NCBI RefSeq assembly: GCF_008831285.2
Contig: NC_045139.1
Span: 6,418,204-6,482,203, forward strand
Length of the DNA: 64,000 nt
Reading direction: 5' to 3'
Source of the DNA: Nymphaea colorata
Lineage: Eukaryota; Streptophyta; Magnoliopsida; Nymphaeales; Nymphaeaceae
The first letter of the stretch is position 1. Every line of letters begins with the position of its first letter. Position numbers and translations under genes: made by a program. The notes beneath the pieces were generated by a model, which worked only from the letters and a program-made list of their open reading frames with translations, was not told the DNA's origin and made no database searches. Of this stretch, positions 1-64,000 are shown one piece after another.

Positions 1-19
1 ATCTCCTTAGCAAAGAGAG

Positions 20-2849
20 ATGACGTGCGCCGACCGCGTCTTTTGCTTCTTTTCTTTCTCTTTCACCTTCGATGATCAACGTCACCAATGGCAGCGACGC
101 CGGGGATCGACCATCCCACGCCTTTCGTATCTATTGACTTTTCTTCTTGTGGTTCTGCAATCTCCTGCATTTGTTTATGCGAGCGATCAAGAGGCCGTTT
201 CCTACGTTGAAAGTCTTATGAGAAACAACTCCTACATCTACAGTAACTGCTCCACAAGCGCAGATGGGTGGTCGCAGACGTACGGGCAAAACTTGGAGCG
301 GCTATTTAGCTCCCTCATCGACTCCGTTTCCAACACTGGCTTCTTCAACACCTTCGTTGGTGAGGCGCCGAACACGGCCTATGGCCTCGTGCTCTGTGTC
401 GGCTACGTCCCAGCCGATGTATGTCGGAACTGCACAACTATCGCCGCCCAGACGGTCAAGCTCAAATGCCCAAATCGCAGGTCCGCCATGATATGGCACT
501 CGTCCTGTCTGCTTCGTTTCTCCGATACGCGATTCTTCGGGAGCATTGGTGGCAACGAGAAGGTGTCGATATTACCCAAATTGAGAACCAATTCTGCCGA
601 CCCAACGGCTGCCCGGATTTTTATGAACTCATTAATGACGGATGCTGCCAAGGACCCAAACATGTGGGCTACCAGGATACAGCAGATGGATGGCTATACC
701 AGCTATGGAATGGCGCAGTGCACCAGAGACCTTATCCCGGTGGATTGCATGGCGTGCCTCCAAACTTATACCAAACAGATAGAAATTGAGAAAAATAACA
801 TAGAAGAACGACCATGGCGGTTTCTTTCCGCGAGCTGCGCGATGGGGTATGACACCAAGCTTTTCTTTCTAACCTCACAGGTGCCGCCTTCGCCATCGCA
901 TCCAGGTTCGCACCTCCTGCGATTAATTCCCACCGTAACATTCTCGCCCAAAAAGATTTAGTATAATTGGTCAGATTGGGCCATAAAAGCTCAATCATGA
1001 TTCTTATGATACCTATTCTTTCAAATTGCAAGCCAGATAGGCGCACTCTAATTGATTGGTGTCCCCTCCCCACCCAGTTCTTCAAGCATCCCCTGTAGAT
1101 ATAACATTTATTTAGAAAATTTCGTGTCGTTATCGCTTTTGTCATTAACGCCATTACAACGTTAGTTTCACATCTTATTGTTGCAGTGTCTTATAATCGT
1201 TATTGTTATTTAGATCGCTCTACTTTTGTATAGTTCAGCGGAAACTACATTTATTTTGGATCATTTCGAATCTTTATCGCTTTTTATGTCATTTAATGCG
1301 ATATGGTGTCTTCTTTCGAGTTTGGGCCAGATGGTGCGCCGCTGAATTTTAATTTTTCCCTCTGAGTTATATGAATTTCTCTTTCACACATTTGATGCAC
1401 AAGGACTGCAGTCAAATGGGTTCAGGCTCAACTTAAGGCCAAGTTCTCACATGACAACTTTTACACTGCGAGAAAAATTTGTTTTGCTACTTACATGTCA
1501 AAAACTAATTATAAAGAAAAGAGGAAATTGAAGATCAGGACAGACTGATCGTTTGGAAAGTTTTTAAGATATGATTTCATAAACTAAAAATTTAAGATTT
1601 CTAGCCATCTTTTCAGAAGCTCTGGAACCATGAGAACAAAAAAATGTTTTCTACCTCGAACTTTTCCTGTCATTTTCTCACTTCCAGAGATGCACATGGG
1701 AAAACTGAGTAATATTGATTGAATTTGCATATCGCAGAAAGAATAAGTAACAATGACAGACGGAGGAAACGCATGATCGCCATAATTAGCTCCACAGTGG
1801 GGATTCTACTGCTAGCAATTGGGATCTGCGTGCTGCTTTCCCGCAGCCGAAAGAGGAAAATGTTTAAAGGTGAGTTTCACTAGCCAATAGAAATTGAACT
1901 TTTTCATGGTGACTTTGCATGACTTCATATGTGGACTTCATTTTTAATTTCTTTCCTGTTACGGCAGAGGAACTAAGAATATACAGAAGTGAACTGGCTT
2001 CACTAGGTAACCTCACCGAGGTTGAAGGGAACCATGAGCTACCACAGTACAGCCTAAAAGTATTGCAGGCGGCCACCAACAATTTCTCAGAAGAGAATAA
2101 GCTTGGACGGGGGGATTTGGCCCCGTATATAGGGTACTTCATGAATAAAAATTCAGTTGTTATGGCATCTTGATTTAATTCAATCGTATGTCGACTTTTA
2201 CTAATTTTGGTATCTCATTATATGTTCTGATGTATATATGCTGCCATCCGATAGTACCAATTTTTTATGCAGTTACCAAGTTGTTCCCTCTTGTACTCAT
2301 GTGACTTGCCATTGTTCATCCATTAACGTTGCTGACCAAAAGTTTCACTTATTCAACTCAGCAGATGCAAAAAAATATCACATAAATTGCTTATGTACTT
2401 CAGATATTTATGCTTTTATGATCCCGAGTTGCTCAGTTCCTTTGACCTCAAGTATTAGATAAAATCGTACTATATATTGTTCACATCTTAGTGTTAAAAT
2501 ATAAATCCTTCACCAGCACGTTGAAGAGGAGTCTCTTAGGACTCCACCTCCTTGTAGAATGTGTTAAAATATTTAATGTCCTTGTAACATGTGAAGAGTC
2601 TCCTAGGATTCTATGTTATAGTTAATATCCTTGTTATATGGGAAGTCTCCTAGGATTCTATGTTGTAGTTAATATCCTTGTAATATGTGAAGTCTCTTAG
2701 GTTTCTATGATGTAATTAATGTCCTTGGAGCTTGTGAAATCTCCTAGGATTCTACGATTGGAGACTCTTAGAATTCTGAAAATGAGATTATAAATAGAGG
2801 CCGTGCAAACCATTTTGGCTACGGCTTCTTCTCCTCAGTTTCTTCTTGT

Positions 2850-2893
<44 letters not shown>

Positions 2894-5800
2894 CCTGCGT
2901 GAGTGCTGTTTTCGGGTTACAGATATTGGTGCTACATTTCTATCATGGTATCAGAGAGCCAGGTTACGTTATCTCTACCAAACGAAATGCCCAAACAGGT
3001 CTGATCTAGTTAGAACTCTTTTCTCATCTTGTCTCTATCCTGAATTTACTTTTCTCTTGCGCAATTCTTGTTCCTTTTTTCTTCTTGCTTACCAAGGACA
3101 CATCTTGTTATATCGTGTCTTCTTTCCCTCTCATCTTCTACCTATATACCATTCCTTTCTGCTGTCATGGAAAACCTTTCGCATTCTGGCATGTCCTCAA
3201 GTTTTCTTCCTCACCTTATTACCGAAAAACTCAACCATGAGAATTATCTGATCTGGAAAAGGCAAATCATGCCTTTCATAAGAAGTCAAGGCCTCTTTGG
3301 ACATCTCGATGGTTCAACAAAGGCTCCACCAATATCCGTCTTACAGGAAATAAAAAATGAGGCAGGAGAAGTTATTGCTGTTCATGAAGACAACAATCCT
3401 GAACATGCTATGTGGATGAGACGTGATCAAAGTCTGGCTGCGTATATTTTGTCCACTTTATCTCAACAAGTGTTACTTTCAGTTTCTGATGATTGTACTG
3501 CAGAAGAATTATGGGAAACCCTTGCTGATACCTTTTCCCAAATATCAGAAGCTCGAATTATGTACTTAAAGAAAGAATTTCAGAATTTGAGCAAAGGTTC
3601 AACGTCTATCATGGATTATTTGGGGCGTATTAAGGCCGTCGCAGACCAACTTGCTGCCTCAGGGAATAACATTTCTGATAAGGAAAAGGTGCAGCAAACC
3701 TTGAATGGACTTGGGCATGATTATCATGCTTTTATTACAGCTCTTGAGGTCCTTCCTGTTCTGCCTTCCTTCAACGAACTACAAGGTAAACTTCTCCAAC
3801 ATGAAATGAATATGAAAAGAGTCATTGAAAGGACTGATCAAGGGAACTCCCAAAATGTGTTGGCTATGAATGTAAAGTTTGGTAAGAGCCATGGGAACTC
3901 CAACCATGGTGGTCGTGGCATTCTACCAACACCACATAACCAAGGTATGTCTCCTTTGGATACTTCAAGAAAAATACCAATTTGTTTTCAGTGCAACAAG
4001 AAAGGACACATGAAGGCACAATGTTGGTTTAATCCTCAAAATAAAAACAAAGGAGTAAGACATGATTATAAACAAGGAGGACAAAGTTCTAAATCCACCG
4101 CTGAAGATATGCAACAGCTATTGATGGCCGCATTCTCAAAGATGACTATAAAGCAAAATGAGCAGGGAGAATGGTTCTTGGATTCAGGTGCAGCTACCCA
4201 TGTGACAGGAAATGCAGGTAAATTGACTAACTTATCCCCTCATTACGGTAGAAGTTGCATTATAACAGGTGATGGAAAATCTCATCCTATTACACATATT
4301 GGAAATGCACATATTCCATTGTCATCCTCGTCTCTATCACTGTCTAATGTTGTTCTTGCTCCCAATATCAAAAAGAACATCATATCCATTTCTAAACTCA
4401 TTGATGATACAAGCTCTTCTGTTGAATTCACACCTTCTTCTGTCTATGTCAAGGACCTCCAAACGAAGAAAATGTTCGCTAGAGGGGAGCGTCAAGGGAA
4501 TATGTACGTCCTCAAGGAATGTCTACCCAAGGATTCATCCACTTTTGATATAGGATTGAAGACATTTTCTCTTTCACATAATGCGTCATCAGTGCCAAGT
4601 TCTTGCCATTTTCAATCAAAAGTAAGGGGCCCTAACCAATTTTTGGAGTCTGATTTGTGGCATAGTCGGCTAGGACACTGTGGTCGACATTTCATTGAAA
4701 AACTTGTCACAGATAGTCTCATTCCAAGATCAAGTTTACCTCTTACTTCAAGTGTCAAAAAATGTTCAAGTTGTGGACTTTGTAAGAGTCATGTTTTACC
4801 TTTCCATAATATAAATCAAAGGGCTTCCAAACCTTTTGAAACTATTTTTTCTGATGTATGGGGGCCAGCCCCTATTGATTCCATGTCTGGGTCAAGATAT
4901 TATGTCTTATTCATTGACTCTTACTCACGTTTCACCTGGATTTACTTCATGAAACACAAATCAGAAGTACCTCACATATTTCGAAACTTCTATGCCATGA
5001 TTCAAACTAAATTTTCATCCAATGTGGTGCATTTTCAATGTGATGGAGGGGGAGAATATTCCTCGCTTGATTTTATTGAATTTCTACGTGAAAAAGGGAT
5101 AACTAGACAAATTTCCTGCCCTTACACACCACAACAAAATGGTGTAGTTGAGCGAAAACATCGACATATAGTTGAAAGCGCCATGAGCATGATGCATGAT
5201 ACTAATGTGCCCATTTCCTTGTGGACTGAAGCCTTCCATACTGCTGTATACATAATAAATTGTTTGCCTATGACACTCTTGATGTCTAAATCGCCATATT
5301 TTACACTCTTAGGCAAACAACCTGATTACAAGAACTTGAAGGTTTTTGGTTGTGTATGCTATGTTCACGTTGATGCTGCCTTGAGGAACAAGTTTCAAGA
5401 CAAAGCTATTCAATGTAGATTCGTTGGATATGCTGATGAATATAAAGGTTTTCGATGCTATGATCCAACAACTAAACGTATCAAAACTTCAAGAAATGTC
5501 ATTTTTGATGAACATAGTTTTGATAATACAAATGAAATGCCTATGACCATTGAATCTTATGATCCCTGGACCAGTACACAGTTATTCAATGCAGATCCTG
5601 TTATAGAAAATGATGTGCCTCAAAGTGAAGATTCAGAGAGAGCAATACAACCGTCGGATATGGCTCAAAGTGAAAATCAAGAAGATCCAACACAGTCATT
5701 AAGTCATCACGAAAACAATAATGAACAGAGCAACGATGCACATCGGTATTCGGGTCTTATCTACAGTCGACGACTAAGGGACAGAGATGCTCACAGTGAA

Positions 5801-7835
5801 GAAGACAACATGCCCCACCTTAGAAGATCCCAACGCATTCGTCATCCCATTCACAGGTGGGTTAGCTATGATTCTTTATCACTTGATTTTCAGTTATTCA
5901 TGGCAAAAGTTGGCAAGGAGGAAGAACCTACTTCATTTGATGAAGCATCAAAATCACATCATTGGAGAAAGGCTATGAAAGAAGAAATGGATGCCTTGCA
6001 TGAATGTGGAACATGGGAGATCGTTCCGAGGCCACACGAAAAGAACGTAGTGGGCTCCAAATGGGTATACAAAATTAAATACAAACCTGACGGCAGCATA
6101 GAAAGACACAAAGCAAGGTTAGTAGCAAAAGGGTTTACACAACAATATGGAGAAGATTATGATGAGACATTCAGCCCTGTGATCAAAATGGGAACAATTC
6201 GCGTGATTATATCATTGGCAGTTGAATATGGATGGAGACTACATCAAATGGACGTGAAGAATGCTTTTCTTCATGGTGATTTAAGGGAGGAAGTATATAT
6301 GGAATAACCTCCAGGATACACGAAAGGAGACTCTCATGCATGGGTTTGCAAACTAAGAAAATCTATTTATGGACTTAAACAGGCCTCACGTTCGTGGTTT
6401 GACAGTTTCTCTTGCAAGATTCAAGAATGTGGTTTTCGGAGATGTCCTCTAGATCACTCTCTTTTCATTTATCGAAAGGAAAACATATTTACTTTACTTC
6501 TTATATATGTTGATGATATTGTTATCACAGGCAATTCAGAAAAACACATAGAAGAAGCTAAAGTTTTGATGATGCAAAACTTCAAAATGAAAGAGCTTGG
6601 TGATTTACGATTCTTTCTTGGAGTGGAGATTGATAGGCACAATAATCGCCTCACATTGACACAACAGAAATACACGTTGGATTTGTTGAAAAAGTCAGGT
6701 ATGTCTGATTGTAAGCCTGTTGGAACTCCTAGTGTTCTAAATCAAAGACTAAGTGCTCAAGATGGGGAGTTATATGAAGATCCTACGCAATATCGAAGTA
6801 TTGTTGGGGCACTTCAATATCTTACATTTACTAGACCAGATATTATATATGCTGTGAATCAAGTATCCCAATTTATGCATGCACCTAGAGATACTCACAT
6901 GGATGCTGTCAAAAGAATATTAAGATATCTTAAAGGGACAGCAGGAGATGGCTTAGTTTATGGTAAGAGTGAAAATATAACTACTGGACATCAACTTATG
7001 ACATTCACAGATGCAGATTGGGCTGGAGATCCCGATCAAAGAAAGTCCATTTCTGGTTTTTGTATTTTCATTGGACGTAATCTTGTGTCTTGGAGTTGTC
7101 GAAAGCAAAAGGCAGTAGCAAGATCCAGCACTGAAGCTGAATACAGATGCATGGCTGCAGGTACTGCTGAAGTTACATGGGTTAGACATTTGCTAGAAGA
7201 CATTGGAGAAAAGATTAAAACATCAATGTTAATGTGCGATAATCAAAGCGCTATTAACATTGCCTTTAATCCCGTACAACATGGTCGAACAAAGCACATT
7301 GAGATTGATCAACACTTTGTTAGACAAAAGGTGGAAGACAAGGAAATTCAGCCTATTTATGTTCGTACAGATGAACAAGTTGCAGACTTATTTACAAAAG
7401 GATTAACAAAGGAACGATTCTGGTTTCTAAAAGGCAAGTTGTACATGGTGCAAAACCATGCACAACTTGAGGGAGGGTGTTAAAATATAAATCCTTCACC
7501 AGCACGTTGAAGAGGAGTCTCTTAGGATTCCACCTCCTTGTAGAATGTGTTAAAATATTTAATGTCCTTGTAACATGTGAAGAGTCTCCTAGGATTCTAT
7601 GTTATAGTTAATATCCTTGTTATATGGGAAGTCTCATAGGATTCTATGTTGTAGTTAATATCCTTGTAATATGTGAAGTCTCTTAGGTTTCTATGATGTA
7701 ATTAATGTTCTTGGAGCTTGTGAAATCTCCTAGGATTCTACGATTGGAGACTCTTAGAATTCTGAAAATGAGATTATAAATAGAGGCCGTGCAAACCATT
7801 TTGGCTACGGCTTCTTCTCCTCAGTTTCTTCTTGT

Positions 7836-7883
<48 letters not shown>

Positions 7884-8440
7884 CCTGCGTGAGTGCTGTT
7901 TTCGGGTTACAGATATTGGTGCTACATTTCTATCACTTAGTTCCAGATCGAATGTCAATTCTGCATTATATAATATATATTATTTTCCTTGTGGTTCTCT
8001 TTCCCATTTCCATAAGTCTACATGTACGTATCTATTCCAATAATGGTCTCTAAGATTGTCTTCAATTAATCGCTTTTAAATTCAGATTGCATGGAAATCT
8101 GAGGACAACTGGAGCACATTTCCATGCAAACTGTATTCCTTTATTCCCTCCAAAAAGCTTAATTCACGCATTTGCAGGTGGTTAAGAGTCACAAAAATTT
8201 AACTTGTCATGATAAGTCTCTTCGAATTTGATCTTCCACTTTCACTCCTACCCTTCTCCAGAATTTAGTGAACAGAATTGAGCCTTTTCCTTCTGACTAT
8301 TGGCAGCTTTTTAGAGCCCCAATTTATTCGCTTTTATGACCATAGCATTCTTTCTTTTCTTTTGTGAATGAAGCCATCTTTTGTTGGATTGGTTTTCCTG
8401 TGTATTTCTTTATAGTAATATCTATATCTCAACACAATAG

Positions 8441-8503
<63 letters not shown>

Positions 8504-9962
8504 TACATGCGTTTTCTGTTCCTGCTAGGGTTGTCTCAATGGTCGGCTTGTTGCGGTGAAAAGGCTTTCTGAGCGTTCTGGGCAAGGTTTGAAAGAGTTT
8601 ATGAATGAAGTTGTATTGATAGCAAAGCTTCAACACAAGAACTTGGTTCGTTTACTGGGCTGCTGCATAGAGCGGGGGGAAAAGATGCTTATCTATGAAT
8701 TCATGCCTAATGGCAGCCTTGATGCATTTTTTTATGGTGATAAACCTCTCTTGTTATTTTTCAGCTAACAAGTATATTATTGTTTCTTGTGGTGCTTAGT
8801 AGGCAGACACAAAGAGAGGCTAACATGCAGCTAAAATTTTTTTAGACCAACAGAAGCGTGAATCATTGGACTGGGAGAAGCGATTCAATATAATTGTGGG
8901 AAGTGCAAGGGGGATTTTGTATCTTCATCAAGATTCCCGGCTTAACATTATTCATCGGGATCTTAAAGCAGGCAACGTTTTATTGGATGAGCAGATGATA
9001 GCAAAGATTTCTGACTTTGGTATGGCCAGAATCTTTAGTGGTGATAAGGACCCAAGATCCACCAATATCATCGTTGGAACTCAGTATGTATAAGTTTGGT
9101 GTCAATTGAATCCTGAAATTTTCATCTTTTGGTATGCTAAAATTCTATGACATGCCGGTATACTAGTTTCACCTAAGAAAACTTAATTGTTCATTGGCAA
9201 CTATTTAGAATTTTTACTTCCTGCAAAATCTTACTTTCTTGTTCAATAGTTCATACTCTAATCCAATGTCTTTTTTTTTCTCCTCATGTACTTTCTGTTG
9301 TTTGGAATGTTAAGCAGGTGAGCATTTACAGAAGCAGCTTTTCAAGTCGAGAAAATATGAGCACCTTTCAATTTGGATTAATATTAAGCATTGTTAGACT
9401 CACGTACATTCCTAGCTTGTGACTTCTGTTGCAAAGATCTGACAGTAAAAAAAAGTGTCACTGCCAAATAATTGTCGTGCAGCTACAGAAAAAGAGGCAT
9501 AACAGGTTTAGATTTTAGGCTTGAAAATCACCGAAGGATGCATACACAAAGAATGAGAACAAAACAAAGAATAAGAGTCAGAAATCAAACCAAACAAGCG
9601 CCCTGGTCAGATCTAAAGCATTTTGCCTTCACCTGCAATTTTTTTTTGTGCCAAAGGGCCGTTCTTTAGTGAGAAAAAAACCATCTGTATTTTCTGCATG
9701 TTATGTTGCTTCCGGTTGCATTGATAGGCATTTCATTTTCATAACCTTCTCTATGCTATTAATCTCTCTGTGCATCATTGTTTTGAGTAAGTTTTCTACT
9801 CACATTGACAGTGGATACATGGCTCCAGAGTATGCCATAGATGGGCAATTTTCCATCAAATCTGATGTCTACAGCTTTGGCGTACTGCTCTTAGAAATTG
9901 TCAGTGGCCAGGCATATAGTGGATTTCACCTCTTTCAAATAGGCTGTACCCTTACTGGATAT

Positions 9963-10020
<58 letters not shown>

Positions 10021-10348
10021 TATTCATGGTATCTAAATGGGAATGGAATTGTAGGCCTGGACTTTGTGGTGCAAGGGGAGAATGTCGGACTTCATAGATC
10101 CAGTTCTTGGAGAATCAGCCTCAACAAGTCAAATTTTAAAATGTTTCCACATTGGCCTACTATGCGTTCAGGAGGACCCTGCAAGCAGACCTACGATGTC
10201 AGCCATTATAAATATGCTTGAAAGTGATTCGGCAATTCTTCCAACCCCGCAACAACCCCCTCTGGTTTTTAGCAGTAGCATCAGCAATTCTAGCAATTCA
10301 ATGACAGGCAAAAATGGTTCTTCTAAAAGTGCCAGTACAAAGTCTTAA
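20..10348 (+). CDS. Cysteine-rich receptor-like kinase (DUF26/Gnk2 x2, TM, Ser/Thr kinase), seven exons
   Basis: Proposed exons are 20-905, 1738-1869, 1968-2133, 8529-8736, 8846-9083, 9812-9962 and 10055-10348. All introns are GT..AG. Exon 1 has a hydrophobic signal segment (about residues 32-54) and two Gnk2/DUF26 ectodomains with C-x8-C-x2-C at Cys126/135/138 and Cys234/243/246. Exon 2 encodes a transmembrane helix flanked by RRRKR and SRKRK. Exons 3-7 give the kinase: glycine loop, VAVK lysine, HRDLKAGN catalytic loop (RD type), [14 protein letters not shown] and a C lobe ending in a Ser-rich tail. Exons of 238 and 151 nt match the usual CRK gene structure. Known role of the family: plasma-membrane signalling in defence and stress. 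Odd: the G-run at 2109-2114 is one G short of the frame that gives [11 protein letters not shown], so as read the protein ends soon after exon 3. The coding total is 2075 nt; 2076 would be in frame (691 aa). Intron 3 holds a Copia element. The start is uncertain because it lies at the window edge and about 30 residues precede the signal segment. Confidence 0.85.
2492..2945 (+). repeat. 5' LTR of the CRK-intron Copia element
   Basis: 454 bp, starting TGTTAAAATA and ending TTTCTATCA. U3 (about 2540-2760) holds several imperfect tandem copies of a block of about 60 bp around TCTCCTAGGATTCTA and GTTAATATCCTTGT. A TATA box (TATAAATAG) lies at 2789-2797 and a (CT)n tract at about 2858-2888. It is nearly identical to the copy at 7478-7935. 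Confidence 0.95.
2946..2960 (+). other. Primer-binding site (initiator tRNA-Met type)
   Basis: TGGTATCAGAGAGCC starts directly at the end of the 5' LTR. This is the usual plant Copia primer site complementary to the 3' end of initiator tRNA-Met. Confidence 0.9.
3167..7483 (+). mobile_element. gag-pol region of the CRK-intron Copia element
   Basis: Parts in order: gag of the UBN2/retrotran_gag type (about 3240-3880), a CCHC zinc knuckle [14 protein letters not shown] (about 3990-4030), an aspartic protease with DSGA (about 4180), a pre-integrase zinc motif (about 4650-4800), an integrase core (about 4840-5310), an RVT_2 reverse transcriptase (about 6000-6700, YVDD near 6510) and a Copia-type RNase H (about 7000-7400). 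The start chosen is the methionine of MENLSHSG, which matches usual Copia gag openings. The coding region runs into the first bases of the 3' LTR. It is broken about once, and I treat it as a fossil. Confidence 0.9.
7478..7935 (+). repeat. 3' LTR of the CRK-intron Copia element
   Basis: Begins TGTTAAAATA after the purine tract and ends TTTCTATCA, then the CTTAG target duplication. It is slightly longer than the 5' copy because of the CT microsatellite. Confidence 0.95.
8440..8501 (+). repeat. (TA)n-(GA)n compound microsatellite in CRK intron 3
   Basis: A run of AT dinucleotides passes directly into about 20 GA dinucleotides, ending some 28 bp before the exon 4 acceptor at 8528. It lies where the polypyrimidine tract and branch site would be expected. 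Confidence 0.95.
9966..10021 (+). repeat. (CT)n-(CA)n microsatellite at the exon 6 donor of the CRK gene
   Basis: It begins two to three bases after the donor GTAAGT at 9963 and fills most of the short intron 9963-10054. The leading CT run can be read as Leu-Ser repeats, but that reading lies inside the intron. Confidence 0.9.
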
Positions 10349-13275
10349 AGTTCATCGAGGTCAAAGCACTCCCTTAGATGAGCTTGGAAAATTTATTTGC
10401 ACCTACAGATCAGGTGATCTGCTAAATGACATTGCCGTATTATCAAAGAACATCTGTCATGATTTCGAAGATTTGCAGTAAAGCCATCTGTTTATGTTTA
10501 TAGGCCCAACTACTTGCTTTAGAAACGGATATGTGGGTCAGATTGATGCATAATAAGCCCACTTTGGATTCAAGGTGAGATTATATTATCTAGTGGATCT
10601 AATTTGAACATCTTTTTCATTTACAGAAATATTTATCATAAGCGCATAAAATGCTTACGGGAAAAAGGTAAATGATCAATTTCTGGTCCAGCTTAGCATT
10701 TTCTCCACATATAATATCACAAATTTAGTGCATTTTTTATTGCATTAATTATATAGCACAGATTCATTATGCGCTTTTCGGCAAAGGGATATCACGTGGC
10801 GTTAAACAATGAAGTGATGGTGCAAGTAATATGGTCTTGAGAATAAAGATCAACGTCACAAGGACATATAATCTTGTCCCGGCCGTGTCCAAACCAGAGT
10901 AAGGAAGTATATTTTGTTTGACAGACTTAGCAATGCGTAAGCACTACATGCTAAGGAGCTCTATCACAACGGGACACCATTATATCGAAGTTCTAAGTTT
11001 ATGAAACAATTGGCTGTCGAGGAAAAATAAGACTGTGTTTATGGTTCATTTTGTCTGGGAATATGGCTTACAAAATGTCTCAGAAGAAACATATTATTAT
11101 TTTCAGATCAAGATGCATGGTTTAGGACCAAATATAAAACATTCAAAAAATGGGCTACTAAATTTGGCTAAAAAGTATGCAGTTATTCATGGCATCCATT
11201 AGTTATTTAACTTAAATTACAATCGAAAGAATGATTTCGTTCTGAAACAGCTATGGAAGAATGTTCGACGGGGTATAAGATACGTCAGCAAGCGACATAT
11301 AGCTTCTGTCAGGCATTGGATCTCATTGTAACGTAATCATGTTTTATAGGCAAGAAAGAATTATGGGAACAAAACAGATTATGGGAGACAAAAAGCAGAA
11401 AGCAGGACAACCAACTAAACAGAAAAATATATACAGTATAATTCACATTGAATGCAGTGCAAATTGATTGGTTGGGAATGGAGGTGGTGATAAGAGAAGG
11501 CAAGAAGGTTAATTTGACAATGTAACTATGTAAGAGGCATTGGTAGGCATAATGGGGAGTAAACAGCGGAACAAATGTTGGATAGCATCGATCAGGGGGG
11601 AGAATTTGTTAAATAACCGAGTATTTAGCCACAGTTGCGTTTATTCTCGACCAGATTGATTGCTTTCTCGTCCTCTGGCCGATATTTATACCAGCCATGT
11701 CCGCAGCAGAGCGGCCACGGAGTGCAGTTCCAACTTGTCCATGGCCGGCTTGAGCCTGACCAAGAAGGAAGACGTGCCCTTCTTGCTTTTTGGTATTTGG
11801 ATTTTGACAGTGTTGAGAGGTTGAGTAATGGAGGTAATCACAGTATGGAGACCCTTCCGTGCTTAACTTTTCTTCGTTCCTCTCTCTCTCTCACTTGATC
11901 GATTGAGAATCTTGGCTTTTCTGACAGACCACTAGGTGACAGAAGACAGTGAGCACATATGGTGGATCTGGAATGAGAACTCATGCTTGAACCCATACGT
12001 ACGCCCATCCATACGTACGCCCGTTAGCGCAACAAATTTTGCTACATGTGTATCGTGTGTGCGTGCGTGTCTGTGCACGAAAGCATGAGTTCTCCATTTT
12101 CCACTGTGAAGTTGGAGCTCTCGATCATGGCATCTCTCAATTGGCCAGGAGGGGCCTCAAGCCACGGTCACTCTCTTTTCGTGACATCAAGCAACAGAAA
12201 TCATGGTATATATTCCGTGCTTGTGTAATTCAACCTTCTTTCGGATGGATTAGAACCATGGATCATGTTTTCCCATTGTTGGAAGTGATTTTAAGTTGGA
12301 ATGCGCAGAGTTGAAAAAGTTCTCAAAAGGAAGAGAGAACTCGCTACACAATTCTAGAAATACATGTACTCAAATATAAGAGACTTCTTTTATTTCTCTA
12401 TATTACTCATGACAAATACATAGTCTATTCATAGGTCACCAAGAGACTTAAGTTACAGAATTCATTTATACCTATTTAAACATGTAAACATGAAACTCCT
12501 TCATAATTACACAAGTCTTGAATGTCTATCATGTTCGACCCAATCGCCTTTAGTGGATCGGAACATGCCATCTGCCGAATGATAGCATTGCTGAAAATGC
12601 TTTAGAATCGCCATTCGACAGCAAAGGTCAACCCCCGGGATCATGAACAACCCTCACCTGCTAAAATCAAACGTGTGGTTAAATCCAAGACGTGATCGAG
12701 TTTGTATCTTTTTTAGATTAAACTCTCAATTCATAATTTATCTTATCATTCATCAAATTCGAGTGCGTGGCGGAATTGAGTTTCAAAAGCTTGTGATATA
12801 TTTGAAATTCATGAAATATGTGAACTAAGTAAAGCAATGATTGATTGGTATCGCCAAAAATGCTTCTTTTACGCGTAAGATGCATGTTTTTGGTCATTCT
12901 GAAATTTCACATGTTCTTATAAAATGTAGATAAAAGAAATGATAATTTTTTTGGTTGGTCATTAGTTGTTCACCCAACTTTGTTGATAGCTCATAAGGTG
13001 TCACATATAAAATTAATTTTCAAATATAAAAGATATCAAATAATTTAATTTTAAAAACTTATTTTGTATATGATGGTACTTTGTAAACCATTAATCAAGT
13101 TGATTGATTGAAATCAGACATCTACAAATTCGTGAAATTTGATCTAAATAAAAAACAAGAAACGACTGACGTATCCTTTTCACACGTAAAGGTAATATTT
13201 ATGTAGGATCACGTATTTAACTACTAAACTGCTTATCTAAACCCAAATAGAATTGGATTAAAATCCAATCCGTAT
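10349..13275. other. Intergenic, no gene recognised
   Basis: Mostly AT-rich sequence with the CRK 3' UTR at its start. A short GC-richer patch at about 11640-11800 contains open frames on + (for example LTKKEDVPFLLFG) but no recognisable domain and no supporting splice structure. A GTACGCCC motif is repeated near 12000-12025. The rest (12300-13270) is AT-rich without structure I can name. Confidence 0.6.
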
Positions 13276-13339
13276 GTGCATCCTATCTTATTGTACACTC
13301 GGGGAAGAACAAGCCTCATTTTTAAAAACTTGCCCCGGC

Positions 13340-13506
13340 CAATTACGCGCCGAGAAAAGAAATCCGCCCTTCTGAGTCCGACTTTTTACATGACGCCGGG
13401 TTCCTCCTCCCTACGCATTTCTTCCTCCTCCGCAGAGACGCGCCTCCGCGTCGGAGTGCCGTCGACATTTCCGTAAAGTCTTCTCTGCCCATTCGGTCTA
13501 CGCAGG
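13340..13506 (+). promoter_or_regulatory. GC-rich block, probable non-coding first exon and promoter of the PPR gene
   Basis: The composition changes sharply from AT-rich to C/T- and GC-rich here, with CTCC-rich pyrimidine patches typical of plant 5' UTRs. A good donor (CGCAG|GTACCA) lies at 13506/13507. No convincing coding frame starts here. The PPR coding exon begins about 2.6 kb downstream, so a 5' UTR exon plus long leader intron is the simplest reading. This is an inference and needs transcript data. Confidence 0.4.
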
Positions 13507-13510
13507 TACC

Positions 13511-16123
13511 AGTTCCCTTCCCTTGACTCTTTTTCTCTCTCCCTCTATCTCCCCTTCTCAACCCTTGCCCCTGGCCTTCGCCTACTCCAGCCTGACGGTC
13601 GCCGGTAGCGTCGACCCAGGCTGGTTCCCCTCTTTCCGTTGCTTTTGCTTTGGGTTAGTGCCTGGTTTAATATTTTCGCTTTTCGTTTGGTTCAATGCCC
13701 CACTTGACCAAGGGTTCTCAGACTTGTAGGTTGTGCTCTGCTGTTCAACAAAAGAGTTGTGCGCGAGCAAGAATTTATAGATATCAATGCGTTCCCTAGA
13801 GCAAAAATATGTTCATATTCTTTTCGTCTCCAGAACTTCCTTCTGCAATCTGGAGAAAACCCCTTTTTCCGTAACTCACATGAGCGGAAATATTATGATA
13901 TCTTATTTTCCTTTATAACTGATTGGTTCATGACAGCAATCACCTCTAGTTCAGTTACTTGTCTTGAGCATTTTGTTCGTATATTGATCACTTTTGCGTA
14001 ACTGTGAACTGCCCTTGTGTGTCTCGGGTGTCCTTTCCTTGATCTAATTGACATAAATTATGCTAGTGGCGAATTCTACTTGTTAGGTTCACGCTTGATA
14101 TAATTTTAAGCTACTCGACAAATATCCTGTATCCTGTCCTTTTACCTTGTTCGGTAAAAAAAGAAAATGCTGTACAACTTGTGGTTTGTAACTCCTGAAC
14201 TTGTTATACATTGAAAGAACTTATTTCTTCATGGTTGGTTGACAAGTCTGCAATGTTTCTAGCTCAAAAACCTATTCTTTAAATAATAATAATAATAATA
14301 ATAATCTTTGGTTACTCGAGCCATGGTCTGTTTGTGCATTTGAAGTTTTAATTTACTTTCCTTACCTGTTTAATTTACTATGTGGCTTCCAAGTTGTGGA
14401 AGATAGCACCGGTAGTTTCTGACAGGGAGTCTCATGTCCTTGGTTGCTGGGCTTGATAGCTTGACTGCTAGAGTTACACTATCTTTGGCCAAGAGATCTC
14501 ATGCCTAAGTCTGGCAGCTGACTACTCTAGGCACCATTTTCTTGCCGATAGGAATGGTGGAAGCTCGATCTTCGTTCAGCCTATTTAAGCGTGGTGATAA
14601 GTTCAGGAAAGCAGATAAACAATAATTAGGCTAAAAACATCAGCTTACTAGCCCCAGAGCTGGTTGACATCGCAAACTCATGTCACCTTCCTTTGTTTGA
14701 ACTTTAGCCATATGCATTGACACTCTAGAATCTGAGATGTGAGCTTAGACTTAGTAGCATGAAAGATCTCAAGGCTTGAGGCCATAATGTTTTGCCTTTG
14801 GTTAGTGTATCTTTCATATTTAGGTATCAGGTATGTGTTGTATCATCCAGGTTTCCTTGTGATTGTTCACTCAGATGTGCATAAAAATGAAAATGTTCCT
14901 ATGGTAAAAAATCCAACAAAATGTTACATTATGCAGTTTGGTACAGGGGAAGCAAAGGCAATACCATGGATACAGCTTCACTCAAGGCAACAGATGGTTG
15001 GACTCATCTGGGCATCTGAAAGGGTGATCTTGTTGCTTGGCCTACCAATCTTGGACGCACGAGAGTCCTTGGCTTGTTTATGTATCTCTTATTAAATGCG
15101 CAACAACGGCTCTGTACAATGGATTTGCCAAATTTGTGCAGTTATCTAGCAACTGACTCTGAATTGCTAAGGTTCGTCTTCTTGCATTCACTGTTCTATC
15201 TATTTTCTGCAAGCTTATCCTATTACATTTGGCTGGTGGCTGCAAATATTTTCAAAATTACTAGGTCAAAACTCTGAACATTCAAAAATTATAAATCCAT
15301 TTCCACATGCATGCAAAAGGAAGACTGACATGTAGTTAATTTGTGTGTATGTGGCCCGGATGAATAATTTCACATTTTTAAGGTGCCATTTGAGAGCATA
15401 GTTTTTAGTTTTTACTTTGCATGACCTCCCACTATTTTGAGTTTATAATTTCTACATCCTGGGCAAACTCAATTTTATGAAAGATATGATCTGACCATTC
15501 ACTTGTGATTCTGATTTATTTCATGTAGGCTGCGAAAGGTTGCAATGCTGGTAGTAGTTTTCAACTTTTCATTGCTGCAGCAGCATGAGAATCAATGTTT
15601 GGCTTCTTAACAGAAGTTGTAATTACAAGTTAATTCCCTGTGTTGGAAAAATTGATAGGTGGTTCAGCTCCACTGGGGAGGCATCTCATGTTGGTGAGTA
15701 CCTTTGGTTGATGGGAAGAGCTTGCCACAAACCAGTTGTACAGTACTGTGGTGGCAGTGCAGAAATAGGTTGTGTTTTTGTTTCAGCTTCACTGGTGCAA
15801 CCCCAATAAACAGCTTGATGTAGGTGATCCATGCTTCATGCACTCATTCATCAAACATGGTTTTTTATTTCAAGAAATTTATTTTATGCCCATCAAACGC
15901 AGGTTAAAAAGGCAGAGCTTAGAGATTATTTCTTGGAAGAGGTTTTGGGTACTTTATTTCATGGATTTTCATCCAAAGATTTTATTTTTGTGGCCATCAA
16001 ACATGGCCTTAGGTCTATATGCCTGTTAAGAAATTCCACTGTGTTTCTATTTCTGGACATTCGTCTAAGAGTTGACAACCATTCTCACATCTTCTTCAGA
16101 AACCATGAATTTTGATCTTGACC
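13511..16123 (+). other. Leader block of unit 1 (PPR 5' UTR or intron region), conserved in units 2 and 3
   Basis: From about 13900 this block aligns by eye with 25130-27070 and 33660-36060, which marks the head of each duplicated unit. It contains an (AAT)n tract at about 14284-14305. A short open frame from 15585 reads KLIPCVGKIDRWFSST; the start and core of that frame persist in the other two copies, but the ends drift. I recognise no protein family in it. Confidence 0.6.
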
Positions 16124-18619
16124 ATGAAGAATGTGGCATCTTTGGTTTCTGCATGCTGGCTACCTTCCAAACGTCTGCAGCTATTGTCTTGGAGCTCTGT
16201 AGCAGAATCAGTTCTACCGCTTCACATGGAAGAAGAAGTACCTTTCTTCGATTTCTCTGGCGGAGGACACTGTTCAGAGACTTTGAGCATGGTTGATACT
16301 CGAGCTATGGGACGCCGCTATGCTGAAGAGTTACAGGACTGCATTGAGATGGGTTCCTGCTCAAATGCGAGAATCATCCATGCCCACATCATAACTTCTG
16401 GGTTCAATGCCAGAAGCTTCATCCTGAATCGCATCATTGATGTTTATTCAAAGTTTGGAAGATTGCACGATGCACGTAAGTTGTTCGAAAAAAGGCTCCG
16501 CAGGGATGTAGTTGCCCATACGACGCTTATCGCAGCATACTCGAAGCATGGGCAAGTGGGAACAGCAAGAGAATTATTCGATGGAATTCTCATCCGTGAT
16601 GTTGTTTCGTACAATGCTATGATTTCAGGCCATGTTCAGAATGGACAAGGTTATTCTGCCATACAACTCTTCCTTGAGATGGCCAGGAATGAAGTCCGGC
16701 CTGATGATTTTACGTTCACCAGTGTGCTTAGTGCCTGCGGTAGCGTAACAGATAAGAACTCAGGGATGCAGGTTCATTCTCGGTTGGTTAAAGCTGGATT
16801 TGGAAGAATTGTGTCTGTTGGTAATGCTTTGGTTTCGATGTACATGAAATGTGACTTGGTGGCTTCTGCTCGTCAAGTATTTGATGAAATGCCACAGAAA
16901 GATGAGTTCACTTGGATTACTGTCATTACTGGTTATGTCAAGTCCGGCAATCTTGAAGCTTCTCGCCAAGTGTTTGATGGAATGACTAAAAAATTTCACT
17001 TGGCTTGGAATGCAATTATTGCTGGTTATGCACAATTTGGATGTTACAGGCAAGCACTCGAATTGTTTGGGACCATGCTGGAGGAAGGGATAAAGCTTGA
17101 TGAATTCACATTCACGAGTATTCTTAGTGCTTTTGCCAATTGCGGGTTCATTCGGGAAGGTATGGAGGTTCATGGATATATACTGCGTAGGGAAACAAGA
17201 TTGTCATTGCATGTCTGCAATGCCCTTGTTTCATTATACACGAAGTGTGGAAAATTGGATGTTGCTATGAAGTTGTTTAATCGAATGCCAGAAAGAGACC
17301 TTGTCTCCTGGAATGCCATTGTGTGTGGTTATGTTGATTCTGGTGAGGTTGAAGTGGCAAGGAAACTTTTTGAAAAGATGAGCGAGAGAAGTGTGCTTAC
17401 TTGGACTGTGATGATCTCTGGATATGCACAACATGGATATGGTGAGGAAGCACTAAAGCTATTTAACAGAATGCAGCACGAGGGAACAAAGCCTTGTGAC
17501 TTCACTTTTGCTGGTGCATTTACTGCTTGTGCAACACTTGGAGCTTTAAGGCATGGCCATCAGCTTCATTCTCAGCTCATTCAACTTGGCCTTGATTCGA
17601 GCATTTCTGCTGGTAATGCATTGGTGACCATGTATGCCAGGTGTGGAGCTGTTGATGCTGCCCATCAAGCTTTCTGCACAATGCCACATGCAGATTCAGT
17701 GTCTTGGAATGCAATGATTGCAGCTCTAGGGCAACATGGGTTTGGGGAAGAGGCATTGGAACTCTTTGGGCAGATGTTGCATGAAGGAATTGAACCTGAT
17801 CGTATCACTTTCCTCACGGTTCTCTCTGCTTGTAGCCATGCTGGTCTTGTGGAAGAAGGATGCAAATACTTCAAGTCTATGAGTAAAGATTATGGCATAA
17901 GGACTGGTTCAGATCACTATGCACGTTTCATTGATCTATTAGGTCGGGCAGGACGAATAACAGAAGCTAAAGAAGTAATTGAATCGATGCCTACCGAGCC
18001 TGATTCATTTGTATGGGAATCACTTCTAGCAGGTTGCAGGATTCATGGCAACATGGAACTTGGAATTCAGGCAGCAGAGAAACTTCTTGAGCTGAGGCCA
18101 GAGCATGATGGAACATATGTGTTATTATCCAATATGTATGCTGCAGTTGGCAAGTGGGGAGAAGTCGCAAGGGTGAGGCAAGTGATGAAGGACAGAGGAG
18201 TGAAGAAAGAACCTGGATGCAGTTGGGTTGATGTGGAAAACCAAGTTCATGTTTTTTTGGTGGATGATACTGCTCATCCTGAGGTCAAAAAGGTCTACAT
18301 TTTTCTGGATATGTTGGGTGCAGCAATCAGGAAGTTGGGTTATATACCTGATACAAAGTTTGTGCTGCATGATGTGAAGCTCAACCAGAAAGAATACAGC
18401 CTGTCAACTCACAGTGAGAAGCTGGCCATTGGTTACGGGCTTCTGAAATTGCCTGCGGATTCTCCAGTTAGGGTCTTGAAGAATCTAAGGATCTGTGGGG
18501 ATTGCCACAATGCTATTAAGTTTATAACGATGGTGGTGAAGCGGGAGATAATTGTGAGGGATGGAAAGCGATTCCACCATTTCAGAGATGGAGATTGTTC
18601 CTGTGGAAATTACTGGTGA
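16124..18619 (+). CDS. PPR-DYW protein, probable organelle RNA-editing factor
   Basis: A single-exon frame of 831 aa from ATG 16124. An array of P, L and S type PPR motifs (for example VSYNAMISGHVQNGQGYSAI) is followed by E/E+ motifs and a C-terminal DYW deaminase domain: zinc-site HSE at residues 763-765, CGDCH at 791-795, CSC at 825-827 and the terminal triplet NYW. Family knowledge: DYW-PPRs bind organelle transcripts and convert C to U. Motif order and wording closely resemble Arabidopsis At1g25360 (about 790 aa); orthology is an inference. Start choice: ATG 16124 adds a Lys/Arg/Ser-rich N terminus suited to organelle import. ATG 16226 (797 aa) is the only early in-frame ATG kept in the duplicated copies, and ATG 16289 is also possible. 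An out-of-frame ATG at 16105 opens an overlapping upstream frame ending at 16296. Confidence 0.93.
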   Translation: MKNVASLVSACWLPSKRLQLLSWSSVAESVLPLHMEEEVPFFDFSGGGHCSETLSMVDTRAMGRRYAEELQDCIEMGSCSNARIIHAHIITSGFNARSFILNRIIDVYSKFGRLHDARKLFEKRLRRDVVAHTTLIAAYSKHGQVGTARELFDGILIRDVVSYNAMISGHVQNGQGYSAIQLFLEMARNEVRPDDFTFTSVLSACGSVTDKNSGMQVHSRLVKAGFGRIVSVGNALVSMYMKCDLVASARQVFDEMPQKDEFTWITVITGYVKSGNLEASRQVFDGMTKKFHLAWNAIIAGYAQFGCYRQALELFGTMLEEGIKLDEFTFTSILSAFANCGFIREGMEVHGYILRRETRLSLHVCNALVSLYTKCGKLDVAMKLFNRMPERDLVSWNAIVCGYVDSGEVEVARKLFEKMSERSVLTWTVMISGYAQHGYGEEALKLFNRMQHEGTKPCDFTFAGAFTACATLGALRHGHQLHSQLIQLGLDSSISAGNALVTMYARCGAVDAAHQAFCTMPHADSVSWNAMIAALGQHGFGEEALELFGQMLHEGIEPDRITFLTVLSACSHAGLVEEGCKYFKSMSKDYGIRTGSDHYARFIDLLGRAGRITEAKEVIESMPTEPDSFVWESLLAGCRIHGNMELGIQAAEKLLELRPEHDGTYVLLSNMYAAVGKWGEVARVRQVMKDRGVKKEPGCSWVDVENQVHVFLVDDTAHPEVKKVYIFLDMLGAAIRKLGYIPDTKFVLHDVKLNQKEYSLSTHSEKLAIGYGLLKLPADSPVRVLKNLRICGDCHNAIKFITMVVKREIIVRDGKRFHHFRDGDCSCGNYW

Positions 18620-19271
18620 CTCAGTAGCGGCATCAGGAGCATCGTAATCCTCCTGGGTGCGTGTTTACTCCGGCAATTCCTTGGAACGGGCTTTTTTACC
18701 CATCTGAATCTCTTGCGGTTGAAACATAAGACGCGCCAGTATGCATGGAGGGTAATTTCAGTGCCAAGGAACAATGAACCTATTAGCATTGACAGGGCAC
18801 CTCTAAATGTGATCTTCCTTGCAAGAAGTAATGATAGTCCTTGAGAAGAATTAACAACGTTGCTTTATCCTGTTAACGTGAGATTTCCTAAAGCAATAGA
18901 AATGTGATTTCGTGGTACTTACGGATAGTTTGATTATAATGCTGTTTATTCACGACCTTCATCAGATGAGCGAAAAAACATCAGTTTGAGAGGAGATTTT
19001 GGTCATCCAACATGTTCAACATGTTTCTGCTGGTGGCAACCACAGAGTTTTGCTACATTCTATGACAACAAAGGTGCTACTTGAGAGAGTGATCCCTCTG
19101 TCTTCTTGGTGGTTTGTCTAGCCAACACTGTGAAGAGATTTGGTAAAAGAATCGAATTGGCAGAAGTTCAGTTATCTCTTAATTGCAAGTGACAAATATG
19201 ATGCTATATAGATGACTTGAAATCCTCCAGCCATCCTGAGTCTCGTCCAACTGTTTCCTTCCGATACAACA

Positions 19272-19363
19272 GATGTGATTAAAAATACATTCATTATAAT
19301 GGATTGGATAATGCATCGGGTGGATGTGATTGAATACATTCATCATAATGGATCGGATGAACC
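19272..19363 (+). repeat. Two-copy tandem repeat, about 50 bp
   Basis: GATGTGATT followed by ATACATTCAT, ATAATGGAT and GGAT occurs twice in a row with a few differences. It lies downstream of the PPR gene and has no coding content. Confidence 0.7.
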
Positions 19364-20345
19364 ACAAAGTAAGCTAGGTGACCACCAAGATATATTTTTA
19401 TTATTATCTAGACGATCAAACTGGTGAGCATATTCGGGTCACTGCCTCACCAACCAGATCATGTTTGCAAGCTACAAAGTTTATTGCCGTGACATATTTA
19501 TCGGAGCTGAGGTGAATCCAAACAAGTGCATAGGTCAAATTGTAGACCGGAGCCCGGGCCTTGCTATTGGGGCTCAGGCTGATGACCACCCTTACTTCTA
19601 AACTCAGCATTATAGATTTAAGTATTGGTTTTGGAAAACATGGTTTCCCTTGAACTAGTTGTAATCGTTATGATTGATTTTGTAAGTGACGCTGTAAGTC
19701 AGTCTTGTTCAGGTTTAAATTTGTTCTATAACGAAATCTACGGCTCTTATTACACTAACAATTGGTATTTTAAAAATTAAGCGATTTTATAGATCAACTT
19801 GAACAAATGCATTTCTTTTAATGAACAAGTAACATGTATAATGAAATTACAACATCTTCATTTAGATAAGTAAAGTTGTAGGCCCTTTCTCAAGTTAAGT
19901 TGTTTGAGAGATACCAACCAGTCATACATTGTGACTGTGTGTCTACAAATATTAGTGATTGACCCATTAATTGTGCAATGGCAATAATTGTACAATGGCA
20001 GTCATAATTGCAGGGACCCATGCACATGAGCATGCACGTCCACACGTATATAAATGTAAAGGAGAATTTAAATTTCTCAGATGTCGGATGTTTTGACACA
20101 GCATCACTAAAAGCATCATATGTAATTGCTAAAAGCATTATAAGCTTGTCGTTAATGCAATCATGCGGCTATTTTTTTGCAACAGGATTTTTAGTTTTAG
20201 CAACCAGACAACATATGGAGTCGTCTTTTTCTTCTTCCTTCCTAATATTTTTACCCTTCATATCGCGGTGCACATTATTCGGTGATATTATGCAGTGACA
20301 TCAGGTGAGCTGAAATCAACATTTGCATTATTTATCCTTTCGTAT

Positions 20346-20462
20346 ACAAATAAAATGTTCCCGGGAGAACATTACTATGTATTCTGCCAAATGATATATA
20401 TATATATATATATTGCATTTGTCAGAATACATAATAATGTTCTCCTGGGAACATTTTGTTTG
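20346..20462. repeat. Long inverted repeat (foldback element) with a TA-repeat loop
   Basis: Arms 20346-20393 and 20415-20462 (about 48 bp each) are near-perfect reverse complements, e.g. AAAATGTTCCCGGGAGAAC against GTTCTCCTGGGAACATTTT. They are separated by a (TA)n loop of about 20 bp. There is no coding content. It may be a small MITE or a hairpin-forming transcript. Confidence 0.85.
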
Positions 20463-22707
20463 TGGTTTCAAATTGAAGCTTTACAAAATAATCAAACAAA
20501 TTGAACATTTAAGACAGAATGCCTGAGTGAAGACTCTTTGTGGTCAGCTTGATAGGGGAAAATGATATCAGTCACTATTATAATTTTTTTTAAGATTCGA
20601 GGCTGCATTGAAAGGTGTGCTTTAGAAGATAGGTCTGTGAATCTTAAATCTACATTACATGTTCAAAACGGTGAATTTAAAGTTGAATTGGGGGCTAGGG
20701 TCCTACCTTAAATCCGTGAATATGAGTTCATAGTGATGTAATGTTAGATCACTACAGATCTCATATCCAATGTGAAACAAACACACCCATAAAAATGGAC
20801 AAAATTGTATTATGTCTACTACCTGTAAAAGAGAGGTAAAGTGGAAGAATTGATAATTAGCCATCCTATGTGCATTATTGAAATGCTGAGCCACAAACAG
20901 AGGACGTCTTTGTCAGATTCCAATTATTGGAAGAATGCATCTAAAGTTGCTACATGAAATTTGAAAAAAATATGCAACAAATCAAAAAAGCAACAAAATT
21001 TTTCTTGTTAGTGGATCGGTTTGGATCAAAAAAGGTTTTTCCAACCTTTATCTTGGCATAATTTGACGTATTTGTAGTTCCGGCTACTGTTTCCAAGAGG
21101 AAAAAGGAGCTAACTAAAGCCCCATTTTTCCTTGCTCAATTTGCGCAAAGTCGAACCAGGAATTGGCCTTCTACCAGTTGATTAACCGAACTCAGGTGAT
21201 TCCACTTCGCCATTACTATCTCAGCCTGTACATAAGAAAAAAGACTACATGTACATCCTATGGCTGATTCTGCTATTCAGCTGACTTGGCCATGAACGAG
21301 CAAAAAAAAAAAAGTTTATTATATATACATGCTTTTAGAAAAGATAAAATCTAAGAAAAAAACATAACAATTAGAATATTTAAAAGTATGGAACTAAAAT
21401 GGGTCAGATCCGTTACAGGCATCGTATCGTCTTTGCTGTACCAGCTCCGGTTTTGAAGCCGACTTGCCGCATACATGTCGAACTAAGCTTATAAATCACA
21501 TTCACATGGTCAAAGCTTATACAAACAACTTACTACCTTGTTGATATTATAGGGATGGTTATACGTAAATCAGTTCATATCGTATATGTGATATACAAAA
21601 TTTGAGCAGCCCTTCAAAAATCAGGAACTGAAGGAGATCGACTGAAAGTGAACCTTTAATTTAAGTATGAAGGCAATAAAACAAAGCGAAAAATTAAGAC
21701 ATGACGCTCAAGTGAAAACATTTTCTTTTAACTTCCTCGTTTAATTGGCCGGGTTTCTCGATATTTGTGGCTATATACGATCAAAATAACTGAAAATGGC
21801 GAAGTTCTATTATTTTGCGCGTTATAGAAAGAAAATTTCTTTAATTGGAAACGGACAGAGGTAATGGCATGGAATTATACGGATGCTGTTTGCATTATTG
21901 AATGGTGGACCACAAGTGACACCAGCTTTGTCGGCTTCCAATTACTGAGAAAGGATGCATCCATAATTGTGGAAAGATTCATGAAAAAAATTTGCATTCC
22001 AAAAGCTAACAAGAGTTTCAAAAGTGCGAGGCATTGAATGAGACGTTTACAACCCATCATCCAAAAAAGAGAGCCGGCTCGGAATCTTTTTTCCTCTGAC
22101 TCACGAGTTTAGGGCAGATTCAGGATGGTGATGGTGCACATTCATCTTGGTACTGTGTTGATTGTTTCAAGAGTTCTCGAGTCATAATACGTTTGGCCTC
22201 TGCAACAAATTTTTTTTAACTCCCTCCCCTACTGAAAAGGCCAGAGATTTCCCTCTCCGTGCTCAAAAAATGTTTATGTTTCCACTGGATTCGTGTTGAG
22301 TTGACCTACTAAGTAAGGGAAGATCGAAATTAAAATCAATTTGGCCAGGAGCCGATTCAGCTTCATATTCAGCTGGATTGGCCATAGATCAGCAAAAAAT
22401 ATTATTGTACATATCTTTCTAAAGAGAACACACCAAAATAATTAAATAGGAAGGCTGACAAATTTTTAAAAAATATCAAAATCATGGAGCAAGGCACATG
22501 GCAACTTGAATGGGCAGATGATTTCAATCAAAGTCGAATGCTGATCAAGTTTTACAACATTGGAAGCACGCAAGCTTCAGATTCCGAATTTTGGTACTTA
22601 TTAATGATAAATGAACACCGAGGCCCTCCCCCACCCCATGCATCGTTGAAACTTACATTATTGAGTAGTGTGACAGTGTGGCGGTAAAAGGTGACTAATG
22701 AATGGCC

Positions 22708-22715
22708 TATAAATT
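22708..22715 (+). promoter_or_regulatory. TATA box of BURP1
   Basis: TATAAATT lies 78 bp before the BURP1 ATG, in the block AATGGCCTATAAATTGAG. The same block stands before BURP2 and BURP4. Confidence 0.7.
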
Positions 22716-22785
22716 GAGCGGCTTGCCCATCGAGAAGGATCAGAGGACACTCTCTTCTCATCCAGTGCTATCCATACCCTGCACA

Positions 22786-22929
22786 ATGGCCTCAACCTTT
22801 TGCTTCCTCCTCTCTATCTTTCTGGTAAATAGATATCCTGCCATGTTAATCTTGGTTTTCGAAAGAAACCATCGCTTCTAGTTAGCTAGATGATGTGCTA
22901 GACTTCTTCCTTCAGTCTGCTGTCAGCTG

Positions 22930-22965
<36 letters not shown>

Positions 22966-24297
22966 TTGTGTTTGTGTGTGTCTTTCTTTTGTTCTGTTGT
23001 TTGTAAGGGTGAGTGTGGTTCATGGATTAATGATGCACGTGAGCGTCACAAATTGGTGTCTTTGTACTTCATGTTTCAACTAAACCATCTAAGTTTATGT
23101 CAAAATATAAATATTCAAACGAATAAGCATCGAAGTGCATATTATTGCACTGCTACTAAAATTTCGGCGTATTTTCTGCTGCGTTCTTAACTGATGATGA
23201 ACTGCCTGCACTCTTGACATCCTAGACGATTAGCTCTGATATATCTTAAATTTGCAGCTTGTAGTTGCGACCAGCAGCAGCGAGATGAGTCCTGAGGACT
23301 ACTGGAATAAACTGCTGCCCAAAACTCCCATCCCCACGTCTCTCCACGCCTTCTTGCCGACGACAGGTGATTCTATTAAGTACTTTTTATTTTTTTGGTT
23401 TCCTAAATACAATCTTATTAACTCATATTATGTCATGTCATGTCATGTCGTTCAGGCGCCAGTTATCCTTCGCAAAAGAAGCATGCTGCCCTTTCCCTGC
23501 TTGCGAGTAAAAGCATTTTATGGCAAAGTTACAAATTCGGGACAACACCGGATCAGGTAAAGAAAGAGCACGACACTGGTTTCCTCTTCTTGAAAGAGAA
23601 CTTGAAGCCAGGCAGTAAGACCAAGAAGCTGGACTTGGAGAAGAAGGAGCAAGAGACCGCGAGGGAATGGCCGGCACTGCTGCCTCGCCAGGAGGCAGGC
23701 ACCTTTCCTTTCTCAACTTCCAAGCTCAGAGACATCCTCCAACGCTTTTCCATGGATCCCAACTCTGCCGACGCACTGACCGTGAGGCACACTCTTGAAA
23801 ATTGCGAGAGGGGAGCCAATGAAGGGGAAATCAGCTATTGCGCTACATCCTTAGAATCCATGGTCGACTTCGTTGTGTCCCAGCTCAAGACGAATGATGT
23901 TCAGTTGCTAACCTACTCGTTCTTGAACAAGGAAGAAAGAGAGACCAAGAGCAGAGTGTACACAGTTCAGCCCGGTGTGGTCGAATTGGCCGCGCAAACC
24001 ACAGTGGCGTGCCACGTCCAGTCGTACCCGTATGCAGTGTTCTACTGCCACACGGTTCCGAAAACCAAAACTTACATTGTTCCATTGGTTGCTGAAGAAG
24101 ATGGCACCAGAGTGAGGGCAGGGGCTGTTTGCCACACTGACACCTCTTCATGGAACAAGAACCATGCCGCTATGCTGGCACTAGGAATCAAGCCGGGAAC
24201 TCCTCTTTGTCATTTCCTTTCTCATGGTCACGTTGTGTTTGTTCCCAACTCTGCTCTTAAGATGTCCACAGTACGCCGGTCCCCTACTCCCGCCTAG
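22786..24297 (+). CDS. BURP-domain protein 1
   Basis: Exons 22786-22824, 23258-23366 and 23456-24297 give a 329-aa protein. Exon 1 (MASTFCFLLSIFL) plus the start of exon 2 form a signal peptide. Exon 2 carries YWNKLLPKTPIP, the short conserved segment usual behind the leader in BURP proteins. Exon 3 is the BURP domain with FLFLKENLKPGSK at its start and the Cys-His pairs at 235, 247, 275 and 301 (spacing CH-x10-CH-x26-CH-x24-CH). There is no repeat region between, so it is closer to the short USP/BNM2-like members than to RD22 or PG1beta; the subgroup is an inference. Secreted or cell-wall location is expected. Compared with BURP4 the stop is bypassed by a one-base loss, adding a 12-residue tail. 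A poly(A) signal AATAAA lies at 24452-24457. Confidence 0.93.
22934..22962 (+). repeat. (GA)n tract in BURP1 intron 1
   Basis: About 14 GA dinucleotides, 110 bp after the exon 1 donor. Similar GA tracts sit at the same place in BURP2 (about 30235-30272), BURP3 (about 42904-42913 and 42975-42994) and BURP4 (about 59628-59640). Confidence 0.9.
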
Positions 24298-25129
24298 CTT
24301 TATTAGTCCCTGGCATATGTGTGGTATAAACGTTCTCAGTATGTGTAGGCAACGATGGTGCCAGTGTATAATGGGTTGTACTACTGCTTGTTTTCCTGCT
24401 CTTTGTTCATGTAATCATAATCAGGTGTATGTCTTTTGTGCAAGCAATCTGAATAAATATGATGGAGCATGGGAGATGTTTTATGTTCACATACATGGAT
24501 CCAATTATTGGAAATGCAGAACTTTTTGGATGACTTGACTTAATCTTCCAGGCATGATGAAGGCATCATTTTTTGGCCAGTCAATCAATGACTAGAAAAG
24601 TTTGCGTTTTAATTTGAAAAAAATATGCCAATTTTCTGATATGCGCAATAGCTGCAGAGAGAGAGAGAGAGTGCAAGACGATTAGGACAACCTGTCAAAC
24701 TGCCATGGAACCGGCGACCTTTTAGCGCATGCATTTGTGAAAGGGAGATGCAGAGGGACAGATAGTGATAGGGAGAGAGAGCGTGAGCAAAAGAGGAAGG
24801 TGGAAAGAAGAGACCAGTCTCAATGATATTGACAAAGCTTGCAACAAAACTGTAAAAAGGGGAACAATCTTTTAGAAGGCTACAAAGGATCATGATTGGT
24901 TCAATACATCTACTCTCAGAGAGACACATGATAGTTAAAAATAACGTTGTTCTCTATTTCAAGGGGTTGCTTTCATTTCAAAATGAGATGCAAGAAATTA
25001 TTTGGTTTTTATCAGTATTAGTATATCATTATTGCAAAAAGAAAAATATCATCCACATATAACACCACAATTATAAATCTGTTTTGACTAGTCTTAAAGT
25101 GCACATCAAAATTTCAAAGTCTTGGGCGC
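24298..25129. other. Unit 1 tail, BURP1 3' UTR and spacer
   Basis: 3' UTR with a poly(A) signal, then a tail matching 31646-32010 of unit 2 up to the short GA tract near 24660. From about 24950 to 25130 there is AT-rich sequence in which I see no gene. Confidence 0.6.
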
Positions 25130-27070
25130 TAAGTTGATTGATTCATGTAATTGATTGATTCATGTGCAGTCAGCTCCAGCTCAGTTACCCGTCTTGAGCA
25201 TTTTGTCCGTATATTGATTGCTGCTGAGTGACAGTGAACTGCCTTTGTGTGTCTCGACTCTCGGGTGTCTTCTCCTGATCTAATTGACACAACGTATGCT
25301 GGTGGCGAATTCTGCTTGTTAATTTCATGCTTGATATAAATTTAAGCTACTCAACAAATATGCTGTCCTTTTACATTGTTTAATGGAAGAAGGAAAAAAA
25401 AGAAAGCATGCTGTTCAACTTGTGGTTTGTAACTTCTGAACTTGTTGTACATTGAAATAACTTATTTCTTCATGGCTCTTGTCCCCTTCCTTTGTTTGAA
25501 CTTCGGCCCTATGCATTGACACTCTAGAATCTGAGATGTAAGCTGAGATTTAGTAGCATAAAAGATCTCAAAACTTGAAGCCATAATGTTGATTGCCTTT
25601 GGTTAGTGTATCCTTCATATTTTGGTATGTGTTGTACTTGTACCATGCAGGTTTCCTTGAAATTGTTCACTCGGGTCTGCATAAAAATGTACATTATGCA
25701 GTTTGGTACAGGGCAATACCATAGATACAGCATCACTCAAGGCAGCGGCAGATGGTTGGGCTCACCTTGGTATCTGAAAGGGTGATCTTGTTGCTTGGCC
25801 TACCAATCTTGGACGCACGAGGGTCAATGGCTTGTTTATGCATCTTGTATTAAATGGGCATCAATGGCTCTGTACAATGGACTCATTGAAGCCTATGGAT
25901 TTGACAAATTTGTGCAGGTATCTAACAACTGATCCTGAATTGCTAACGTTCGTCTTCTTGCATTTACATTTGGCTGGTGGCTGCAAATATGTTCAAAATT
26001 ACTAGCCCAGATCCCTTAACATTCAAAAGGAGCCACCTTCAATTGTTATAAATCCTTATCCACATGCATACACCACAAAGACGGACATGTAGTTTATTTG
26101 AGTATATATGACCTGGTCGAATAAATTCACATTTTTAAGTGCCATTTGCCAGCATAATTTTTGCTTTGCATGACCTCCCACTATGTTGAGTTTAGAATTT
26201 CTACATCCTGGGCGATCTCAATTTTATGAAAGATATGATCTGACCATTCACTTGTGATTCTGATTTAGTTCATGTAGGTCGCGAAAGGTTGCAACGCTGG
26301 TAGTATTTTTCATTGCTGCAGCAACATGAGAAGCAATGTGTGGCTTCTTAACAGAAGCTGCAATTACAAATTAATTCCGTATGTTGGAAAAATTGATAGG
26401 TGGTTCAGCTCCACTAGGGAGTCATCTCATGTAGATGAGTACCTTTGGTTGGAGGGAAGAGCTTGCTACAAGCCAGTTATACAGTACTGCGGTGGCACAA
26501 AATAGGCGGTGTTTTAGTTTCAGGTTCACAGGTGCAACCCCAATGAACAGCTTGATGTAGGCTACCCATGCTTCCTGCACTGCTAATAAACAACTTGATA
26601 CTGTAGATGTTATGCTTAATGGGTGCCATTTTCTTCTAAAATGTTGGATTCATTGTAAAAATCTGTCTATCTGCCCGACAGTAATAAAGGCTATATCCAC
26701 GAGGTTATTTTGTTTCTTATGGTTTTGGAGCAAAGCAGCTTACATCAGAATTTCCGAGGATGGTCAATTATGGCAAGGGTAAGTGTTCGGATCCATGAAT
26801 TTGTTTTCTCGTTTATTATACTTGGTATTTTATTTCAGGAAATTTATTTCACGCCCATCACAAGCATCTTAAAAAGGCAGAGCTTAGAGATTATTTCTTG
26901 GAAGAGGTTTTGGGTACTTTATTTCATTGAGTTTTGAACGAAGATCTTATTTTGTGGCCATCAAACAGGGCCTTACGTTTATATGCCTGTTCAGAAATTC
27001 CACTCAGTGTCTATATTTCTGGACATTTGGCTGTGAGTTGGCAAACCTTCTCACATCTTCTTCAGCAACC
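25130..27070 (+). other. Leader block of unit 2 (copy of 13.9-16.1 kb)
   Basis: Aligns by eye with the unit 1 and unit 3 leader blocks, including the GTTTCCTTGAAATTGTTCAC stretch and the frame around KIDRWFSST. It is closer to unit 3 than to unit 1 at many sites. No intact gene. Confidence 0.7.
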
Positions 27071-27297
27071 ACGAATTCTGATCTCGACCGTGAAGAATGC
27101 GGCATCTTGGTCTTTTGCTTGCCGACTACCTTCCAAACGGCTGCAGTTATTCTCTTGGAGCTCTCCAGCAGAATCTGTTCTACCACTTCAGATGGAAGAA
27201 GAAGTACCTTTCTTCGATCTCTCTGGCGGAGAGACACTGTACAGAGTCTTTTGAGTATCGCTGATGCTCGAGCTATGGGACGCCGCTACGCTGAAGA
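27071..27297 (+). pseudogene. PPR-DYW 5' remnant of unit 2
   Basis: Matches the first 225 bp or so of the intact PPR region (16105-16329), with the motif RRYAEE at the end. It stops at GAAGA (27293-27297), where the sequence switches to material matching 20935 onward of unit 1. The equivalent of 16330-20934 is absent (about 4.6 kb), so the whole PPR body is missing. The ATGs matching 16124 and 16289 are not ATG here, while the one matching 16226 is kept. Confidence 0.85.
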
Positions 27298-29029
27298 ATG
27301 CATCTAAAGTTGCTACATGAAATTTGAAAAAAAACAAATGCGATAAATCAAAAGAGTACCAAAATCGATCGCTACGTAGTTAGTAGATCGGTTTGGATTA
27401 AAAAGGGTTTTCCCAACCTTTTGCTTGGAATAATTAGATGATTTTGTAGTTCCGGCCACTGTTTCGCGGAGGAAAAAGGAGCTAATTAAAGGCCAGCTTT
27501 TCCCTTGCTCAATTTACACAAAATATTATGGAGTGGGAACCAGGAATTGGCCTTCTACCAGTTCAGGTGATTCCACTTCGCCATTACTATCTCAGCTAAG
27601 AAAAAAGAGTACATGTACATATTCATAAAAAATGTGTCTGCTGAATCTTTTGAGTGAATAAAAAGATTATTTCATTGTCTAGCTGAGAAACGAAGCCCTC
27701 AGTTTTTCTTCATCCATCTTGAGTATTAGGCCTCGTTTTTGTGCATGAGGGTAACACCTCAGCTATGCTTCAATTTAGTCAATGGCTGGTTCTGCTATTC
27801 ACTAGACTTAGCAAAAAACGTTTATTATATATACATGTTTTTAGAAAGATAAAATATAAGAAAAAATAAAAAACAATTAGAAAACTTTAATATTACTTAA
27901 AAGTATGGAACTAAAATGGGTCAGATCCGTTACAGGCATCGTATCGTCTTTTGCTGTACCAGATCCGGTTATGAGGCCGACTTTCTGCATACATGTCCAA
28001 CTAAGCTTATAAATCACATTCACATGGTCAAAGCTTATACAAACAACTTACCACCTTCGTGATATTTTAGGGATGGTTATACGTAAATCAATTCATATCG
28101 CATATGTGATCTACAAAATTTGATCGGCTTTTTAAAAATCAGGAACTGAAGGAGATCGACTTAAAGTGAAGCTTGAATTTATATATACAAGTAACAAAAC
28201 AAAGTGAAAACCTTTTCTTTTAACTTCCTTGTTCAATTGGCAGGGTTTCACGATATTTGTGGCTAGATACGATCAAAATCACTGAAGATGGCTGAAGTTC
28301 TACTATTTTGAGCATTATAGAAAGAAATATCTATGACTGGAAATGGACAATGGTAGTGGCTTGGAATTGTACGGATGCTGTTTGAATTGTTGAATGGTGG
28401 AGCCACAAGTGACGCCACCTTTGTCGGCTCCCAATTGCTGAGAAAGGATGATCTAAAATCGTGGAAAAATTTTTCGTTTCCAAAATTTAACTCCCGCCCC
28501 TGCTGAAAAGGCCAGAGACTCCCCCTCCCCTCTCGAAAACTCTTTCCACTGGATTCGTGTTGAGTCGATCAACCAAGTTATGGAAAATCGGAATTAAAAT
28601 CAATTTGGCGAGAAGCCGATTCAGCTTCATATTCAGCTGGATTGGCCATAAATCAGCTAAAAGTATTATTGTACATATCTTTCTAAAGAGAACACACCAA
28701 AATAATCACAATAGGAAAGCTGACAAATTTTAAAAAATATTAAAATCATGGAGAAAGACGCATGGCAACTTGAATGGGCCGATGAATTCAATCAAAGTCG
28801 AATGCTGATCAAGTTTTACAACATTGGATACACACATACTCCAGTTCCCAAATTTTGGAACTTATTAATGATAAATGAACACCGACGCCTTCCCCCACCC
28901 CACAACACATGGAACACTGTTATGCAATTTTATGAGCTGTTGTTTTCACTCACGTCCTCATTTTTTCTTCCTATCGTTGTAATCTACCAAACTTTGTCAT
29001 AACAGATTTTCTTTTTATGTAGCTTTAAT
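27298..29029. other. BURP2 upstream region
   Basis: Matches 20935-22620 of unit 1, including the frame around MEQGTWQLEWADDFNQS (here from 28748). That frame recurs in units 1 and 4 but is short, has no recognisable domain and loses its end. From about 28907 the sequence departs from unit 1 and enters an insertion holding an LTR remnant and a minisatellite. No gene seen. Confidence 0.6.
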
Positions 29030-29473
29030 TGTAAGATCATTTAGTGGGCCGGCATATGTGTATGAGGAATTTCAGACATTATGGTTGTCTTAAAATAAAT
29101 ATCCACTTAAGTGATTGCATTTTGAGATATTACGTCATTTTAGATGGTATGTGGTAATTTTGAAATGTATAGATACCAGCACGCAATTACGGACTCTTTG
29201 ATGGGATAAATCTGTAATTGTCCTCATTATATAATAGTAGTGGTCCCTGAGGTCGTGCGATGGTTGCCTGAAACATTGGTTTCTAGGGTTTTCCTCTTCC
29301 CCATCTGAGAGAGACCTCAAGCGCGCCGCACGTACCCTGGAAGACCCTGCTGCGATCTTTCCGTGCACCAGATCAGATGGATTCAGGTACACTTCCGCTT
29401 TAAGTTTAAGGTTTTGTTTAATTCAATTATTTAGCATGAGCATGATCCTATTTAGGGTATATACGTTTGGTGG
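29030..29473 (+). repeat. Incomplete solo LTR, same family as the unit 4 Copia element
   Basis: Starts TGTAAGATCATTTAGTGG and matches the reverse complement of the LTRs at 49415-49890 and 54876-55351 for most of their length, then fades near 29470. It is more diverged than those two LTRs are from each other, so it is older. A fossil with no internal region. Confidence 0.8.
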
Positions 29474-29482
29474 TTGAAAAAA

Positions 29483-29872
29483 GAATCGCTTCCTTCTTTA
29501 AACGTGAATGTAGGTTGTGAATGCCCAACCACTTGTTGCCTATTGATTTGTGTGGTTGCTCTCTCATTATCTTCTCATTTTAATACGGACAATGGATATG
29601 CGTCAGATTCTAAAAAAAGAATCACTTCCCTCTTTAAACGTGAATGTAGGTCGCCGAACCACTTGTAGCCTACTGATTTGTTTGGTTGCTCTCTCATTAT
29701 CTTCTCACTTTAATGCGGAAATGGACATGCGTCAGATTCTAAGAAGAAAGAATCGCTACAATCTTTAAACGTGAATGTAGGTTGTGAATGCCGAACCACT
29801 TGTTGCCTACTGATTTGTATGGTTGCTTTCCCATGATCTTCTCACTTTAATATGGACAATGGACATGCATTG
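29483..29872 (+). repeat. Minisatellite, about 130-bp unit, nearly three copies
   Basis: Copies begin at about 29483, 29619 and 29750, each with GAATCGCT or GAATCACT, TTTAAACGTGAATGTAGGT, AACCACTTGT, TGATTTGT and ATCTTCTCA. They differ by small indels. The array lies between the LTR remnant and the BURP2 promoter and is not seen in the other units. Confidence 0.9.
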
Positions 29873-29941
29873 ATGAAACTTACACTACTGAGTAGTGTGA
29901 CACAGTGGCGGCTAACAGCGGCCGGTGACTAATGAATGGCC

Positions 29942-30083
29942 TATAAGTTGAGCAGCCATCAGTCGAGAAGGATCAGAGACGACTCTCCTCTCATCCAGTA
30001 TCCATACCCTTCACAATGGCATGATAGCCGAGAAGGATCAGAGAAGACTCTCCTCTCATCCAGTGCTATACATACCCTTCACA
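29942..30083 (+). promoter_or_regulatory. BURP2 promoter and 5' UTR with a tandem duplication
   Basis: A TATAAG box lies at 29942-29947. A 65-bp block starting GAGAAGGATCAGAG at 29965 is repeated from 30030. The duplication brings an upstream ATG at 30016 (ATG GCA TGA, a two-codon upstream frame) before the true ATG at 30084. Units 1, 3 and 4 have a single copy. Confidence 0.8.
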
Positions 30084-30232
30084 ATGGCATCGACTTTTTG
30101 CTTCTTCCTCTTTATTTTTCTGGTCAATAGATTTCCTGCCATCTTAATTTTGGTTTTCGAAAGAAACCATTTCTTCTAGCTAGCTAGATGACGTGCTAGA
30201 CTCTTCCTTCAATCGGCTGGCAGCTGGCTAAG

Positions 30233-30273
<41 letters not shown>

Positions 30274-31645
30274 TGTTGTGTTGGTGTGCGTGTCTTTTTT
30301 CTGTTCTTTTGTCCTTAAGGGTGATTGGTTCATGAATTAAAGATGCACCTGAGCTTCACAAATTGGTGTCGGTGTACTTTATGTTTCAACTAAACCATCT
30401 AAGTTTATGCCAAAATATAAATATCCAAACGAATAAGCATCGAAGTGCATATTATTGCATTGCTACTAAAATTTCGGTGTATTTTCTGGTGTGTTCTTAA
30501 CTGATGATGAACTGCCTGCACTCGACGTCCTTGACGATTAGCACTGATATATCTTAAATTTGTAGCTTGTAGGTGCGACCAGCAGCAGCGAGATGACTCC
30601 AGCGGACTACTGGAAGAAAATGCTGCCCAAAACTCCCATCCCCAAGTCTCTCCACGCCTTCTTGCCGACCACGGGTGATTCTATTAAGTACTTTCTAGTT
30701 TTTTTGGTTTCCTAAATACAGCCTTATTAAATCATATTACATGTAATAGTTGTTCGTTTCAATTTGTTCATACCTTTTTTGATGGATGTCATATGTCGTT
30801 CAGGCGCCGGTTATCCTTCCCAAAAGAAGCCTGATGCACTTTCCCTGCTCGACAGTAAAAGCTTTTTTTGGCAAAGTTACAAATACGGGACAACACCGGA
30901 CCAGGTAAAGAAAGAGCATGACACTGGTTTCCTCTTCTTGAAAGAGAACTTGAAGCCAGGCAGTAAGACAAAGAAGCTGGACTTGGAGAAGAAGGAGCAA
31001 GAGACTGCGAGGGGCTGGCCGACGTTGCTGCCTCGCCAGGAGGCAAACACCTTTCCTTTCTCAACTTCCAAGCTCAGAGACATCCTCCAACGCTTTTCCA
31101 TGGATCCCAACTCTGCTGACGCGCTGACCGTGAGGCACACGCTTGAAGACTGCAAGAGGGAAGCCAATGAAGGGGAGACCAGCTATTGCGTTACATCCTT
31201 AGAATCCATGGTCGACTTCGTTGTGTCCCAGCTGAAGACGAATGATGTTCAGTTGCTAACCTACTCGTTCTTGAACAAGGAAGAAAGAGAGACCAAGAGC
31301 AGAGTGTACACAGTTCAGCCCGGTGTGATCGAATTGGCCGCACAAACCACAGTGGCGTGTCACGTCCAGTCGTACCCATATGCAGTGTTCTACTGCCACA
31401 CGGTTCCGAAAACCAAAACTTACATTGTTCCATTGGTTGCTGAAGAAGATAGCACCAGAGTGAGGGCAGGGGCTGTGTGCCACACTGACACATCTTCATG
31501 GAACAAGAACCATGCCGCTATGCTGGCACTAGGAATCAAGCCGGGAACTCCTCTTTGTCACTTCCTTTCTCATGGTCACGTTGTGTTTGTTCCCAACTCT
31601 GCTCTTAACATGTCCGCAGTACGCCGGTCCGCTAGTATGGCCTAG
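30084..31645 (+). CDS. BURP-domain protein 2
   Basis: Exons 30084-30122, 30566-30674 and 30804-31645 give 329 aa, the same length and phases as BURP1 and nearly the same sequence. Signal peptide MASTFCFFLFIFL, conserved segment YWKKMLPKTPIP, and a BURP domain with all four CH pairs in the same spacing. It ends NMSAVRRSASMA, sharing with BURP1 the frame-shifted C-terminal tail. A poly(A) signal AATAAA lies at 31797-31802. BURP1 and BURP2 are the closest pair in the array, so this duplication is recent or the pair has undergone gene conversion. Expected to be secreted. An upstream AUG in its duplicated leader may lower translation (inference). Confidence 0.93.
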
Positions 31646-32549
31646 CTTTATCAGTGCCTGGCATATGTGTGGTATAAGCGTTCTCAGTATGTGTAGGCAA
31701 CGATGGTGCCAGTGTATGGTTGTACTGCTGCTTGTTTGCCGCGCTCTTTGTTCGTGTAATCATAATCAGGTATATGTCTTTTGTGCAAGCAATGTGAATA
31801 AATATGGTGTTGTTTGTGTTGTATGTTCGCATGCATGGATCCAATTCTTGGAAATGCAGAACTTTTTGGATGACTTAACTGAATCTTCCGGGCATGATGA
31901 AAGCATCATCTTTTGAATAGTCAATAATTGACTAGAAAATTTGTGTTTTAGTTTAATAAAAAAAAGTAGGCTAATTTTCTGATATGTATAATTAGATTCA
32001 GATAGCTGGAGAGAGAGAGGGCAAGCCTATTAGGACCGAAGCTGGTTATGTACCATGTCTGTGTATGTAATTTTATGTCATTTTAAGTATGACAAAAAAA
32101 GTTTATAAGTAATATAACAAGAAACTTTTTATAGGGATAAAAATAAAAATTACAGAAAAGAAGATTTTTCAATTCAATAAAGGTAAAATTCGTCAACCCA
32201 TATATACATATTGTTATGACCAACATACCTCTTTAAGTAGTAAAAAAGCATTTTCATTTTTTTGTCCCTTTTATAGCGTTATCTCATAAATATTTTATTA
32301 TTTCATAAACATTATTTTGTGTTATTTCATACATCCCTTATTATCTCATATATATTTTATTATCTCATAAACATTATCTCATACCTGTGTGTCGCGTTAT
32401 CTCATAAATTTTTTGTTATCTCATAAGTATTATCTCATACATTTTTATATTCATTATCTCATAAACATGATCTTATACTTATTAATTATTTCATATAGAA
32501 TTGTTATCTCTTTGAACTGAACATGATGAAAGTAATTGTTCATAAAAGT
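31646..32549. other. Unit 2 tail and AT-rich spacer
   Basis: BURP2 3' UTR and a tail matching 24298-24680, then very AT-rich sequence from about 32090 including the TTATCTCATAAA repeat field. No gene seen. Confidence 0.65.
32270..32512 (+). repeat. Degenerate short repeat field around TTATCTCATAAA
   Basis: TTATCTCATA or TTATTTCATA recurs about a dozen times at irregular spacing of roughly 15-30 bp, often followed by A, AC or TTT. No coding content. Confidence 0.8.
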
Positions 32550-32799
32550 AATTGTTCATATCTAATGGCATGATTTGACATAATAGTTACAACCACCATG
32601 GCTTCAACAACCCCATTGAGGCAAGTCAAACTGAAGCCATTTAATGAGGAACAGTGGCAAAGGAAGGGAGGTCACATAGTTTTGAACCCCATTAAAATTT
32701 TGAAACTACAATTTGACTGTTGCAATGAAAAATGTCTATCTCGGCCCTTGCATTGCCCTCTCCGTGACTGGATTAGATGTGTTGAGCCGATATACTAGC

Positions 32800-32840
<41 letters not shown>

Positions 32841-33620
32841 CCGATAAAATGGAAATATATAATAAAATTTGGGGACAAGAGGTCCCCTAAATATAAAAAC
32901 AATCAGCAAAGAGAGAGAGAGAGAGGGAGAGAGACCTGAGGTGCAAGGATTTATACGGATTTGAGGATTGCAAATTTGTTTGTTTAAGTATTTTTCTAGT
33001 GAACCATGAGAGTTCTTAATATGTTAAAAATTAAGGATCAGATCAATGGGTATCTAGAATTCCAAAATATTGTGGTTTCTGATCTGAAGCTAACAAACGT
33101 CATTTAAGTGTGGCATCCGGCGTTCCCCTGAACATAAGATCACTGTGATCGTGTCAACCCCTCTTGGAAAGAAATCTCCACTCGTCGAATCCGTTTATGG
33201 ACGTTGAGCAATAAAAGGAAGTTGTAGTTAAGGATAAGTCCAAGCAAATCGCACATGGAGATAGAAACAAATCTAAGGATGGAAATAAATCTTGTAATTT
33301 CTATAAATTATGTAAACAGGATTTAGCTACAAAAAAAAGGTGAAAGAAAGAAGCGCAACAATTTCCTACATAGTGGAACCTCGTTTCTCTTTGGATGAAA
33401 AAAAAAAGGAGTTGATAGAAAGTGGAGGTAGGCACGTCAGCCGAACCACTATAACCCATTTGTGTGTGCTTCTCCTTTTCTGAACCATCTCAATTTTATA
33501 ACCAAGAATTTTACCTGCTTTTAGCCAACGCTTTGTTTTTGGTATCTTTTTTCTCTTGAGCAAAAGAATGCAATGAAGAGTTGTGCATTAAGGTTCGGTA
33601 TAAATATTGCACCCCTACCA
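32550..33620 (+). pseudogene. Remnant of a further BURP unit (upstream region and intron 1 only)
   Basis: 32555-32610 matches 41285-41335, upstream of BURP3. 32870-33620 matches 42970-43360, which is BURP3 intron 1: GAGAGACCTGAG, GTGTGGCATCCGGCGT and TATAAATATTGCAC in the same order. No exon 1, 2 or 3 is present. GA tracts at 32804-32840 and 32911-32932 fit the intron origin. Confidence 0.75.
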
Positions 33621-33639
33621 ATATTTCATCGTCTTTTCC

Positions 33640-36067
33640 ATGTTCGTAAGTGGGTTTAGTTGGTTGGGTTTACTATTCATCAAACAAGTTGTGGGCGAGA
33701 AAGAACTTATAATCCTTATCATCGTAATTGATTGATTCATGTAAAGTCACCTCCAGTTCAGTTACCCGTCATGAGCATTTTGTTCGTATATTGATTGCTG
33801 CTGAGTGACAGGGAACTGCCCTTGTGCGTCTCGGGTGTCTTTTCCTTGATCTAATTGACCCAAAGTATGCTAGTGGCGAATTCTGCTTGTTAGTTTTATT
33901 TTTGATATAAATTTAAGCTACTCAACAAATATGCTGTCCTTTTACATTGCTTAATAAAAGAAGAAAAAAAAAACATGCTGTACAACTTGTGGTTTGTAAC
34001 TTCTGAACTATACATTGAAATAATTTATTTCTTCATGGTTCCCGGTTCCTTCCTTTGTTTGAACTTGGGCCCTATGCATTAACACTCTAGAATCTGAGAC
34101 TTGAGCTGAGATTTAGTAGCATGAAAAATGTCAAAGCTTGAGGCCATAATGTCGATTGCCTTTGGTCAGTGTATCCTTCATATTTTGGTATGTGTTGTAC
34201 TTGTACCATGCAGGCTTCCTTGAAATTGTTCACTCGGATCTGCATAACAATGTCCACTATGCAGTTTGGTACAGGGGAAGCAACAGCAACTGCAAGACCA
34301 TAGATACAGCATCACTCAAGGCTGCGGCAGATGGTTGGGGCTCACCTTGGTATCTGAAAGGGTGATCTTGTTGCTATGGCTACCAATCTTGGACGCACGA
34401 GGGTCAATGGCTTGTTTATGCATCTTGTATTAAATGGGCATCAATGGCTCTGTACAATGGACTCACTTTAAGCCTATGGATTTACCAAATTTGTGCAGGT
34501 ATCTAACAACTGATCCTGAATTGCTAACGTTCGTCTTCTTGCATTTACATTTGGCTGGTGGCTGCAAATATTTTCAAGATTACTAGCCCAAAACCCTTCA
34601 CATTCAAAAGGAGCCACCTTCAATTGTTATAAATCCATATCCACATGCATGCACCACAAAGACCGACATGCAGTTTATTTGTGTATATATGACCTGGTCG
34701 AATAAATTCACATTTTTAAGTGCCATTTGCCAGTATAGTTTTTGCTTTGCATGACCTCCCACTATGTTGAGTTTAGAATTTCTACATCCTGGGCGATCTC
34801 AATTTTATGAAAGATATGATCTGACCATTCACTTGTGATTCTGATTTAGTTCATGTAGGTCGCGAAAGGTTGCAATGCTGGTAGTATTTTTCATTGCTGC
34901 AGCAACATGAGAAACAATGTGTGGCATCTTAACAGAAGCTGCAATTACAAATTAATTCCGTGTGTTGGAAAAATTGATAGGTGGTTCAGCTCCACTAGGG
35001 AGGCATCTCATGTAGATGAGTACCTCTTGAAGGGAAGAGCTGGCTACAAACCAGTTATACAGTACCGCGGTGGCACGAAAGTAGTTGGTGTTTTAGTTTC
35101 AGGTTCACTGTTGCCCCAATAAACAGCTTATTGTAGGCTATCCATGCTTTCTGCACAAGTAATAAACAACTTGACACTGTTGATGTTATGCTTAAGGAGT
35201 GCCATTTTCTTCTAAAATGTTGGTTTTACAGTTTCTAAAACTCTGTTTATCTGACCGATAGCCACCAGGTTATTGTGTTTCTTATGGTTTTGGAGCAAAG
35301 CAGCTTTCATCTGAACGTCTGAGGATGGTCAATTATGTTAATGGTAAGGGTTCGGATCCATGAATTCTTTTCTTTTCAGGAAATTTATTTCATGCCCATC
35401 CCATGCATGTTAAAAAGGAAGAGGTTGGAGATTATTTCTTTGAAGAGGTTTTGGGTACTTTATTTCATGGAGATTTGAACTAAGATTTTATTTTGTGGCC
35501 ATCTGGAAGGAATGGGAAGGATTAAGCAATCCCTCCTTTGTTTGGTTGGCTAATTAGAAAGGATGGAAAGGGAGGGAAAGAGACAAAGTATGTTTGGTTG
35601 CGAGGGGAGGGAAAGGAAAGGATAGATTAGTGTAAATCCAATCCCTCCCAAATCGGAGGGATTGGGAGGGAAAGAAAAGGAAAGGAAGATGAAAAGTTTT
35701 TTTTGCCCATAATACCCATGAGGACCCACGTTTAAAAGAAAAACGGAAGAAGATTTTAGTCTTTTCTTTTCTTTCCTTTCTATCCAAACAAGTTTTTTAA
35801 TCACCTATTTCCTTTTCTTTCCATTTCATTCTTTTCCCTTCCTTTCCTCTTCCCTTCCCTTTCCTTTCCTTTCCTTCCCTTTCCTTTTTATCCAAACAAG
35901 TTTTTTAATCACCTATTTCCTTTTCTTTCCATTTCATTCTTTTCCCTTCCTTTCCTCTTCCCTTCCCTTTCCTTTCCCTTCCTTTCCCTCCCTTCCTTTC
36001 CCTCCCTTTCCCTCCAACCAAACTGGGCGTAAGAGTTGACAACCCTTCTCACATCTTCTTCAGCAAC
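33640..36067 (+). other. Leader block of unit 3
   Basis: Copy of 13.74-16.1 kb of unit 1, closer to 25.1-27.0 kb of unit 2. It includes the small frame starting 34907 (KLIPCVGKIDRWFSSTRE). It is interrupted by the purine/pyrimidine foldback at about 35505-36025. No gene recognised. Confidence 0.65.
35505..36025. repeat. Polypurine-polypyrimidine foldback insertion
   Basis: About 170 bp rich in GGGAGGGAAAGG on the left and about 260 bp rich in TTTCCCTTCC on the right can pair with each other around a mixed centre. The right arm holds two tandem copies (about 35777-35880 and 35887-35985) starting TATCCAAACAAG. Left GTTTGGTTGG and right CCAACCAAAC form end-like inverted motifs. It replaces a stretch of about 100 bp present in units 1 and 2, so it is an insertion with local loss. 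A MITE origin is likely. Confidence 0.75.
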
Positions 36068-38573
36068 CATGAATTCTGATCTCGACCGTGAAGAATGTGG
36101 CGTCTTGGGCTTCTGCTTGCCGACTACCTTCTAAACGGCTGTAGTTATTCTCTTGGAGCACTGCATCAGAATCTGTTCTACCACTTCAGATGGAAGAAGT
36201 ACCTTTCTTCGATCTCTCTGGCGGATTACACTGTTCAGAGTCTTTGAGTGTAGCTGATGCTGGAGTTGTGGGACGCCGCTATGCTGAATAGTTTCCGGAC
36301 TGCGTGGAGATGGGTTCCTGCTCAAATGCGAGAATCATCCATTCCCACACCATAACTTCTGGTTTCAATGCCAGAAGCTTCATTCTGAATAGCATAATTG
36401 ATGTTTACGCGAAGTTTGGAAGATTGCATGATGCACGTTGGTTGTTCGAAAAAAGGCTCCGCAGGGACGTAGTTGCCCATACGACGCTTATCGCAGCATA
36501 CTGGAAGCATGGGCAAGTGGGAACAGCAAGAGAATTATTCGATGGAATGCTCATCCGTGATGTTGTTTCGTACAACGCTATTATTTCGGGCCATGTTCAG
36601 AATGGGCAAGGTTATTCTGTCATACAACTCTTTCTTGAGATGGCCAGGATTGAACTCCGGCCTGATGATTTTACATTCACCAGCGTGCTTAGTGCCTCTG
36701 GTAGCGTAACAGATAGAACTCACGGATGCAGATTCATTCTCCGTTGGTTAAAGCTGGATTTGGACGAATTGTGTCTGTTGGTAATGTTCTGGTTTCGATG
36801 TACTTGACATGTGAGTTGGTGGCTTCTGCTTGTCAAGTATTTGATGAAATGCTACAGAAAGATGAATTCACTTGGATTACTGTCCTTACTGGTTATGGAA
36901 AGTCCGGCAATGTTGAGGCTTCTCGCCAACTGTTTGATGGAATGACTAAGAAGTTTCACTTGGCTTGTAATGCAATTATTGCTGGTTATGCACAATTTGG
37001 GTGTTACAGGGGAGCACTCGAATTGTTTGCTAACATGCTGGAGGAATGGATAAAGCTTGATGAATTCACATTCACGAGTATTCTTAGTGCTTTTGCCAAT
37101 TGCAGGTTCCTTCGGGAAGGTATGGAGGTTCATGGATATATACTGCGTAGGCCAACAAGATTGTCATTGCATGTCTGCAACCTTGTTTCCTTATACACAA
37201 AGTGTGCAAAATTGGATGTTGCTATATAGTTATTTAATCGAATGCCAGAAAGAGACCTTGTCTACTGGAATGCCATTGTGTGTGGTTACGTCGATTCTGG
37301 GGAGGTTGAAGTCGCATGGAAACTTTTGAAAAGATGAACGAGAGAAGTCTGCTTACTTGGACTCTGATGATCTCTGGATTTGCACAAAACGGATGTGGTG
37401 AGGAAGTTAAAGCTGTTTAACAGAAAGCAGCACGTGGGAACAAAGCCTTGTGACTTCACTTTTGCAGGTGCATTTACTGCTTGTGCGACCTTGGAGCTCT
37501 AAGGGATGGCTATCAGCTTTATTCTCAGCTGATCCAACTCGGCCTTGATTCAAGCATTTCTGCTGGTATTGCATTGGTGACCATGTATGTCAGGTGAGAA
37601 GCTTTTGATGCTGCCCACGAAGCTTTCTGCCCAATCCCACAGGCAGATTCAGTGTCTTGGAATGCAATGATTGCAGCTCTAGGGCAACATGGGTATGGGG
37701 AAGAGGCATTGAATCTCTTTGAGCAGATGTTGCATGAAGGAATTGAACCTGATCGTATCACTTTCCTCACGGTTCTCTCTGTTTGTAGCCATGCTGGTCT
37801 TGTGGAAGAGGGATGCAAATACTTCAAGTCTATGGGTAAAGATTATGGCATTAAGGCCTGGTTCAGATCACTATGCAAGTTTCATTGATATATTAGGTCG
37901 AGCAGGACGAACAGCTGAAGCTAAAGAAGTAATTTGATTCGATGCCTACCGAGCCTGATTCACGTAAGGGAATCACTTCTAGCAGAGCAGGTTACAGGAC
38001 TCGTGGCAACTTGGAGCTTGGCATTCAGGCAGCAGAGAAGCTTCTTCAGCTGAGACCGCAGCACGGTGGAACATATATGTTATTATCGAATATGTACGCT
38101 GCAGGTCGGAAATGGGGAGAAATCGCAAAGGGTGAGGTAAGTGATGAACGACAGAGGAGTGAAGAAACAACCTGGATGCAGTTTGGTTGATGTGGAAAAC
38201 CAAGTGCATGTTTTCTTGGGGGATGATACTGCTCATCCTGAGGTCAAAAAGGTCTACAGTTTTCTGGATATGTTGGGTGCAGCGATCAGGAAGTTGGGTT
38301 ATATACCTAATACAAAGTTTGTGTTGCATGATGTGAAACTCAACCAGAAAGAATAGAACCTGTCGACTCACAGTGAGAAGCTGGCCATTGGGTACGCGCT
38401 TCTGAAATTGCCTGTGGATTCTCCAGTTAGGGTCGAATCTAAGGATCTGTGGGGATTGTCATAATGCAATTAAGTTCATAACAATGGTGATCAAGCTGGA
38501 GATAATTGTGAGAGATGGAATGCGATTCCACCATTTCAGAGGTGGAGAGTGTTCTTGTGGAAATTACTGGTGA
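36068..38573 (+). pseudogene. PPR-DYW pseudogene of unit 3
   Basis: A full-length copy of the intact PPR gene (16105-18619) that no longer reads through. In-frame stops include TAG at 36289-36291, 37227-37229 and 38354-38356. Frame changes occur near 36715, 37325 and 37400, and small indels elsewhere. The ATG matching 16124 reads GTG. Stretches such as FNARSFILNSIIDVYAKFGR and DEFTFTSILSAFANCRF are still clear, and the terminal GNYW is recognisable. Decay is moderate, so loss of function is recent relative to the duplication or followed it soon after. Confidence 0.93.
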
Positions 38574-42186
<3,613 letters not shown>

Positions 42187-42230
42187 ATGGCCTCAACTTT
42201 TTTGCTTCCTTCCTCCTCTCTGTCTTTATG
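42187..42230 (+). pseudogene. Orphan BURP exon 1
   Basis: ATGGCCTCAACTTTTTTGCT up to a donor GTAAATAG, preceded by AGAAGGATCAGAG and CACAATGG as in the BURP promoters. Insertions shift the frame compared with the 39-nt exon of the real genes. A complete promoter and exon 1 for BURP3 lie 570 bp downstream. This is the start of a lost BURP copy. Confidence 0.8.
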
Positions 42231-42662
42231 GTAAATAGATTTTCTGCCCTCCTAACTTTGGTTTTTTTGAAAGAAACCATCTCTTACCACCTTAGGATTT
42301 AAACGCAAGTGTCTTCTTTATTCTTACTACTTATTGCTAGCAAAATAATTGGAAGTGGAGCCCATGCATTATTTAATTGCCAGCGCCGCCTTTGTCGGTT
42401 TCCAGATAATCAGGAAGAATGCATGCATTTAAAATTGTTGAAAGAGTATATTACAAAAGAAAACAAATCAATCATAAGAGCTCTCAAACTTATTAGTTTT
42501 GGTTTCTAATCTTTAAAGCATGCGAAAGTCTTGGCGATAAGAAACAGCAACTATTTTAAAATTTATAAAGAATAACTTAATTTTGGTTCTTATCAACTCA
42601 TAAATGGGGCAAAGCCAGATTACATTTTTTTTTTTAATGCCCGAAAACTCAAGTTCTGACTC

Positions 42663-42669
42663 TATAAAT
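42663..42669 (+). promoter_or_regulatory. TATA box of BURP3
   Basis: TATAAAT, 97 bp before the BURP3 ATG, followed by the GAGAAGGATCAGAGGA block shared with the other BURP leaders. Confidence 0.6.
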
Positions 42670-42759
42670 CGAGTCACTGATCCTTGGAGAAGGATCAGAG
42701 GAACATACTCCTCTCTCATCCACTACTGTCAAGTATCCCTCCAATCTCCATCTACCACA

Positions 42760-44880
42760 ATGGCCGCGACTTTTTTCTTCCTCCTCTCTGTCTTACTGGT
42801 AATGCGATCTCCTGTGTGCCATCTTTTGGTCTTCCAAAGTAATCATCTCTGTTTCTTGGCATAATGTGCTAGCCTTGTTCCCCCACTCAGCTTTTAGTTG
42901 GTTGAGAGAGAGAGCTTGAGTATGCGTAGGTGTTTGGTTTCGTGTGTTTGAATTTGTTGTCACAATTATATCAGAGGGAGAGAGAGAGAGAGACCTGAGA
43001 TCCATGGATTTATAAGGTTCTGAGGATTGCATTTTTGTTTGCTTAAGTTTTTTTTCAAGTGAAGCACCAGAGCTCTTAATATGATAAAAATTAAGGACCT
43101 GATCGATGGGATCTAGGATTTCAAGCTATCATGATTTCGGATCTGAAGCTAGCAAACAAACGCCATCTAAGTGTGGCATCCGGCGTCCCCCTGAGCACAA
43201 GATGAAAGCGATCTTGTCACCCCCAATAATTTTGCCTGCTCAAGGCGACGCTCTGTTTCTGGTGTCTTCTCTCTTGATCATGAAAACCATTGAAAGAAAT
43301 AAACTGAAGAGTTGTTCATTGAAGTTGCGTATAAATATTGCACTGCTAATCCACACCGGATGGGGCTTGTTTGGCCGAACTGCCCGTCGGCAAACCCAAA
43401 TATTTCTGATCGCTTTACCCTGCCTGTAATTTGCAGCTTTTGGGTGCGGCCAGCAGCAGCAAGGAGACGATCAGTCCAGTGAGCTACTGGAATAAATTGC
43501 TGCCCAAAACTCCCATCCCCAAGTCTCTCCATGCCTTCTTGCCTGCAGGTAATTCTAATGAAAACAAGTGCTTGTACTACTTGCTACTCATTTTCAAGAT
43601 GTTTAAGCTGAAAGAGATCAAGAGTTCAATTGTGAAGGTGCATCACTTGGCTCCTGGAAGCTGGCCAAGCTTGCCTTTTAAGAGAGAAAACAGGAAAACT
43701 GATTATATTGAATACTTGGAATTTCTATCATGTAATTAAACAAAGATTGAGGACGCGTAACTTATCCAATAACCTATATATGATGAATGACTAGCCATGT
43801 GGCCTACATAAAAGATCGAGGACCGGAACAGAGAAGTCGTGAACTTTGGTTTAGTTTCATACGTATTTTATAGGTAAAATTGGAATTGAACCAAGGTCAT
43901 GATTCATCGGCGCCCTCAACAAATCCAAGGTCGTTCCTTCGGTTTTTTGAAATGGTCCATCGTGAATATATATGATAGATATATACTTTTCAGCTTCGCA
44001 TTCGCGTTTATATGTAACAATTGTTCGTTTGAATTCGTTCATACTTTGCGGATGGATTTCTCGTTCAGGCTCCACGGATCCTTCCCAAAGCAAGTATGCT
44101 AGCAGTGTGCCGTTCGACCGTTGCTCTTGGCAAGAGTATAAACATGGAGCAACACTAGATGAGGTGATTCAGGGAGGGCATGGGCTCAGGTTCCTCTTCT
44201 TGGAACAGAACCTGAAGCCAGGAAGCAAGACTAAGAAGCTGGACTTCGAGAAGAAGATCCGGTGGCCAACCCTGATACCTCGCAAAGAAGCAGAGGCCTT
44301 TCCTTTCTCAACTTCCAAGCTCGGAGACATCCTCAAACAGTTCAAGATTGATCCCAACTCGGCCACCGCATCGAAGCTGAGGCAAACGCTCAAGGACTGT
44401 GAGAGGGAACCCGATGAAGGCGAGACCAGCTTCTGCGCTACATCCTTGGAATCCTTGGCCGACTTTGCTGTGTCCCAGCTCAAGACAGATGATATTCAGT
44501 TGCTAACCTACTCATTCGTGAACAAGGAAGAAAAAGATCCAAAGAGCAGGGTGTACACGGTTCAGCATGGTGTGGTTGAATTGGCCTCACGTCGAGCAGT
44601 GGCGTGCCACATTGAGTCGTATCCTTATGCAGTGTTCTACTGCCACACGACTGTCAACACCAAAACTTACATTGTTCCACTGATTGCAGAGGAAGATGGA
44701 ACCAGATTGAGTGCGGGGGCTGTGTGCCACATTGACACTACTTCATGGAACCCAAAACATGCCACTATGCTGGCACTAGGAATCAAGCCAGGAACTCCTG
44801 TTTGCCACTTCCTTTCTCATGGTCACTTTATGTTTGTTCCCAACTCTGCTTCTGAAGAAATCCCCATGCAGATGGCATAA
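42760..44880 (+). CDS. BURP-domain protein 3
   Basis: Exons 42760-42798, 43437-43548 and 44069-44880 give 320 aa. Signal peptide MAATFFFLLSVLL, conserved segment YWNKLLPKTPIP, and BURP domain from FLFLEQNLKPGSK with four CH pairs. It is the most diverged of the four: exon 2 has one extra codon, exon 3 lacks the KEQETA stretch before the conserved Trp-Pro, and the end is SASEEIPMQMA, where the ancestral stop (TAA in BURP4) reads GAA. Intron 1 contains two GA tracts and a block also found orphaned at 32870-33620. Expected secreted. Sequence divergence suggests an older split from BURP1/2/4. Confidence 0.92.
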
Positions 44881-47800
44881 TCCCTCTTCACCCTGCTTTC
44901 TTAGAATCTACTATGTACGTGGTCTAAACCTTTAGCAACACCTAGCCTGTATGTGTATATAGGCAACGATGGTGAGTTATATGGGTTGTACAACTGCATC
45001 TTTTCCTGTTTTATGTGAGTATATTATCCATCTAAGATGTTCAGGAATGATTGGAAACATGGGTGAACTTACGATTACTCCCTTCAACTGAAGAATAATA
45101 TCTGTCACCATTTGCGATTGACATGAATAGCAGCATCCACTATAATTAATCAAACTGATGATCAGGCTTTGCTCAGACCTTCACCCACCAGCCTAACCAA
45201 AACAAGACTTCCTTGTTAGATTGGTGTTAATCTTTTCTTCTTCTTTTTCCATATGAAGGCGTTTGTCTGAAGTTAGTGTCATCCCTTTTTTTCCTTCTTT
45301 TCGAATTTCCTCTTCTCCCAAGCATGTGAAGTACAATTTCAACTTTCATTTTTCTTTGAAAAGTCAGACTTTTCCTGAGTAAGTTTGATCGGGAATCAAG
45401 ACATGATTTGGCATTTGAAAATGCCAACTTCTTTGTTCTTAAGAGTGCAGGTTCCTTGAATACACGTCCAAACACAGCTTAACAGCAAAGGTCATGCTAC
45501 TTTATCTCTTCTAGTTTTCCTTCATAATCACATACTAGCTATATAATGTGCTTTATTGCTTCTTTATTAGACTAAAAATGAGGTAAGCAATGTCCCACAT
45601 ACGTGTCATATCAGCTCCCCCAAGCAGACTTGATAGCAATTTCAAACTCAGCCTAACAGCGATGCATTGCTAACTTTCAGTCTTTTGGCAACAATTTTAT
45701 GTTATATAATTGGCAGCAGGCCATGTATGTTATTTAATAGCAGAGGATCTTCTTATCATTTCGATTTCATATTCGTTGTTCCCACTATAAGAACTTGAAC
45801 CCAAACTACAAGTAAATGAAACGGCAACCGACTTCGTCTGTAAAAGTCACAAGTATAGGAAGGCATCACGTCATTTGGTGCTCTGGATATCTTTGATTAT
45901 TGAAGCGTCGCTTCATTGTCTACGTAGTCTTGAAGATGGTTAATGAATTATAGGTCGTGGCAAATTTCCAATATTAAAAAAAAAAAAAAAAAAACTTTAA
46001 AAACGCCCACCTGGATGCCCCACATTTTTGTTGAGGTTTGCAAGGAAAACTTAAGTGGAGGCTTCGTACTTCAAGGCTTAAATGAATTGTTGAACTTAGG
46101 TGGATCAAGGTCTAATTATATAAGACTGCTCCAAAAAACCCGGTCGCTACTGCATGGACAATAGAAAATTTTTTAACTATATGATTAGTGCTCTATAGAA
46201 AAAAACTAACTCTGCAAAATAAGTAAAAAAAAAAAAAAGGTTCGGTTTAGGTGCAGAGCTAAAATTTTTTTGTCAATGGGTACTAGTAATAAATTTTAAA
46301 ATTATCAACATGTAAATGAAAAAAATACGGAAAAATATATTTTTTTGTGTTTCCATGAGAGAAAATACCTACACATTGCTCACACCTGTCTCTATCCTTA
46401 GTCCGGGCTCACCTGGAACTCAGAATACATGTTTTAAGTTACTCCTCCAATAATTCGCATCAAGTTTCTCCAAACACTCCACATATTTTAAAACAAAAAA
46501 GAAATGATCATTTAAAAACATTTTTACTGCTATAATAATTATCTCACTAGAACAGTTTTAGAGGAAGAGCCCTTTCACCAGAGCAGTTGAGAAGATTTAA
46601 TATATAGCTACCAGACTTTTATTTGTTACATTTAATATGAATCACCTAGGTTGTAAATTTCCAGGTAGAATAAAGTTTTAAATATATGAATCAGACTCTT
46701 TGACTTTTATATTTTAAACCAAAAATCATTAGAAGAATAGTATCGAAAATATTACATATGCAATATCGTAAAAAATAAAACTGATAACGAGTTAACATAA
46801 TGTATAACATGTGAAAGTTTCCAAAATATTGACATGTAAATGCTTTTTTCAAAGATGATAAGGGCCAAGGTTGAAATTTTTCAACGATTTTCGAAAACGT
46901 GGGGAAAAAGAAAAGGGAAATAATCATTTAGATTAATCCCTTTATTAATTCACCTCTAAGTCTTTCCAAACACTCTACATATTTGAAAAGGGAAATGATC
47001 ATTTTAAACATTTTTAAATACCATAATAATTGTTTCACTACAACAGCTTTTGATGAAGGAGCCTTTCACCAGAGCGCGGTAGAGAAAATTGCACTTAAGC
47101 AGCCAAAGGAAAAATGACTCTTAATAGAGGAAATCTACCGTCAGTAATAATACTATGATTATTTTTACTGACGTTTCTCAACCATCATAAATCTTTTTTT
47201 TTTTTTTGTAGTGGTTGTTCACTTTAAGGGACCCAAATGCCCTTCATCGGAGGAGAGAGAAAAGAGAGGAAAGAAATGAGTGTCTTTAAACTAAACTCCT
47301 TGCCTCTTTCAGAGGGGCAACAGAAATTGTGGAATTCTAAAACTTAAATTCAAATTTTTAATGACATAAAAATTGTGTTTATCAAACAAGAATTTGATTT
47401 CAACCTATAGGATGGAATTATGATTCCAGAATTTTAATTTTTTTATCTTTTTTTTTTAAATTGTGAAGGGTTTTATGAATTTTAGAATTTTAAATCATAC
47501 TCTATCAAATGTACTCATCATTTCCAATTCTAGAATCAAAATTGCAAACCATCAAACATAAATGAAAACTAGAACCAGAATTTTCCTTTCAATTTCAATT
47601 TAAGGTGAAATTTTGCTTCTAAGCTTTTAACTCTAGATTAAAAATTCAAGGTCATCAAACACCTTTTTAAGGATCATTTCAAACTCTTTGACTTCTATAT
47701 TTTTAACTTAATTTTTCATATATATATATATAACTCCTAATATGCGTATGTGTGAGAGAGACCTTATTTGCAACCCAAAGTTTGGTACCTACCGGTGCCC

Positions 47801-47979
47801 ACCAAACTTTTAAGGTGTGGATTTGTTTTTGTCGCGGGCGGGTGGGCGGGACCTTATTTTCCACCCGAAGTTTGGGTAAGAGCTAAAGTGGATGAGACAA
47901 AAGGTTGCGTCCTCCCCCTACTCATGTCTTCGGAATGAGGAGGAATTATCATCTCAAGCTGAGCTAGTAAGTTATATAT
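44881..47979. other. Unit 3 tail and AT-rich intergenic region
   Basis: BURP3 3' UTR, then AT-rich sequence. A block around CTTTCACCAGAGC occurs twice (about 46500-46600 and 46985-47085). 47330-47690 is a foldback-like AT-rich block that returns at 62350-62600 and 63750-64000. 47790-47960 (GGTACCTACCGG, AAAGTTTGGGTAAGAG) returns at 62670-62930 and partly at 57780-57860. No gene seen. Confidence 0.6.
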
Positions 47980-48295
47980 CTGATATGTTGGGTGCAGCGA
48001 TCAGGAAGTTGGGTTATTATATACCTGATATAAAGTTTGTGTTGCATGATGTGAAACTCAACGAGAAAGGATAGAGCCTGTCGACTCACAGTGAGAAGCT
48101 GGCCATTGGGTAAGCGCTTCTGAAATTGCCTGTGGATTCTCCAGTTAGGGCCTTGAAGAATCTAAGGATCTGTGGGGATTGCACAATGCAATTAAGTTCA
48201 TAACAATGGTGGTCAAGCGGGAGATCATTGCTAGAGATGGAACGTGATCCCACCATTTCAGAGGTGGCGAGTGTTCTTGTGGAAATTACTGGTGA
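47980..48295 (+). pseudogene. PPR-DYW 3' remnant of unit 4
   Basis: Begins abruptly with GATATGTTGGGTGCAGCGAT, matching 18308 of the intact gene, and runs to the terminal TGA. Only the end of the E+ region and the DYW domain remain, with a stop and small indels (GGATAG where the intact gene continues). The frame at 47892-48074 joins unrelated upstream sequence to this remnant and is not a gene. Confidence 0.9.
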
Positions 48296-49414
48296 CTCAG
48301 TAGTGGCATCAGGAGCATCGTAGTCCTCTCGGATGCAGAAATGTTTGCTATGGCAACAATGAATCTATTAGCATCAAGCAGGCACCTCTAAATATGATTT
48401 ACCTTGCAAAAATTAATGACCATCGTTGAGAAGAACTAACAATGTTGCTTTATCCTGTTAACACGTAACTTCCTCAAGAAATAGAAATGAGATTTCTGAG
48501 TAAATGGTTCCCTCGTTAGTGGAGCTTACTGAGAGTCTGATTGTAGTGCTGCTTTATTCACAACGTTCCGCAGATAAACGAACAGACATCAGCTTGAGAG
48601 GAGATTTTGGTCATCCAACATGTTTCTGCTGATGGCAACCACAGAATTTTGCTAAATTCTATTACAACAAAGGTCCTACTTGAGAGAGTGATTCCTCCTG
48701 TCTTATTGATGATTGTCTAGCAAACACTTTAAAGAAATTTGGTGAAAGAATCGAATTGGCAGAGAACTTCAGCAATCTGCGCATGGGCCAACTAGAATCT
48801 TGTTACTTTCATCCTTTTTGGGTTACGTTTGCTATAGGGTCCCTATATTGCCTGGCTATTATTGCTATAACCAAACTTTGCAGTATCCAAATATTAAATT
48901 CAAGAGCAGCAGCAACTCCCTAAGCAGTTTATTTATTAAACGAAAAAAAAAAAAAAGACATGCTAACAGAACAAAAGTTTCTTCACATGTAAATAACAAA
49001 ATCTATAATTCTAGTTTTACTGAGACTGGAATACGGCTTCTATGGGAATAAGCTATAGGAAAAGGGTTATCTTCTTCATGAAGATCTCCTCAGATGCTCA
49101 TTTGCCCTAAACTACTGATATACCTATCCCTATGATGCGACTTGTGGCCGTGCAACGTGCATCCATTCAGCTGATTTGTCAATGAACCAGCAAAAAAAAT
49201 TATTATATGCACATATTTCTAGAAAACAGAAAATATAAGAAAATTCAAAGACAATTAAAAAAATTAACAATATTTGAAAAATATGTAACTAAAATGGATC
49301 AAATCCGTTCTGGGCATTGTATCACCTTTGCTGTACCAGATCCGGTTTTGAAGCCGACTTGCTAGGTATTTAGATTCACTGGCTAGAGCCGTGCATACAT
49401 GTCGAACAAACAAC
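48296..49414. other. Unit 4 spacer before the Copia insertion
   Basis: 3' flank of the PPR remnant, matching 38574-39745 of unit 3 closely. Ends with ACAAC, the left copy of the Copia target duplication. No gene seen. Confidence 0.7.
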
Positions 49415-49890
49415 TGTTGGGATTTCTCCCCATAACGCATATACAAAACCAAAGCGCATATGCCCTAAACAAGATCATGCTCATGCTAAATCATTGAATC
49501 AAACATAACCTTAAACTTAAAGCGAAAGCGTACCTGAATCCATCTGATCTGATGCACGGGAAGATCGCAGCAGGGTCTTCCAGGGTACGTGCGGCGCGCT
49601 TGAGGTCTCTCTCAGATGGAGAAGAGGAAAACCCTAGAAACCAATGTTTCAGGCAACCCTTGCACGACCCCAGGGACCACTACCATTTTATAATGAGGAC
49701 AATTACGGATTCAACCCATCAAAGAGTCCGTAATTGCGTACTGGTATCTATACATTTCAAAATTACCCCATACCATCTAAAATGACGTAATATCCCAAAA
49801 TGCAATCACTTAAGCGGATATTTACGCTAAGACAGCCATAATGTCTGAAATACCTCATAGACATATGCAGAACCACCAAATGATCTTACA
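49415..49890 (-). repeat. 3' LTR of the unit 4 Copia element
   Basis: 476 bp. On + it reads TGTTGGGATTTCTCCCC to GATCTTACA. A purine tract of the minus strand abuts its inner edge (ATCTCCCACTT on +). Confidence 0.93.
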
Positions 49891-52800
49891 ATCTCCCACT
49901 TGGGCCAAATATGTCTTAATACATTCAGACATTATACAAAACCTTAAGAGCTCATAACTGTTATCTTATTAAACGTCATTTCACCAATCTCGTCCATGAT
50001 CATATCAACACAAAACCAAAGCGGCTTTCGCTATATCAAAAGTTAGTTAAACCTTCAATGATCACAAATGTTAACATAACCAATGACATAGATCTGATAT
50101 GGATGTATAGCATGAGAATTACATGCGATGTGATTACAACATGTCTATTCTCAACTGGTCCAACTTTAAAACTTTATGGAGATCAAAACATAGACACAGA
50201 ATGGAACCAAAGAACTTTAAACTTTATTTTGCAGAAAACTGAATATGTGTCCATACATTAGAGCAAACAAAATACAAACTCCCACTAAACCAGCACATCA
50301 TCCAATGATAACACCCTGATACGAACAACATGTTCGTGAAAGACCTTATGTGTTAAACCCTTGGCAAGCGGATCCGCAAATCATAGAGTTTGTCTCAATA
50401 TGCTCTAAAGACACCTGACCATTCTGTATCATCTCTTTAACAGCCCAAAACTTAATGTCGATGTGCTTCGACTTTGACAAACTGGGGCTGTTATAAGAGT
50501 ACATGACTGCTGAATTATTGTCACGCAACAACCTTAGTGGTCTTTTTATACCATACATAATGTGCAGCCTCATGACAAAATTCCACAATCACAAAACCTG
50601 ATTGAATGTCATTATCTTGGCACCCAGCAAAGTCAGAATCTAAATACCCAATGATCTCCCACTGGTCTGACTTCCTGTATGTGAGCATAAAATCTTATGT
50701 TCTTTTAAGTACATCAAAACTCTTTTGGCTGCTTTCCAATGACCCATACCAGGATCATTTAAGTATCTGCCTAACATTTCAATGATAAATGCAATATCCA
50801 AACGAGTACAAACCTGAACATAAATAAGGTTTCCCACAACAGACGAATAGGGAATCCTTTCAATTTCCTTAGATTCGATTTCACTTTTAGGGCACTGTTT
50901 GAGACTAAACTTGTCTCTATTAGCAACTGGAGTATCTTCTGGTTTACAATCTTTCATGTCAAATCACTGAAGCACCTTATCAATGTAGTCCATTTTGTGA
51001 TAATCCAAGAATACCCCGAGAATGATCTCGAAATATTTGGATCCCCAATACAAAAGATGCACAACCAAGATCCTTCATGTCAAATTGTGTTGACAAAAAT
51101 TCTTAGTTTCATGCAATATGCCCACATCATTACTATTCAGCAATATATCATTGACATATAAAACCAAAAAGATAAATTTGCCCCACTGAAGTTTTGATAT
51201 ACACATTCATCAACCATATTAGTTTCGAAACCAAATGAAACTATAACTTGATGAAACTTGTAATACCACTGACGAAAAGCTTGCTTTAGCCCATAGATGG
51301 ATTTCTTGAGTTTGCAGACCATTTTCTTTGCATCACCTAAAGCAAAGTTTTCTGGTTGCACGATATATACCGTTTCATCAATGTCTCCATTTAGAAACGT
51401 TTTCTTAACATCCATATGATGCAGCTCTAAGTCAAAATGAGCCACAAGTGTCATTATGGTCCTGAAAGAGTCTTTCGACGAAACTTGAGAGAAAGTCTCT
51501 GTATAATCAATGTCTTCCTTTTGAGTAAAGCCCTTAGCGACAAGATGTACCTTATACCTTTCGATGTTACCTAATGAATCCCTCTTGGTTTTAAATATCC
51601 ATTTACAACCAATGAGTTTCACACCTTCAGGCAAGGGAACAACTTCCCGTACGTCATTATCCATCATGGACTTTATTTTCTCATTCATGGCATCCATCAA
51701 CTCAAGAGATTTAGAACTCTTTATTGCTTACTGGAGGTTGACAGGATCATCTCCATTAAGCCCATATCAACATCATGTTCTTGGAGATAGACAAAATAAT
51801 TTAAAATTGTATTTCTCCTCTTTCTAGTGGATCTCCTCAGTGACATCTGTACTTGATTTTCTTGAGGTTGTTGAGTTTGTTCTTCAGTATGGAGATCGAC
51901 ATCATTGTCTTCTTCTGAATAGAGTGGACTAAGGTCCCTCTTCAAAGGCAATGATTCTAACCTGATCACCTCCCCAAACTCAATATCCTCAAAGAAATGG
52001 GCATTTCCCTTTTCAAAGAAAGACTTACTGAATGGATTATAAAACTTATAATCCCTTAATGTTTGTTCATTTTCTCTTTATACATTCAATGCAAACATTA
52101 AAGTCTGCAAAATCAAGGGACTCAAGAATTCCTTTTGACATAAGGCTTTATATTCTCTTTTCAGAGATATGTCCTAAGTGCCAATGCCACAACATAATAG
52201 AATTCCAATTTGCTAATTTTACTTTTAGTACCACCATGCAAGATTTCATTATATGAAGCAACCATATCAAGCAAATAAAGGTTATCGCTACTAGACAAAG
52301 AATTAGTGACAATCAAATTTGAGTACAGAAACAACTTAAATTTACTTCCTCCAAATGAACAATAATAACCAAACTTGTTCAATGAGGAAATAAGAACCAA
52401 ATTCCATCTAAAAGATGGTACCACATAAGTTTCTGTCAAATTCAAATAGCAATCAGTTTTTAACAATAACCAAAAATCTGCTATGGCTTCAACCTTCGCC
52501 TTCTTGCCATCGCCCACATAGATGAATCTTTCAGCATCATTTGGCGTTCGACAATTTAGGTAGCCTTGCATAGACACTATGTGAGTAGTAACACTGAATC
52601 TACCCACGAAATGTTTCTGGGTACTAAAGTTAAATTAACTTCAAAACAAACCAAAGTGAGAAGTGTACCCTCCATTTCACGCCATGCGTGATACTCAGTA
52701 CAATCCTCCTTCATATGACCTTCACCCTTGCAAAAGAAGCAGCCTGATAGGTCTTCCTTATGCTTCTTCTGTTTCTTAATGGATGATTGGTCAACTGCAA

Positions 52801-54861
52801 CTTCATTAACAGTCTTTCTTTTCTTACTTGAAAAAATCGAATCATTTAACTCAGGAATAGTATTCAAAATTTACAAATATCATATAAGCAGAACTCACTG
52901 TACAAAGAACAAACCAAAAATACCAAACATGCTCACAATCAATACATGTACAAAGATGAAACAACAAATATAAATGAATTTAAATACAATGGCCTAAATT
53001 CCATCACAAGGTACCGGTGCAACGTTAATATCCAATCTTTGGATTGAAATACTAACTGCAAGTGGTATTCTTGGTCAACAATGAATATGAATAATTAAAC
53101 CTGTCAAACAACGAGCCTATCTTTGGATTGACTCGCTATTCACATGGAAACCTGAAAAATTATCACATATTCATTGCCCTATATACTTAAACCTGACCAA
53201 ACAACAATCCTCCTTTGGGCTGATCATTGTTCGCATGGATCAAGTATACTATCATCTAATGTTTAAAACAAGCAAATTCGTACAACATAGGTCACTTTGG
53301 CGACATAAAGTACAAACGTACTCATTTCAAATAACAGACATGGCCAAAGATCAAATTAATAATCCAAACATTCATCTAAAGCACATACACAATTTTAATA
53401 ACGTGCAAAACATGATGCATGAATTAAAATTTACACACAAATTTGCCCTATATTGATTCCAAAACCAAAATGATCCAACAAAAGGGGCCCAAAATTGTCC
53501 AAAATTTTATAAACCGATATCATAATCGTGCTTAAGAGGGTCAAGAACTACTGAATCGGCCCTAAAATGGCCCGTATCGTTCTTAAACCACAATTAGAAC
53601 ACCCACATACCCCTACATAGGGCTGAACCAGTCTAAAAATTGGACGTACCAGTCAAAAATAGACCGTATCGGTTCTAAAACCCAATGAACCAGTTAAAAA
53701 ATGGCAAAAATAGGTTAAAAAACTGAATGAACCGGTCCTGAAAGCCCTGAATCGGTTAAAAAATCAACTTAATCGGTTCCAAAACTGAATGAACCGGTTC
53801 TGAAAAGCCCTGAATCGGTTCGAAAATGGTTCGAATCGGTTCTGAAATGAATGAACCGGTTCCAAAATGGTTCGAATCGGATCTGAAAGGTCCGAACCGG
53901 TCTGAATCGGACCGAATCGATTCTGAATCGTATTGAACCGGTCTGAAATCGAATGAACCGGTTCGAGTCTTTTCCAAAACCGGTTTTAAAAATGAACCGT
54001 TTCTATAAAATTAAACCGAATGGATACGGGTCGGGTCCGACAGGACCCGACCCGGTCCGAAAAATCAAACGGGGCTCGTGCGCAAGGCGGCAAAATGTTT
54101 TTTTTTTTTTTTTAAAATCTGATGGACCCGGATCGGGTCTGTCACGACCCAACCCGGGCCGACCCGCCTGCTCGACCGCGCGAGCGGTCGCAGGCGTCGC
54201 CTCCACCGCTCGCCTGCCGAACGGCAGGCGGGCGGTGAACCTCCACCGGCAGGCCACCCAACACCGTGGGTGGCTGCCGGCGGGTGCCGCCGGCGTCGTC
54301 GGACGCCGGCCATCACGATGGCGGGCCGACGCCCGCCGGAAACCGGCCGATTCAGGTCGGTTTCCCTTTCTGCAACAATCTGCCCCTTTCTGAAGTTGGA
54401 CGACTGAAACGGCAGCCAGAACGCCGCCGGCAAGGGATTGGGTGGGCATCAGTTCGTCGCACGGCGCCGACCGGCGACGGTGGACTCCCCGGCGAGGCTG
54501 GATGTGGCCAAACGGAGGTGGGCGATGCCCTTTTCTCCCGCCATCGTCCCTCGCTGCCCTTCCTTCAAAACAAAAAACGAAGGTAGGGCGCACAGAAGGC
54601 GGCCGGTCGTCGCACGAACCGGCCGTCGCAGCCCTCCTACCCCGCCAGAACGCCTGACTCCAGCCGTTGCGCCCCTCCCTTCTCTCCCTTTCTCCGGTTG
54701 CAACGGAAGCCGACGGCTTCCATCGCCCATGCGATGGAGGCCATCGCCCCCCGTCCAGTTTTTTTTTTTTTTTGAAAACTTGCAGCCGAAGAACAGGGAA
54801 GAACCGAATGAGGAGATGCACAAAATCATTAAAAAATTCAACCATTTAACGAAGAACATAG

Positions 54862-54875
54862 GCTTTGATACCAAA
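54862..54875 (-). other. Primer-binding site of the unit 4 Copia element
   Basis: On the minus strand TTTGGTATCAAAGC follows the 5' LTR, a variant of the tRNA-Met primer site used by plant Copia elements. Confidence 0.75.
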
Positions 54876-55351
54876 TGTTGGGATTTCTCCCCATAACGCA
54901 TATACAAAACCAAAGCGCATATGCCTTAAACAAGATCATGCTCATGCTAAATCATTGAATCAAACATAACCTTAAACTTAAAGCGGAAGCGTACCTGAAT
55001 CCATCTGATCTGATGCACGGGAAGATCGCAGCAGGGTCTTTCAGGGTACGTGCGGCGCGCTTGAGGTCTCTCTCAGATGGAGAAGAGGAAAACCCTAGAA
55101 ACCAATATTTCAGGCAACCCTTGCACAACCCCAAAGACCACTACCATTTTATAATGAGGACAATTACGGATTCAACCCATCAAAGAGTCCGTAATTGCGT
55201 ATTGGTATCTATACATTTCAAAATTACCCCATACCATCTAAAATGACGTAATATCCCAAAATGCAATCACTTAAGCGGATATTTACGTTAAGACAGCCAT
55301 AATGTCTGAAATTCCTCATAGACATATGCAGACCCACCAAATGATCTTACA
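54876..55351 (-). repeat. 5' LTR of the unit 4 Copia element
   Basis: 476 bp, matching 49415-49890 at about 97-98 percent by eye and, more distantly, the remnant at 29030-29473. Confidence 0.93.
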
Positions 55352-56160
55352 ACAACTTGCTATCTTGACTCCTTGATCATATTTTAGAGATGGTTATACA
55401 TAAATGAGTGTGATGTGCAAAATTTGATCAGCTCTTTTAAAATCAGGAACAGCAGATCGACGGATCCAATGGCTCAACTAAATTAGTAATGAATCAGCAA
55501 GAACTGTCGTTTTTGTAAAAGAAGCTGGTAGGATCCAAAATTCTCAAAAACAATTAAAAACAGAAATGTGATGGTGCATGAGATACGTCTCCAAACAGTC
55601 GGTGGAGAATGCTTATCGGGGCCCATGACTAGTGAATAATGCATGGCTTGCAAGAGTTATCCACTAACCTGTCAAGGAAAGGGAGCGAAACACTCCAGGC
55701 AGGGGCGGTGGCGTGTTGATTGCATCATTGAAATTAATTTTGTGTCACAAGGGCCAAACTAAAGGGAGGATCCTTAGGCCCTCTTAAGAAGAGAGAGACT
55801 GCAAACTGTTGTTGCATGATCCATGTCAAAAGCAGCCAGAAAAAAAAAAAGTACACAGTTGATGGAAGATGACACTAAAATTTGACCTCCAGAATACAGG
55901 GAAAGATGGATAGTTCCGTTCTTTGTTTGTGCTTTTGAAAGTGAAAATTTAATTTGTACATAAAAGTAATAAAACAAAACGAGAAATTAAGACATAACGC
56001 TCCAGTGAAAAGTGAAAACCTTTTCTTTAATTTCGGGTTTAATTGGCAGGCTTTCGCCCGACTCGTGGCCATATAGGACAAAAATAACTGAAGATGGATG
56101 AAGTTCAAATATTTTGACATTATAGAAAGAAAATTTCTTTAATTGCAAATGGACAAAGGT
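55352..56160. other. Unit 4 spacer after the Copia insertion
   Basis: Continues the unit sequence interrupted by the element (AACTTGCTATCTTG onward, as at 39757 of unit 3). BURP upstream region. No gene seen. Confidence 0.65.
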
Positions 56161-57160
56161 CAGTGGCGGAGCCAGAAATTTTTTGGCTGTGGGGAGTCCA
56201 TGTGAAAAAAAAAATTCAAATTAGAATCTATGTTATTTTAGACTTCCCACTAGCAGGGAAACTCGCTTCTCACTTCCCACTTCCCAGCTTTGCTTTCCTT
56301 GACTCCTTCGTGTTATTGAGGGGAAACCAAATCAGCATTTCTTAGTGTAATAGCGTTACGTTTTTAGTTTCATACCTCAAAGTTTGTGCAGTCATTGTCA
56401 ACATTTCTTTCTTGTTTGTTCTTTCCTTTTTCTAGTTGTGGTTGGCTAAGTATCTTTGACTTGAACAAACAGCAGAGGGAAGTGGGTCCAGCAGTGATGG
56501 CAGGCCTCTCTTGTGATTTTAATTTTAACTCGGGCAGCCTCTACAGTGATTCACCCTTTTCGTCGGCAGAAGCATCTATGCAAATCATCAACTTCTTTTT
56601 TCTTTTCCCTGCAGTCAACATCCATGTTTGGATAGGCAAGAGTTGAATTCCATCCAATATAATGAGTTTTCCCCAACTCGAGCATAGATCTAGCCGGACT
56701 TCCCCAACATTAACTAGTGCTGCATGGAAAGTATAATTTATAAGACATTGCATAACCATAAAACCTGCTGCACCGCAAAGCAGGGAATTGGAAATAAGTA
56801 AGGGAAAATGACCATTAGAATTTCAATTCATTTCTACCTCAGAATCTCAGATGCAGCGTTTTGGTTCAGTCACGAAGCAAAACATAGTAGTCTTGACCGC
56901 AGGTCCGCAACACAGGTGACAGGTCTCCGTCTCACGTTCTCACTTCTCACCAGTCAGGCAGTCACCAGTCACCACCAGGGCAGCCGGCAGAGTCGGCAGA
57001 CGGGCAGAGGTAAAGCCGGAAAGGAATCAAAGGATGTCATTTTCTGCCCTAATGGCTCTAGACTGCAAGTGAGAAGAAAACCACACAGGCGTGAGGCTCC
57101 ATTTCACATGGAGCCATCTTGGGCTGGCGTGGGCAGGCGCCCACGCTGGCTCCGCTACTG
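56161..57160. mobile_element. Non-autonomous DNA transposon-like element, 1.0 kb
   Basis: Left end CAGTGGCGGAGCCAG and right end CTGGCTCCGCTACTG are inverted repeats with one mismatch. Inner matches (TCCATGTGAAA on the left, TTTCACATGGA on the right) extend them imperfectly. The interior has no transposase frame. CAG ends suggest the hAT superfamily, but no clear 8-bp target duplication is visible, so the assignment is tentative. Confidence 0.65.
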
Positions 57161-59505
57161 GCCATAAATGATTGGAACTGATCTCCTTGCTTGAAGAACC
57201 AGTGGGGCCTCATCAACTGCTTGAGCAGACCTCAACCAATAGGTAGTAAGTTGGTTGGGACAGTGAAGAGGCTTCCGTAAGGCCCTTTTGTTCCTCTTCC
57301 AGCCAGTGTTGAACAGACGTTGTGAAAAGACTATAAAAATGTATGTCCTTTCTTAGCTTCCGTTCCCTTCAAGAATACGGATAGAACTCAAATTTTTAAT
57401 TTTAGATTCGCCACCGGCGCCAATCATGAACCATTTAACCAAAAAATGCTAAAGTGAAAACTCTTATTTAATTGTTTGGCAAGAGAGAATAAAATTTGTG
57501 AACATGGTCGAATTCAAAGTTTGTGACTGTGATCAAATTCGGCAAAAGGATGAAGATGTATTATTTTGAGCACTTGTTGCTAGCAAAATAATTGGAAGTG
57601 GAGCCGATGCATTATTTAATTGCTAGGCCACTAGCTAGCGCCGCCTTTGTCGGTTTCCAATTAATCAGGAACAACGCATGCATTTAAAATTGTTGAAAGA
57701 GTACATGAAGAAAAAAAAAATCAATTATAAGAGCTCCCAAACTTACTAGTGTTGGTTCCTATAATGCATGCGTGTGTGAGAGAGGGACCTTATTTTCCAA
57801 CCAAAGTTTGGGTAAGAGCTAAAGTGGATGAAACAAAAGGTTGCGTCCTCCTCCTATAATGCATGTTTTAGTAGCCAGGCTCGGGCGGTCGGCGTCTTGT
57901 TTCTCCTCTCTTCTTTGGCCAAATATGGTAGATGAAGAAAAAGAGGAGGAGTGCTGCTGCCAATTTGATGGAATCCATAGCTGCAATGAGAGAACTTGCA
58001 GTCTACGGCCTTGAAACTTGCCTGTTTTGTGTGTGGTGATGAGATGAACACAAGAATAATTACTATGGAAAACCTCCACTCACGGGGAAACAAAAGAACA
58101 ATGCAGCACTTTGGGTTTAAAAATACATGTAATCCCAGTTTTGCTTTTAAAAGTAAGTTTTGCAATGAATCAGAGTCTGAATCCAAAGTCCAAAGCCAAT
58201 TCTGCACGGTTTCGTGGGGGCCAAAAAAAGAGCTAATTAAAGCCCTAGGGTTTAGGAAAGGAGAAAATATAAGAAAATTTCAAAGACAAATACAAAAATT
58301 TAACAAGATTTGGAAATGTAGAACTAAAATGGATCAGATCTATTATAGGCATTCTCTGGTTACTGTACCAGAACCCTGATTTCATGCCGACTTGCTAGGC
58401 ATTTAGCTTCCTGGCTAGAGCCAAGTTGCATACCAAGCTTATAATCACATTTACATGGTCAAAGCTTATAAAAACAGCTTACTACGTCAAAGCTTATAAA
58501 AACAGCTTACTACCATCTTGATGATATCTTAGGGATGGTTAGACGTAAATCAGTTCATATATGTTATCAACAAAATTTGTTCAGCTTTTTAAAACTCAGG
58601 AACTGAAGGAGCGAGATCGACTGATCCACTGATTCAACTAAATCAGTGATGAACCAGCAAGAAATATAGCTTTCGTAAAAGAAGTTGGTAACATCCAAAA
58701 TTGTTACAGTGGACCACACTACTAATAATGCATTGCCAGCAAGAGTTTTCTTTCCAGTAACGTGTAAATGAAGGAAAGAGAGTGATACAAGCTGTGGAGA
58801 GGAGTGCTCCTGACGTGTGAACAGTTTGATTCTGATGCGTGCCACCCTTTAGGAGATTGATTTATGAAGGCAGACGGCGACATCAAAATTAAAGGTGCAT
58901 TGTCTTTATCAGAGACACTGTACTCAGCCTTCGACTTGAAAAGGATGAGAAAAGAGGGGACTTCCGATCTCTATACAAGCTGTTGCATGATCCATGATCT
59001 ATGTCAAAAGCATAGACCTAAAAGTTGACGCTCCAAAATACAGGGAACTTGCAGCAAAAATTGTTTCCACTCGATTTGATGTCTTACAGATGATCCACTA
59101 AACGTGAAAGGTTATGGAAAATCGGAATTTCAATCAGAGAATAATTACAGTAGCAAAGCTGAAAATATTTCAAAAATAATTAAGAGTCAAGGAACAACAC
59201 ACGTTGCACCTTGCATGGGCTGATGAATTCAATCAAAGGCCAACGTTGATCAAGTTGTACAACATTGGATGCACGCATGGTCAAGTTCTAGGGTATTTTA
59301 AAAAATCAACAACCACAACAAGTACCAAATTTCAAAAACTCGTTTTCTTTTCACAAAAAAAAATAACATCAAGTTTGGTTCTTAGTAATGAACACCGGAG
59401 CCACCCCGACCCCCAACACATGGCACAGACGTGCATGGATGAAACTCAATTATTGAATGGTGTGACAGTTTTGGCGGCTACAGGCGGCCGGTGAGTAGAA
59501 TGGCC
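57161..59505. other. BURP4 upstream region
   Basis: A mosaic of blocks known from other units. 57570-57710 matches 42340-42460. 57780-57860 matches 47860-47920. 59070-59300 matches the upstream regions at 22300-22570, 28560-28830 and 41510-41800. The block at 58440-58520 contains a small tandem repeat (AAAGCTTATAAAAACAGCTTACTAC). No gene recognised. Confidence 0.6.
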
Positions 59506-59513
59506 TATAAATT
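59506..59513 (+). promoter_or_regulatory. TATA box of BURP4
   Basis: TATAAATT in the context ATGGCCTATAAATTG, 74 bp before the ATG; identical in core to BURP1. Confidence 0.7.
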
Positions 59514-59579
59514 GGGTGGCTAACCCGTGGAGAAGGATCAGAGAACACTCCTCTCTCATCCATAGGATACCGTTCTTCA

Positions 59580-61863
59580 ATGGCCTCAACGTTTTGCTTC
59601 CTCCTCTCTATCTTTCTGGTAAGCTCAGAGAGAGAGAGAGTTGCGCCTGGTGTGTGCGTGTCTTTATGATCTTAATGTCTTTCATTCTACATGATATATT
59701 GCTCCATGCATGCATGTTTTAAGCCATGACTCCCTTTCCCATGCAGCTTCTAGTATACCGCGCGCTCTCTCTTATCTCTTCCATGTCTTTAGTTTCATAT
59801 TGCACACATGCACAAGCTTCGCAAAGGAAACATTATTGACTGCACAAACAAGTACCGGAGAAGTGAAATGGTTACTATTCTTCTTACCCAGTCTTGACAA
59901 AACTAGGTTTTATTAAAATCAAGTTTTTAATGCGTTTATAGACTTTGTTTTTTCGTGTGGGTGACATGGTCAAAACCTGGTTTTTGAATAACCAAAGGTG
60001 ACCAGGTTTTCCCACACTTTTTTACAAAACCAGGTTTTGTCAAAGTTGTATTTCCTTCAAACCTAGTTTCGATGACATCCAAACACTTCCGAATCCTGAT
60101 TTTCAAGTTACAAACCCTGGTTTCGAAGTGCCGCTCAAACACGCCCTAAAATGAGATGCTAGCTAGGATCAGTTTATCTCATGGATGATTAGTTGATTAT
60201 AAGATATATATTGCAAGCTTTTGAAACTGTGATGGCGTGAATGATTGCCTTTAGGATCTTATAATTAATCTCGTATGTGAGGATCTATTACGTTACCTCA
60301 AGGGCTTATCTCTTAGAGATTGTTGTTTTAGCAAACGGGAGATTTAGGCCATGCTTGATAGTTTCAGATCTCAGGTCCGAGGATCTGAGACTGCTTTAAA
60401 AATTATGCCGTGTAAGATCCTATGTTGAAAAACAGGGGATCTCAATAGCATGGGTCTTCAATTCATGTTATATGAAAATTTGTAAGATCCTATCGTGATA
60501 CCTTGTGCATCTTAAATTTGTAGCTTGTAGGTGCGACCAGCAGCAGCCGGGAGATGAGTCCAACGGACTACTGGAACAAACTGCTGCCTAAAACTCCCAT
60601 CCCCAAGTCTCTCCACGCCTTCCTGCCTACAGGTACTGATTCTATGAAGTGTGGGGAAGAAAGAATTTCCCTTTTTATTTTTCTGGTTTCCTACATACAG
60701 CCATAACGCAAATCATCAGCAGCCAAAAATTAATGCCACTGCTTTAGTATTGGTATTTTTCGAGAGCATCCTTTCCTTTCCTAATTTTCCAAAGTCATTC
60801 GTTCTACTGGACTCCTGTTAGCTTAATCCAGACAATAATTGTGACACTCAGTAAAGATCAGATACAGAACCATTTTCAAGATCATTACGGTGGCCCCCGT
60901 GCAAAATACCGAGGAACTTTATTTAATGTTTGGCTTCATTGTTCATTCAGCCAACAGTTGTTCCCCCCTGTTCCGCCCCCGTTTGTGTACACGTAACAGT
61001 TGTTCGTTTCGATTTGTTCATGCGTGTTTTCTTTTCTATGGACGTCACGTCGTTCAGGAACCAGTGATGCTTCCCAGAGGAAGTATGCTGGCCATTTGCT
61101 GCTCGACTGTAGAAGCATTTTCTGGGAACAATACGAATACGGGACAACACCGGATCAGGTAAAGGAAGACCATGAACTCAGTTTCCTCTTCCTGGAAAAG
61201 GACTTGAAGGCAGGCAGCAAGACCAAGAAACTGGACTTCGAGAAGAAAGAGCAAGAGACTGCGGGGGGCTGGCCGACGGTGCTGCCTCGCAGGGAGGCAA
61301 AGACCATTCCTTTCTCAACTTCCAAACTCAGCGACATCCTCCAACGCTTTTCCGTGGATCCAAACTCTGCCGACGCTCTGATCGTGAGGCACACGCTCGA
61401 GGATTGCGAGAGGGGACCCAATCAAGGGGAGACCAACTACTGCGCTACGTCCTTAGAATCCATGGTCGACTTCGCTGTGTCCCAGCTCAAGACCAATGAT
61501 GTTCAGTTGCTAACCTACTCGTTCGTGAACAAGGAAGAAACGGAGCCCAGAAGCAGAGTGTACACGGTTCAGCCCGGTGCGGTCGAATTGGCATCACAGC
61601 ATGCGGTGGTGTGCCACGTCCAGTCGTACCCGTACGCAGTGTTCTACTGCCACACGGCTACAAGGACCAAATCTTACATCCTTCCATTGGTTGCTGAGGA
61701 AGATGGCACCACATTGAGGGCAGGGGCGGTGTGCCACATGGACACCTCTTCATGGAACCCGAACCATGCCACTATGTTGGCGCTAGGAATCAAGCCGGGA
61801 ACTCCTGTTTGCCACTTCCTTTCTCATGGTCACCTTGTATTTGTCCCCAACTCTGCTTCTTAA
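59580..61863 (+). CDS. BURP-domain protein 4
   Basis: Exons 59580-59618, 60524-60632 and 61058-61863 give 317 aa. Signal peptide MASTFCFLLSIFL, segment YWNKLLPKTPIP, and BURP domain from FLFLEKDLKAGSK with all four CH pairs. The protein ends FVPNSAS with TAA directly after, the likely ancestral end, since both other C-terminal forms derive from it by one change. Intron 1 (905 bp) is longer than in BURP1/2 and contains a short GA tract and a foldback insertion (59893-60045). A poly(A) signal AATAAA lies at 62035-62040. Expected secreted to wall or apoplast. Confidence 0.93.
59893..60045. repeat. Small foldback element in BURP4 intron 1
   Basis: CTTGACAAAACTAGGTTTTA at the left is the near reverse complement of AAACCAGGTTTTGTCAAAG at the right. 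Inner motifs AAAACCTGG and CCAGGTTTT also pair. About 150 bp, not present in BURP1-3 introns. Likely a MITE. Confidence 0.6.
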
Positions 61864-62126
61864 GATGTCACGTAGTCCCGCCTTGCTTGCTTCATGAGTG
61901 CTTGGTATGTACGTGTACGTGGTATAAGCGCCTGGTAGGCAACGATGGTGCCAGTGTATGGGCTGCACTGCTGCTTGTTTTCCCTGTTTTTCGTTTTATG
62001 TACTCGGGTGTACTCGCTTTATGCAAGAAATCTAAATAAATAAGATGGAGAATGGGGGTTGTTTTATGTTCAAAAATGCATGGATCCGATCCTTGGGAAG
62101 GCAGCACTTTTTGAATGACTTGACTT

Positions 62127-62300
62127 GCGAGAGAGACCAAGGGCAAAGGGTACACAGTTCAGCCCTGTGGCGCCGAATTTGGCCGCACAAACCGTGTTCT
62201 ACTGCCACACGGTTCCGGAAACCAAAACTTACGTTTATTCCGTTGGTTGCAGAGAAAGATGACACCATTGTGTTGTGTGAGGCCGGGGGCTGTGCGCCAC
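62127..62300 (+). pseudogene. BURP domain fragment downstream of BURP4
   Basis: Matches about 31284-31484 of BURP2: GAGAGAGACCAAG, TACACAGTTCAGCCC, GTGTTCTACTGCCACACGGT and GCTGTGCGCCAC in order. It is missing the segment with the first CH pair and has several small indels. It is closer to BURP1/2 than to the adjacent BURP4. No upstream exons. Confidence 0.85.
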
Positions 62301-64000
62301 CGCTAAGATTTACACTCGTTATGGATAAATCATTTAAAATTGTAACGTTTTCTTATCTGTCTTTAAAATTGTAAAGGGTTTTATGAATTTTAAATCATAC
62401 TCTGTCAAATGTACACATCATTTTCAATTCTAAAATCAAAATTGCAAACCATTAAACGTAAATGGAAATTAGAATTGAGGTTTTCATTTCAATTCCAATT
62501 TAAGGTGAAATTTTGCGTCTAGAATTTAAACTCTAGAATCAAAATTCAAAGTCATCAAACGCCTTCTTAAGAAGCATTACAAACTTTTTGACTTCCATAT
62601 TTTTTAACTTATTGTCCATTTTATCTCACTGGGATCAATGACTCAAATGGTTCCATCAAACTCTGGCAGGGTTTGGTACCTACCGGTTTATAGGGGCCTC
62701 TAAAACATTAGCATGTGAATTTTTTTCAAAGATTATAGGGGCCAAGATCGAAATATTTCCATTCTATCTTCGAAAATGGGCGAACCTGAAAAACACTGAC
62801 ATGTGAGTTTGGTTTTGTTGCCGGGCGCTTATTTTCCACCCAAAGTTTAGGTAAGAGGTAAAGTGGATCAGAGAAAGGTTGCTTGCCTCCTCCTCCTACT
62901 CATGTCTTCAAACAGAGAAGGCGTATTAGTATTATCATCTCCTGCTGGGCACTAGCTTTTAGCGGGGATCCAAATCATGTGTTAATCGAGAATTATTTGT
63001 ATAAGATTGTTAGTTACACCGTGGCTTCAGATTTATATTGGATCTATTGTTAAAATTAATTGAACTACAAGTTAAAACATGCCAGTGAGGTGAAGTTTCA
63101 CAAACCGGCATGTTTTAGGTTGATTCATCTCTCTCTCTCTCTCTCGTCCATTAATCAGAGCTTAGTCTATTCATAATTCTAAGCATCAAGAAACTTGCAA
63201 TATGTATAACGACGAGGTCAGTCCCCACAGCTTGGTTAGTAGATTCGGAGGATCCAAAGAAAGGAAGGGTTGAGAGGCAACACTAATAACACTGAGAATA
63301 CAAGATCAACACATTTCCATTAACATGACATCCGGTGGACTCGATCGGGAGGATGCACATATCACCATCTAGCAGGATATCAAGCTGGGTTTGGGTTGGA
63401 AATAGAGGCAAAAGAGCCACAAATTTGCAAAACCTTCGTCACCGGGCCCGACCCATTCACATTCCTAGACTCTTTCCTTCATTTTAAGTTGAAGCCAACG
63501 GGAAAATATTTCTCACTCAATGAGTTTGAATCATTGTTTCGTGGGAACTAGCTTGCCTGCTCTCTCTCCAACCTCACTTCACCCGATCCCTCCTTGCCCA
63601 TTTCTGCAAACCCTGTCGTTTTTCTTTATGATATCTTTCTAAAGAAACAGACAAGAAACTACCATACTAATAATAACTTATTTCCCCCCCAAGAGTTGCC
63701 AGCGGTTCCCCATGAACATTGTATGTATTTATTAAGTGGGTGTGTGATGGCTTAGAATTTTGATTCTGGAATAAAAATATCCAGAATCAAATTTCCATAA
63801 TTTTTGTTTGAGTTTGATACTATGGAATTTTGATTCTAGAAATTAAAATAACTTGTTTGAAAAAAAAGGGAATTACAATTTTAAAATTCATGAATTATGA
63901 CTTTCATGCCCTGTGCCCCAAAGAGAGATGAAAGGATATCAGAATTTTGGAATCATAATTCCACCCCCTAGGATGAGATCATAATTCTAGAATTTTGATT
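62301..64000. other. End of the array and AT-rich flank
   Basis: 62350-62600 and 62670-62930 match the unit 3 tail at 47450-47690 and 46820-47900, closing unit 4. 63750-64000 holds another copy of the AT-rich foldback with GATTCTGG..CCAGAATC. A (CT)n tract lies at about 63128-63146. I see no gene. Confidence 0.6.

Follow-up and report, generated by a model that had tools for sequence, protein, structure and literature searches.

The genome of Nymphaea colorata contains a 64,000-nucleotide stretch (hereafter the window; C2:6418204-6482203, in an assembly of 407.8 Mb and 783 contigs) in which PPR sequence precedes a BURP gene in four of four segments. This arrangement raises the question of whether the two genes are copied together as one unit, as the initial annotation had proposed; a limited search of the open-access literature found no description of a PPR-BURP array. 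We consider it probable that BURP genes multiplied here in a local tandem array and carried a PPR gene along as a passenger, with one segment, U3, being a recombinant in an otherwise segment-copied array.

We compared the window with itself at an E threshold of 1e-10 and again at 1e-3, and observed broken forward diagonals that join U1, U2, U3, and U4 (Table 1). Four parallel diagonals of 7-14 kb had been predicted; none was continuous over that length. At the 1e-3 threshold, the matches covered 5446 of 11227 bases for U1 v U2, 7203 of 11227 for U1 v U3, 3262 of 11227 for U1 v U4, 4502 of 8576 for U2 v U3, 2423 of 8576 for U2 v U4, and 4218 of 14263 for U3 v U4, that is, 28-64% of the first-named unit and less than two thirds in every pair. 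Identity between units extends to non-coding DNA (leader, 87-93%; spacers, 74-97%; 3' UTR, 64-94%); therefore, copying went beyond the coding exons, and the initial annotation was right that segments, with their non-coding flanks, rather than single genes were copied. As a control, a letter-reversed U3 matched U1, U2, U3, and U4 over 0, 0, 119, and 0 bases, respectively. On the plus strand, U1 matched nine other 12-kb stretches over 0 bases in all nine, and U3 matched 99 bases in one of nine, although this is a weak control: six of the stretches belong to a distant BURP array and one holds an inverted relic (see below), both on the minus strand. The order leader, PPR, spacer, BURP is the same in U1, U2, and U3. 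U4 has neither a leader, which is found in only three of the four units, nor the PPR 5' part, and begins within the PPR 3' end. The window thus holds four linked segments arranged head to tail, as proposed, but these are unequal and do not amount to four copies of a single unit.

Table 1. Segments and features of the window (window positions)
Feature	Position	Strand	Details
U1	13916-25142		segment of array (self-comparison)
U1 leader block, non-coding	13916..15844	+	matches U2 25148-26581 and U3 33725-35156
Stretch unique to U1 inside its leader	14237-14676	+	
U1 PPR-DYW gene	16112..18619	+	835-codon open frame from TTG; Pfam
U1 spacer and BURP upstream region, non-coding	20930..22785	+	pieces common to other units
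U1 BURP gene	22786..24297	+	exons 22786-22824, 23258-23366, 23456-24297; 329 aa predicted
U2	25143-33718		segment of array (self-comparison)
U2 leader block	25143..26962	+	89% to U3 33719-35503
U2 PPR remnant	27078..27298	+	parts of first 73 codons, two frames; remainder deleted
LTR-like insert, U2 spacer	29028..29471	.	inverted relative to the U4 element, 91-92% to both of its LTRs
U2 BURP gene	30084..31645	+	exons 30084-30122, 30566-30674, 30804-31645; 329 aa predicted
U3	33719-47981		segment of array (self-comparison)
U3 leader block	33719..35503	+	self-comparison
U3 PPR pseudogene, nearly full length	36076..38570	+	compared with U1
U3 BURP gene	42760..44880	+	exons 42760-42798, 43437-43548, 44069-44880; 320 aa predicted
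U4	47982 to about 62300		segment of array (self-comparison)
U4 head, PPR 3' fragment	47982..48292	+	codons 733-835; stops and frame break
Copia-type LTR element, U4 spacer	49415..55351	-	LTRs 97.5% alike; RVT_2 2.9e-42
U4 BURP gene	59580..61863	+	exons 59580-59618, 60524-60632, 61058-61863; 317 aa predicted
Decayed piece of an additional BURP exon 3	62130..62300	+	68% to U1 23938-24135
Tail pieces	62338..62909	+	common to U3 tail 46820-47931

The Copia element in the U4 spacer has a 5-base target duplication, ACAAC. We looked for a target-site duplication of the U2 LTR-like insert and found none; a 130-base tandem repeat of nearly three copies (window 29478-29868) adjoins this insert. In addition, pieces of the BURP upstream region repeat inside a unit (window 20871-21990, 42143-42802, and 57561-58624), and an additional exon-1-like copy in U3, at about 42143-42234, is frame-shifted. 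We read these repeats as small duplications nested in the regions that precede the BURP genes.

PPR sequence is present in all four units, as the initial annotation had it, and is intact only in U1: one of the four units in the window, and one of the five copies found when a further copy outside the window (U0) is counted. Only U1 combines PPR repeats, an E motif, and a complete DYW domain (Pfam PPR_2, 2e-95; E_motif, 2.1e-25; DYW_deaminase, 2.8e-39 over 93 of 93 positions). The first ATG of its frame lies at 16124, and a later ATG, at 16226, is conserved across U0, U1, and U3. Compared with U1, the U3 copy has six in-frame stops and 12 indels, 10 of them frame-breaking. U0, a 90% match at C2:6346769, is a pseudogene with four stops and eight indels relative to U1. 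The junction of the U2 deletion with the spacer lies at a common 5-base GAAGA.

We then counted PPR changes in a three-way comparison of U0, U1, and U3 and obtained non-synonymous:synonymous ratios of 25:21 for U1, 62:29 for U0, and 92:49 for U3. The ratio on the U1 branch was lower than either of two neutral expectations (p=0.012 and p=0.0005). The pseudogenes also departed from the second, uniform expectation (U0, p=0.031; U3, p=0.0007), and that yardstick is therefore rough. A direct contrast of U1 with the two pseudogenes gave p=0.13, and unique changes numbered 46 in U1 vs 95 in U0 (p=4.5e-5, unrooted). Overall, these counts suggest a constraint on the U1 PPR that is only moderately supported, and the gene is likely functional. 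We presume that it resembles OTP90. OTP90 (AT1G25360) is described as a PLS-DYW mitochondrial editing factor (PMC7076377). By domain content, the U1 gene likewise has PPR, E, and DYW domains.

The BURP models are complete in all four units, each with three exons, GT-AG introns, and no internal stop; these exon models are predicted from comparison and splice sites rather than from transcripts, and the first donor of U2 reads GTCAAT. The BURP domain (PF03181) scored above the cut-off of 27 bits in each protein, at 221-230 bits (U1, 5.3e-68; U2, 4.6e-68; U3, 1.3e-65; U4, 3.1e-68). All four proteins carry four CH pairs spaced 10/26/24 and, as judged by eye, a hydrophobic N-terminus. Members of this family are secreted and bind copper at a CH site, and we infer the same function for these copies. 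Pairwise dN/dS was 0.31-0.52, indicating that the BURP copies are under purifying selection.

To the left of the array, window 1-12409 is a receptor-kinase block, which we take to be CRK, with a Stress-antifung frame (Pfam 1e-26) and a kinase fragment. It is colinear with C2:6338793-6346300, receptor-kinase gene matches recur over C2:6.33-6.43 Mb, and repeated receptor-kinase sequences were noted across C2:6328204-6418203. A Copia element at 2492-7935 interrupts the block in the window (target duplication CTTAG; LTRs 98.5% alike). The U0 pseudogene (C2:6346304-6349177), 88 kb away, lies directly after this colinear receptor-kinase block. With the U1 and U4 BURP proteins as queries, neither the upstream 90 kb nor the downstream 50 kb gave a match, and a genome-wide Pfam search for BURP listed none in these regions. 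Downstream, an inverted relic on the minus strand (C2:6490123-6495634) resembles the PPR 3' flank, the spacer, and BURP exon 1, with no match to BURP exons 2-3.

Genome-wide, the Pfam search returned 55 BURP matches (all 65 candidates scored); for this species, 25 BURP proteins are tabulated (PMC8672867). Seven of the 55 matches form a related array at C2:17.83-17.90 Mb, whose five full copies resemble the window genes at 67-82% in exon 3 and in which no match to the window PPR was found in 78 kb. The largest cluster by this search, at C1:24.15-24.26 Mb, holds 18 of the 55 matches, some being pieces of one gene. In a protein search with the PPR, 54 of 1062 candidates were scored; among these, outside C2:6.34-6.44 Mb, the best-scoring candidate was 43% identical, and identity reached 54% in shorter matches. 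Among 12 genomic candidates for the U2 leader, the full length occurred only in U2 and U3 and most of it in U1, with pieces elsewhere, the largest being 623 bases at 77% on C3; part of the leader is therefore low-copy dispersed sequence.

Next, we asked whether the parts of each unit are of the same age, using Nei-Gojobori dS with 200 bootstraps (bootstrap ranges in brackets). For U1-U2, dS was 0.195 for PPR (0.088-0.348, 72 codons) and 0.145 for BURP (0.089-0.198); for U1-U4, it was 0.255 (0.141-0.444, 98 codons) and 0.291 (0.211-0.384). The PPR and BURP ages agree in these two pairs, as copying of whole segments would predict, and the pairs are compatible with one age and one tree per unit; the U3 pairs, in which the PPR and BURP intervals do not overlap, are not, and every conflict involves U3. 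The PPR and BURP values were 0.161 (0.123-0.204, 819 codons) and 0.458 (0.348-0.584) for U1-U3, 0.079 (0.018-0.160, 70 codons) and 0.414 (0.298-0.534) for U2-U3, and 0.066 (0.015-0.155, 96 codons) and 0.462 (0.360-0.585) for U3-U4. The short U1-U3 PPR pieces taken separately gave intervals that overlap that of BURP (5', 0.233, 0.116-0.400; 3', 0.224, 0.122-0.380), and U2 and U4 have no PPR piece in common. The dS of the U3 BURP to four genes of the distant array was 0.44-0.48, compared to 0.58-0.72 for U1, U2, and U4 (252 codons, nine genes; a fifth distant gene lies beyond 1.6 from all). The U3 BURP is therefore old rather than fast-evolving.

Trees of 12 blocks, not every unit being present in each (closest pair, 500 bootstraps, unrooted), located the change. 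U2 and U3 paired in the leader (100%) and the PPR 5' part (92%), both available for U1-U3, and U3 and U4 paired in the PPR 3' part, available for U1, U3, and U4 (coding, 82.8%; flank, 97.2%). The spacer blocks of all four units gave U3-U4 (100%), U1-U2 (98%), U3-U4 (94%), and U1-U2 (92.2%), and exon 1, exon 2, exon 3, and the 3' UTR all paired U1 with U2 (90.8%, 81.8%, 100%, and 100%, respectively). Among U1, U3, and U4, BURP exon 3 is closest between U1 and U4 (0.169 v 0.233), against the U3-U4 pairing of the PPR 3' flank. The left side of U3 is thus close to U2 and U4, its right side is distant from every other unit, and the change falls in the spacer. In a protein tree of 17 rows (four window BURPs, five from the distant array, and eight from other loci, two of them identical; two short distant matches were dropped), the window BURPs formed one clade (95/93), a grouping that finds no support in the dS values of U3.

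A history in which a PPR-BURP unit was copied whole to give four, each then eroding separately, would account for the common block order of U1-U3, the shared non-coding blocks, and the agreeing ages of U1-U2 and U1-U4. We nevertheless regard this history as unlikely because U3 joins an old BURP to a young leader and PPR, U4 has no leader, and U0 carries PPR without BURP. The same age conflict, the separate occurrence of U0 PPR and of a distant BURP array without a PPR match, and the survival of a single intact PPR copy speak against the initial proposal that PPR-BURP is the unit of duplication. Head-to-tail repeats are a known class of assembly artefact, and allelic haplotypes joined end to end by misassembly, a possibility that the initial annotation named, could produce them. 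This is very improbable here: blocks differ by 3-36% and BURP dS reaches 0.46, deletions are unit-specific, the Copia insert has its target duplication, and further pieces lie downstream in inverted orientation. That PPR and BURP are kept together by linked products or expression is barely credible despite their adjacency in four of four segments, given that, in the window, only one of the four PPR copies has escaped disruption vs four of four intact BURP frames, and that no match to this PPR was found in 78 kb of the related array.

We therefore return to the BURP array with a passenger PPR, and reason that U3, with its old BURP and young leader and PPR, is a recombinant; a single exchange would be the simplest reading of the block trees. 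We infer the mechanism and the order of events as follows. A segment of leader, PPR, spacer, and BURP would have been copied head to tail to give U1 and U2, and U4, to judge from its short PPR piece, would have arisen in the same way. Copies would then have exchanged parts at U3, whether through unequal crossover or through gene conversion, placing a young leader-PPR-spacer block before an old BURP. The extra PPR copies would have decayed by deletion, frameshift, and stop, with one deletion at a 5-base microhomology, and the array would later have been trimmed by deletion and Copia insertion. Throughout PPR decay, the BURP copies would have stayed under purifying selection.

We also considered whether the array encodes undescribed fused burpitides. 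In a fused burpitide cyclase, the core is a peptide of the same protein that starts with Q or V, ends with W or Y, and is cyclised in a copper-dependent manner; for AhyBURP, a type I cyclase, a single core is reported at the N-terminal end of the BURP domain. Q-x5-W peptides occur at that end in U1, U2, and U4 (QETAREW, QETARGW, and QETAGGW), where Q-E-T-A-x-x-W precedes P-x-LLPR (P-x-VLPR in U4), and the motif is absent from the U3 BURP. Across nine paralogues, the candidate core has a mean pairwise identity of 47%, compared to 84% and 76% for its flanks, and the N-terminal part of the proteins varies more than the candidate core (39%). The W that closes this stretch is present in all nine, and the Q in five, two of which have it at another distance. 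AhyBURP (PDB 8sy2/8sy3) and the window proteins, which carry four CH pairs, have the BURP domain in common (phmmer 3.6e-26, C-terminal part); however, QPYGVYTW is not present in the window BURP sequences, and in an HMMER alignment to 8sy2, AhyBURP residues 39 to 99 were unaligned to the window BURPs, with matches only outside. AlphaFold models of the four exon-3 proteins had a mean pLDDT of 30.5, too low to support a core, and a surface loop would look the same. We consider it very unlikely that Q-x5-W is the core in these three BURPs; if it were, tandem copying would diversify a peptide product, and U3 would have lost it.

Tandem expansion of BURP genes has been published, with 32 of 125 BURP genes being tandem duplicates (PMC6102523). 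Here, too, BURP genes have multiplied side by side, but with a PPR gene caught in the copying. The locus appears to reflect the usual local copying and decay of genes, a known process to which it adds a case, and the PPR appears to be a passenger where two expanding arrays meet rather than half of a PPR-BURP unit. It offers a datable passenger gene between a receptor-kinase array and a BURP array, with PPR copies in both; every extra PPR copy found is broken, and the four BURP neighbours are intact. Gene order and shared flanks, then, are not proof of a single duplication unit, and the ages of the parts need to be compared.
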